Assembly: GCA_021297795.1 (NCBI GenBank) | Contig: JAJTGL010000009.1 | Span: 1-46,757, forward strand | Length of the DNA stretch: 46,757 nucleotides | Reading direction: 5' to 3' | From: Planctomycetaceae bacterium | GTDB lineage: Bacteria > Planctomycetota > Phycisphaerae > Phycisphaerales > SM1A02 | Shown: positions 1 through 46,757 of the stretch, one piece after another | Numbering within the stretch: position 1 is the first letter of the stretch | Layout: each line of letters begins with the position of its first letter | Translations under genes and position numbers: made by a program | Notes under the pieces: generated by a model | The model's database searches: none | What the model was told of the DNA's origin: nothing | What the model saw: the letters and a program-made list of their open reading frames with translations, nothing else

Positions 1-453
1 GCGCGCGCGGCCCAGCAGGCGCAGGAGCGCTTCGGCGCGGATCGCGTGCGCCTGCAGAGGTACGAGCTCCTCTGCGATCAACCCGAGCAGGAACTCGGCG
101 CGATCTTCGACTGGCTCGGGATCGAGCGGCCGGAGAACATGACCGAGGTCCCCGTGCGCAACTCGAGCTACGAACGCTACGCCGACACCGGCGGCTTCGT
201 CCGCGGCGCGATGGACCGGTGGATGAAGACGCTGAGCGCGGCGGAGATCGCCGTGATCGAGCGCTGCTGCGGGAAGCTGCTCGTCCGCACCGGATACGCG
301 AGCGCCGCCCCGCGGGCCGGATTCCTCGGCACGCTTCCGTACTATGCCTCCGCGCTGCCCGCGATCGTGCGCGCCGCGGCGATCAACGCGAAGCGCAGCG
401 GCAATCTGCGCAAGTACATCCTCCGCCGCGCCCGCCTCGTCCTCGGGAGATGA
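1..453 (+). CDS. Sulfotransferase, C-terminal part (5' end outside window)
   Basis: The frame is open from base 1, so this is the last 150 codons of a gene that begins upstream. The piece YELLCDQPEQELGAIFDWLG matches the region of sulfotransferase-3 type enzymes where a conserved Arg-Tyr-Glu precedes a helix recording the subunit end of the PAPS-binding fold. A later part (RGAMDRWMKTLSAAEIAVIE) resembles the usual C-terminal sequence in which the enzyme closes over the nucleotide. The 5'-phosphosulfate loop lies outside the window and cannot be checked. The stop overlaps the start of the next glycosyltransferase by four bases, which places it in the same operon. The likely role is transfer of sulfate from PAPS to a saccharide. 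The acceptor is unknown. Confidence 0.72.
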   Translation, partial: ARAAQQAQERFGADRVRLQRYELLCDQPEQELGAIFDWLGIERPENMTEVPVRNSSYERYADTGGFVRGAMDRWMKTLSAAEIAVIERCCGKLLVRTGYASAAPRAGFLGTLPYYASALPAIVRAAAINAKRSGNLRKYILRRARLVLGR

Positions 454-1415
454 ACATGGACCAGAGGAGCACGCACCCTTCCCCGTCGGTGGACGGAACC
501 CCGGAGGCGAGCATCCTCGTCGTGGGCTACCGAAGCAAGCCGTACATCGAGCGCTGCCTCGAAGGCGCGCTCCGTGCGAGCGAGGGCGAGTCGGTGGAGA
601 TTCTCTTCATCGATTGCTCGGACGACGGCAGCGAGGCGCTCGTCGGCGAGCGCTTCCCGACGGTGCGGGTGCTCGGCTACCGCGGCAACCTCGGATTCGC
701 CCGCGGCAACAACGTGCTCGCGCAGGAGGCGCGCGGACGAAAGCTGCTGCTGCTGAACCCCGATGCGTTCGCCGAGCGCGACGAGATCGCGGCGCTGCTG
801 CGCCTCTCTCGCGCACGACCGGACGCACAGGCATGGGCGGGCATGACGATCCTCCCGGATGGCTCGATCGACGGCGGATCCATCCAGCCGATGCTCGGCG
901 CGGTCCCGCTCCTCCTCGCGCTGTTCGGACTCGCCGGACTCCGTCCCGGCGCCGCCGATCCCAAGCGACGCGAGCCACAGCGCGTGCCGGTCCTCACCGG
1001 CGCCTTCATGCTGGTCGACGCGGAGGTCTGGCGTCGGCTCCGTGGATTCGACGAGCGGTTCTTCATGTACGCGGAGGAGGTCGACCTCTGCCGCCGCATC
1101 TCGTATGCCGGCGGCGCACTGGTCTGCGACCCATCGATCCGCCTGCTGCATGACACCGGCAGCGGCGAGCGACGCACGCCCGCACGCATGCTCAACCGCG
1201 CGCGTGGCAACGCCACGTTCTACCGGAAGCACTTCGGCCCCTGCTGGGCCGCCTGCTGCTGCACGCTGCTCCTTGCCCACGCGACGAGCAGGTTCGTCTG
1301 GGGAAGCCTGACGGGCCGCCGCGGTCACGCCGACAGCTTCGGCGCCATCGTGCGCCGACGCGCGGAGTGGTGGAGCGGGTGGCCGGAGCAACCGGCCGCG
1401 GCGGGGCGGGCATGA
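450..1415 (+). CDS. Family 2 glycosyltransferase (rhamnosyltransferase-like)
   Basis: A GT-A fold glycosyltransferase of 321 residues. Near residue 20 it begins the typical strand SILVVGYRSKPYIERCLEGA. It then has NLGFARGNN and LLLLNPDA, the signature region of WbbL/RfbF-type rhamnosyltransferases, and FFMYAEEVDLCRR near the catalytic base. It probably adds one sugar, plausibly dTDP-rhamnose, to a lipid-linked repeat unit on the cytoplasmic face of the membrane. The ATG at 450 is chosen because it forms an ATGA overlap with the preceding stop; a second ATG at 456 is possible. The next gene also starts by ATGA overlap. It is the only clear GT2 gene in the window, so other glycosyltransferases of this pathway should lie upstream. 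Confidence 0.88.
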   Translation: MNMDQRSTHPSPSVDGTPEASILVVGYRSKPYIERCLEGALRASEGESVEILFIDCSDDGSEALVGERFPTVRVLGYRGNLGFARGNNVLAQEARGRKLLLLNPDAFAERDEIAALLRLSRARPDAQAWAGMTILPDGSIDGGSIQPMLGAVPLLLALFGLAGLRPGAADPKRREPQRVPVLTGAFMLVDAEVWRRLRGFDERFFMYAEEVDLCRRISYAGGALVCDPSIRLLHDTGSGERRTPARMLNRARGNATFYRKHFGPCWAACCCTLLLAHATSRFVWGSLTGRRGHADSFGAIVRRRAEWWSGWPEQPAAAGRA

Positions 1416-2968
1416 GCGGCGGCAAGGCACATCGAGCCCTGCGCTGGTCGTACGCGATGACGTGGGCGACGAAGACCGTCAACATCGTCACGATGATCGT
1501 GCTCGCGCGGATCCTCGGACCCGAGAGCTTCGGAGTGGTCGCGCTCGCCCTCGTCTTCGTCCTCTTCATCGAGATGTTCGCGGAGTCCGGACTCGCGCCG
1601 GCGATCGTGCAGCGCAAGAACCTCTCGCCCGAGGATCTCGACTCGATCTTCTGGCTCAACATCGCGCTCGCGCTTCCGCTCGCGATCCTCGGATACGCCG
1701 CGTCGGATCTGCTGGGGCATCTCGTGTCGGACGAGCAGGTCCCAGGGATGTTTGCGGCGCTCAGCCCATTGATCCTTTTCCGGGGACTCAGCGTCGTGCA
1801 GATGGCGCTCGCGCAGCGCGAGATGCGGTTCAAGGATCTCGCGCTGCGCAGCACGTGCAGCGCCGTCCTCGGCGGCATCGCAGGCGTCTCCTGCGCGCTC
1901 GCGGACGTCGGGATCTGGTCGCTGGTGGCGCAAGCGATCGTCGGAGAGGTCGCCTCCTTCCTCCTGCTCTGGCATCTCGGCGACTGGCGTCCGCGCCTGC
2001 GGTTCGAGCTCCGCCGCGCGACCTCGTTCTTCCGATTCTCCTCCGGCGTCATCGTCTCCCAGATCGCGGTGTTCGCGAGCAACCAGTCCGACGTGCTCGT
2101 GATGGGCGCGATGTTCGGCCCGAAGGCCGTCGGCGTGTTCCGACTCGCGATGCGCGTCGTGAACATCCTCCTCGAGATGCTGGTCCGCCCCGTGCAGGCC
2201 ATCGCGCTTCCGCACCTCTCGCCGCTGCGCGACGACCCCACCTCGCTTCAGCGCGAGGTGCTCGGGCTCATGCGGCTCTCGAGCCTCGCGATGCTTCCCG
2301 CGATGGGCGCGCTGATCGTCGGAGCCGAGGCGCTCACCTCCCTGCTTGGGTCGCGGTGGGAGGCGGCGGCCGCCGCCATGCGCGTCCTCGCCTTCATCGG
2401 CGTCGCAAAGAGCATGTCGTTGCTCACCGGACCGACGATGCTTGCCCTCGGGCGAAGCCATGTGGTCGCGCTCGGGAGCATCGGACAGTGCGCGATCACC
2501 GTGGCCGCCGTCGTCTGCGCGGGCCTCTGGGCGAAGGGGCGAAGCGACGATGATCAAGTGATGGCGGTCGCGGCCGCACGCGCCGGAGTCTTCCTCCTGA
2601 TCGTCATGCCATTCCAGTTGCGCTACATGTCGCGCGCGACGGGGATCGCCCCCGCGAAGATACTGCGCGCGGTCGCCTCCGGCGCGCAGGCGTTCGTGCT
2701 CACCGTCGTGGTCGGATTGGGCGCCGAATACGGAGCGCGATCCCTCGGATTCGACCGCATGGTCGCGATCTGGGCCGGCGCGCTCGCCGGAGCCATCGTG
2801 GCCGGTCTCCTTCTGCTCCGGACACGTCGATTCCTGCCAAAGCGGAAGAAGCGTGGCAAGGATGCGGTCGCGGCAGCAGGCTCACCCGAGGCCGCGACGC
2901 CCGAATCCGGTCGCAGCCAAGCCCTGCCGCCCCTCGAGCCGATGAATCCCGAGGACGGCCGCGCATGA
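1412..2968 (+). CDS. Wzx-type polysaccharide flippase
   Basis: A 518-residue polytopic membrane protein of the MATE/MOP superfamily (polysaccharide transport type). The start MSGGKAHRALRWSYAMTWAT leads into hydrophobic segments, and LARILGPESFGVVALALVFV is the family's first signature. About 12-14 membrane segments are visible, followed by a polar, Lys/Arg-rich cytoplasmic tail of about 60 residues after residue 460. It probably flips lipid-linked repeat units from the cytoplasmic to the periplasmic side for polymerisation. The ATG at 1412 overlaps the upstream stop. The longer open frame from 1367 lies inside the glycosyltransferase gene and is unlikely to be used. It sits between a glycosyltransferase and sulfotransferases, so sulfation may occur before flipping. 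Confidence 0.88.
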   Translation: MSGGKAHRALRWSYAMTWATKTVNIVTMIVLARILGPESFGVVALALVFVLFIEMFAESGLAPAIVQRKNLSPEDLDSIFWLNIALALPLAILGYAASDLLGHLVSDEQVPGMFAALSPLILFRGLSVVQMALAQREMRFKDLALRSTCSAVLGGIAGVSCALADVGIWSLVAQAIVGEVASFLLLWHLGDWRPRLRFELRRATSFFRFSSGVIVSQIAVFASNQSDVLVMGAMFGPKAVGVFRLAMRVVNILLEMLVRPVQAIALPHLSPLRDDPTSLQREVLGLMRLSSLAMLPAMGALIVGAEALTSLLGSRWEAAAAAMRVLAFIGVAKSMSLLTGPTMLALGRSHVVALGSIGQCAITVAAVVCAGLWAKGRSDDDQVMAVAAARAGVFLLIVMPFQLRYMSRATGIAPAKILRAVASGAQAFVLTVVVGLGAEYGARSLGFDRMVAIWAGALAGAIVAGLLLLRTRRFLPKRKKRGKDAVAAAGSPEAATPESGRSQALPPLEPMNPEDGRA

Positions 2969-3873
2969 GCACCCCATCCCTGCTCTTCATCCTCTCGACC
3001 GGCCGCTCGGGGACCACCTCGATCGCCAACATGCTGAGCGCGGTGCCCGGCGCGGTGATCGTGCACGAGCGGAAGCCGAAACTGCTGCCCGAGGCCGTTG
3101 CGGCCCTTCGCGGGTCCATGCCGGAGGCGCAGCTCGTCGAACTGCTGCGCACGACGCGCGATCCCGCGTCGCTCGGCGCCACCACGATCGCCGGCGAAAG
3201 CAATCAGCGCCTCAGCTTCGTGCTGCCGGCGCTGTCGAAGGCGTTCCCCGAGGCCCGCTACATCCTGCTCCAGCGCGACGGCCGCGAGGTGGTGGATTCA
3301 CTGCACCACCGCTGGTGGTACCACCCGCGCGAAGCACACCTCCGGCATCCGACGCTGCGCGAGTGGGCGGAGACGCGCGTGCAGGGAACCGATCTCGCGA
3401 TGCCCGCCGCCGAGTGGGCGGCCATGTCGCCCTTCGCCCGTTGCGCGTGGTACTGGAGCGTCGTCCCCACGCTCGTCCGACGCGACGCGTCGCGTCTCGG
3501 GCTTCCGCTTCTCGAGATCCGACTCGAGGATCTCTCGGCGTCCCGTGCGGCGCTCGAGTCGTTCCTGTTGCTTCCCAGCGGCTCGATCGCCGCACCACCG
3601 CGCTCGAACGCGACGCGATCGGTGCGCCCCTCCTGGCGCGCGTGGTCACCCTCGATGCGCCGCGAATTCGAGCGCCATGCAGGGGCCGAGATGGATCGCT
3701 GCTACGCGGGCTGGCGCGGCGAGTTCCGCTGGTCGTTCGCCGATGAATGCAAGGGCGCGGGCCGGCGCATGATCGGCCTCGCGCGCCTGGCGAAGGTCCA
3801 CGCCATCGCGACCCTTGGACTGCACGGGGCCGCACCAGCGCAGGGACGCTCGCCGGACGGAGACGCCACATGA
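2965..3873 (+). CDS. PAPS-dependent sulfotransferase
   Basis: 302 residues with both PAPS-binding elements of the sulfotransferase family. The 5'-phosphosulfate loop STGRSGTTS is at residues 11-19. The 3'-phosphate region ILLQRDGREVVDSL lies about 85 residues later, with the Arg and Ser expected to grip the 3' phosphate. No signal peptide or membrane segment is seen, so it is probably cytoplasmic, where PAPS is made. The start overlaps the flippase stop by four bases and its own stop overlaps the next sulfotransferase start. It is diverged from its neighbour at 3870, so this does not look like a recent duplication. The polysaccharide context suggests a carbohydrate acceptor, but the acceptor cannot be read from sequence. 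Confidence 0.85.
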   Translation: MSTPSLLFILSTGRSGTTSIANMLSAVPGAVIVHERKPKLLPEAVAALRGSMPEAQLVELLRTTRDPASLGATTIAGESNQRLSFVLPALSKAFPEARYILLQRDGREVVDSLHHRWWYHPREAHLRHPTLREWAETRVQGTDLAMPAAEWAAMSPFARCAWYWSVVPTLVRRDASRLGLPLLEIRLEDLSASRAALESFLLLPSGSIAAPPRSNATRSVRPSWRAWSPSMRREFERHAGAEMDRCYAGWRGEFRWSFADECKGAGRRMIGLARLAKVHAIATLGLHGAAPAQGRSPDGDAT

Positions 3874-4784
3874 ATCCACTTCGATCGATCCGAAGACTGC
3901 TCGGCGCATGGCAGGAGCATCGCCTCGAGCACTCCGACTACCACCGCGGCCCGCATACGAGCGAGGCGGACGGGATCTTCGTGATGGGCTGCGGCCGAAG
4001 CGGAACGACGCTCCTCCGCGGGATGCTCGAGCGACATCCGCGGCTCTGGGGTGGGCCCGAGAGCGGCATCTTCAACCGACCCGTCGATCCGAAGGCGCTC
4101 GCGGACAAGTTCCTCTGGAACCCCGAACGCGCGGCGCGGATCGCGATGGAGACCAACAGCGCCGTGGCGTTCGCCGAGCGGTTCTTCGGAGAGCAGACGC
4201 GCGAGGCGGGCAAGGCGCGCTGGGTCGAGAAGACGCCGAAGCACGTGGTGTGCCTCGGATACCTCCTCGGCGCGTTTCCGAACGCGCGGTTCATCCACAT
4301 GATCCGCGATGGACGAGACGTCGCCTGCTCGCTGCGGAACCACCCGAAGGCCGCGTTCCGCAACGGCAAGGTCGTGCCGCTCAACACCAACAACCCGATC
4401 CCGAAGTGCATCGATCGCTGGGTGCACGACACGAGCGCGGGACTTGCATACCGCGGCCATCCGAGACTGCTCGAGGTGCGATACGAGACGCTGGTCGCCG
4501 ACCCCACCGCGACCGTCCAGAGCGTCTGCCGGTTTCTCGGCGAGACATTCGATCCTGCATGCACCTCGGGCGATGATGCAGGCAAGTCGAACGAGCAGCG
4601 CATGCGCACTCCCAACAACATGTCGAGCTACGGGAAGGTTGGCGATTCGAGCATCGGTCGCTGGCGACGCGATCTCCGCCCCGCCGAACTGGCGGCGTGC
4701 CTCCGCAAGGGCGGCCCGCTCCTCGAGGCCCTCGGGTACTGGGACGGCATCTCCGATGCCCCCGAGCGGCACGGGCCGAACTGA
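3870..4784 (+). CDS. PAPS-dependent sulfotransferase (Stf3/TPST-like)
   Basis: 304 residues. The 5'-phosphosulfate loop FVMGCGRSGTTLLRGML lies at about residues 37-53. EKTPKHV follows near residue 120, a motif typical of the bacterial sulfotransferase-3 group, and then the 3'-phosphate element FIHMIRDGRDVACSL. The C-terminal part has LEVRYETLVADP, equivalent to the RYE segment seen in the first gene of the window. There is no signal peptide. It is the last gene of the overlapping plus-strand run; the next gene begins 136 bases later. Having three such enzymes in one locus suggests sulfation at several positions or on several sugars. Confidence 0.88.
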   Translation: MNPLRSIRRLLGAWQEHRLEHSDYHRGPHTSEADGIFVMGCGRSGTTLLRGMLERHPRLWGGPESGIFNRPVDPKALADKFLWNPERAARIAMETNSAVAFAERFFGEQTREAGKARWVEKTPKHVVCLGYLLGAFPNARFIHMIRDGRDVACSLRNHPKAAFRNGKVVPLNTNNPIPKCIDRWVHDTSAGLAYRGHPRLLEVRYETLVADPTATVQSVCRFLGETFDPACTSGDDAGKSNEQRMRTPNNMSSYGKVGDSSIGRWRRDLRPAELAACLRKGGPLLEALGYWDGISDAPERHGPN

Positions 4785-4920
4785 GCGCAACGCCCCGTAA
4801 CCGTCCAGATTTTCTAACGCCGGAACAAACAAATCGACGAATCCACGGATGCGAGTCGGCGCGAGGGCCTTCCGGGTTGCCTTTTGATGCCGAAGTGGCA
4901 CTGTCCGAGCGATCGAGGCC

Positions 4921-6267
4921 ATGAGACCGCAAGATCGGACAGCATCACCAGCCCGCAAGCCGGGACTGCGCGACGCACGGAGGCTCGACCCGCTGCAGGA
5001 GGACACTCCTGTCACCGCGCTCGAACTGTTCGAGGACATCGTGTTCGGCTTTCGGCTCACGCAGAGTCCGCGCGCCTCGCGCATGGCCGAGGCCTGGATG
5101 CCCGTGCAGACGCATGCTGCAACCCATGCTGCAACCCATGCTGCAACCCATGCTGCAACCCTCGACCCGCTTGGCTCGCGCATCGCCGAACTGGTGGATC
5201 CCGAGACCGCGCTCGAACTGACCGGCGGATCCGACTGCCGCTTGCTTCTCTCGCTGATCCTCGCCTCCGGAACCCCCATCGAGCGGGCATTCACGCTCGA
5301 TCTCGGCGACGGCGACGATGCCATGGTCGGCCGGGCGATCGCGGAGGCGCTCGGACTCGAGCACCTCGTCGTGCGGCCCGCGATCACATCGGCGCGTGCG
5401 ATGGAGGATGCGATCCTCTTCACGCGGGCGAGCGGCTGGTCATGCAACGCGGTGAGCTACGGATGGATGCCGGGGGTCTATCGACAACTCGCCGGCTTCC
5501 GGAAGTCGCAGATCGGCGGCGTCGGCGGCGAGATCGCCACGGGGTTCTTCCGAACTCCGCTCGACCGCTTCGCATGCTGCCCCTGCTTCGTCGGGAGCTG
5601 GCGCAGGTTCCGGCTCCAGCGGCCGGCTGCATGGCTCCACCTCTTCCGCCCGGAAGTCCGTCGGCATCTCGCCGCACTCTCGGCGGCGAGCGTCGACGCG
5701 TACTTCGCGGGCAGCCGGAGCTGCGACGCGTGGCGCGAGCGATCCGACGCGTTCTACCTCGAACGACGCATACGGCATTGGGCGGCTCCGGTCCTCACCG
5801 CGTCGAGCCGCTGGTACGAGCCACGCATGCCGTTCCTCACCGACGAATACCTGGGGTGGGCACGGTCGGTGCCGCCCCGGGATCGATCGCGCGGACGGCA
5901 GCACCGCGTCACCGCCGAGTATCTCGCGCGCGCGAGCGCGAGCGGATTCCTCGATGCGCGCGGCCACGCGGCGCTCTTCACGCGCCCGAATCCCACGCGC
6001 TCCGGAAAGTTGCGACGAGCGATCGCGCGACTCATGGCGAAGCCAAGGCCTGCTCCGATGGTGTACCGGGAGTTCGCCGTGGCCCTTGCCGGTGACGAGC
6101 GCCTTCGCAGCGCGATCAGGGCGCTTGCCGAACGCGGAGGCCCTCACGACCTCGGACTGGACCGCGCTGCCGTCGAACGGCTGCTTGCCGCGCCGCAGGA
6201 GGCCTGCTTCGAGTTCGGTGCGGTCGCGACCGCCGCCTGCTCGCGCCTCGATCCGATGCGGCCGTAG
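4921..6267 (+). CDS. Asparagine-synthase-like protein, no glutaminase domain
   Basis: 448 residues. TGGSDCRLLLSLI at about residue 101 matches the ATP-pyrophosphatase loop of asparagine synthases (normally SGGxDS), here with Thr for the first Ser and Cys for the last. The following FTLDLGDGDDAMVGRAIAEALG and GGVGGEIATGFF also fit that domain. There is no N-terminal glutaminase domain; the first 90 residues are unrelated and include the HAAT repeat described separately. Relatives in O-antigen loci are thought to amidate sugar acids, so a role in modifying the polymer is plausible, but the altered loop makes catalysis uncertain. The ATG at 4921 has GAGG close upstream (short spacing). The 136 bases before it are less GC-rich and may carry a promoter. 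It converges on rfbB. Confidence 0.68.
   Translation: MRPQDRTASPARKPGLRDARRLDPLQEDTPVTALELFEDIVFGFRLTQSPRASRMAEAWMPVQTHAATHAATHAATHAATLDPLGSRIAELVDPETALELTGGSDCRLLLSLILASGTPIERAFTLDLGDGDDAMVGRAIAEALGLEHLVVRPAITSARAMEDAILFTRASGWSCNAVSYGWMPGVYRQLAGFRKSQIGGVGGEIATGFFRTPLDRFACCPCFVGSWRRFRLQRPAAWLHLFRPEVRRHLAALSAASVDAYFAGSRSCDAWRERSDAFYLERRIRHWAAPVLTASSRWYEPRMPFLTDEYLGWARSVPPRDRSRGRQHRVTAEYLARASASGFLDARGHAALFTRPNPTRSGKLRRAIARLMAKPRPAPMVYREFAVALAGDERLRSAIRALAERGGPHDLGLDRAAVERLLAAPQEACFEFGAVATAACSRLDPMRP
5113..5160 (+). repeat. Four perfect 12-bp tandem repeats within a gene
   Basis: The unit CATGCTGCAACC occurs four times without a mismatch or gap. It lies inside the asparagine-synthase-like gene and encodes the peptide unit His-Ala-Ala-Thr. 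Because the unit is a multiple of three, gain or loss of copies would lengthen or shorten a linker before the catalytic domain without breaking the frame. No spacer separates the copies, so it is not a CRISPR array. Confidence 0.97.
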
Positions 6268-6304
6268 CCGCGGCTCGGAGCCTCGGAGCCCTCCCCGAGG
6301 GAAC

Positions 6305-7414
6305 CTAGGCGCGCTTGCCGTAGTTCGTCTCGATCCAGTTGCGGTACGACCCGTCCATGACGGCGCGCCACCAAGCCTCGTTCGAGAGATACCACGCGAT
6401 GGTCTTCGCAAGACCCGTCTCGAACGTCTCGTGCGGGCGGTAGCCGAGCTCGGCGCGCGCCCTGCGCGGATCGATCGCGTAGCGACGGTCGTGGCCGGGC
6501 CGATCCTTGACGTAAGTCACGAGCGACCAGCACGGCTTACCCTGCGCCGCCGGCGAACCCGGGAACCGGCCCGCGAGGGTCGCGTCGGCCGCGAAAGCGG
6601 CGTCGATTGCGCCGGTGAGCCGCTGCACGATCTCGAGGTTGGGTCGCTCGTTCTCGCCGCCGATGTTGTAGACCTCTCCGACGCGCCCCTTCTCGAGCGC
6701 GAGCGAGATGCCGCGGCAGTGGTCGTCGACGTGCAGCCAGTCGCGCACGTTCATGCCGTCGCCGTAGATCGGAAGCGGCTTGCCGTGCAGGCAGTTCACG
6801 ATCATGAGCGGAATCAGCTTCTCGGGGAACTGGTACGGACCGTAGTTGTTCGAGCAGTTGGTCGTCGTCACGTCGAGGTGGAACGTGTGGTGGTACGCGC
6901 GCACGAGGTGATCGCTCGCCGCCTTGCTCGCGGAGTACGGCGAGTTCGGCTGGTACTGATTGGTCTCTGCGAACGGCGGATCCGTCGGCGAGAGCGATCC
7001 ATAGACCTCGTCGGTCGACACGTGGTGGAACCGGTGCGGCATGCCGGTTCCGGCGAGCCAGACCGTGCGCGCCGCCTTCAGCAGCGAGTGCGTGCCGTTC
7101 ACGTTCGCATCGATGAATGCGTCGGGACCGGAGATCGAGCGATCGACGTGGCTCTCCGCCGCGAAATGCACCAGCGTCGCGATGCCGTGGTCGCGCAGCA
7201 ACCGCTCGACGAGCGCCGTGTCGCGGATGTCGCCGTGCACGAAATCGACGCGCGATGGATCGCAACCCGCGAGGTTTGCCCGGTTGCCCGCATACGTCAG
7301 GGCGTCGAGCACCACCACGCGTTCGGTCGCGTGCTCGGCAAGCCGATGACGGATGAAGTTGGCGCCGATGAAACCGGCGCCGCCGGTGACGAGGATGGTC
7401 TTGGACTGGCTCAT
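6305..7414 (-). CDS. rfbB: dTDP-glucose 4,6-dehydratase
   Basis: 369 residues, an extended short-chain dehydrogenase. The NAD-binding loop TGGAGFIGANF is at residues 10-20. The catalytic STDEVYG holds Thr-Asp-Glu at 134-136, and Tyr160 and Lys164 form the YxxxK pair. SNNYGPYQFPEKLIP and GDGMNVRDWLHVDDH are diagnostic of RfbB/RmlB. It converts dTDP-glucose to dTDP-4-keto-6-deoxyglucose, the second step of dTDP-L-rhamnose synthesis. It is the last gene of the long minus-strand operon, 39 bases after rfbD. The protein is slightly longer than the common length of about 350. It converges with the asparagine-synthase-like gene; the 37 bases between them show no convincing terminator. Confidence 0.96.
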   Translation of the reverse strand: MSQSKTILVTGGAGFIGANFIRHRLAEHATERVVVLDALTYAGNRANLAGCDPSRVDFVHGDIRDTALVERLLRDHGIATLVHFAAESHVDRSISGPDAFIDANVNGTHSLLKAARTVWLAGTGMPHRFHHVSTDEVYGSLSPTDPPFAETNQYQPNSPYSASKAASDHLVRAYHHTFHLDVTTTNCSNNYGPYQFPEKLIPLMIVNCLHGKPLPIYGDGMNVRDWLHVDDHCRGISLALEKGRVGEVYNIGGENERPNLEIVQRLTGAIDAAFAADATLAGRFPGSPAAQGKPCWSLVTYVKDRPGHDRRYAIDPRRARAELGYRPHETFETGLAKTIAWYLSNEAWWRAVMDGSYRNWIETNYGKRA

Positions 7415-7453
7415 GCGGCTCTCGGGGTGGTCGCGTGTCTGCGTGGTCGCGGG

Positions 7454-8350
7454 TCAGATATCGGCGATCCGGCCGGGAAACTCCATCCGCGCGAGGACCG
7501 ATCGCAGCTCCTCGCGCCAGTGGCGCGCAGGGCCGATCACGGCCCACGTCGCATCCTTCGACAGGAGGCTCATCGCCGGTCGGCGTGCCGGGGTCGGATA
7601 GTCCTCCGTCCGGATCGGAGTGACCCGCGCCCTGCCGATCTTGTCGGCGCCCAGCGCCGCAGCCTCCTCGCGGATCGCGACGGCGAAGTCGTACCAGCTC
7701 GCGACCCCTGCGTCGGTCCAGTGGTGCACGCCCACGGCACCTGCGGCGGCGAGGGACCAGAGCGCCCGAGCGAGCCCGGTCGCGCTCGTCGGCGTGCCCA
7801 CCTGATCGGCGACCACACGCACCTCCTCGCGCTCGTGCATCAGCCGCAGCATCGTCGCGACGAAATTCCGCCCGTGATGCGCGTAGACCCACGCGGTGCG
7901 CACGACCAGAGCGTCGGCGGCTCGAAGCGCGGCGGCCTCGCCGTCGCGCTTCGTCCGTCCGTACACGGAGGCCGGCGCGGTCGGGTGGTGCGGCTCGTAT
8001 GCGACGGGAGAGAGTCCGTCGAACACGTAGTCGGTCGAGACGTGGACGAGCCGGCCGGTGCAGGAGGTCGCCGCCTCCGCGAGGTACCCGACGGCGAGAT
8101 GGTTGACGCGATCCGCGACATCCGCCTCCTTCTCGGCCAGATCGACCGCCGTGTAGGCGGCCGCGTTGAGGATGATGTCGGGTGCGATGTCGCGCACCGC
8201 GCCGAGAACCGCATCGCGGTCGGTGATGTCGAGCTCCGTCGCTCCGAGCGCGCGCACCTCCACGCCGGCCGGCGCCGTCGCCACAAGCTCGCGCGACAGC
8301 TGTCCGCCCATGCCGGTGACCAGCGCCCTTCGCAACGCACGCGCGCTCAT
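7454..8350 (-). CDS. rfbD: dTDP-4-dehydrorhamnose reductase
   Basis: 298 residues. It has the N-terminal nucleotide-binding loop LVTGMGGQLSREL, then NAAAYTAVDLAEKE, STDYVFDG, and the catalytic YGRTK with Tyr and Lys in the expected order. These are the hallmarks of RmlD/RfbD, which uses NADPH or NADH to make dTDP-L-rhamnose in the last step of the pathway. The ATG at 8350 is chosen because it overlaps the rfbC stop by four bases; the open frame continues further upstream only as an out-of-phase shadow of rfbC. The order rfbA-rfbC-rfbD-rfbB differs from the common BDAC order but keeps the full pathway in one operon. Confidence 0.95.
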   Translation of the reverse strand: MSARALRRALVTGMGGQLSRELVATAPAGVEVRALGATELDITDRDAVLGAVRDIAPDIILNAAAYTAVDLAEKEADVADRVNHLAVGYLAEAATSCTGRLVHVSTDYVFDGLSPVAYEPHHPTAPASVYGRTKRDGEAAALRAADALVVRTAWVYAHHGRNFVATMLRLMHEREEVRVVADQVGTPTSATGLARALWSLAAAGAVGVHHWTDAGVASWYDFAVAIREEAAALGADKIGRARVTPIRTEDYPTPARRPAMSLLSKDATWAVIGPARHWREELRSVLARMEFPGRIADI

Positions 8351-8907
8351 GCGAACGTCTCCGCGGTCGCCCACGACGCGGCCTTCGTGCGATCCTTCTC
8401 CGACAACTGCACCCCTTCGGAGCCACCGACCGCATCGAGCGGCCAGGCGATGCCGACCGTCGCGTCGTTCCACGCGAGGGTGCGGTCGAACTCGGGAGCG
8501 TAGAACTCGGTGCACTTGTACGCGAAGTCGGCCTCGTCCGAGATGACGAGGAACCCGTGGGCGAAACCCGGCGGAATCCACAGCGCGCGCTTGTTCTCCT
8601 CGCTGAGCACGCGGCCGACGTGACGCCCGAAGGTCGGACTCGAACGACGCAGATCGACCGCCACGTCGAACACCGCTCCGCGCGTCACGCGCACCAGCTT
8701 TCCCTGCGGCTGTCGGATCTGGTAGTGCAGGCCACGCAGAATCCCGCGACGCGAACGCGACCAGTTGTCCTGGACGAATCCGGTCGCGATGCCCGCGTCG
8801 CGGTAGACGCGCTCGTTCCATGTCTCGAGGAAGAAACCGCGCTCGTCGCCGAACACCCTCGGCACAAGCTCGATCACGTCGGGAATCTCGGTGGGAATCG
8901 CCTGCAT
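8347..8907 (-). CDS. rfbC: dTDP-4-dehydrorhamnose 3,5-epimerase
   Basis: 186 residues, the normal RmlC length. The cupin fold is recognised from GILRGLHYQ with its catalytic His, KLVRVTRGAVFDVAVDLR, and IPPGFAHGFLVISDEADFAY followed by the conserved KCTEFYAPEFDR. It epimerises C3 and C5 of dTDP-4-keto-6-deoxyglucose. It starts 18 bases after the rfbA stop and overlaps rfbD by four bases. The complete and canonical active site indicates that L-rhamnose is a real component of the polymer, or of another surface glycan made by this cell. Confidence 0.96.
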   Translation of the reverse strand: MQAIPTEIPDVIELVPRVFGDERGFFLETWNERVYRDAGIATGFVQDNWSRSRRGILRGLHYQIRQPQGKLVRVTRGAVFDVAVDLRRSSPTFGRHVGRVLSEENKRALWIPPGFAHGFLVISDEADFAYKCTEFYAPEFDRTLAWNDATVGIAWPLDAVGGSEGVQLSEKDRTKAASWATAETFA

Positions 8908-8925
8908 GTCTCGTCGTCCGTGGGA

Positions 8926-9807
8926 TCAGTCGCGGTGCTTCAGCACCTGCAGGAGATACTGGCCGTACTGGCTCTTGCCGATCTCGTTGCCGAGCCGCTC
9001 CAGCTGCGCGTCATCGATCCAGCCGTTGCGCCAGCAGATCTCCTCGGGGCACGCGATGCGAAGCCCCTGTCGCGCCTCAAGCGTCTGCACGAACTGCGCG
9101 GCCTGGAGCAGCGTGTCGAACGTGCCCGTATCAAGCCACGCGCTGCCCCGCCCCAGTAGTTCGACATCGAGGTCGCCCCGCTCAAGGTACGCCTGGTTGA
9201 CGCTCGTGATCTCGAGCTCGCCGCGCCACGATGGCTTCACGGCCTTCGCGATCTCGACGACATCGGCGTCGTAGAAGTAGAGACCAGTCACCGCGTAGTT
9301 CGACTTCGGCTGCTTCGGCTTCTCCTCGATCGACTTGGCGCGCTTCTCGGCATCGAACTCGACGACGCCGTAGACCTCCGGATTGGCGACGCGATAGGCG
9401 AACACCGTCGCGCCCTTCTTCTGCGAAGAGATCTCCTTCAGCCGGCGCTGGAGCTCGGTGCCGTAGAAGATGTTGTCGCCGAGGACCAGCGTGCTCGGCC
9501 GTCCGCCGACGAAGCGCTCGCCGATGATGAACGCCTGCGCGAGTCCCTCCGGCTTCGGCTGCACCGCGAACTGGAGATTGATGCCCCACGCGCTTCCATC
9601 GCCGAGAAGCGCGTGGAACATCGGCGCGTCATGCGGCGTGGTGATCACGAGGATGTCGCGGATGCCCGCGAGCAGCAGCGTGCTCAGCGGGTAGTAGATC
9701 ATCGGCTTGTCGTAGACCGGCAGCAGCTGCTTGCTCGGCCCCTTCGTGATCGGATGCAGGCGCGTTCCGCTGCCGCCCGCGAGGATGATGCCGCGACGTT
9801 CGCTCAT
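8926..9807 (-). CDS. rfbA: Glucose-1-phosphate thymidylyltransferase
   Basis: 293 residues, standard RmlA length. The sugar-nucleotidyltransferase signature [17 protein letters not shown] is at the N-terminus, followed by [51 protein letters not shown] and WLDTGTFD all match RmlA. It couples glucose-1-phosphate to dTTP, the first committed step to dTDP-rhamnose. The ATG overlaps the upstream large gene by four bases and has GGAGA seven bases before it, inside that gene's last codons. In this window rfbA therefore depends on translation and transcription through the preceding 4.3-kb gene. Confidence 0.97.
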
Positions 9808-12800
9808 TGGGTATCTCCAGCAGTCTCTTCACCGGCCTCGACGGCCCGACGCACTTCCGTGATCCGCATGCCGAGCGCGCGGGGGACGACGCCGCGCCGC
9901 GTGGCGATCGCGTCGGCATCCGACAGGGCGGCGCGCACCTGCATCATGTCCTTCGCGGCCAGCGCCACCTCCGCCCGCTCGACGGCCGAGTAGAGACGGT
10001 CGGGGTTCGCCACCGCGACGTCCTTCGCGTCGACGAGGGATCCCTTCGCGAGCAGCGCGCGGAAGAGCGTGTCCTTCGCCTCGCTTGCCTCGGGGACGAT
10101 CGTCGTCACGCTCCGCGCGAGCAGCACGGCCCGGTCGAGCGCCTCGCGTCGCGACACGAGGAAGTCCGCGAGATTGTTCATCGCCGCGATCGAGATCGGA
10201 TCCGCACGGAACGCGTCGCGCAGCGCCGCATCCGAACCCACCCGCTGCGCGAGCTGGTCGATGCTCGACGCAGCGCCGCCTGCGACACCGAGGAAGAGCG
10301 ACTCGTACAGCCCCACCGCCTCGGTCGATCCGCGGGCCGCCGCGAGATCGGCCGCGAGCAGCGGGCGCGGAATCGATCCGTCGGAGAGTTTCGGAAGCAA
10401 CGACTCGGCGAGCGCACAGGCCTCGGTGGACCCTTCACGGCAACACTGCGCCAGTACAGCGACGCACGCATGCGCCTCCGAATCGCCAATGAACGCCGCG
10501 AGCGTCCGCGCCGATTCCACGGCCTGACTCGTCGACAACGCCTGCGCGGCGTCGAGCCATGCCCCGGTGATCACTCGCCGGCGATCCTGCGGAAGACCGC
10601 TGAGTTTCACGGGCAGTTCCGCCGAGCGACCCGCGAGCACGTTCGACGAGACGACGAGCGCGAGAGCGTCGTTTGCGTTCGGACTCGCGACCAGCGCCGA
10701 GAGATGCGGTTCGAGCAGCGCCGCACCGCGGGCTGGATCGCGACGGATCATCTCGATGAGCGCGCGGGCGGAATCCGCGGCGACCAGGTTGGCGCCGATG
10801 ATCCGCTGCCACGCGGCGGCCGCGGCCGCCGCGTCGTCGATGCGCCCAGCCTCGATCGACATCAGCACGGCGAGTTCCGCCGTCGACTCGTCGTTCGGGA
10901 GACGCGACAGCGCGAGCAGCGCAAGGCGCGCCGCTTCCTCCGCCGCGCCCGACGCCGCATAGAACTGCGCCGCGAGCCGCCAGATCAGCGACGAGCCCGA
11001 GTAGCGCAACGTGAGTTCGCGCGCGGCGCGAAGATCCTCGGGATCCGGCTGGATCTCACCGCCCTCGCTGGTGGCGCCGTCGATCAGCCGCACCGCCGCC
11101 ACGAGGTCGGGGCGCACAGCCTGCGCGGCCTCGAGCGCCGCGCGCAGCGCACTGCGGCCGCCCTCGCTCAGATCGCCCGAGAGCACCGTCGCGGCGATCG
11201 GAAGGATGTTGGGATCCTCGGGTGCGTCCTTGATCGCAGAGATGAGAAGTTCGCGCGCCTCGGCGACCCGTCGGTCGGCTGCGAGCACGCGAGCGAGCAG
11301 GAGATCCGACGCCGCGCCAGGATGCGAGTCGCGGTGCTTGCGCGCGCTCGCCTCCGCGACTTTCAGATCGCCGAAGGCAAGCTCGATCTCCGCCCGCAGG
11401 CTCTCGAGGAAATCCGCACCGGACGCGCCCGCCTCGTCGAGGATGCGGCGCGCATCGGCGATGCGTCCGCTCGACGCGAGGAGCAGGCAGAGTTCGCGCC
11501 GTGCCAGACCGGCGTCATCGGCGGCCGCGAGCTCGCGGAGCTCCGCCTCGGCCTCCTCGAGTCGCCCCGCGCGGATCTTCGTGCGCAGAAGAGCGAGCCT
11601 GTCGATGGCGTCGCGAGTTCGCCCACTCAGCTGCGCACGCAACGCGGCGGCCTCGTCGAAGTCGCCCTGCGACTCGCGCATGGTCGCGGCAAGGCGCGAG
11701 CCGCGGGTGTCGTCGGCCATCAGGCGCGCATAGGTGTCGATGGCCACGCCGGCCGCCTGGTAGTCGCCGGTCTGCTGCAGGAGCCGCACGAGATCCGGAT
11801 ACAGATCCGCATTGCCGGGCTGGATTTGCACCGCACGGGCGAGAAGCGCGGCGGCGCGCACCGGATCGGGCTGCGAACCGATCTCGAGCAGTCTCGCGAA
11901 GGTCGCCAGCACGCTCACGGACTCGGGCATGCGTCGTTCCGCATCCGCGAGCGCCGCGAGCGACGCGGCGATGCGCGCATCGTCGGAGGCATGGAACACG
12001 ATGTTCTTGGTTGCCTCGGCGATCAGCGCGCGCTGCGATGTCGGCCCGACGGTGTCGCGAAGGATTCCGACGGCCGCCTCCACGAGCGCCGCGTTGGCCG
12101 CGGCGACCGCGGGTTCCATCGCCCAGACCTCGGGACGCGCCAGCACGAACGACGCGCAGTCGATGCTCGGATCGGCGCGGAGCTCCTCCACAAGCCACTG
12201 CACCGAGCCGTCCGCCGGCGCGTCGAGCGAACGACGCGCGCGGTCGAGGCGAAGACGATCGCGATCCCCCGCCTGGCCTGCGACGCGGGTGAGCAGTTCG
12301 ATCGCCTGGGCGTGCTGTCCACCCACTTCGAGTTGCGACGCGAGTCGGATCGCGGCAGCTGGGCCGCAGGGCAGCGTGGATGCTTTCGCCAGAACCGCTC
12401 GAACCAGATCGTCCGACGTACGCTCGGCTGCCGGAAGAAGCGCGAGGACCTCCTCCGCCGAGACCGCGGCGTCGACGCCATCGCGGATGATCTCCGTCGC
12501 ACGCTCCGACAGCCGCCGACGCGCGAACACCTCGGCCACGAGCGGCGCGAGTTCACGCGGCCGTCCCATCTCGGCCCAGTAGGCGAACAGGCTCTCGGGA
12601 GAATCCGATCCGAGGGCTCCGTAGACGCGCGAGGGCACGAAACCCGCCTGCAGCGCGCTGGACCAAGCCTCGAGGATGGCGGCCGCGACGGCACCGTCGG
12701 TCTGGTAGCGGAGACCGAGGTCGCGGGCGATCCGGAGCGCGTCCGGCACGCGACCGAGCGTCGCGCACGCGCGCACCGCGCGCAGACCAACCGGCTGGCT

Positions 12801-14081
12801 CCGACGACCCGACTGCTCGAACGCGTCGACGAGCAGGCCGACCGCGAGATCAAACTCGCCTGCCTCGATGAGAAGATCGGAGACGAGGATCGCGACGACG
12901 GGATCCCTCCGCGTGGAGCGCACCGCGCCCTCGATCGACTCGACGCGCGCGCGCCGCGTGCCCTCGCCGAGCGCGATGGGAAGCGCGCGCAGGAGATCGT
13001 TCGCGTTCTCGGCGGGAATCTCCGCCGCATCGATGACGCGCCTTGCGGCGGCGGGATCGCCGGCCAGATACTCGGCGGCCGCCTTCAGGCGCACGATCTC
13101 GGGATCCTTGCGGTCGATGCCGACGAGTCGCTTGCGCAGCTCGGCGATGCGACCCGCCGACAGAAGGCGGTCGCCCTCGATGCGGATCACGTCCGTCGGA
13201 TCGGCCAGCTGCGACGCGCTCGCGGCGATAGCGCGATCGATCTGATCCGACTGACCGGTGGCCTCGAGTCCCTCGAGGAGAGCCGAGAGGAGGCGCGGCT
13301 CCGCGACACCGCGGTCCGCGAGCTGGGCGTAGATCTGGCGCGCATCGGCGATCCTACCCGAGGCGCGGAGCACGTCGGCACGGAGCAGCGAGAGACCCGC
13401 GCTCGCGCCCGACTCGGTGATCCAGCGCTCGACGAGCTCGAGCCTTCCCTCCGCGTCGGCACCCGACGAGGCGAGGCACTGCATGTGCACGGCGCGCCAG
13501 CGGACCTCCTGCGGCTGGAGCCGCTGGAGCTCCTCGGCGATGGCGATCGCGTCGGTCCAGCGTCCCTGCGCCGCACGCACCTCGAGGATGGCCTCGCGGG
13601 GGCGCACGGCATTGGCGTCGATCGCGAGGATCCGCTCCGCGATCATGGGGATCTGATCGACATAGCCGAGGAGGATCGCGCACTCGAGCTGACCGTCGAG
13701 CGCCTCGCGGTTTCCCGGCGCGAGGGTTTCGGCCTTCGCGTACATGCCCGAGGCGATCTTGAGGTGACGAAGCCCCTGCTCGCTCACGTTCATGCGCGCC
13801 TTCGCGAGCGCGAGCAGCACCTCGAGATCGGTGCCGCCGCGCGATGCGATCGAGAGCGGAGCGAGCGCCTCCCTGTACTGCCCCGCCGCGAAGCGCTCGA
13901 GACCGAGCTTGCGGTTCTGCACGACCTGCGACTCGCGGTACCACGCGCGGCCGACGAGGCCGCCGGCCGCGAGCGCCGCGAGGGTGCCCAGCACGGATGC
14001 CGAGAGGATGATCCTACGCTTCGTACGTCGATTCACTTTGAGTTCCTTGCCCGATGCAGCGCCCGCGGCCGAGATGCCCAT
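9804..14081 (-). CDS. Giant TPR-like membrane-anchored protein
   Basis: 1425 residues. An Arg/Lys-rich stretch ([11 protein letters not shown]) is followed by one hydrophobic segment at about residues 27-48, so the N-terminus is probably cytoplasmic and the bulk periplasmic. The rest is an Ala/Leu/Glu-rich array of helix pairs resembling tetratricopeptide repeats, for example [20 protein letters not shown] and [20 protein letters not shown]. No enzyme motif is seen. TPR proteins accompany other exosortase/exopolysaccharide loci and often scaffold assembly or export; that role is inferred here. The ATG at 14081 has GAAGG just upstream; a GTG at 14036 with AAGGA upstream is an alternative. It sits between the sugar transferase and rfbA, overlapping the latter by four bases. 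Confidence 0.75.
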
Positions 14082-14090
14082 CCGGCCTTC

Positions 14091-15521
14091 TCAACGGCGA
14101 CGAATGATGTTGACGACGGTCAGGATACAGAGCCAAAGATCGAAGAGCGGCCCCATGCGCTCGACGTACTCGATGTCGTACTGAATCCACTCCTGGAAGT
14201 CCTTGCCCTCGGCCCGAGTCCTCTTGACCTGCCAGTTCCCGGTGATGCCCGGCCGCACCGACAGGCGGATCTCGCGCCATGCCGGGCAGAACTGGTTCTC
14301 GTTGTCCGGACTCGGCCGCGGCCCGACGATGCTCATGTCTCCGACCAGCACGTTCCAGAACTGCGGGAACTCGTCGAGCTGGAGCTTGCGGAGGTACTTG
14401 CCCACGCGCGTCACGCGGGGATCGTCCTTGATGTTCACCTGCGGACCGTCGCAGAGATTCTGCTTCCGCAGCTCGGCGACCAGCGCCTCGGCGTTTCGCC
14501 GCATCGTGCGGAACTTCCAGCAGCGGAACGTGGCTCCGCCCTTCGTCTGGCGCTTGTGACCGAAGAAGATCGGGAAGCCGTCGTCGATCACGATCGCAAC
14601 CGCGCAGAGGAGAAGCACCGGCGCGAAGCAGATCAGCACCAGTGCGCTCGCGAGGATGTCGATCAACCGCTTCAACGGGGCGTACCAACCACCGGGATCC
14701 GAGGCACCCCGCGATTCCGACTCGCGGTCCTCCGAGAAAAGCTCCTCGATCGGGCGCACGGTCGCGGGTGCCGTCGGCTCCGAATCCCACAGGACCGATG
14801 GGCCGATGCAGACCGGCTGCGCGTGCGCGCCGGAACCGACCCACACCGGTGCGATCAGGCGGGAATCCTCGCGCAACGAACCACTCTTCCTCCCGAAGAT
14901 GCCGTCCTCGAGACGCACCACGCCCTGGATCACGTGATCGGGATGCGCCCAGTCGCGCACGAGGCTGCGCACCATGGCGTCGCGCGACTCGTCGATGCCG
15001 AGATCGAACCGCTCCCCGTCGCACTCGGTGGCATCGAAGCGCACCCTGCCGCGCCTCCGCATGGCCGCGAAGGCCTCGGTCGGCGTGCGCGCGCGGGACC
15101 ACTCGATCGCGTCCTCGCGACGGGTACCGAGCAGGACCTGCCCGATGCTCGACCGGTCGGCGCCGTATCGCCGTTCGATGCGCACCGCGCTCCCGCCTGC
15201 ATCCTGCACGACGCGCTCCGAGTAGTGCGACGTCGTGCGATCGACGATGCGAAGGCGGGTGATGTGGGCCTGGTTCCACAGCAGCGACTCGGCGATCCTC
15301 CGCAGGTCGAAGTTCGCCGCCTGCCCCTGCTCGAGCAGCAGGTAGAGATCCGCTCCGGGCTGCGGATCGACGCCGCTTCCCAAGCGCACGCAGGCCACTC
15401 CGTGCGACGACCAGTAGGCGTCGTGCAATGCGGCGCTGTCGAGTCCCCACAGACGCGGCGACGCGACCGATCCGTTTGGATCGGCCGCGACGGCGGGCAT
15501 GGTGGATGCTTGGGGTTTCAT
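14091..15521 (-). CDS. Initiating sugar transferase with unusual N-terminal domain
   Basis: 476 residues. From about residue 281 it is a bacterial sugar transferase (polyprenyl-phosphate hexose-1-phosphate transferase): PLKRLIDIL, one membrane segment at 286-311, FRCWKFRTM at 332-340, and KLQLDEFPQFWNVLVGDMS followed by IVGPRP. This domain loads the first sugar onto undecaprenyl phosphate. The first 270 residues are not the usual four-helix membrane region. They are soluble, and LIAPVWVGSG...CIGPSVLWDSE at 222-247 looks like part of a nucleotidyltransferase-associated beta-helix. The ATG at 15521 has GAGAAG close upstream; the open frame extends further but would run into the preceding gene. 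Only nine bases separate its stop from the start of the TPR-like gene. Confidence 0.88.
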   Translation of the reverse strand: MKPQASTMPAVAADPNGSVASPRLWGLDSAALHDAYWSSHGVACVRLGSGVDPQPGADLYLLLEQGQAANFDLRRIAESLLWNQAHITRLRIVDRTTSHYSERVVQDAGGSAVRIERRYGADRSSIGQVLLGTRREDAIEWSRARTPTEAFAAMRRRGRVRFDATECDGERFDLGIDESRDAMVRSLVRDWAHPDHVIQGVVRLEDGIFGRKSGSLREDSRLIAPVWVGSGAHAQPVCIGPSVLWDSEPTAPATVRPIEELFSEDRESESRGASDPGGWYAPLKRLIDILASALVLICFAPVLLLCAVAIVIDDGFPIFFGHKRQTKGGATFRCWKFRTMRRNAEALVAELRKQNLCDGPQVNIKDDPRVTRVGKYLRKLQLDEFPQFWNVLVGDMSIVGPRPSPDNENQFCPAWREIRLSVRPGITGNWQVKRTRAEGKDFQEWIQYDIEYVERMGPLFDLWLCILTVVNIIRRR

Positions 15522-15565
15522 CTTCTCGTTCGATCGGGTTGCGACGCCTCGGCTTCGCCTGCGGC

Positions 15566-17863
15566 TCAGGCGGAACCGCCCCCGCGGCCTGATCCGAGCA
15601 GCGGGTGCGGAGTCGCGGGCGACGCGGAATCCGACAGCGCGCGCGCGACCTCGACGGACATCTTCGAGATCGATCCGTAGCGGCGGCAATCGTCCGCATC
15701 GGCGTAGTTGAGCACGAGACCGAGGTAGTCGATGCCCGAGTCGGTCAGTTCCTTGACCGACTCCGGAAGCCGCGACCGCGAGCGCCCGCGACGAATCGCC
15801 ATGACGGCGCCGTCGCAGCTCGAGGCGACCGGGATCGCCTCGACGCTCGCCGTCACCGGACCGCTGTCGACGATGATCACGTCGTACTGGTCGCGCAGCG
15901 TGCGGAACAGGCGTCGAAGCGCGCCGATCTGGAGATTGCTCGCCGAGAACGAGAGATCCGCACCCACGGGAAGGAGCGAGAGATGGCCGTCGATCGCGAC
16001 GACCTCGCCCGCAAGCGCACCGCGTCGCAGCACCTCGCAGACACCCGGCGAATGCAGGTGCTTGAACTGGTGGCTCAGCGCGCGACCGATGAAGTCGCAG
16101 TCGACGAGCACCGTGCGGTGTCCGCTCTCCGCATAGCTCCATGCGAGCGCCACGGCGACCGTGGTCTTGCCGTCGCCCTGGAACGGGCTCGTGACCATGA
16201 TGGCGTAGCCGGCGCCGACGTCCTGCCGTCGCGCCTCGATCTTGTTGCGGATCCGATGCACGCAGTTGGACGCCAGTTCCTTCGCGGCGGGGTCGGTCGC
16301 GACACCCGACATGTCGGGCACGACGCCAAGCCAGCGTCCGGCCTTGCCGTCGCGCTGGAGCTGGGCGACGCGATAGGCGCGCGGGTCGACCGAACCGAGG
16401 AGGAAGAACACGGCGAACGAGGCGATGAAGCCGCCACCGAGGCCGACCGCCGCAAGCTGGATGCGCTTGTCCGATTCCGGGGCGCCACGGCGCGACGCGC
16501 CTTCGACGATGGTCACGCGACCGCGACGGATGCTCTCCGCCTCGCGATCGAGCTCTCGGAGACGCTCTCCGAGCCGCCCGAGCTCCGCCTGTTCGGCGGC
16601 GATGTCCCGGTCGATCTTGACGAGCCGCATGGCGACCTGGTTGGCACGCTCGATGCCTTCGCCCACGAGTCGCTTCTCGGCGATGATCTCCTGCTTCTCG
16701 CGCTCGAGCGCACCGAAGCTCTGCGTGCTGCCGACACCTTCGCGCCAGCTGCGTAGCGCACCCTCGCGCGCGGCGCGGAGGAGGCTCTCCTTGGTCGAGA
16801 GCTCGACCGCGATGCGCTGGAGCGCCGGGTGCTCCGGCCGGTACTTCTCGCGCGCAAGCGCCAGCAGCACCGACTGATCCTCGATCTGCTGCCGGATCGT
16901 GACGAGCCGTGGGTCGATCTTCTCGAGCTCGAACATCGTCGGCTCGAACATCGCTCCCGGGGGCATCTCGCCGGGCTCCTCGCCACGGGCGATCATGCGC
17001 TCGCGGTACTGGCGCTCGATCTTCTTCTGCTGTGCGGCAAGAGCCTCCATCCGCGCGTCGAGCAGCTGGATCTTCTCCTGACGGGCCTCGATGAGGGACT
17101 CCATGTCCGGCGAGAAGAACTCGGAGTCCTTCACGGCGGCCATGCGGTCCTCCTCGAACTTCTCGAGGCGGAGCCGCACCTGCGTGGCGAGGCTTCGGAT
17201 CTTCGCCATCTGCTCGGTGTGCTCGGTCTCGGCATCCGGACCGTAGATGGTCATGAAGCTGTCGAGCACGAGGTTCACGACCGCAGCCGGAAGGGCCGGG
17301 TTCGAGGACTCGAACTTGACCTCGATGAAGTTGGAGCCCTTCGGAACGGTCGCCATCAGTCCGGAACGGAGGAATCCGACCGCCTCGGCCTCGTCGCCCG
17401 AATCACCGATGACGCGCTGGAGCAGCGCGATGTCGGCCTGCGGATCGCGGCCGGCGAGCGTCGACGCGGAGGCCGAGGGCTTGCCGCTGCGGACGGTACG
17501 CACGACCGACTCGAGCACGCGGTCGCTGCGCATCAGCGTGGCGCGCGTGGCAATGAAACCACCGAAGTCGTCGATGCGCTCGGTGTCCATGGTCTGGTCG
17601 ACCAGCGGCTTCAGCTCCGAGATGAGCTGCACGTAGCCGACCGAGGCCCAACGCACCGGGGCGAGCCGATACGCGACGATGGCGAGGATCGGGCCGAGCA
17701 CCGCACCGACGATGAGCACCCACTTCCAGCGATTCTGCAGACGGTCCTGCACCATGTGCAGCGGATTCGCCGCAGGAGGCGCCGCCGAGGCGTCACCGCC
17801 CGCGTTCGCACCCATGCTTCCGGTGAACTGCTCGATGGACTTGGCTTGATCGATCTCACTCAC
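15566..17863 (-). CDS. Wzz/Wzc-type chain-length protein with BY-kinase-like ATPase
   Basis: 765 residues. Two membrane segments (about 47-67 and 468-490) flank a long periplasmic region with coiled-coil helices (about 220-440), the Wzz/GumC arrangement. The cytoplasmic domain has a Walker A motif SPFQGDGKTT at 559-568, Walker A' VLVDCD at 585-590 and VIIVDSGP further on, as in bacterial tyrosine kinases (Wzc, CapB). The C-terminus has no tyrosine cluster, so classical autophosphorylation is doubtful. It probably controls polymer length and export. The start is GTG, with GGAGG six bases upstream, and overlaps the EpsI-like gene as GTGA. No Wza-type outer-membrane export gene is present in the window. 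Confidence 0.9.
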   Translation of the reverse strand: MSEIDQAKSIEQFTGSMGANAGGDASAAPPAANPLHMVQDRLQNRWKWVLIVGAVLGPILAIVAYRLAPVRWASVGYVQLISELKPLVDQTMDTERIDDFGGFIATRATLMRSDRVLESVVRTVRSGKPSASASTLAGRDPQADIALLQRVIGDSGDEAEAVGFLRSGLMATVPKGSNFIEVKFESSNPALPAAVVNLVLDSFMTIYGPDAETEHTEQMAKIRSLATQVRLRLEKFEEDRMAAVKDSEFFSPDMESLIEARQEKIQLLDARMEALAAQQKKIERQYRERMIARGEEPGEMPPGAMFEPTMFELEKIDPRLVTIRQQIEDQSVLLALAREKYRPEHPALQRIAVELSTKESLLRAAREGALRSWREGVGSTQSFGALEREKQEIIAEKRLVGEGIERANQVAMRLVKIDRDIAAEQAELGRLGERLRELDREAESIRRGRVTIVEGASRRGAPESDKRIQLAAVGLGGGFIASFAVFFLLGSVDPRAYRVAQLQRDGKAGRWLGVVPDMSGVATDPAAKELASNCVHRIRNKIEARRQDVGAGYAIMVTSPFQGDGKTTVAVALAWSYAESGHRTVLVDCDFIGRALSHQFKHLHSPGVCEVLRRGALAGEVVAIDGHLSLLPVGADLSFSASNLQIGALRRLFRTLRDQYDVIIVDSGPVTASVEAIPVASSCDGAVMAIRRGRSRSRLPESVKELTDSGIDYLGLVLNYADADDCRRYGSISKMSVEVARALSDSASPATPHPLLGSGRGGGSA

Positions 17864-18717
17864 GGTTCGCCTCCGGCTTCACCATCTGCCATCCGGGCAG
17901 TTCCCTCGGTCTCCAAGCGGTCGCTGCCGCGGTCGGTCGCATCCGCCGACGGGGACACGTTCCCGGTCCCTCCGACGGTTTCATCGGCACGATCGTCGAT
18001 CAACATCTCGAAAGTCGATTTCGGAATCGACCGCAACAGATCGCTCGCGATGGCGCCGGCCTTGTCGAAGGCCGGAAAGCCATCGAAGAGCACCTGCACC
18101 TGGCCAGCCCCGCGGGATGAAACCGCGCGACGCGTGGATCTGCTGCGCACGACGGCCGGATCCGGAGTCATACCGACTCCTGGAAGCGCGAAGAAACCGA
18201 CGATCGTGATCTGTCTCTCGCCGCCAGCGGGATCCGGCTTCGCGAAGCGGAAGACGTTCGCCATCACCTCGCGGCCGTGAAGATCCAGGCGGAGGCTCCC
18301 TGCTCCCGGTGGATCGTCCGCCGCGCGACCTGCGGTCCATCCCGAGGACGGATAGCACGACGGCGGATGGTGTCCGAGCATGTCGCGCACGTCGCCGCAG
18401 AAGACGATCGCGAGCCGCGCCTGCTCCCCTGTGCGGAGGTTCGAGTAGTTGCGCGACACGGCGGCCGACGAGTGCAGGATCTCGAGCGCTGCGGCCGGAA
18501 GCTCGATGTCACGACCGACCCAGTCTCCGAGCCGGTACGGGATCGACGCGACGCGCGATCCGACCACCGACACGCGCCGGTCGGCCTCGGCGCGGTCGAC
18601 CGCCGGCCCGCCCCAACCCTGGAGCATCGCGACGGCGACGAAGGCAACGATCGCGCACGCCGGAGCGAGCGCGTTGAGCCTGTGAATCCGACGGACTCGT
18701 GCGATGCGCCAGGTCAT
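17860..18717 (-). CDS. epsI: EpsI-family exosortase-associated protein
   Basis: 285 residues. One N-terminal hydrophobic segment lies at about residues 15-36. The domain contains YRLGDWVGRD, RNYSN and then GHHPPSCYPSSGW at 115-127, the characteristic EpsI motif region with invariant His and Cys. EpsI domains occur fused to, or directly after, exosortases in exopolysaccharide loci; their molecular activity is not established. Here it is a separate gene overlapping the exosortase by four bases. The last 60 residues (rich in Asp, Thr, Gly and Glu) look disordered. The ATG at 18717 is set by the overlap. Confidence 0.85.
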   Translation of the reverse strand: MTWRIARVRRIHRLNALAPACAIVAFVAVAMLQGWGGPAVDRAEADRRVSVVGSRVASIPYRLGDWVGRDIELPAAALEILHSSAAVSRNYSNLRTGEQARLAIVFCGDVRDMLGHHPPSCYPSSGWTAGRAADDPPGAGSLRLDLHGREVMANVFRFAKPDPAGGERQITIVGFFALPGVGMTPDPAVVRSRSTRRAVSSRGAGQVQVLFDGFPAFDKAGAIASDLLRSIPKSTFEMLIDDRADETVGGTGNVSPSADATDRGSDRLETEGTARMADGEAGGEP

Positions 18718-19580
18718 GCCTGCAGGAACCTCCATGTGTACACGGGCAGATCGAGCCAGCGCATGAACCTCACGATTCCCTGCAGGAGCACGATCGCGAG
18801 CGGAAGCATCAGCCAGCCTGCCACGTCGTGCATCTCCTCGGCGAACTGCGTGGTCGAGAAGGCGTACGCGAAGCCCGTGGCGACGAGCCGCACCATGTTG
18901 CAGAGGAGCGCGACAAACGGACTCGCCAGGAGCAGGATCACGCGGGCCTGCGTGCGGAGCGGAATGCTGAACACGAACGCGAAGAAGGTGAGCGCGAGCG
19001 CGAAGACCATGCGCATGCCGTCGCACGCCTCGCCGACGAGGATCTCCTTCTGGTCGATGAGGATCCGGATCCCCTCCCGTTCGCTCGGAACGCCCACGAG
19101 CGACAGGACGTCGTGGGTCACGATCACCGCCAGCTGCTGCAGCGGACCCGCGATCGCGCGACGGATCTCTCCGGGCACCGGAATGAGGAAGAGCAGCGCG
19201 AGGAACACGGGCGCGAGTTGCCGGAGCACGGCGAAACCCGCCAGTACGATGAAGCAGGCAACGAGCCCGAGGATCGCCGCGAGGTGCGTCGCCACGCGCG
19301 TATCCGTCTCGGCGCCGATCCAGGCGAGCCCCGCGGCGCAGACGATCAGCGAGACCCCTGAGAGACTCGGCCGCCGGCGGATGTAGCGGAAGCGCGATCG
19401 ACGGATCCACGCGAGGTACCCCGCGACGAACGGCACGATCAGGATGTAGCCGTTGTCCTCGCGCCGGAGGATCTCGGTCACCAGTTCCTTCCATGCGGGA
19501 AGGAACGCGACGATGCTCGTGATCAGAAGGGCGACGAACGCCCAGAGATCGCGCATGGTCCATTGCCGTGCCTGCGTCAC
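18714..19580 (-). CDS. xrt: Exosortase (transmembrane sorting protease/transpeptidase)
   Basis: 288 residues with about eight hydrophobic segments. The putative catalytic residues are in the conserved order: Cys186 in VGEACDGMRM, Arg231 in LCNMVRLVATG, and His251 in MHDVAGW. LFLIPVPGEI near residue 131 is another family marker. Exosortases cut C-terminal PEP-CTERM-type tags at the inner membrane; they are thought to join the protein to a surface glycolipid or polymer. The GTG at 19580 makes a GTGA overlap with the upstream gene, the pattern used by neighbouring genes; an ATG at 19556 is an alternative. I cannot assign a subtype. A candidate substrate lies at 27389-28102. Confidence 0.9.
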   Translation of the reverse strand: MTQARQWTMRDLWAFVALLITSIVAFLPAWKELVTEILRREDNGYILIVPFVAGYLAWIRRSRFRYIRRRPSLSGVSLIVCAAGLAWIGAETDTRVATHLAAILGLVACFIVLAGFAVLRQLAPVFLALLFLIPVPGEIRRAIAGPLQQLAVIVTHDVLSLVGVPSEREGIRILIDQKEILVGEACDGMRMVFALALTFFAFVFSIPLRTQARVILLLASPFVALLCNMVRLVATGFAYAFSTTQFAEEMHDVAGWLMLPLAIVLLQGIVRFMRWLDLPVYTWRFLQA

Positions 19581-20545
19581 GACTCCTCCCTTCCACCCGA
19601 GGCGAGCGAGGCGAACACCTCGTCGATGATGCGGGAGCCGGCCGGGATGCGCGCGCCCGGCGGCACGACGCTTCGCGCGACCACCGCTCCCGCCCCCACC
19701 ACCGCGCCGGGCATGACGACGGAACCGGACACGATCGCACGATCCTTCACGACGGCTCCGCGCCCGATCAGCGAACCGCCCTCGATGAACGCGGATGCAT
19801 CGATCTGAGCCGCGTCGGAGATCATCGGGATGCCGCCCGCGCGACGCGCGTCGACGAGCGCGAGGTAGCTCCGACGGTCGCTGATGCGGAACGGCGCGCC
19901 ACTCGAACGCACGACCGGGACACGTCCGCCCGCGGCGGCGATCGCCGGCAGGAGCTGCTCCTTCAGGTCGAAGTACCCGATCGTGGGAATGCGGCGGATC
20001 GCCCGCAGCGAGAGATGCATGACGCCGCAGGGGCTGCCGTCCGGTCCGGCGAGGACCGTCGCGTCGGATGCGGGATCGATCGCCGCCACGAAGCCGGGCA
20101 GATCGAAGTCGCCGAATGTGGAGCATTCGGCGATGAGCATGCCGCCGAGGATCGGATCGGCAGCGAGATCGTCGAAGTGGTCGCGGACCGTACCGCCCGC
20201 TCCACGATGCTGGTTTCGATCGATCCAGACGCTGAAGCCCTTGTCGCAGTCCGCCTCGACCGCGATGCGTTCGTAGAAAGATCGCTCCGTCTCGTCGGCC
20301 ACCGCGACGGACACACCGTCGGCGACGCCCCCTCGCAGCAGCGCATCGAGCCACCAGGCGAGCACGCTGAACCGCGCGTCGACCGGCAGCGACGCGACGG
20401 GCAGTCCGAGCGCACCCGCGAGCGGCGCGGCCCGCGCAGTGCGGAGCGATCCGGCGAGGAGGAGCGCACGCATCCCGCTGGAACGCGATGGATCGGTTGC
20501 ACGGCGGTCCATCCTGCTGTTCGCCGAAGCGGATCCGATGGTCAC
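19577..20545 (-). CDS. Degenerate nucleotidyltransferase-like protein with beta-helix tail
   Basis: 322 residues. The N-terminal half follows the layout of sugar nucleotidyltransferases (MRALLLAGSLRTARAAPLAG, then LPVDARFSVLAWWLDALLRGG) but lacks the GxGTR and Pro-Lys residues needed for nucleotide and metal binding. The C-terminal third is a left-handed beta-helix of hexapeptide repeats: GSLIGRGAVVKDRAIVSGSV, then VMPGAVVGAGAVVARSVVPP. It is probably either an inactive regulatory relative of GDP-mannose or glucose-1-phosphate nucleotidyltransferases or an acyltransferase-like protein; I cannot decide. The GTG at 20545 overlaps the upstream stop as GTGA; an ATG at 20512 is possible. It lies between the membrane ligase/polymerase and the exosortase. 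Confidence 0.65.
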   Translation of the reverse strand: MTIGSASANSRMDRRATDPSRSSGMRALLLAGSLRTARAAPLAGALGLPVASLPVDARFSVLAWWLDALLRGGVADGVSVAVADETERSFYERIAVEADCDKGFSVWIDRNQHRGAGGTVRDHFDDLAADPILGGMLIAECSTFGDFDLPGFVAAIDPASDATVLAGPDGSPCGVMHLSLRAIRRIPTIGYFDLKEQLLPAIAAAGGRVPVVRSSGAPFRISDRRSYLALVDARRAGGIPMISDAAQIDASAFIEGGSLIGRGAVVKDRAIVSGSVVMPGAVVGAGAVVARSVVPPGARIPAGSRIIDEVFASLASGGREES

Positions 20546-22032
20546 GAGCCACCTCCCCGGAGCACGGGCAGCGGCTCGACGTCGAGCCGGCTTCGCCGCC
20601 GCGGCGGCCATGAGGTCGGCGGCGTCGGCGCGGTCCGTTCGCGTTCGAACGAGCGCACCATCGCCGGATCGCGCGTCCACTGACGGAGGCTCGCGGACAG
20701 GGCCATGAAGAACTGCCAGATCACGACGGTCTGGCCGAAGTAGCTGACGGCGAGGAACACGGCCATCTGCGCGCACATCGCCGCGCCGATCCCGTAGACC
20801 AGCAGTTCGTCCCGCGTCAGCTGGTCGTAGGCTCGGCGCGCACCGCCGCGCATCGCGCGGAACCGCTCGACGGCAAGCCTGCGCAGTTCGGCGCCGACGG
20901 ACGCGTAGCTGAAGATGAAGACGGCGCAGATCGCCAGCAGCGCCCAGACGCCGCCGCGGATCGCCTCGATCACGAACTGATTCGTGACGTCGTAGAGACC
21001 CCACCCCCAGTGCGCGGTCGACGGCGTCCCGAGCATCCACCACTCGCCGAAGCGACGGATCGCGGCGTCGATGAGCCGGTACCGGTGGATGCCGGTGCTT
21101 CCGCCCACGAGGTCGATGCGGGCGATGAGGTGCCAGATCGGCTTGGTCATGAGGAAGTGGAGAACCACTCCTCCGGCGATCGCCGCGAGGTACATCGACC
21201 GCAGGTGCGCACGTGCCGGGAACGCGGTCCACACGGCGAACGCGAGGAGGAGCGAGACGACCGGCGTGCTCGATGCGCAGGCGAAGACGACAAGCAGCGC
21301 CCCGATGAAGCCGATGATCGCCATGCGGCGATCGCGCGCAGGTCCTCCGAGCAGCAGCGGGATCCAGATCGGGATCCACGCGACGAAGAAGCAACCCGCG
21401 AGGATCGCGTGCGAGAACGCACCCCGGCAGCGGATCTTGCCCTCGCGGACGTTCGTGATCTCGGGGATGCCTCCGAAGACGGAGAAGAGATTCCGACCGG
21501 TCTGCCGCTCGAGGAGGAAGAACGGGGCAACCAGGATGCAGAGGAACGCCGCGGAGCGTGCGAGCTGCCGAACCTCGTCGAGATTGCGGATCGAGCAGCG
21601 AAGGATGAAGTAGGCGCCGACCAGCTCGAAGTTCGAGCCGATCGCACCGACGAGATCCGCGACGGCGCCGCGCGAGATCGGTCCGCAGACGGTCCGGGCG
21701 ATCGCACCGAGCACCATGCACGTATCGATCGCGTTCCAGCGGATCCAGCTGAGTTCACCGCGCGCCATGTGACGGATGAGGCCGATCAGCACGAGGAAGC
21801 GAACGAAGTTGAAGTCCGCGCCCGCGATGACGATCCGCTGGGAGGACGGAATGACGGATGCGAGCGCGAGCAGCACGATGGGCGCGTACGGACGCTTGAC
21901 GAGCAGCATCACGATCGATGCGATGGCCACGGCCGCCGCGCCGACGGGGTGGATGTTGTTGCTGCCCGCGAAGTCGCTGGCGCCGGCCAGCACGTATGGC
22001 GCGAGATGCAGGATGTCGGTCGGAGCGATCAT
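20542..22032 (-). CDS. O-antigen ligase/polymerase-like membrane protein
   Basis: 496 residues with at least ten hydrophobic segments and an Arg/Pro-rich cytoplasmic tail. The periplasmic loop region around STGIHRYRLIDAAIRRFGEW, then GWGLYDVTNQFVIEAIRGG, matches the Wzy_C/O-antigen ligase pattern in which a conserved Arg and His contact the lipid-linked sugar. It is a likely polymerase (Wzy) or ligase (WaaL-like) for the polysaccharide; sequence alone does not separate the two. The ATG at 22032 is the first gene start of the long operon, and its stop overlaps the next gene as GTGA. I see no strong Shine-Dalgarno sequence immediately before it. Confidence 0.82.
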   Translation of the reverse strand: MIAPTDILHLAPYVLAGASDFAGSNNIHPVGAAAVAIASIVMLLVKRPYAPIVLLALASVIPSSQRIVIAGADFNFVRFLVLIGLIRHMARGELSWIRWNAIDTCMVLGAIARTVCGPISRGAVADLVGAIGSNFELVGAYFILRCSIRNLDEVRQLARSAAFLCILVAPFFLLERQTGRNLFSVFGGIPEITNVREGKIRCRGAFSHAILAGCFFVAWIPIWIPLLLGGPARDRRMAIIGFIGALLVVFACASSTPVVSLLLAFAVWTAFPARAHLRSMYLAAIAGGVVLHFLMTKPIWHLIARIDLVGGSTGIHRYRLIDAAIRRFGEWWMLGTPSTAHWGWGLYDVTNQFVIEAIRGGVWALLAICAVFIFSYASVGAELRRLAVERFRAMRGGARRAYDQLTRDELLVYGIGAAMCAQMAVFLAVSYFGQTVVIWQFFMALSASLRQWTRDPAMVRSFERERTAPTPPTSWPPRRRSRLDVEPLPVLRGGGS

Positions 22033-22560
22033 GCGACCGCCCCCCCGCCACGCGAAAGACGCACCCCGGCGTGGAAGGGGCGGTGCCGCATCGACGAAGG
22101 CGGCGCGCCGCGCATGCCTGCACGGGTGCACCGAAGTCGAGGAGCCGACGATGTCCTGAGACTCGAATACACGTTCACCAACTCGATATGCCTGATCAGG
22201 GCGTTGCCTCGGACCCGCCGAGACCGGGAGATCGACCAGACCGCTGGCGGTCTCAAGTCGTTTCTGCGTCCAAACTTCCGGAGCTCCCTGTCCCGATCGG
22301 GGACTCCGGTCCACCACACCACCACGTATCGACCCCCTGTCTTCCTCGTCTTCAACTTTACCGGACGCCCGGTCGGCCTCCGGCGACACCCCGCCAGGGC
22401 GCAGGAACACCGAAGCCGGCGGCGCGGATGGAAGCAGCACGGTCGCCTGCACGGGGACCGGGGACTTCCGCGATCAAGGCTCGCCCGACGAAGGCGAGCC
22501 CCGCGCTACGAAGGCAACCGGCGCCGGGTTCGCCAATCCACCACCCTGCCCTGCGGGAGG
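22033..22560 (-). other. Non-coding leader upstream of the long polysaccharide operon
   Basis: This 528-base stretch has no convincing gene on either strand; the open frames crossing it have no recognisable domain and biased composition. It must contain the promoter of the 22032-6305 operon, but no clear -35/-10 pair stands out. It holds an AGACCGC-TG-GCGGTCT palindrome (listed separately) and a hairpin GGCTCGCC/GGCGAGCC at 22478-22500 with a seven-base loop. The length suggests a long untranslated leader or several regulatory sites. Confidence 0.5.
22238..22253. promoter_or_regulatory. Perfect 16-bp inverted repeat, possible operator
   Basis: AGACCGCTGGCGGTCT is an inverted repeat of seven-base arms around TG. 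It lies about 205 bases upstream of the first gene of the operon. The size and symmetry fit a dimeric regulator site, but chance occurrence in GC-rich DNA is possible. No regulator gene is adjacent. Confidence 0.3.
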
Positions 22561-22565
22561 CGTCC

Positions 22566-22603
22566 GAAAAGAAGCGCGGGCGCGGCAAACTGCCGCGCCC
22601 GCG
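22566..22603 (-). terminator. Rho-independent terminator of the beta-helix gene
   Basis: Read on the minus strand, a perfect 13-bp stem CGCGGGCGCGGCA / TGCCGCGCCCGCG (22575-22603) with a three-base loop is followed by CTTCTTTTC. It lies about 107 bases beyond the stop of the gene at 22710, after the 14-bp repeats. It should separate that gene from the operon downstream. Confidence 0.8.
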
Positions 22604-22616
22604 TCGAGACCCAGTT

Positions 22617-22686
22617 GTCCCTCAGGTCGTGTCCCTCGGGTTGCGTCCCTCGGGTTGCGTCCCTCGGGTTGCGTCCCTCGGGTTGC
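22617..22686 (-). repeat. 14-bp tandem repeats in a 3' untranslated region
   Basis: Four perfect copies of GTCCCTCGGGTTGC (22631-22686), with one degenerate copy (11 of 14 matches) at 22617-22630. They fill most of the interval between the stop of the secreted beta-helix gene and its terminator hairpin. The unit is not a multiple of three, which fits non-coding DNA. Copy number may vary between strains. Confidence 0.95.
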
Positions 22687-22709
22687 GTCCTCATCCGTCC
22701 GACCCGCAA

Positions 22710-24713
22710 TCAGTCCTCGAAGCTTCCCACGTTCGCGGGGTGCGCGACGAGGTTGAGGTTCGAGTCGACCGGGAGCATCGGATCCTCGACCTTGCCTTGC
22801 AGCGGCGAATCGGTGCGCGGGCGATAGTCGTTGGTCGCGGTCGAGACGAACTTCGGATCACCCGCGGTTGCGCCGAGGCCCCAGAGCGGACCGGTGATCG
22901 AGTGGTTGCGGGCCGCATCGACGACCGCGGCGCAGGCGGCCGTGAGCGTGAGCTTCGTGAACACCGAGTTCTTGATGGACACGTTGTTGTAGCTGAGGAG
23001 CGCTTCACCCTCGTAGCCACGGACCATGAAGACACCACCGATGAGGCTGCTGTTCCACATCACGAGGTGATCGACCGACACGTTCCACTGCGCCGTGTGG
23101 TTCGAGCCCTGAGAGAACTCGCTGAAGTAGTTGACGAAGGCAAAGTCTCGCCACGTCGGGTTGCCGGCGGCGGGTGCGGCGCGCGCAAACAGACCCTGGC
23201 TGCGGCAATCGAAGGCCTTGAAGCCGTACACGATCACGTTCTGGTTGGGATTGCCGGGGTTGTTCTGCGCGAACTGCATCACGTCGCAGTGCCAGACGAC
23301 ACCCGCCGGACGGGTGAGGCCCTTGAGGCTGCTGCTGAGGACGTGCGGAACCTGCACGAGGCCGTCCTTGCCGATGTTCTCGATGTGAAGGTCGCGGACG
23401 AACAGGCCGCGGTTGACTCCGTTGGCCGAGTTCGAGATGCGCGTCTGCGTGAGGAAGCCACCGACGTATCCCTGGTCGACCCACTGGCGCGTGTCCGCGG
23501 TGTGATCGCCACGGAGGTCGCAGTTGGCGATCCACAGGAGCGCGTTCGGCGTGTTTCCGCTGCGCGCCGCGGTCGCGGACTGGAAGCGCAGGCCCTCGAT
23601 GGAGAAGAGCTTGGTCGCGACCGCCCCATCCGAGTCGTTCGAGGTCACCGTGACCTCGCCGGTGCTGCCCGGATCGCGGCGGACCGTGAGCCAGCGCTCG
23701 TTCGTGACGGGCGCGACCACCGCGGCGCCGAACTCATCCTTGCGAGCGCCGCTCCAGCTGTACTCGCCGGGGAGCATGTTGATGAAGCCACCGCCTGCAT
23801 CGCCTCCCTGCGCGGCGTGGATGCTTGCCGCGGCCTTCGCGATCGTGCGCATCGGAGCGTTCGCCGAGAGACCGTCGTTGCTGTCGGTACCGGTCGGCGA
23901 AATCCAGCGCTGCGCCGCAGGGAGCGTGCCGCCGCGGTTGTTCCAGACGATCATCGAGTACTCGCCGAGACGCTCGCGTCCGGCGATCGCGCCCTGCAGC
24001 GCGCGCGGCTGGCCGTTCGTCGGCCACGCGATCGCGCGGATCTCGATCTTCCCGTCCGCGAAGTCGGCCGGATCGAGCGTCACGAAGTACTCCCAGACGC
24101 CCGACTGCGGATTGCGCTTCATCTCGCGCACGTCGACCCAGGCACCGCCGTTCGCGCTGAACGAGACGCGGTCGATCCCGCCCATGTGGAACGCGGTGAC
24201 CGCGATGTTGGTCGGGCTCGTGATCGTGCGATAGGGGATGAAGTCCCAGCGCGCGATCGCCTTCGCCGTGCCGCCGGTGACCGTCGCGTCACCGACCTGC
24301 TCGGGCACCGAGGTCGGACCCGCGAAGCCGGAACCCGGATAGATGCGGGCGCCTTCGGTGCCCGCTGCATTGCGCATGAAGTTCGGGGCGGATGGCCCCG
24401 CGGCGGCGACCGACGCCGCGCCCGGCGTCTCGGTACCGGCCGGTGCGAGGCTGTTGCTTTCTCCGCCACCGCTGCTGCTGGTGACGTTCTGCCCGGTGGA
24501 TTCGGACCCCCCGGACTGCAGGAACATCGACAGGTCTGCACCGTTCACCACGCCGTCGCCGTTGAGGTCGTAGTCGGCGTTCGAGGTCCCCCAATGCTGG
24601 GAGAAACCACTGGCGGTGATGCTGGCGTTCTGGGCGAGCACGGACGTCGTGAGCCCAAGGAGCGCGACGCCGGAGACAGCGAAGAACATTGCGGATCGTG
24701 GATGGTCGTACAC
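22710..24713 (-). CDS. Secreted right-handed beta-helix protein with N-terminal dockerin-like repeat
   Basis: 667 residues. A signal peptide is visible (hydrophobic FFAVSGVALLGLTTSVLAQ, cleavage near residue 28). A calcium-loop sequence DYDLNGDGVVNGADLSMFL follows at 47-65, with Asp49, Asn51, Asp53 and Asp60 as ligands, then a Ser/Gly/Ala linker to about 110. The next domain resembles an immunoglobulin-like carbohydrate-accessory domain (about 150-240). The rest begins with SPTGTDSNDGLSANAPMRTI, typical of parallel beta-helix (pectate-lyase fold) proteins. No lyase catalytic set can be assigned. GTG at 24713 is preferred because GGAG lies eight bases upstream; an earlier start at 24758 would give an unusually long signal region. 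It may bind, cleave or epimerise the exopolysaccharide. Confidence 0.78.
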   Translation of the reverse strand: MYDHPRSAMFFAVSGVALLGLTTSVLAQNASITASGFSQHWGTSNADYDLNGDGVVNGADLSMFLQSGGSESTGQNVTSSSGGGESNSLAPAGTETPGAASVAAAGPSAPNFMRNAAGTEGARIYPGSGFAGPTSVPEQVGDATVTGGTAKAIARWDFIPYRTITSPTNIAVTAFHMGGIDRVSFSANGGAWVDVREMKRNPQSGVWEYFVTLDPADFADGKIEIRAIAWPTNGQPRALQGAIAGRERLGEYSMIVWNNRGGTLPAAQRWISPTGTDSNDGLSANAPMRTIAKAAASIHAAQGGDAGGGFINMLPGEYSWSGARKDEFGAAVVAPVTNERWLTVRRDPGSTGEVTVTSNDSDGAVATKLFSIEGLRFQSATAARSGNTPNALLWIANCDLRGDHTADTRQWVDQGYVGGFLTQTRISNSANGVNRGLFVRDLHIENIGKDGLVQVPHVLSSSLKGLTRPAGVVWHCDVMQFAQNNPGNPNQNVIVYGFKAFDCRSQGLFARAAPAAGNPTWRDFAFVNYFSEFSQGSNHTAQWNVSVDHLVMWNSSLIGGVFMVRGYEGEALLSYNNVSIKNSVFTKLTLTAACAAVVDAARNHSITGPLWGLGATAGDPKFVSTATNDYRPRTDSPLQGKVEDPMLPVDSNLNLVAHPANVGSFED

Positions 24714-24887
24714 GTGATGAACTCCTGCACGGGGCGAATGGAAGGACGGCTCTCTCAAATCGACCAGCTACGGTTCAACATTCGCCGCTGCCTCAAGGAT
24801 CGGCGCTTTCTGCGCGACGTGGTCGCGGGATAGTTCCTGCAAACCGCACAGGCGGTGCGGATGGCGCGATGCGAAGAGCGGTCGCGA

Positions 24888-25538
24888 TCAGCCCGCGCGA
24901 CCCGCGTCGGCGACGCGGGTCCATGCGCCGAGCTCGGGGTCGAAGCGCTTGATCACACGCGCTGGAACACCGGCGGCGATCGAGTACGGCGGCACATCGT
25001 GGAGAACGACGCTGTTGGTTCCGATCACGCTGCCGCGGCCGATGCGGACCCCGCGGAGGACCGCCACGCGCTCTCCGATGTAGACACCGTCCTCGATGAC
25101 GGTCGGGCTGATGCGGATGCGCTTGTGCGCGACCACCGAGTTCCGTGGATCGGACGTGTCGTGGTCGTGATCGGTGATCCACGTGTACGAGCCGATGCCG
25201 CATTCCGCACCGATCTCGACCAGGCCCGCAGCGCCGATGTGCACGTGCGGCGCGATGCGCGTCCGCGGTCCTATGCGAATGCGCGTCTGGCCCTCGTCGG
25301 TGAAGTGCGCCTCGAATCGCGCACCGCGGCCGATCAGGGCCCGATCGCCGATCTCGATGGCCCGTGTTCCGATCACGAACGCGGGGAAGTCGAGACGTGC
25401 GCCGTTCCCGAAGGATCGGAATCGCATGCGATGCCACGGCGCCCGAAGGAGGCGACCGAGTCGGCAGTACCACCGGTAGAGGAACGGTGGTCGACCTCCC
25501 TCCATCACGCTGCGGATGATGTCGTCGCGGGGACTCAT
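24888..25538 (-). CDS. Hexapeptide-repeat acyltransferase
   Basis: 216 residues from this start. The N-terminal 50 residues (PFLYRWYCRLGRLLRAPWHR) are basic and aromatic. A left-handed beta-helix follows, with IEIGDRALIGRGARF, IRIGPRTRIAPHVHIGAAGL and VEIGAECGIGSYTWITDHDH, then VAVLRGVRIGRGSVIGTNSV and PPYSIAAGVPARVIKRF. The WITDHDHD segment and AGVPARVI ending match the maltose O-acetyltransferase/WbbJ group, where a His is catalytic. It probably O-acetylates a sugar of the polymer. A GTG at 25553 would add five residues. It lies 116 bases downstream of the second asparagine-synthase-like gene and upstream of the beta-helix gene, all on the minus strand. Confidence 0.85.
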   Translation of the reverse strand: MSPRDDIIRSVMEGGRPPFLYRWYCRLGRLLRAPWHRMRFRSFGNGARLDFPAFVIGTRAIEIGDRALIGRGARFEAHFTDEGQTRIRIGPRTRIAPHVHIGAAGLVEIGAECGIGSYTWITDHDHDTSDPRNSVVAHKRIRISPTVIEDGVYIGERVAVLRGVRIGRGSVIGTNSVVLHDVPPYSIAAGVPARVIKRFDPELGAWTRVADAGRAG

Positions 25539-25654
25539 GCGATGGATCGCCACCCCGGTATCGGTCCGGGCCGGGACGTCACTTTGGGGGGAGGCGGATG
25601 AAATCCTCCGGAGCCGGGGAGAGCCAGGGTCACCCCCTCGGGGAAACTACCCCG

Positions 25655-27064
25655 TTACCGGGCGGTCAGGGTGCGGAGCAGCCCGAGCGCCGATCGGCTG
25701 AACGACCTGCGGCCTCCGGCCGGGGATCGGCATGCGTCGAACATCGGCCGCCAGTCCGGGCCACACTCCGACTCGAAGCGGCTCCATGCGCGCGATCCGA
25801 GCCAGCTGCCGAGGCGCAAGCGAGGCTTCCTCATCAGCGAATCCGCATATGGGATTCCGGTCTGGTCGAGACGCTCGAGAACGACCTCACGCCAGTCCCG
25901 CGCCATCGCGCGCTCGAGATCCATGGCCAGCAGCGACGACACCAGTTCCTCGTCGAAAAGCGGCGCAACGACGCGCTCGGACGGAAGCAGTCCGAATGCG
26001 CTCGCGGAGATCCCCCGCCGCGTCCAGTGCAGCAGGCTGAATGCGCCGAGGGGGTTCGGGTAGCGAGCGAGGTCGCGGAGCGTCGAGACAAGTTCGGCAC
26101 GGACCTCGTCGTCGCTTGCGAGAGGAATGCCGACCAGACGCACCGCAGCGCGGAACTCCGGCGTCGTCCCACCTGCGTGCCCGATCGTCCAATCGGCAAG
26201 CTCGTCGAGCGCGCCCCGCTTCCAGAGCGGAACCGCGTCGGGATGCATGAGCGAGCCCGTGCTCAGGACGCCGGCACCGATGCCGTCGGTGATCGGTCCG
26301 CCGAGTGCACGTGCGCGAAGCGCCAGCGCGAGGAACCACGAGTGCTCCAGCGATTCGAGGTTCTGATGCACGTGCCTCCACCGCTCCTGCCGCGCATCGA
26401 AGCGCGCTCCGCACACATGCTCGATCGGATCGCCGTGCCGACGCGCGAGAGCCCGCGCGACATGCGCGTCGGGCGATTCCCTCGCGGACCCGACCGTCAG
26501 GATCGACCTCGGCCGGACACCGATCGATCGGAGTCCCAGATAGATGAGGCGCGAGTCACGACCGCCGCTCAGCGCGACGTTGGGCGAATCCTTCGCGCCG
26601 ACGCCAGCGATCGCTCGCCGGATCGCCTCGATGCAGAGTTCGAGAAGCGCGTTCGCCGAGACGGGCGGAGCAGTCCAACGAGGCTCGACGCCGGTGGAGA
26701 TGAGTTCGCCGTCCGTGGAACGCGCGCGGGCACCCGGGTTGGCGCGAAGGACACCGCGGTAGACCGTGCGCGAACCGAGAGGGAATCCGAGGCTGAGCAC
26801 CGTCGCGAGCCCAAGCGGATCGACCTCGGCATCCGGGGGCGCGACCTCGAGCAGCATCCGCGAGACGCACACGCTCCCACGAGCCCCCGGTCTCTCGGCG
26901 ATGAAGAGCGGTCGCTCACCGAATGCTCCTGCATGAAGGACGTCTGAACCTTCGGGAGCAACGGTGTGCGACGACACGGCGTCTGCGCCGACCGCCGCGC
27001 GGTTGACGCTTCCGTCCGTCGACGGGGTTTCCGTGGATGTGCGAACCCCAATGTCCGATCGCAT
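25655..27064 (-). CDS. Asparagine-synthase-like protein, EPS-locus type
   Basis: 469 residues from this start. NVALSGGRDSRLIYLGLRS (about residues 163-181) is an intact ATP-pyrophosphatase loop. Before it, GLATVLSLGFPLGSRTVYRG and NPGARARSTDG match the end of the glutaminase domain of asparagine synthetase, but the catalytic N-terminal Cys is missing. Ammonia or another amine donor would therefore be needed. VAPLFDEELVSSLLAMDLER near the C-terminus also fits the family. It probably amidates a carboxyl group of a sugar or links an amine to it. ATG at 27064 is preferred because GGAG lies upstream; an open frame from GTG at 27196 adds 44 Arg/Ser-rich residues with no similarity to the family. 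Its loop is better preserved than in the homologue at 4921. Confidence 0.75.
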   Translation of the reverse strand: MRSDIGVRTSTETPSTDGSVNRAAVGADAVSSHTVAPEGSDVLHAGAFGERPLFIAERPGARGSVCVSRMLLEVAPPDAEVDPLGLATVLSLGFPLGSRTVYRGVLRANPGARARSTDGELISTGVEPRWTAPPVSANALLELCIEAIRRAIAGVGAKDSPNVALSGGRDSRLIYLGLRSIGVRPRSILTVGSARESPDAHVARALARRHGDPIEHVCGARFDARQERWRHVHQNLESLEHSWFLALALRARALGGPITDGIGAGVLSTGSLMHPDAVPLWKRGALDELADWTIGHAGGTTPEFRAAVRLVGIPLASDDEVRAELVSTLRDLARYPNPLGAFSLLHWTRRGISASAFGLLPSERVVAPLFDEELVSSLLAMDLERAMARDWREVVLERLDQTGIPYADSLMRKPRLRLGSWLGSRAWSRFESECGPDWRPMFDACRSPAGGRRSFSRSALGLLRTLTAR

Positions 27065-27388
27065 TCCCGACGCACTCCGATTGCTGGCGGCCCGTTCCCA
27101 TCCACAGACGCGTTTGTACGCGAAGCGCGAGCAAACGCCTCTCCGCGACTCGATTCCGATTCCGATCGAGCGTTCCGATGACGCCGGCCGGATCACCCTG
27201 ATGCAGGCGTTGTCGCGGTGCCGCTGGCACCTCCCTCATCGTGCCCGGGAGGGCTTGCGGGGAGGAGCATCGGCGCCTGGCGGTCCGACGCGCAGAAAAA
27301 AACGCCTAGGCGCGAAAGATCGCGCCTAGGCGGGTGGAATCCAGTCAGAGGTTGGATCAGCCCAAAGTGGCGGATCCGACCAGCAAGA
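27065..27388. other. Intergenic region between sorting-tag gene and asparagine-synthase-like gene
   Basis: 324 bases. The part nearest 27389 holds the strong terminator listed separately. The remainder should carry the promoter of the asparagine-synthase-like gene, or its 5' end if translation starts at 27196. I see no clear -35/-10 pair and no other gene. Confidence 0.5.
27296..27332 (-). terminator. Strong rho-independent terminator
   Basis: On the minus strand, a perfect 12-bp stem CGCCTAGGCGCG / CGCGCCTAGGCG with a six-base loop (27303-27332) is followed directly by seven T residues (complement of 27296-27302). It lies 56 bases past the stop of the sorting-tag protein and should end that transcript as a single-gene unit. 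Confidence 0.93.
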
Positions 27389-28102
27389 TCACTTGCGACG
27401 ACGGAGGAGACCGACGCCCACGAGGCCGAGGCCCGCGAGGATCGCCGGAGCACCGATCGGAACAACGATCAGCTGATCCTGGGCCGACGGGTTGGTCAGG
27501 CCGAGGAGGTTGTCGCCGATGGAGCCGAAGCCGCCCGTGCCGAGGCTGGCGAGCATCGCGGCAGCGCCGACGAAGCCGCTCGAGCCGGCAGCCTGGGACT
27601 GGAACGCGCCCTTCTCGAGGCTGAGCTGGGAAACCGCACCAGCGGCGTCCGCAGCGGTGATGTTCTCGTGGGTGATCTCGTAGAGCGCGAGCTGGAAGGC
27701 CGAGGCCTCCGCAGCCGTGTCGATGAACTTGTAGTAGCGCTTGTAGAGGTCCTGGACGAGGGTCGCCTTGACGGCGCCCATGTTGCCCGGGCTACCCGGC
27801 TCGTCCGGCACGTTCTCAGGGGCGACGATGGCAAACGTGTAGGTGTTGCCAGCGGTCACGCCTTCGAAGAGCTGGGCGCAGAACGTCACGCGCGAACGAC
27901 CGCTCGCGGAGGTGAAGTTGTGCTGGCCGCAGACGATGTTGTAGAACGACGCGGGGCCGCGGGCGTCCCAGCTGCGGGAAGCGTTGTAGGACACGCGGTT
28001 CGAACCGTTGAGACCGTAACCATCGAAGGTCAGGGTCATGTTGGTCGCAGAGGCCGCGGTGGCGGCGCAAAGCGTACCGAGAATGGCAAAGCCGATCTTC
28101 AT
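27389..28102 (-). CDS. Secreted protein with PEP-CTERM-like sorting tag
   Basis: 237 residues. The signal peptide is MKIGFAILGTLCAATAASA. The C-terminus has the three-part exosortase tag: a short Pro motif (VVPIGAP), a hydrophobic segment (AILAGLGLVGVGLL) and a basic end (RRRK). The Pro motif is VPIGAP rather than the usual VPEP, so the match is atypical. The middle region (SFYNIVCGQHNFTSASGRSR, LALYEITHENI) resembles other tagged planctomycete proteins that lack a known enzyme fold. It is the natural candidate substrate of the exosortase at 18714. ATG at 28102 is supported by AGAGGAAG seven bases upstream. It has its own promoter and a strong terminator, suggesting high, independent expression. 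Confidence 0.82.
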   Translation of the reverse strand: MKIGFAILGTLCAATAASATNMTLTFDGYGLNGSNRVSYNASRSWDARGPASFYNIVCGQHNFTSASGRSRVTFCAQLFEGVTAGNTYTFAIVAPENVPDEPGSPGNMGAVKATLVQDLYKRYYKFIDTAAEASAFQLALYEITHENITAADAAGAVSQLSLEKGAFQSQAAGSSGFVGAAAMLASLGTGGFGSIGDNLLGLTNPSAQDQLIVVPIGAPAILAGLGLVGVGLLRRRK

Positions 28103-28168
28103 CTTTCTTCCTCTTGTTGGAAACACACCTGCTCAGCGACATCCACCACGGAGGCCGAGAGTCGGTCG

Positions 28169-28196
28169 AGGATACCGCGAATGAGTTTCTTGTCAA
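28169..28196 (-). promoter_or_regulatory. Sigma-70-like promoter of the sorting-tag gene
   Basis: On the minus strand, TTGACA (complement of 28191-28196) and TATCCT (complement of 28169-28174) are separated by 16 bases. The -35 box is a perfect consensus and the -10 box matches four of six. Transcription would start near 28162, giving a leader of about 60 bases that ends in a strong ribosome-binding site. Confidence 0.6.
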
Positions 28197-28340
28197 CTGC
28201 GAGGCCTTCGTTTCTGTCAGGAAATCGCCCGAGTTCCTTCCAAGCAGGAACCCTCCCTCAGCCGATATCTTGCCTCAGCCCTGTAACCTGTTCGTTTCCG
28301 TCAATACACCGCCTATTTCCTGCATCATCACCGGGACACA

Positions 28341-29951
28341 ATGAAGCGAAACCGACTCATTCAGAATCCACGGTTCCTGCGCACAATTTCACTTGTTCTC
28401 GGAACAATCGGCATCCTTACAGGTGATAGCCTCGCGTCCAGCGTCACGGAAGGCATCTCGGGGGGCTTCCAGGCACGAGGCCTCGAGGCGCAGATCGAGG
28501 AGGCGGCGAACGCGTCCGGACTGGGGCGGTCGCTCAGCTACTCCGTCGTGCGGGTCTCCGATGGCGCGACCATTTCCGAAGGCAACAGCGGTCTTCCGTT
28601 CAAGCCCGCGAGCAACCTCAAGGTGTTCACCTCCGGCGAGGCACTCGCCGAGCTCGGTGCGGATTTCCGATTCCGCAACTCGATCCGCTTCGACGCCGCG
28701 ACGGCCCGCGTGACGGTCGTCGGCTGCGGTGATCCCGCCCTCGGCGATCCCGAGGCGCTCGCGCGGAACCCGGTCGTCGATGCAGCAGGAAACGTGCACC
28801 CCAGAGTGCGCGCCGACCAACTCGTCGGCTGGTGGGCTGATCAGGTCGTGGCGGCCGGCGCCACGCGCATCAGTGAACTGGTGATCGATGCGCGCGTGTT
28901 CGATTCCGTCTGCTACAACCCGACTTGGCCATCGGACCAACGCACCCGTCCCTACTGCGCCGAGGTCTGGGGGTTCAACTTCCACGCCAACATGATGTTC
29001 ATCGGCGCCGCGGCGCGGAGCGGAAAGGTCGCGATCGACCGCATGGAGCCCGCGTTCGACTGGACCGTGGCACGCAACACCGCGCAGGCCGGACCTGCGA
29101 AATCCAAGTCCACGTTCGTGGTCACCCGAAACGCAACCTCGAGCAACCTCACGATCTCCGGCCGTCTGCCCTCGGGCGAGCGAGCCGACGTCGATCTCTC
29201 CGTGCACGACGCGCCGAGCCTCTTCGCCGAGTTGCTCGCTCGCGCGCTTCGCGCCCGTGGCGTGGAGGTCGGGACCGCTCGCGTGGCGACATCGACAGAT
29301 CCGGCACCGGCCGGCGCGACCGTCGGCGTGATCGAGACCCCGATCGCGGTCGTGCTCAAGCGCACGAACACCGACAGCGCGAATCTCTACGCCGAGAGCC
29401 TGCTCAAGCGCCTTGGCGCCGCACGGGCGAACCGCGGCGGCGCAACTGAGCCGGGACCGGGGTGGATCGCCGGCTCCTGGGCGAACGGAACCGCCGCACT
29501 GCGGGATTCGGTTGTGGAGCGGATCGGCTCCCGCGCTGAGGGATTCGTCTTTGCCGACGGCTGCGGCCTGTCGCACTCGAATCGCGTGACCGCGGGCGGA
29601 ACCGCCGCATGGCTCCGGTCGATCGCACTCGACCATCGGATCGCCGGCACCTTCCGCGACAGCCTCGCCGTCGCGGGCGAGAGCGGCACCGTGAAGGCGC
29701 GGTTCGGACCGATTGCCGCAAGCCCGGTGCGAGTCCACTGCAAGACTGGCTACATCAACGGTGTCAGCACGCTCAGCGGCCTGATCACCGCACCCTCAGG
29801 CGAGCAACTCGCCTTCAGCATCCTTGCGAACGGACTGGAAAAGGTCGGGACCGATCGGGCGAGGAAGGCACAAGAGGCGATCGTGACGCACGCCGTACGC
29901 TGGCTCGAGGCAAACACGACTGCCCGTACGCAGGCGACCGCAGAGCCCTGA
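28341..29951 (+). CDS. dacB: D-alanyl-D-alanine carboxypeptidase/endopeptidase, PBP4 type
   Basis: 536 residues with an N-terminal signal sequence (hydrophobic core about 13-27). All three penicillin-binding motifs are present: Ser91-Asn-Leu-Lys94 in KPASNLKVFTSG, Ser346-Ala-Asn348 in TDSANLYAESLLK, and Lys468-Thr-Gly470 in CKTGYINGVSTLSG. FADGCGLSHSNRVT is typical of peptidase family S13. It trims or cuts peptidoglycan cross-links in the periplasm. It is transcribed divergently from the sorting-tag gene, with 238 bases between them that are less GC-rich than the surroundings. The Shine-Dalgarno sequence is weak (GGGA five bases before the ATG). It is followed after ten bases by the permease. 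Confidence 0.93.
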   Translation: MKRNRLIQNPRFLRTISLVLGTIGILTGDSLASSVTEGISGGFQARGLEAQIEEAANASGLGRSLSYSVVRVSDGATISEGNSGLPFKPASNLKVFTSGEALAELGADFRFRNSIRFDAATARVTVVGCGDPALGDPEALARNPVVDAAGNVHPRVRADQLVGWWADQVVAAGATRISELVIDARVFDSVCYNPTWPSDQRTRPYCAEVWGFNFHANMMFIGAAARSGKVAIDRMEPAFDWTVARNTAQAGPAKSKSTFVVTRNATSSNLTISGRLPSGERADVDLSVHDAPSLFAELLARALRARGVEVGTARVATSTDPAPAGATVGVIETPIAVVLKRTNTDSANLYAESLLKRLGAARANRGGATEPGPGWIAGSWANGTAALRDSVVERIGSRAEGFVFADGCGLSHSNRVTAGGTAAWLRSIALDHRIAGTFRDSLAVAGESGTVKARFGPIAASPVRVHCKTGYINGVSTLSGLITAPSGEQLAFSILANGLEKVGTDRARKAQEAIVTHAVRWLEANTTARTQATAEP

Positions 29952-29961
29952 GATCCGCACC

Positions 29962-31740
29962 ATGGAAGCATCCGCGATCATCGCGCTCGTCTGCGTCGGC
30001 ATCACGCTCGCGCTCCTCGTTCGGGGGCGCATCGCGAACGACATCGTGATGGCGGGCGGCATCGGCCTCCTCGTGCTTACCGGATCGCTGACCCCGAAGG
30101 ACGCCTTCTCGGGCCTCGCCAGCCCCTCGATCATCACGATCGCGCTCCTGCTCGTGGTATCGCAGGGCGTGATCGAGACCGGCCTCATCCAGTGGGTCGG
30201 CCCGGCGCTCTTCGGTCGGGCGAAGTCGGTCGCCGTCGCACAGGCGAGGCTCATGATCCCGGTTGCCGCGATCTCCGCGTTCATCAACAACACGCCCCTC
30301 GTCGCGATGTGCATCCCGGTCGTCCAGGACTTCTCGAAGCGCACGAAGATCGCGCCCGGAAAGCTCTTCATCCCGCTCACCTACGCGGCCACCCTCGGCG
30401 GCGTCTGCTCGCTGATCGGAACGAGCACGAACCTCGTCGTGAACGAGATGTGGACGAAGTCGGGCCGCGAGTCGTTCGCGCTGTTCGACATCGCGCCAGT
30501 CGGCATCCCCGTTGCCATCGCGGGCATCGCTTACATCCTCATCGCCGGACGATGGCTGCTGCCCGAAAGCGGAAAGGTCGAGCTCTCGACCTCGGATCCA
30601 CGCAGCTACACGGTCGAGATGCTCGTCGCGGGCGCACCCATCGCCGGCAAGTCGGTCGAGGGCGCGAACCTCCGCGGCCTCGAGGGCCTCTACCTTGCGG
30701 AGATCGCGCGCGGCGACGAGATCATCTCGCCGGTCGAACCGACGACCATGCTGGCGACGGGCGATCGTCTCTTCTTCGTCGGCGACGTGGCGAGCGTGGT
30801 GCAGCTTCAGAAGCTGCGCGGCCTCGCGCCGGCGACCGATCAGGTCGCGAAGCTCGGCCGCGACCGCTTCCGCCGCTTCCTCGTCGAGGCGGTCGTCAGC
30901 GACTCGAGCCCCCTGCTCGGAAAGACGCTGCGCGAATCCCGGTTCCGCAACGTCTACGGCGCGGTCGTGATCGCGATCTCGCGGAACGGCGCGCGCATCG
31001 AGAACACCAAGCTCGGCACCGTCGTCCTCAAGGAGGGCGACGTGCTCCTCCTCGAGACGAAGGAGGCGTTCGTCAACGCCTACGGGGCATCGCGCGACTT
31101 CCTGCTCGTGCGTCGCATCGAGGATTCGGAGCCGGTGCGGCACGAGCGCGCGCCGATCGCCGGGCTGATCCTCCTCGGCGTGATCCTCACGGCGACGTTC
31201 CAGCCCTTCGGATTCGAGATGTTCCACGCCGCGCTCGCCGGCGCCGGCCTCATGATCGCCACCCGCTGCTGCACGGGCGCGCAGGCGCGCCGCGCGCTGA
31301 ACGTGCGGCTCATCTTCGTGATCGCGGGCTCGATCGCGCTCGGCACTGCCCTGGAGAAGTCCGGGGTGGCCGGGTTCTTTGCAGAGAAACTCGCCGCCAT
31401 CAGCGCCGGCAACATGCTTGCCACGATCGCGGCACTCTATTTCGCCACCTTCATCCTCACCGAACTTCTCTCGAATGCGACGGCCGCCGCGCTCGTCTTC
31501 CCGATCGCGCTCAACGCGGCGACCGCTGAGTCCGGCGGATTCGATCCGACGTTCGCCGCGATCATCGTGATGTTCGGAGCGAGCGCGAGTTTCGCGACAC
31601 CGATCGGCTACCAGACGAATCTCATGGTGCAGGGCCCGGGCGGCTACCGGTTCTCCGACTACATGAAGATCGGACTCCCGCTTGGACTGATCACCGGAAC
31701 CGTGGCCGTCACCGCGATCTGGATCATGGCGCGAACGTGA
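29962..31740 (+). CDS. SLC13-family permease with two RCK_C (TrkA_C) domains
   Basis: 592 residues. Membrane segments at the N- and C-terminal ends flank a soluble central part (about 200-390) made of two TrkA_C-like domains, for example VEMLVAGAPIAGKSVEGANL and LVEAVVSDSSPLLGKTLRES. The membrane half has FINNTPLVAMCIPVVQDFSK and SLIGTSTNLVVNEMW, and later ASFATPIGYQTNLMVQGPGG, the paired SLC13/ArsB transporter signatures. Similar proteins include the sulfate-related SAC1/SLT transporters of algae and cyanobacteria. With cysQ next and sulfate-activation genes beyond, sulfate import is a reasonable inference, although dicarboxylate or arsenite transport cannot be excluded from sequence. Confidence 0.85.
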   Translation: MEASAIIALVCVGITLALLVRGRIANDIVMAGGIGLLVLTGSLTPKDAFSGLASPSIITIALLLVVSQGVIETGLIQWVGPALFGRAKSVAVAQARLMIPVAAISAFINNTPLVAMCIPVVQDFSKRTKIAPGKLFIPLTYAATLGGVCSLIGTSTNLVVNEMWTKSGRESFALFDIAPVGIPVAIAGIAYILIAGRWLLPESGKVELSTSDPRSYTVEMLVAGAPIAGKSVEGANLRGLEGLYLAEIARGDEIISPVEPTTMLATGDRLFFVGDVASVVQLQKLRGLAPATDQVAKLGRDRFRRFLVEAVVSDSSPLLGKTLRESRFRNVYGAVVIAISRNGARIENTKLGTVVLKEGDVLLLETKEAFVNAYGASRDFLLVRRIEDSEPVRHERAPIAGLILLGVILTATFQPFGFEMFHAALAGAGLMIATRCCTGAQARRALNVRLIFVIAGSIALGTALEKSGVAGFFAEKLAAISAGNMLATIAALYFATFILTELLSNATAAALVFPIALNAATAESGGFDPTFAAIIVMFGASASFATPIGYQTNLMVQGPGGYRFSDYMKIGLPLGLITGTVAVTAIWIMART

Positions 31741-31798
31741 GACGCGCCCCGTGCTCCGCCCATCGACAAACCGAAGACCCGTCACTCGAGAGCCCACC

Positions 31799-32785
31799 AT
31801 GCAAGATGCCATTCTCGCCGCGATGAAGGACGCCGTCCTCAAGGCGGCCGTCGCCACCCGATCCGTGCACGCCTCGACCGCGATCGACGGCGTGTCGAAG
31901 GACGACAAGAGCCCGGTGACCGTCGCCGACTGGGCGAGCCAGGCCGTGGTGTCGCTCGAGCTCGCGCGCGCCGGACATGGCGCGATTCCGCTGGTCGGCG
32001 AAGAGGAGGCCGCGACGCTGCGCGCCCCCGAGAGCGCCGCGTTGCGCGCCCGCGTGGTCGAGGCGGTCGGACGCGCGCTGGGACCGGTCGGCGAGGATGC
32101 CGTCCTCACCGCGATCGATCGCGGCCGCGCAACGCCTGGAGCGCGCTTCTTCACGCTCGATCCGGTCGACGGCACGAAGGGCTTCCTGCGCCGACAGCAG
32201 TACGCGATCTCGCTTGCGCTCATCGAACAGGGCAACGTGGTCGCCGGCGTGGTGGGATGCCCGAACCTGCCGGCCGCCGGGACCAACTACGACGAGGCCG
32301 ATGCGCTGGGAACCCTTGCGTGGGCGACGCGGGGTGGCGGCGCATTCGGATGCGCAGGCGACCAGACGTCACGCGCGCGGCGACTCTCGATCGCGCCGTG
32401 GAGCGCGGGCTCGCCGGTCCGCGCCTGCGAGTCGGTCGAGAGCGGACACTCGAAGCAGGATCTCTCCGCCGAACTGCTCGCGGAGCTCGGCAGCCCCGGC
32501 ACTCCGGCGCGGCTCGACAGCCAGTCGAAGTACGTGGTCGTCGCGCGTGGCGGAGCCGATGCCTATCTCCGTCTTCCCACGAAGAAGGACTATCGGGAGA
32601 AGATCTGGGATCACGCGGCGGGCGCGCTCGTCGCGAGCGAGTCGGGCGCACGCGTCTGCGACGTCGACGGAAAGCCGCTCGACTTCAGCCAGGGTCGCGA
32701 ACTGACGACGAACCGTGGCGTCTTCGCAGGCCACCCCGATGCGGTGGCGCTGCTGGTCGAGGCGTTCCGGCGACGCGGGCTCTGA
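31799..32785 (+). CDS. cysQ: 3'(2'),5'-bisphosphate nucleotidase (PAP phosphatase)
   Basis: 328 residues of the lithium-sensitive phosphatase family. The metal-binding residues are in DKSPVTVADWASQ, VGEEEA, LDPVDGTKGF (the family signature) and IWDHAAGALVASESG. It removes the 3' phosphate of PAP, the by-product left by sulfotransferases (and of PAPS), relieving product inhibition. The ATG at 31799 is preferred; the open frame extends 16 codons upstream from 31751, but that stretch shows no family similarity. It is 58 bases after the permease. A dedicated PAP phosphatase close to PAPS-synthesis genes and in the same window as three sulfotransferases is a coherent set. Confidence 0.9.
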   Translation: MQDAILAAMKDAVLKAAVATRSVHASTAIDGVSKDDKSPVTVADWASQAVVSLELARAGHGAIPLVGEEEAATLRAPESAALRARVVEAVGRALGPVGEDAVLTAIDRGRATPGARFFTLDPVDGTKGFLRRQQYAISLALIEQGNVVAGVVGCPNLPAAGTNYDEADALGTLAWATRGGGAFGCAGDQTSRARRLSIAPWSAGSPVRACESVESGHSKQDLSAELLAELGSPGTPARLDSQSKYVVVARGGADAYLRLPTKKDYREKIWDHAAGALVASESGARVCDVDGKPLDFSQGRELTTNRGVFAGHPDAVALLVEAFRRRGL

Positions 32786-32856
32786 CAAACCTGTCGACCA
32801 TCCCCGGATGAACGATCCGCCGACCCGCGCGGGCGCATCCATCGCGTGGATCGCGG

Positions 32857-33468
32857 CTATCGCACGATGCCACGTGCACGAAGCTGCTCGATCAGCCCCG
32901 ACGCGGCTGCGTCCGGGGTCAGTCGGTGCGACTCGAGCAGGATCTCGGGCTGCTCGGGCCTCTCGTAGGGTTGATGGATGCCGGTGAAGTCCTTGATCTC
33001 GCCGGCACGCGCCTTCCGGTAGAGCCCCTTCGGGTCGCGCGACTCGGCCACCTCGAGCGGCACGTCCACGAACGCCTCGAGGAACGGGATCTGCCACTCG
33101 TCGTGCAGGGCACGCACCTGCGCGCGATCGGCACGGAACGGACTGACGAGGCTCGCGAGGACGATGACTCCTGCGTCCGCGAGAATCCGGCAGACTTCCC
33201 CGGTGCGCCTGACGTTTTCGCGGCGATCCTCCGCCGAGAACCCGAGGTTTCGGTTGAGCCCATGGCGAAGATTGTCACCATCGACCCGATAGCAGAGCCG
33301 CCCGGAGCCGACGAGCAGCGATTCGACAGCGACTGCGATCGTGCTCTTGCCCGAGCCCGAGAGGCCCGTGAACCAGATCGTCGCACCCCGCTGACCGAGA
33401 ATCCGCTCTCGGTCCGGTCGGGAGACCGAGCCGCCGTGCCAGACGACATTCGTCGATTTTTCGACCAT
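32857..33468 (-). CDS. cysC: Adenylylsulfate (APS) kinase, stand-alone
   Basis: 203 residues. Walker A GLSGSGKS is at 35-42. [18 protein letters not shown] at 61-78 is the canonical APS-binding segment, followed by [17 protein letters not shown] and [31 protein letters not shown] matches the lid loop. It phosphorylates APS to PAPS, the donor for sulfotransferases. The ATG at 33468 has GAGG six bases upstream; a GTG at 33480 is less likely. It is divergent from cysD across a short region that may hold a shared control site. Unlike the kinase domain of the downstream fusion, it retains all expected residues, so it is probably the main PAPS source here. Confidence 0.95.
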
Positions 33469-33504
33469 GGGAAACCTCACATTGCGCCGTTCGTCGACCG
33501 ATGA

Positions 33505-33519
33505 CCGATACCCTATCGG
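33505..33519. promoter_or_regulatory. Inverted repeat between divergent cysC and cysD
   Basis: CCGATA-CCC-TATCGG lies in the 68 bases separating the cysC start (33468) from the preferred cysD start (33537). Its position in a divergent sulfate-activation promoter region would suit a shared operator. The arms are only six bases long, so this is tentative. Confidence 0.3.
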
Positions 33520-33536
33520 CCCTTTGGAACGCGCGC

Positions 33537-34463
33537 ATGGAAGAAACGAGACTCACACATCTGAAGGAACTCGAGGCGGAGAGCATCCAGATCTTCCGCG
33601 AGGTGGTCGCGAGCTTTGAGCGACCCGTGATGCTCTACTCGATCGGCAAGGACTCGGCGGTGCTGCTGCACCTCGCCATGAAGGCCTTCTACCCCGCCAA
33701 GCCCCCCTTCCCGCTCCTCCACGTCGACACCACGTGGAAGTTCAAGGAGATGTACAAGCTCCGCGACGAGTACGTCGGGAAGGAGCTCGGCCTCGACCTG
33801 ATCGTCTACAAGAACGAGGAGGGCCTGCGCGCGGGCATCAATCCGATCACCCACGGATCGCGCAAGCACACCGACGTCATGAAGACGCAGGCGCTGAAGC
33901 AGGCGCTGGACAAGCACGGCTTCGACGCCGCCTTCGGTGGCGCGCGCCGCGACGAGGAGAAGTCGCGCGCGAAGGAACGTGTCTTCAGCTTCCGCGACCG
34001 GCAGCACCGCTGGGATCCGCGCAACCAGCGCCCCGAGCTCTGGAACATCTACAACACCGAGGTCAACCGTTCTCCCGGGCAGCTGGGCGAGTCGATCCGG
34101 GTGTTCCCGCTGTCGAACTGGACCGAACTCGACGTCTGGCAGTACATCTGGCTCGAGAACATCCGCATCGTGCCGCTCTACTTCGGCGCGGTGCGTCCGG
34201 TGGTCTATCGCCACGGCGTCCCGATCATGGTCGACGACGACCGGCTGCCGCTCGAACCAGGCGAGCAGCCGCAGATGAGGATGATCCGCTTCCGCACGCT
34301 CGGCTGCTACCCGCTCTCGGGTGCGATCGAGTCGCCTGCGGCGACGCTGCCCGAGATCATCAAGGAGATGCTGCAGGCGACGCAGAGCGAGCGCCAGGGC
34401 CGCGTCATCGACCACGATGCCGCGGGCAGCATGGAGGAGAAGAAGAAGGAAGGCTACTTCTGA
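33537..34463 (+). CDS. cysD: Sulfate adenylyltransferase subunit 2
   Basis: 308 residues from this start. [20 protein letters not shown] and [20 protein letters not shown] are the CysD N-terminal and PP-loop sequences. [29 protein letters not shown] and LGCYPLSGA also match. With CysN it makes APS from ATP and sulfate, the GTPase of CysN driving the reaction. The ATG at 33537 is chosen because the protein then begins like known CysD proteins (about 302 residues); an earlier ATG at 33501 would add 12 residues and has no ribosome-binding site. Its stop TGA shares one base with the cysN start, so the two are translationally coupled. Confidence 0.95.
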
Positions 34464-36405
34464 TGCGCGCCGATTCGAACGCAGCCGAGCAGGAACTGAT
34501 CGAGAAGGACATCGAGGCGTACCTCTCGCGTCACGAGAACAAGGAACTCCTCCGCTTCCTCACCTGCGGGTCCGTCGACGACGGCAAGAGCACCCTCATC
34601 GGGCGCCTGCTGCACGACACCCACATGATCCACGAGGATACGCTGAAGGCCGCCGAGCGCGACTCGAAGTCGATGGGCACCCAGTCGGGTGCGCTCGACC
34701 TCGCGCTGCTCGTCGACGGCCTCAAGAGCGAGCGCGAGCAGGGCATCACGATCGACGTCGCGTACCGCTACTTCACCACCGCGGCGCGCAAGTACATCAT
34801 CGCCGACACGCCGGGCCACGAGCAGTTCACGCGCAACATGGCGACCGGCGCCAGCACCTGCGACCTCGCGATCCTCCTGATCGACGCGCGCCACGGCGTC
34901 GCCGTGCAGACGCGGCGGCACTCGTTCATCACGAGCCTCCTCGGGATCCGCGAGATCGTTGTCGCGGTGAACAAGATGGATCTCGTCGACAACTCGCAGG
35001 CGCGGTTCGACGAGATCGTGGCCGACTACAAGGCCTTTGCCGCGAAGCTTCCGGCGCGCAACATGCGGTTCATCCCGATGTCGGCGCTCAACGGCGACAA
35101 CGTCGTGCACCGCAGTGCGTCGATGCCGTGGTACACGGGGCCGACGCTCCTCGAGCACCTCGACACCGTCCCACTCGCTGGCCGCCGCAACCTCGTCGAC
35201 TTCCGTTTCCCCGTGCAGTGGGTGAACCGGCCGAACCTCGACTTCCGCGGCTTCACCGGCACGGTCGCTGGCGGCTGCGTGAAGCCAGGCGACCGCGTGA
35301 TGGTGCTTCCGTCGCGGAAGACGTCGACCGTCACCCGCATCGTGACCTTCGATGGCGATCTCGCACAGGCAACGCCCCCGCTTTCGGTCACGCTCACGCT
35401 CGCGGACGAGATCGACTGCGCGCGCGGCGACATGCTTGTCCACCCGGGCAACGAGCCGCACGTTGCGCAGGACGTCTCCAGTCGCCGCTCGTCCAGGGCA
35501 AGGAGTACATCCTCAAGCACGGGCCGAACAAGACGCCGGCGAGCATCACCGCGGTCGTCCACCGCGTCGACGTGAACACGCTCGACCGCTCGGCGGCACC
35601 CGCGCTCGCCCTCAACGACATCGGTCAGGTGCGCATCCGCACCAGCCGGCCGCTCGTCTACGACGGCTACACGAAGAACCGCGCGACCGGTGCGTTCATC
35701 CTCATCGACCGACTCACCAACATGACGGCGGGCGCAGGCATGCTGCTCGATCCGTCCGAGGCTGGAGACGGTCACTGGCAGGACACGCCGCAGGGCGGAC
35801 ACCTCGCGCCCTCGGGCCGCGTGGTGAGCGCCGAGGAGCGCGAGAAGCGCCTCGGACAGAAGCCGTTCACGATCCTCTTCACCGGCCTCTCGGGCTCGGG
35901 CAAGACGGAGATCGCGCGCGCGGTCGAACGAAGACTCTTCGATCTCGGTCGCTTCGGCGCCGTCGTCGACGGCCCCGCGCTCCGCTCGGGCATGAGCCGT
36001 GACCTCGGTTTCTCCCGCGCCGACCGCTCGGAGAACCTCCGCCGCGGCATGGAGCTCGCGAAGGCGATGAACGAGATCGGCCTGGTGGTGCTCGCGAGCT
36101 TCACCGCCCCCGACGCCTCGGTGCGTGCGAAGGCACGTGAACTCGTCGGTGGCGCCCAGTTCGCGCTCGTCCACGTGTCGACACCGCTCGACGCGTGCCG
36201 ACGGCGCGATCCGGTGGGTCTCTACCGCGACGCCGCGCAGGGCTCGGTCAAGGATGTTCCGGGCGTCGACTTCGAGTACGACCAGCCGTCGGACGCGGAT
36301 CTCACGATCCCGTTCCACGATCTGGGAGCACCCGATGTGGCGATCCGCACCGCCGTCGAGCGCGTGATGGCGCTGCTCGACGCGCGTGGCGTGATCCGGA
36401 AGTAG
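34463..36405 (+). pseudogene. cysNC: CysN-CysC fusion (sulfate adenylyltransferase GTPase + APS kinase), frameshifted
   Basis: The first part (34463 to the frame's stop at 35575) is CysN up to about residue 337: [36 protein letters not shown] and a domain-2 segment ending [17 protein letters not shown]. Homology then jumps to another frame near 35480 ([20 protein letters not shown]), continues through CysN domain 3 (TGAFILIDRLTNMTAGAGML) and ends in an APS kinase domain ([20 protein letters not shown]) at 36405. Compared with CysN relatives, about 22 bases are missing at the junction, removing the conserved EAMxxWM strand and shifting the frame. A translated protein would stop after about 205 junk-free bases at most past the break. 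The kinase domain has DGPALRSGM where DGDNxRHGL is usual. This could be a genuine loss or a sequence error. Confidence 0.85.
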
Positions 36406-36432
36406 GCGGAAGCACGAGGACGTCGGCGGAAC

Positions 36433-37191
36433 TCAGCCTCCGCACGCACCCCACGCGCCAAGGAGCGCGGAGAGGTCGCCTGCGCCCACGGTGCCGTCGC
36501 CGTCGAGGTCCGCGGAGCGGCCACCGGTACCGGTGCCGTTCGTTCCCCACGAACCAAGCAGCGTCGCGAGGTCGCCCGCACCGACATCGCCGTTCGCATC
36601 GAGGTCCGAAGGGCACATCGGCGGCTTGAAGAGCCACGCGCCGCGATAGGCGCTTGCCGACGTGACCGAGGCCTGCGCGAGCAGGTTGAAGCTGCCATGG
36701 TGCGGCTGGTAGCCCGCGGCGACTTCGGGCGCGATCGCCGCGTTGCCGCGGGTCGTGGTCGCGCTCCATCCCGAGATGTAGAAGCTCGCACCGAACGTCG
36801 TGTAACCGGCGTAGGTCGGATCGAAGGTGCTCAGGAAACCAAGCCCGGGCAGCACGCAGTTTCCGCCGCTCAGGGAGCCCGCCTCGCTGATGCCCGGCAT
36901 GAACTCCTCGAAGAGCCCCGCGACCTGCTCGTCGGTGGCCCACACCCAGCCGGCGAGGTCCTGACCACCGAGCGTGCCCGTGCACGGAGAGACTCCGTCG
37001 ACCGGGCACCGCTGCGCGATGGCCTGCCACGAGGAGCCGATCGTCTCGGTCACCTGACGCCACGAGCGCCCCTGCGCGTCGATGAAGGCGACCTGCGCGG
37101 CGTCGGCGGCGATTCCCGGTACCAGCGCGGTGACCGAGGCGATGAGGATCGTGGTGATGTTCAGGTCAAGGTGACGAGGGAGCGAGCTCAT
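36433..37191 (-). CDS. Secreted protein with two C-terminal dockerin-like repeats
   Basis: 252 residues. A signal sequence is present (hydrophobic segment about 12-31). The middle (GWVWATDEQVAGLFEEFMPG, FGASFYISGWSATTT) resembles a small family of planctomycete surface proteins without known activity; I do not recognise a catalytic domain. The C-terminus carries two calcium-loop repeats, DLDANGDVGAGDLATLLGSW (196-215) and DLDGDGTVGAGDLSALLGAW (228-247), and ends CGG, the Phycisphaerae-type dockerin arrangement. It probably anchors to the cell surface or a partner through these repeats. AAGGAGATC lies just before the ATG, a strong ribosome-binding site. It converges on the cysNC fusion. Confidence 0.85.
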   Translation of the reverse strand: MSSLPRHLDLNITTILIASVTALVPGIAADAAQVAFIDAQGRSWRQVTETIGSSWQAIAQRCPVDGVSPCTGTLGGQDLAGWVWATDEQVAGLFEEFMPGISEAGSLSGGNCVLPGLGFLSTFDPTYAGYTTFGASFYISGWSATTTRGNAAIAPEVAAGYQPHHGSFNLLAQASVTSASAYRGAWLFKPPMCPSDLDANGDVGAGDLATLLGSWGTNGTGTGGRSADLDGDGTVGAGDLSALLGAWGACGG

Positions 37192-37280
37192 CCGATCTCC
37201 TTTGGGGGCGCGCGGCCCCGCGTCTCACGAGAGTGCCCGCAGACGGACCGGTGATACGACTTCTTGCGCGCTTTGAAGAA

Positions 37281-38312
37281 CTACTCCTTCACCACCCGCA
37301 TGGCGATCAGGTCCTGGACGTCGACGAGGCCGACCGGCTTGCCGTCGCGATCAACGACCGGGATCTCGTCAAGGCGCTTCTCCTGGACCAACTGGACCGC
37401 ATCGCGGACAAGCGAATCGACGGTCAGCGTGGTCGGGTGGCGGGTCATGACCCCCGCGATCGGGGCGTCGAGCGCAGAGAGCCCCCCGCCGTTCACGTGA
37501 CGTCGGAGATCTCCGTCGGTGAAGATGCCGCTGAGTCGGCCGGCGCCGTCGACGAGCACGATCGCACCGGCGCGACGTCCTTCACCGGCGGCCCGGAGCG
37601 CATCCCGCACGGTCGACGTGTCGGGCACCGCGGCGAGGTTCTGACCGACCCGGAAACGCAGGACTTCGGTGACCGGGCGCAGCCCGGCGCCGAGCATGCC
37701 GCCCGGGTGATGCTTGTGGAAATCGTCCTTGCCGAAGTCGCGGCGCTGGGCGAGGGCGAGCGCGAGCGCGTCCCCGACCGCGAGCGTCAGGGTCGTCGAG
37801 GCGGTTGGGGCGAGGTTCAGCGGGCACGCCTCGGTGAGGTCGCCGAGATCGACATGCACGCTGCAGGCGCGCGCAAGGCTTGACTTCGACTTGCCCGACA
37901 TGCCGACCGTCGGGATGCCATCCATCTTGAGGATGGACGCGAGCGCCACGACCTCCTGCGTTTCGCCCGACCAGGAGAGGAGCAGCACGACATCGTCCGG
38001 GCGTATCGACCCGAGATCGCCGTGGACGGCCTCCGCCGGGTGCACGAAGTGCGATGGCTGTCCGAGGCTCGAGAGCGTCGCCGAGATCTTCGCGCCGACG
38101 AGGCCCGACTTCCCCATGCCGCTGACCACGACATGGCCCTTGCACGCCTCGAAGAGGTCGAGGGCACCGTGGATGCCGGTGTCCTCGCCGGCGGTGAGCC
38201 GCGCGGCGAAGCGCGAGACGGCCGCCGCCTCGGTCGCGAGCACCTCGCGCAGGAAGGCGCGCTCGTTCGAGCGGATGTGCGGGTCGAGGGCGGCGGTCGC
38301 GACGTCGGACAT
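37281..38312 (-). CDS. kdsD: Arabinose-5-phosphate isomerase, KdsD/KpsF family
   Basis: 343 residues. An N-terminal SIS domain (about 45-185) contains VVVSGMGKSGLVGAKISATL and LLLSWSGETQEV, and HPGGMLGAGL marks its end. Two CBS domains follow (about 215-340), including GIFTDGDLRRHV and DEIPVVDRDGKPVGLVDVQD. The enzyme interconverts ribulose-5-phosphate and arabinose-5-phosphate, the precursor of Kdo for lipopolysaccharide or capsule. It is next to no other Kdo gene. The 63 bases to the divergent scpA start are less GC-rich and may hold both promoters. Confidence 0.94.
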   Translation of the reverse strand: MSDVATAALDPHIRSNERAFLREVLATEAAAVSRFAARLTAGEDTGIHGALDLFEACKGHVVVSGMGKSGLVGAKISATLSSLGQPSHFVHPAEAVHGDLGSIRPDDVVLLLSWSGETQEVVALASILKMDGIPTVGMSGKSKSSLARACSVHVDLGDLTEACPLNLAPTASTTLTLAVGDALALALAQRRDFGKDDFHKHHPGGMLGAGLRPVTEVLRFRVGQNLAAVPDTSTVRDALRAAGEGRRAGAIVLVDGAGRLSGIFTDGDLRRHVNGGGLSALDAPIAGVMTRHPTTLTVDSLVRDAVQLVQEKRLDEIPVVDRDGKPVGLVDVQDLIAMRVVKE

Positions 38313-38375
38313 GCGGCTAGTGTAATGCGCGGCGATTCGCGCAAGAACTGCCGCATTCTTGGTAGGTTACGGGCG

Positions 38376-39269
38376 ATGTCGCAGAACGACTGGCTCGTCC
38401 GTCTCCCCGTCTTCCAGGGTCCGCTCGACCTCCTGCTCTTCCTCGTGCGGCGGGCGGAGGTCGACATCCACGACATCCCGATCCACACGCTGACCGACCA
38501 GTACCTCGAGTACTGCCGTCACCTCTCGCGGATCGACATCGACGTCGCCGGCGAGTTCCTCGTGATGGCGGCGACGCTCGTCGAGATCAAGTCGCGGTCG
38601 CTCGCACCGGTGGCGGCGCCCGAGGAGGGTGGCGATCCGTCGGCAGCAGCCGCGCCGGGCGAGGATCCGCGCGCAGAGCTCATCCGGCAGCTTCTCGCCT
38701 ATCAGAAGTTCCGCACGGCGGCCGAGGTGCTCGAGGCGCGCCGGCGCGACTTCGCCGAACGCGCTGCCGCACGCGCGCGGCCCGGCCAGTCGGACGATGC
38801 CGACGGCACCGACGCCGAGACCGAGGACTTCGAGCTTGAGGATCTCCACCTCGGCGACCTCTTCGCGGCCTTCGAGCGGATCGCCGCGTCGATCGACCTG
38901 ACGAGGATGGGCGACCACAAGGTCGAGTACGACGACACACCGATCTCGCTCCATCAGGAGGATCTCGTCGACCGGCTCAACCGGATCGACGCGCACCGGC
39001 TCACGCTCGGAAGCGTGTTCGAGGGACGTACGCACAGCGAGCGCATTGGTCTCTTCCTCGCGCTGCTTGAACTTGTGCGGCAAGGCCGCGTGCGCGTCCG
39101 ACAGGACGACCTCGACGACGAGATCGAGCGGTCGGATTCAACTCGAGGATCTCGGCGATGGTTCGGCTCTTGTCGTGCCTGTTGTCGTGCATGTTGCCTC
39201 CGCGGGGTCCGGCGGGACGGCCAGACGCCCCGACCGCGATGGATCGGCGCGTCGGCGGTCAACTCTTGA
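38376..39269 (+). CDS. scpA: Segregation and condensation protein A
   Basis: 297 residues. VFQGPLDLLLFLVRRAEVDI and the following IPIHTLTDQYLEY are the classic ScpA N-terminus, with MAATLVEIKSRSL in the SMC-binding region. A charged linker (about 95-165) and a winged-helix end (FLALLELVRQGRVRVRQDD) follow. It is the kleisin of the SMC-ScpA-ScpB complex for chromosome segregation. The last 40 or so residues (from about 255, with SCRACCRACC and RRDGQTPRPRW) are unlike any ScpA tail and may result from loss of the original stop. ScpB is not in the window. Confidence 0.92.
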   Translation: MSQNDWLVRLPVFQGPLDLLLFLVRRAEVDIHDIPIHTLTDQYLEYCRHLSRIDIDVAGEFLVMAATLVEIKSRSLAPVAAPEEGGDPSAAAAPGEDPRAELIRQLLAYQKFRTAAEVLEARRRDFAERAAARARPGQSDDADGTDAETEDFELEDLHLGDLFAAFERIAASIDLTRMGDHKVEYDDTPISLHQEDLVDRLNRIDAHRLTLGSVFEGRTHSERIGLFLALLELVRQGRVRVRQDDLDDEIERSDSTRGSRRWFGSCRACCRACCLRGVRRDGQTPRPRWIGASAVNS

Positions 39270-39359
39270 AATGTGGATGCCGCGTGGATCGATCGCGGAC
39301 GCCGCAGCACGCCCCGTGCACCGGGGAATCAACCCAGAGGAACCCTCTCGGACGCCACT

Positions 39360-39821
39360 TCAGCGGCCCGACAGCAGTTCGGCGAGCTTCCGCTTGAGAA
39401 GCGCCACCCGCAGGAGGCTGCGCACGCGCGTGAGGAGCTCGAGCTTGTTCACCGGCTTGGTGAGGAAGTCGTCGGTGCCGCTCTCGACCGCACGCTCGTG
39501 GTCGCCGAGCTCGTGGAGCGCCGTCACCATGATGACCACCATGTCGCGGGTCGCCGGATCGCTCTTGATCTTGCGGCAGACCTCGAAACCCGACATCTTC
39601 GGCATCATCACGTCGAGGAGGACGAGGTCGGGGCGCTCTCGATGGATCGCGTCGATCGCCTCGAGGCCATCTCGCGCCGTCGAGAGACGGCACGGCAGCG
39701 TCTCGAGATAGGCCTGCATGAGCTCGAGGTTCTGCTGGTTGTCGTCGACGAGGAGGATCTTCGCGTTCGACAGATCGGTCAGCGCGGCTTCGTCGATCGT
39801 GGGCTGGGTCGCACCGGTCAT
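39360..39821 (-). CDS. Response regulator receiver protein (CheY-like)
   Basis: 153 residues. A single receiver domain has the acidic pair Asp26/Asp27, phosphoacceptor Asp70 in LVLLDVMMPKMSGFE, Thr100 and Lys122. After it comes only a short helix (LLTRVRSLLRVALLKRKLAE) that may pair with a partner or form a coiled coil. There is no DNA-binding or enzymatic output domain, so it probably works through protein contact. No histidine kinase gene is adjacent. There is no clear Shine-Dalgarno sequence before the ATG. It converges on scpA with 90 bases between. Confidence 0.93.
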   Translation of the reverse strand: MTGATQPTIDEAALTDLSNAKILLVDDNQQNLELMQAYLETLPCRLSTARDGLEAIDAIHRERPDLVLLDVMMPKMSGFEVCRKIKSDPATRDMVVIMVTALHELGDHERAVESGTDDFLTKPVNKLELLTRVRSLLRVALLKRKLAELLSGR

Positions 39822-39904
39822 GGCCGCAGTCTAGCAAACCGGACGCACGGGGAATCACCGTCGATTTCAGGCTTCCGACCGCGGATTTGACCGGTTCCGC
39901 GCGG

Positions 39905-42900
39905 TCACAGCCCAAGCGCGCGTGCTGCGAGATCGACTGGGTGCAGCGCCTCGCGCTCGGTACCGTCGTGGATCTGGTGCCGACAGCTGGTACCCGGTGC
40001 GCACACGACGGCGTCGGTGGCCGCGCGCACCGCCGGGAAGAGCCGATCCTCTCCGATCTTCATCGAGAGTTCGTAGCGTTTCTCGGCGTAGCCGAAGCTT
40101 CCGGCCATGCCGCAACAACCGGTGTCGAGGACCGACATGCGCGCACCGAAGATCCGTCGCAGGAACCGTGCCGAACTTTCCGCGCCCCACAGCGCCTTCT
40201 GGTGGCAGTGACCGTGCAGCACCACGCGATCGACCACCGCGTCGGCCGCCGGAAGTTCCGGGAGCCGCGGATGGGTGTCCCACGCGCGATCGAGGAACTC
40301 CTCGACGAGCGCGGTGCGCTTCGCGAGCGCGGCGCGGCGCGCGCGGATCGCGTCACCGCCGGCGCCGTCCGCGCCCTTCGGAAGAAGCTCGAGCCAGTCG
40401 TCGCGCAGCGCGCTCGCGCAGCTCGGCTCGAGCACCAGCACCGCGTCGGCGCCCGTCGATTCGACGAGCGCCTCGAGTGCGTCGGCCGCGCGTGCGATCT
40501 CCTCGCGCGCCTCCGCGAGCATGCCGGTCGAGATGAGGCTGCGTCCGCAGCATCCGACGTCGGCGAGCACGACGCGATACCCGAAGGCCTCGAGGAGCCG
40601 CACGGCCGACTGGCCGATCCCTGGTTCGTTGTAGGCGGAGAAGCAGTCGCCGAAGAGGATCACGCTGCGCGTCGCGGGTGCGGGCGAGCGACCCGCGAAC
40701 CAACGGAAGAGCGACGGACCGAACGCCGGAATCGAACGCCTCGGATCGATGCCGAGGAACGTGTGCGCGAGCGACTTCGCGACCGGTGTCCGGTTCACGA
40801 TGTTCGCGATCCAGTGGAACCGCGACCCGAGCGCATTCAGCCGCCGGACCTGGCCGAAGACGCGCGTGGCGAACGGAACGCCCTCGCGCGCGTGACGCTG
40901 CGCGGTGTACTCGGCCTTCAGCTTCGAGATGTCGACATTCGACGGACACTCGGTCTTGCACGCCTTGCACGAAAGACAGAGGTCGAGCGTGGCCATTGTC
41001 TCCGCATCGCTCCAGCGTGGATCGACGCCCTGGCCCGGTTGGCCGAGCTGACCCGTCACCGCAAGACGCAGCGCGTTGCCGCGCCCGCGGGTCGCGTGGC
41101 GCTCGTCCCGCAGCGCCCGGTACGACGGGCACATCGACGTTCCTCCCGACATGCGGCGGCAGAGCCCCGCACCGTTGCAACTCTCGATCGCGTGGCCGAA
41201 ACCCTCCTCGCGCGTGTAGTCGAAGTAGGTCGCGATCTCGGGCGCGTGCGCGTCGTGGCCGCCGGGTGCGATGCGCAGGTTGTCGACGAGGCGTTCGGCG
41301 GGCCCCGAGTCGACGATGTTGCCCGGATTGAGGAGGTTCGCCGGATCGAAGGCCCGCTTCACCTCGCGGAGCGCAGCGCAGATCGTCTCGCCGAAGTACT
41401 CGCCGAGGAGCGGCGATCGCACACGGCCATCCCCGTGCTCGCCCGAAAGGGCGCCGCCGTAGCGGGCGACGAGCAGCGCGATCTCCTTCGCGATGGACAC
41501 CATGATCGCGCGATCCTTCGGATCGTGGATCGCGACGAGCGGCCGGATGTGCAGGCAGCCGACCGACGCATGCGCGTAGTACGCGGCGGTCGTGCCGTGG
41601 CGGGAGACGATCGCGCGGAACTCCTCGACGAAATCCGGTAGCTTCGACGGGCAGACCGCCGTGTCCTCGACGAACGTGAACGGTTTGCGCACGCCCGGGA
41701 CACCGTGCAGCAGCGGCTCGCCCGCCTTCCGGAGCTTCCACGCCTTCAGCCGCTCGGCGGCACCGGTGTAGGTCGACATCGATCCGCCGGGCACCGCCGC
41801 GCGGAGCGCATCGAAACGCGCCGGCAGGTCGTCCACGCGGTCGGCGAAATACTCCACGTAGAGCACCGCGCCGAGCGAACCCTGCTTCGGCTGCGGCATG
41901 AGCTCGACGTACTGCCTGTACTCGGTGTTGCGCAGCGCGACGTCGATCACGACGTCATCGACCAGCTCGACCGCGGCGGGCTTCGTGGCCAGGATCGCGG
42001 AGAGATTCGCGAGCGATTCGCGCACGCTGGCGAAGCCGAGGATCGCGAGTCCACGCTCCTTCGGGCGCGCGACCAACGCCAATTCGGCGCGCAGCGTGAC
42101 CGCGAGCGTGCCCTCGCCGCCGCAGACGAGATGCGCGAGGTTGACGCGGTCGTAGGTGCCGGGCGTCGAGCGCTCGATCTGCTCGAGGAAGATGTCGAGC
42201 GCGTAGCCGTCGACATGGCGCAGGATCTTCGGGAAGCGCGTCCGGATCTCGCCCGCGATCGGCCGCACGATCGCAGCGAGGCGATCGGCGAGATTCCTCT
42301 GCGCGGGATCGCGGTCGCAACTTCCTTCCTCGAGCCGATGCACCGATCCATCGGCAAAGACGACCTCGAGCGCCAGCAGGTTCTCCACGGTGCGTCCGTA
42401 GAGGATCGAGTGCGCGCCCGAGGAGTTGTTGCCGATCATGCCGCCGAGCGTCGCATGCGAGCTGGTCGCGACGTCGGGGCCGAACATCAGCCCGAGCGGC
42501 GCGAGATGCTCGTTCAGTTGATCGAGGGTGACGCCGGGCTCGACCACCGCGCGGCGGCGCTCCGCGTCGACCGAGAGAATGGCGCGGCAGTATTGCGAGA
42601 AGTCGACGACGACCGCCTCGTTCACCGTCTGGCCGGCCAGCGCGGTGCCCGAGCCGCGCGGCAGGATGGAAACCCCCTCCTGCGCGAGGTGCGCGACGAC
42701 CTTCGCGCCGTCGTCGACCGAGTGCGGCACGACCACGCCGATCGGTTCGACCTGGTAGATGCTCGCGTCGGTCGCGTACAGCATGCGGTCGTGCCGACCG
42801 AACCGGATGTCGGCGTGCGCGACGCCACGCAACGACGACGACACGCGCATGCGCAAGGCATCGAGCGCATCACCCCGCTCGACAAGCGGAAGCGACGCGG

Positions 42901-42934
42901 ATTGGGCGCCCGAACCGGGACGGCTCTCGTGCAT
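39905..42934 (-). CDS. YdiJ-like FAD/Fe-S oxidoreductase (D-2-hydroxyacid dehydrogenase family)
   Basis: 1009 residues, close to E. coli YdiJ. The N-terminal half is a PCMH-type FAD domain: VSILPRGSGTALAGQTVNEA, GPDVATSSHATLGGMIGNNS, then VCGGEGTLAV. The C-terminal half is GlcF-like. It has cysteine clusters near CNGAGLCRRMSGGTSMCPSY and CLSCKACKTECPSNV for iron-sulfur clusters, then two CCG domains (DVGCCGRSLISTG and DTGCCGMAGSFGYA). It is expected to oxidise a D-2-hydroxyacid such as D-2-hydroxyglutarate or D-lactate and pass electrons to the respiratory chain. It is not adjacent to related genes and probably has its own promoter. Confidence 0.92.
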   Translation of the reverse strand: MHESRPGSGAQSASLPLVERGDALDALRMRVSSSLRGVAHADIRFGRHDRMLYATDASIYQVEPIGVVVPHSVDDGAKVVAHLAQEGVSILPRGSGTALAGQTVNEAVVVDFSQYCRAILSVDAERRRAVVEPGVTLDQLNEHLAPLGLMFGPDVATSSHATLGGMIGNNSSGAHSILYGRTVENLLALEVVFADGSVHRLEEGSCDRDPAQRNLADRLAAIVRPIAGEIRTRFPKILRHVDGYALDIFLEQIERSTPGTYDRVNLAHLVCGGEGTLAVTLRAELALVARPKERGLAILGFASVRESLANLSAILATKPAAVELVDDVVIDVALRNTEYRQYVELMPQPKQGSLGAVLYVEYFADRVDDLPARFDALRAAVPGGSMSTYTGAAERLKAWKLRKAGEPLLHGVPGVRKPFTFVEDTAVCPSKLPDFVEEFRAIVSRHGTTAAYYAHASVGCLHIRPLVAIHDPKDRAIMVSIAKEIALLVARYGGALSGEHGDGRVRSPLLGEYFGETICAALREVKRAFDPANLLNPGNIVDSGPAERLVDNLRIAPGGHDAHAPEIATYFDYTREEGFGHAIESCNGAGLCRRMSGGTSMCPSYRALRDERHATRGRGNALRLAVTGQLGQPGQGVDPRWSDAETMATLDLCLSCKACKTECPSNVDISKLKAEYTAQRHAREGVPFATRVFGQVRRLNALGSRFHWIANIVNRTPVAKSLAHTFLGIDPRRSIPAFGPSLFRWFAGRSPAPATRSVILFGDCFSAYNEPGIGQSAVRLLEAFGYRVVLADVGCCGRSLISTGMLAEAREEIARAADALEALVESTGADAVLVLEPSCASALRDDWLELLPKGADGAGGDAIRARRAALAKRTALVEEFLDRAWDTHPRLPELPAADAVVDRVVLHGHCHQKALWGAESSARFLRRIFGARMSVLDTGCCGMAGSFGYAEKRYELSMKIGEDRLFPAVRAATDAVVCAPGTSCRHQIHDGTEREALHPVDLAARALGL

Positions 42935-42997
42935 CGGCGCAGGATATCGGGGATGCGCGCGCGGGGCCGCACGCTGCGATCGGCGCGATGGCTGCGG

Positions 42998-44485
42998 CTA
43001 CGGCTCCGGCTGCCGCGACGGCTTTGCTTCAGCCGCACCTTCGCCAGGCGCCGCCGCATCGGCGGGCTTGCCGCAAAGTTCCTCGAGCTTCGTGCGCAGT
43101 TCACGCTGCGAGCGCGGCGAACTTCCCACCCAGACTCCTGCGATCTTGCCATCGGAAGCGACGAGGAAGGTCGTGGGGAACGCCCGCACCAGCCAACGGC
43201 GCGCGGCGAGACCATCGAGGTCGAGCACGCCGAGGAGCGGCGAGTCCTTCCCGATCTTGCGCTTCTCGAGCGTGCTGCGGATGCGGTCCTCGCGCTCGGC
43301 GCGCGACCCCTGCTCGCCCGTGTTGACCATCACGATCTCGGCGCGGCCCTTGAACTCCTCCGCGAGCTTCGCGAGTTCGGGAATACTCGATACGCACGGA
43401 CCGCACCACGTCGCCCAGAAGTCCACGACGACCGGCTTCGGGCGCGAGCCTGCGAGCGACCATTCGCCCGGCTCGCCCACGCGCGGCTGCACCAGCTCCG
43501 GCGCTGGCTCCCCGACCTTCAGCCCCTCGACCTCGCGATCCTCCTCCGCAGCCTCCTGTGCGCCCGGACGGCGATCGATGAGGGCCGCCAGCCCGTCGAC
43601 CTTCTGGCGGCCAACCACGTCCATGCGGAAAGAGTCCGCCGTCGGTGCCACTTTCGGGCGCGCCGCCACCGAAGTCGCCTTGAAGACGAGTTCCGCGCCT
43701 TCCTCGACCATCGGGCCACCGCGGAGGACGCCGCGTACGGACTCCACGAGCTTCGTCTCGGGATCGTGGAAGAGCCGCAGCTCCTCCGAGTCGTCGTCGG
43801 CGGCGAGAACGAGCACATCGCAAGCCTGACCGTCGATCTCGTCCGACTCGACCCGCACCGGAACGACGTTCGGAATCTGGGGCAGGAGCTGCATGGCGAC
43901 CTCGCCGGGATCCTCCTCGCCGAGCGCAAGTCCGAGCTCCACGAAAGGCAGCGCCTGGAAAGCGTTGAAGAGCTGGTAGTACGCCGAGCCGTTGTCACCG
44001 ACCTCGAGATACGCCAGCGGGTTCGAGTCATGCATGGCAATGACCTTTCCGTCTCCGATCCGAAGGTCGTAGCCGCGGAAGTTCATCTGCGCACGACGAT
44101 CGGGACCGAAGCGGAACTTCGCCTCGACGGCGGGCCCGTTGCCTTCCACCCCATCCTTCGACGCCACGATCTCGACCTTGGTCGTGACCTCGACGCCATC
44201 CTTGCCGCGATAGGCGGCGATCATGTCCTTGAAGCGCTGCTCCGCGCGCGCACGGGCGGCCTCGGGCGACTCGACCTCCGCGTCCTGCGCCTTCTCCGCG
44301 CCGGTCACGCCGCGGGCGGCATCGGTGTCGTCGGCCGCCTGCGGCTTCGGATCCTTCGCGCCGCCTGTGGGCGGGACCTGCGCGGCGGCAGGTCCGACCA
44401 CCGAGGCCACGCAGAGCGCGATCGCCGCGAGCGACGACGTGAACCGATGCGGGACTGGCGCGAGAGAAACGAGCCTACGAACCAT
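42998..44485 (-). CDS. Secreted LolA/DUF2092-like plus TlpA-type thioredoxin fusion (copy 1)
   Basis: 495 residues. A signal peptide (hydrophobic SSLAAIALCVASVVGPAAAQ) is followed by a low-complexity Ala/Asp linker. A domain of about 200 residues (KFRFGPDRRAQMNFRGYDLR, RLFHDPETKLVESVRGVL) looks like the LolA/DUF2092 beta-sheet fold. The C-terminal part is thioredoxin-like, with VVVDFWATWCGPC (active-site CGPC at 361-364) and AFPTTFLV with the cis-Pro. It probably works in the periplasm on thiol redox or cytochrome maturation. GGAGG lies six bases before the ATG. It has the same architecture as the gene immediately upstream at 44647, yet differs in most residues. Confidence 0.85.
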   Translation of the reverse strand: MVRRLVSLAPVPHRFTSSLAAIALCVASVVGPAAAQVPPTGGAKDPKPQAADDTDAARGVTGAEKAQDAEVESPEAARARAEQRFKDMIAAYRGKDGVEVTTKVEIVASKDGVEGNGPAVEAKFRFGPDRRAQMNFRGYDLRIGDGKVIAMHDSNPLAYLEVGDNGSAYYQLFNAFQALPFVELGLALGEEDPGEVAMQLLPQIPNVVPVRVESDEIDGQACDVLVLAADDDSEELRLFHDPETKLVESVRGVLRGGPMVEEGAELVFKATSVAARPKVAPTADSFRMDVVGRQKVDGLAALIDRRPGAQEAAEEDREVEGLKVGEPAPELVQPRVGEPGEWSLAGSRPKPVVVDFWATWCGPCVSSIPELAKLAEEFKGRAEIVMVNTGEQGSRAEREDRIRSTLEKRKIGKDSPLLGVLDLDGLAARRWLVRAFPTTFLVASDGKIAGVWVGSSPRSQRELRTKLEELCGKPADAAAPGEGAAEAKPSRQPEP

Positions 44486-44577
44486 GTCGACCTCCGATGC
44501 GGGGCACTCTACGCGCGGCCGCGGAACGATGCGACCCTCAGGCGGGCTGGTCCCGTCGAAGGCAACGCAGGTTTCGG

Positions 44578-44615
44578 AAAATGACGGACGCGAGCGCCAG
44601 TGCGCTCGCGTCCGT
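44578..44615 (-). terminator. Rho-independent terminator between the tandem thioredoxin fusions
   Basis: A perfect 13-bp stem ACGGACGCGAGCG / CGCTCGCGTCCGT with a six-base loop (44584-44615) is followed on the minus strand by CATTTTCC. It lies 31 bases past the stop of the gene at 44647, so the two tandem paralogues are probably transcribed separately. Confidence 0.8.
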
Positions 44616-44646
44616 CGGATGTCGCGAGATGAACCGACCCGCGGGA

Positions 44647-46011
44647 TCAGCCGGCCTTCGAGGCGTCGCCGGAGGCGAGCGCCTTCTCGCACTCGGCCTT
44701 CAGATCGTCAACGATCTTCGCCGGGTTCTGCGGGTCGATGCCCTGGTGGACGGCAACGACCTTGCCGTCCGGTCCGATGACCACGGTCGCCGGGATGCCG
44801 GAGAAGCCGTACGCGCGGATCGCGGTGTCTTCCATGTCGATCAGGCAAGGCATGGCGAAGCCCTGGCCGCCCCAGAACTTCTTGACCGCCGCGATGCGCT
44901 CATCGCCACGGGTCTGCTCGAAGGTGCTCACGCCGTAGACGGCGATGGGCTTCCCCGAGGTCGCCGCCCACTTGGCGAAGTCGCTGACGTGCGGGAGGCC
45001 GCGCTTGCACGGACCGCACCACTCGGCCCAGAAGTCGATGACGACGACCTTGCCCTTGAGTCCGGCGAGGGAGACTTCCTTGCCGTCGAGATCCTTGAGC
45101 GCGAACTCGGGAGCGGAGTCGCCGACGGCGATCGCGGTCGGCTGGAGCCCCTCGATCGAGTCCACCGCGGTCTTGCCGGTCTCATCGAAGCTGATCGCCG
45201 CGGGAAGCGCGTCGGCAACCATCGGCTGCATCTTGAGCATGATCGGGAACGACACGCCCTCGGGCGCGCCCGGCGGCGTGATGTTGACCTGGCCACCCGT
45301 AAGGAGCGACGTCTTCGGATCGATCGTGAAGACACCCACGCTGCCGCCCTCGCCAGCGAGGAGAACCTTGCCCTCGGCGGCGTTGAAGCCGATGATCTTC
45401 GCGGCCGGCATCAGCGCGCCCGCCAGTTCCATCGCCACGTCCTTCGGCTCGGCGGTATCGATCATCCACTGCGGGAGCGGGGCCGGGAATCCACCGAGGT
45501 TCTTCTCGATAGTGGCGACGATCGAACCCTCGAGCGGCATCGCGTAGAACTTCTTCGGCGCGTTCTGGTCGGTGATGTACACCTTGCCGTTCGCGGAGAT
45601 GATCGAGTTCGGACCCATGTCGATGCGCGTGCCGGCGGCGTCGCGCATGACGGTCATCGACTGCTCGTTCTTGCGGCCCATCATGTCGACGGCGAGGGTG
45701 ACGGTGTCGCTGAACGACTTCGCCTCGCGGTAGGCCTTCGCGGTGTTCTTGAGCGCCTCTTCGCCGGCCTTGATGGCCTCCGGGGTCTTCATCGCGTCGG
45801 TGAACGCACCGGCGATGTCGGGCGCCTTCGGCAGCGCGATCTCGGGCAGCGCGCCCGCGGGGATATCCTGCGCGATGGCCTTCTCCGTCATCGGACCGAC
45901 GAACGCGCCGGCCGCGAGCACGCCGGCGGCGAGCACGGCACGGACGAGCGTGAATCGGGATGCGGACTTCGAGACGGTCTTCGACCTGAACTTCGACCTG
46001 AGCTGCGACAT
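44647..46011 (-). CDS. Secreted LolA/DUF2092-like plus TlpA-type thioredoxin fusion (copy 2)
   Basis: 454 residues. It has a basic start and hydrophobic core (LVRAVLAAGVLAAGAFVG) as signal peptide. A LolA/DUF2092-like domain (about 85-290; NSIISANGKVYITDQNAPKK, KTSLLTGGQVNITPPGAPEG) is followed by a TlpA/AhpC-type thioredoxin domain with VVVIDFWAEWCGPC (CGPC at 332-335) and SGIPATVVIGPDGKVVA. The C-terminal redox domain is complete. The N-terminal domain may bind lipids or another hydrophobic ligand, by analogy with LolA; that is inference. GGAGA lies before the ATG. It is about 86 bases downstream of folK and has its own terminator. Confidence 0.87.
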   Translation of the reverse strand: MSQLRSKFRSKTVSKSASRFTLVRAVLAAGVLAAGAFVGPMTEKAIAQDIPAGALPEIALPKAPDIAGAFTDAMKTPEAIKAGEEALKNTAKAYREAKSFSDTVTLAVDMMGRKNEQSMTVMRDAAGTRIDMGPNSIISANGKVYITDQNAPKKFYAMPLEGSIVATIEKNLGGFPAPLPQWMIDTAEPKDVAMELAGALMPAAKIIGFNAAEGKVLLAGEGGSVGVFTIDPKTSLLTGGQVNITPPGAPEGVSFPIMLKMQPMVADALPAAISFDETGKTAVDSIEGLQPTAIAVGDSAPEFALKDLDGKEVSLAGLKGKVVVIDFWAEWCGPCKRGLPHVSDFAKWAATSGKPIAVYGVSTFEQTRGDERIAAVKKFWGGQGFAMPCLIDMEDTAIRAYGFSGIPATVVIGPDGKVVAVHQGIDPQNPAKIVDDLKAECEKALASGDASKAG

Positions 46012-46097
46012 GGAGTCTCCAGTGGATCGTCGCGCGGACGATCGTTGCGGGACGTGCGGACGGCGTTCGATGCCGTCCCCGCCCCCGGCGCAGCGCT

Positions 46098-46619
46098 TCA
46101 CGCGCGGCGCTCGACGAGCGGACCCACCCTGACCGCATCCGCGCGGCCGGGACAGGCACGAAGAAGCGATTCTACCGTCTCCCCGGTGACCGGATCGCGG
46201 GCGTTTGCAGCGATTTCCGCGAGGGGAAGCAGCACGAACGCCCGCTCCCGGAACCGGGGATGCGGGATCTGAAGGTCGCCGTCCGAGACGATCGCATTCC
46301 CGAAGAGGACGATATCGAGGTCGATCGGTCGCGCAATCCAGCGCGTCGTGCTGCGGGCGCGGCCGAGCGATGCCTCGATCGCCAGGAGCCCCTCGAGAAG
46401 CGTGCGCGGCGCGAGCGTCGTCTCGACGAGCACGGCGGCGTTGAGGTATCGCGGCTGATCGGGCGGGCCGACCGGCGCGGTGTCGTAGGCGTTCGATGCC
46501 GCGAGGAGCACGGTGCCCGGAAGCACCTCGATGCGCGCGACGGCCTCGCGCATCGTCGCGAGTCGATCGCCGAGATTCGCGCCGAGCGCGATGATCACGT
46601 GCTCACGCGCGCTCGACAC
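46098..46619 (-). CDS. folK: 2-amino-4-hydroxy-6-hydroxymethyldihydropteridine pyrophosphokinase
   Basis: 173 residues, normal HPPK length. IIALGANLGDR opens the protein, PVGPPDQPRYLNAAVLVE follows, and TTRWIARPIDLDIVLFG and IPHPRFRERAFVLLPLAEIA are the diagnostic substrate- and ATP-binding segments. It transfers pyrophosphate to hydroxymethyldihydropterin in folate synthesis. The GTG at 46619 is preferred because GGAGG is six bases upstream; a longer frame begins at 46667. Its start overlaps the end of the upstream amidase gene by 17 bases, so the two are probably translated together. No other folate gene is in the window. Confidence 0.93.
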   Translation of the reverse strand: MSSAREHVIIALGANLGDRLATMREAVARIEVLPGTVLLAASNAYDTAPVGPPDQPRYLNAAVLVETTLAPRTLLEGLLAIEASLGRARSTTRWIARPIDLDIVLFGNAIVSDGDLQIPHPRFRERAFVLLPLAEIAANARDPVTGETVESLLRACPGRADAVRVGPLVERRA

Positions 46620-46757
46620 GCACGGCCTCCCCTTCGCTCCAGAGAAGCGACCGCGCGCCTTCGCCAAGGAGCAGGAAGCGCGTGCACGCGAGCGCGAGGT
46701 GCGCGGTGCGTCGGCGCACGGTGGTGCGGTCGCCGGGAAAGTGAAAGCGCCGGCTGA
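46603..46757 (-). CDS. CinA/PncC-type nicotinamide-nucleotide amidase, C-terminal end (partial)
   Basis: Only the last 51 codons are inside the window. FHFPGDRTTVRRRTAHLALA matches the C-terminal pattern of CinA/PncC amidase domains (F-x-GDR-x-x-VR, then an Ala/Leu helix). The following FLLLGEGARSLLWSEGEAVR is not clearly part of that family and may be a tail. The catalytic Ser/Lys region lies outside the window, so the identification rests on a short segment. It ends inside the start of folK. Confidence 0.45.
   Translation of the reverse strand, partial: SRRFHFPGDRTTVRRRTAHLALACTRFLLLGEGARSLLWSEGEAVRVERA

Follow-up and report, generated by a model that had tools for sequence, protein, structure and literature searches.

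A sulfate-activation module adjoining a polysaccharide cluster in Phycisphaerae, probably retained for sulfation rather than cysteine synthesis

When genes for sulfate uptake and activation lie beside sulfotransferases in a polysaccharide cluster, is sulfate activated for sulfation or for cysteine? The question is raised by the window, the whole stretch of 46,757 nucleotides analysed here, which is one entire contig (C83) of a MAG with a completeness of 83%; judging by the naming of Lake Zurich MAGs, it presumably belongs to the Nemodlikiaceae. The sequence-only reading had proposed a dedicated system for a sulfated exopolysaccharide, with its own PAPS supply and PAP removal. As judged from gene content and linkage, sulfate is probably activated for sulfation and not for cysteine, the cluster being one PAPS consumer among several.

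Profile searches for NIR_SIR, PAPS_reduct, APS kinase and PF13469 were carried out on a family set of 37 genomes (own included), several of which are 95-99% complete. Co-occurrence was tested on 151 family genomes. The families compared were the window's own (f1) and f2 to f6, f1-f4 together comprising 50 genomes. Features of the window are listed in Table 1; its Rfam scan gave no match at gathering score and a tRNA search found none.

Table 1. Features of the window relating to polysaccharide synthesis, sulfation and sulfate activation.
Feature	Position	Strand	Evidence
ST1, sulfotransferase, C-terminal part	1..453	+	PF13469 E 0.008, under cut-off; gene begins before contig start
GT2 glycosyltransferase	450..1415	+	PF00535 E 1.3e-8
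Flippase, Wzx-type	1367..2968	+	PF13440 E 8e-70
ST2, sulfotransferase	2965..3873	+	PF13469 E 8e-9, over cut-off; loops intact
ST3, sulfotransferase	3870..4784	+	PF13469 E 1.7e-32; loops intact
Asparagine-synthase-like protein (weak)	5083..6267	+	PF00733 E 5e-4, under cut-off
rmlB, rmlD, rmlC, rmlA (dTDP-rhamnose)	6305..9807	-	Profile search
Large TPR protein of cluster	9804..14081	-	PF14559 E 4e-13
Polyprenyl-phosphate sugar transferase	14091..15500	-	PF02397 E 4e-59; TIGR03025 E 1e-69, under its cut-off
Chain-length/tyrosine autokinase	15566..17863	-	TIGR01007 E 8e-23, under cut-off
EpsI-like protein	17860..18717	-	PF11984 E 1.7e-9, over cut-off
Exosortase	18714..19556	-	PF09721 E 6e-48; TIGR02602 over cut-off
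Membrane protein resembling Wzy or a ligase solely in position and appearance	20542..22032	-	No family match; relatives in block
Hexapeptide acyltransferase	24888..25538	-	PF00132 E 4e-14
Second asparagine-synthase-like protein (by inspection)	25655..26857	-	No family match; relatives in block
Secreted protein, PEP-CTERM-like tail (by inspection)	27389..28102	-	C-terminal hydrophobic stretch and RRRK; no family match; relatives in block
S13 D-Ala-D-Ala carboxypeptidase	28341..29951	+	PF02113 E 8e-65
Probable sulfate importer: SLC13-type permease carrying TrkA_C domains	29962..31740	+	PF03600, PF02080, PF00939; PDB VcINDY, SLC13 member 1
3'(2'),5'-bisphosphate (PAP) nucleotidase, HAL2/SAL1 type	31751..32785	+	TIGR01330 270.9 bits vs cut-off 267.05; PDB SAL1 E 6e-64
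Stand-alone APS kinase CysC	32857..33480	-	PF01583 E 1.7e-64; motifs intact (alignment)
CysD, ATP sulfurylase small subunit, intact	33501..34463	+	TIGR02039 E 3e-148
GTPase portion of CysN, its frame interrupted near 35478	34463..35575	+	TIGR02034 E 1e-153
CysN third domain and fused degenerate APS kinase domain	35482..36405	+	NF004035 E 2e-88, under cut-off as part; PF01583 E 1e-46

The glycosyltransferase, flippase and full dTDP-rhamnose pathway named in the sequence-only reading were all found (GT2, flippase, rmlB, rmlD, rmlC and rmlA), and the cluster also holds a polyprenyl-phosphate sugar transferase, a tyrosine autokinase, EpsI, an exosortase, an acyltransferase and asparagine-synthase-like proteins, all absent from that reading. 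The exosortase and EpsI-like protein were recognised by Pfam, the PEP-CTERM-like tail by inspection. The PF13469 matches bear out three sulfotransferases, one of them truncated where the contig begins, and the motifs GRSGTT and RDGRxxxxSL, which we take to be the PAPS loops, are kept in the two complete ones. Orthologues of ST1 at 72-77% identity occur in G001, G005, G011 and G015, that of G001 (72% identical) being a full-length PF13469 protein (E 7.6e-22). Single-sequence structure prediction of ST2 gave a pLDDT of 35.

These enzymes could act on proteins rather than on polysaccharide, for instance by tyrosine sulfation of exosortase-processed or dockerin proteins, PAPS still serving sulfation only. 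In the PDB, ST3 is matched best by protein-tyrosine (tyrosylprotein) sulfotransferases, with E about 1e-12, and an exosortase and secreted proteins are encoded in the same block. However, the sole NCBIfam match of ST3 is the NoeE model (E 9e-16, far below the model cut-off), presumably a Nod-factor sugar sulfotransferase, and GT2 and/or flippase genes adjoin orthologues of ST1, ST2 or ST3 in five congeners (G001, G002, G005, G011 and G015). Protein sulfation in place of polysaccharide sulfation is considered unlikely. The likeness of ST3 to tyrosine sulfotransferases is counted among the points against our preferred reading.

The list of sulfate genes stood for SLC13, CysC and CysD, whereas the gene first called CysQ scores under the CysQ cut-off and over the HAL2 cut-off, and is of the HAL2/SAL1 type. 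CysC had been misplaced, its gene lying on the minus strand; the plus-strand ORF 32926-33504 was tried as CysC and rejected, as it has no Pfam match. The CysN-CysC fusion does not form a single open frame but is interrupted: 25 bp are missing near 35478, a stretch present in 5/5 relatives compared. This frameshift in the window also counts against the preferred reading. An alignment of 11 congeners, the window's own genome among them, showed that in every one the fused kinase domain is missing conserved residues that lone CysC retains, and it is in lone CysC that an APS kinase with intact motifs, for PAPS biosynthesis, was found. A CysD tree of 43 rows, made up of 28 relatives (counting the window's own genome) and 15 of 80 further loci, joined the genus with G031 (support 100/98), the branches to proteobacterial and other CysD being without resolution.

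The reductive branch was searched for genome-wide. In the window's own genome (83% complete) NIR_SIR gave no match and CysD was the sole match to PAPS_reduct, which extends the earlier remark that no PAPS or sulfite reductase lies beside these genes. A sulfite reductase match was found in 0/37 family genomes by a search that covered this first set, 120 genomes of the wider family sample lying outside it, and whose positive controls matched in 11/14 control genomes. Accordingly, in no close relative searched did these cys genes form part of a full cysteine-assimilation operon, the case named beforehand as refuting the sequence-only reading. A clear PAPS reductase was likewise not found among the 37 genomes, all strong PAPS_reduct matches being at CysD positions. 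PAPS_reduct matches of about 50 bits or less occurred in G002, G009, G013, G022, G028 and G030; weak matches scoring near 50 bits, those of G002, G030 and G055, are a further point counted against the preferred reading. NIR_SIR was matched in 0/13 genomes of the sister families f2-f4, giving 0/50 across f1-f4, and f5 and f6 carry NIR_SIR and CysH-like genes in 11/11 genomes.

Among the 37 family genomes, APS kinase was found in 33, PF13469 in 35 (in G016 only at E 7e-4) and ATP sulfurylase in 32, as CysD in 23 and as Sat in 9, never together. The nine genomes with Sat for CysD, all of other genera, also have APS kinase and PF13469 matches, and Sat, APS kinase and PF13469 occur together in all 13 genomes of f2-f4. 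G018 has five PF13469 matches without an APS kinase or ATP sulfurylase match, a pattern likewise counted against the preferred reading. Across the 151 genomes, a strong APS kinase match was absent from 6/7 genomes without PF13469 vs 14/144 with it (Fisher p 1.7e-5), and under a stricter count, no APS kinase match whatsoever, the association was weaker (3/7 vs 10/144, p 0.014); these statistics ignore shared ancestry and MAG gaps, and the E-value cut was chosen after the data had been seen.

These counts bear on the view that the cys module persists as a housekeeping relic, or still feeds reduction via an unrecognised reductase, its neighbourhood with the cluster being incidental. Such a view would agree with the few weak PAPS_reduct matches and with G003, whose cys genes lack polysaccharide neighbours, as do those of G017, G020, G032 and G034 within the stretches examined. 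It is made highly improbable by the same NIR_SIR search giving nothing in f1-f4 and a match in every genome of f5-f6, by the PAPS-making APS kinase being kept in 46/50 genomes of f1-f4, and by the coinciding absences of sulfotransferase and APS kinase.

Within the genus, the synteny put forward as a check on the sequence-only reading is present: the cys module adjoins the polysaccharide cluster in 9/10 informative congeners, and SLC13 and/or the PAP phosphatase adjoin the cys genes in 12/13. G004, G006 and G009 are uninformative on linkage to the cluster, G006 because its contig stops just beyond CysC. A cys module serving this cluster's sulfated polymer alone would account for the linkage and for three sulfotransferases inside the window's cluster. 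Yet the polysaccharide-cys block persists in G007, G012 and G013 with no sulfotransferase detected within it, their PF13469 matches sitting on other contigs, and the window's own genome has a single ATP sulfurylase found vs 10 PF13469 matches on 6 contigs. Sulfotransferase matches lie on other contigs in 16/16 genomes of the genus. Exclusive service to this cluster is the least probable of the explanations weighed, and the word dedicated was dropped on account of these three blocks, the cys genes of G003 without a cluster and, likewise, the nine Sat genomes. What stood of that reading is that no route was found by which the module would supply cysteine synthesis. The three blocks are also counted against the preferred reading.

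The reading preferred here is that the sulfation branch of sulfur metabolism was retained without the reduction branch. Since reductive genes are apparently missing and activation genes are kept, the sulfate donor is probably used on surface sugars or proteins. In short, the SLC13 permease, whose substrate is probably sulfate, would bring sulfate in, CysDN would convert it to APS and lone CysC would yield PAPS; PAPS would be consumed by sulfotransferases and the resulting PAP cleared by the HAL2/SAL1-type phosphatase. The three sulfotransferases of this exosortase-type cluster most likely act in the cytoplasm, sulfating its lipid-linked repeat unit prior to export by the flippase, and sulfotransferases elsewhere in the genome would be further PAPS consumers. 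We infer both the acceptors, sugar or protein, and the order of steps from sequence.

Known systems nearest to this one were compared on the basis of the available passages of their descriptions. Like the xss cluster for synechan of Synechocystis 6803, whose product contains rhamnose and sulfate, the window has sulfotransferases within a Wzx/Wzy-type cluster, here three with GT2, flippase, sugar transferase and autokinase (PMC8205485). The xss cluster is plasmid-borne and has two sulfotransferases and eight glycosyltransferases, PAPS being absent from its main text as available; unlike xss, the window combines exosortase genes with an adjoining module for sulfate activation, and no sulfate reduction was detected in its genome (PMC8205485). 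Entamoeba also proceeds from sulfate via PAPS to sulfotransferases without APS or PAPS reductase genes; it has a sodium/sulfate symporter, and its ATP sulfurylase-APS kinase fusion is non-functional. It is, however, a eukaryote with a mitosomal pathway and sulfolipids, whereas the window is bacterial, of the CysDN type and adjoining a polysaccharide cluster (PMC6801973). Pontiella, also of the PVC superphylum, has PF13469 sulfotransferases, one of them within a glycosyltransferase cluster, and its sulfated glycosaminoglycan-like polymer has been measured; it differs in being an anaerobic, marine member of the Kiritimatiellae, described, in the passages available, without a PAPS-supply module and without PAPS in the main text (PMC7356697). 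A study of lake Phycisphaerae (Nemodlikiaceae/CL500-3) reported that only Planctomycetaceae had sulfate transporters (ABC, SulP) together with complete assimilatory reduction, a pattern that fits, at class level, the absence of reduction in the window's class; sulfate activation, SLC13 and sulfotransferases are not mentioned in its available passages (PMC6461901).

Among the titles found by literature searches and in the passages of open-licence papers covered, no report was found of planctomycete sulfate activation retained for sulfation. The xss authors, in the passages available, knew of no such clusters outside cyanobacteria and described sulfated polysaccharides as scarcely known in non-cyanobacterial bacteria (PMC8205485), Pontiella being one exception. 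A wider reading, whose chances of being correct we put as evenly balanced, is that in several planctomycete families belonging to one order, where reduction was lost or never present, activation was kept solely to serve sulfation; the ATP sulfurylase would have been swapped (Sat or CysDN) with PAPS output kept, and in the genus the CysNC-fused kinase would have become non-catalytic, with lone CysC doing its work. A planctomycete lineage that supplies PAPS, clears PAP and has many sulfotransferases, with sulfate reduction undetected, would itself be a clean natural case of sulfate activation serving sulfation alone. Sulfation as the only use of PAPS predicts a requirement for reduced sulfur together with a sulfated surface coat, and, if the wider reading is true, these bacteria would depend on reduced sulfur while oxidised sulfate leaves the cell on surface glycans.

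The MAG (3.2 Mb, 147 contigs, 83% complete) contributes the window as the whole of contig C83, the features of which are collected in the table below. Comparisons were made within a set of 61 genomes, consisting of 37 of its own family (f1, own included), 13 of families f2-f4 and 11 of families f5-f6, all within the one order; its genus (g1) counts 16 genomes, own included. Judged by CysD, its closest named relatives are MAGs, most of them labelled planctomycetes; two bear the label Candidatus Kuenenia, one Phycisphaera sp. and one just uncultured bacterium. Isolate names suggest a lake or pond origin for several.

Features of the polysaccharide and sulfate activation genes, with neighbouring observations
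Feature	Window position	Remark
Sulfotransferase ST1	1-453	first gene of polysaccharide part, cut by contig start
GT2, flippase		
Sulfotransferase ST2	2965-3873	
Sulfotransferase ST3	3870-4784	
rmlB/D/C/A, TPR protein, sugar transferase, tyrosine autokinase		
EpsI-like protein, exosortase, membrane protein, hexapeptide acyltransferase		
Secreted protein		PEP-CTERM-like tail, last of polysaccharide part
S13 carboxypeptidase		
SLC13, PAP phosphatase, CysC, CysD, CysN, CysN-CysC	29962-36405	in this order, CysC on minus strand
CysC/CysD	32857-33501	divergent, ~20-32 bases between likely starts
CysN frame break	35440-35520	25 bp absent near 35478
CysN-fused kinase domain	35866-36405	
Dockerin-like repeat	22710-24689	by inspection only
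Dockerin match	36436-37191	PF00404, E 7e-5

The sequence-only reading had noted no PAPS or sulfite reductase beside the cys genes, and a search of the rest of the genome agreed: the 83% complete MAG gave no NIR_SIR (PF01077) match, and its one PAPS_reduct (PF01507) match was CysD itself. Among the 61 genomes, NIR_SIR was found in 0/37 of f1, 0/13 of f2-f4 and 11/11 of f5-f6, and strong CysH-like matches (at least 137 bits, away from CysD) were likewise confined to f5-f6 (11/11). Weaker PF01507 matches of ~50 bits (G002:C304, G030:C1, G055:C29) lie far below CysH or CysD scores; others were a 34-bit fragment in G009 and matches of ~20 bits in G013, G022 and G028. For lake planctomycetes, the accessible text of one study gives sulfate transport (ABC, SulP) with complete assimilatory reduction in Planctomycetaceae only, and also reports cohesin/dockerin modules (PMC6461901).

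The permease matched VcINDY in the PDB at E 9e-21, with a weaker match (E 4e-8) to Solute carrier family 13 member 1; SLC13A1 is a sulfate carrier. The PAP phosphatase scored above the HAL2 cut-off and below the CysQ cut-off. A third APS-kinase-like protein (G000:C72:18111-18545, L162; ~180 aa) is divergent, with 34% identity to CysC. The frame of CysN is broken because of the missing 25 bp, which are present in the five relatives compared; the gap may be a real deletion or else an assembly error. In all 11 aligned g1 genomes (own included), the CysN-fused kinase domain has lost its SPFR-like motif as well as two single residues important for catalysis like that motif, the second Asp of DGD and the KGLY Lys, while lone CysC retains DGD and KGLY in 11/11. 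In G020, the domain is intact within a 681-aa frame and is the sole APS kinase match of that genome. An ATP sulfurylase-APS kinase fusion, pairing the same two activities, is described as non-functional in Entamoeba in the accessible text of a review (PMC6801973).

The synteny looked for was recovered within the genus. Among g1 genomes whose contigs extend upstream of CysC, the cys genes were linked to polysaccharide or secreted-protein genes from the cluster in 9/10 (G000, G001, G002, G007, G008, G011-G014; not G003), the contigs of G005, G010 and G015 ending too early for this count. SLC13 and/or the phosphatase were linked in 12/13 (these nine plus G005, G010 and G015; again not G003); neither count includes G004, G006 and G009, whose contigs stop short. 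In G007, G012 and G013, a single contig carries thiG, rpsB, tsf, GT2, rml, TPR and most of the exosortase cluster, then S13, SLC13, PAP phosphatase, CysC, CysD, CysN and CysNC, the genes being arranged as in the window. G031, of another genus, retains rmlB-S13-SLC13-phosphatase-CysC-CysD-CysN; within the stretches fetched, the cys genes of G017, G020, G032 and G034 stand without such a neighbourhood.

The sulfotransferase cassette itself varies. After tsf, G001 has ST1, flippase, ST3 and rmlB, and G005 and G011 have ST1 and GT2; a short contig of G002 carries GT2-flippase-ST2-ST3, and G015 has ST1-GT2 close to a contig end. In G007 and G013, GT2 and rmlB are separated by a methyltransferase, and a beta-helix protein adjoins GT2 in G012. 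In the blocks of these three genomes, tblastn with ST1-ST3 gave no match, and ten G007 block ORFs gave no sulfotransferase against all Pfam, the Pfam scans covering a minority of ORFs; PF13469 matches occur on their other contigs. Genome-wide searches for sulfotransferases used PF13469 only, which in the own genome caught ST3 and missed ST1 and ST2. Two ~500-aa sulfotransferases outside the window (C147 and C43; L160, L161), of which the one scanned (C147) has TPR repeats, are possible other PAPS users.

APS kinase was found in 33/37 f1 genomes (57/61 overall) and PF13469 in 35/37 (58/61). In f1, ATP sulfurylase is CysD in 23/37, Sat in 9/37 and both in 0/37, with neither in G018, G023, G025, G026 and G030. 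G030 (97% complete) lacked matches to all three, APS kinase, PF13469 and ATP sulfurylase; G018, contrary to the pattern, has five PF13469 matches and none of the PAPS genes, and G041 (f6) has PAPS and reduction genes without a PF13469 match. Co-occurrence was scored in 151 f1 genomes, evenly drawn out of a larger group; one of the searches behind it scored at most 23 candidates per genome. APS kinase had no match in 13 and only weak ones (E > 1e-10) in 7 more, G172 (9e-11) being counted as present; PF13469 was absent from 7. With a cut chosen after the data were seen, strong APS kinase was missing in 6/7 genomes without PF13469 vs 14/144 with it (p 1.7e-5), and in 3/4 vs 6/94 of those at least 90% complete (p 0.002); no match at all gave 3/7 vs 10/144 (p 0.014). 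These p values treat related genomes as independent, which they are not, and joint absence is inflated because MAGs have gaps.

The acceptor may be a sugar or a protein: ST3 matches NoeE weakly and tyrosine sulfotransferases in the PDB. According to the accessible text of the synechan paper, its authors knew of no sulfotransferases in other bacteria's polysaccharide clusters (PMC8205485). Pontiella, of the same superphylum as the window's organism, offers a measured precedent of a sulfated polymer (PMC7356697). The order studied here contrasts with the Shark Bay mats, where the accessible text describes most planctomycete orders as without sulfotransferase genes by BLAST at 30% identity (PMC9723792). 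Sulfate activation in this organism most likely serves sulfation, with the polysaccharide cluster as one user.
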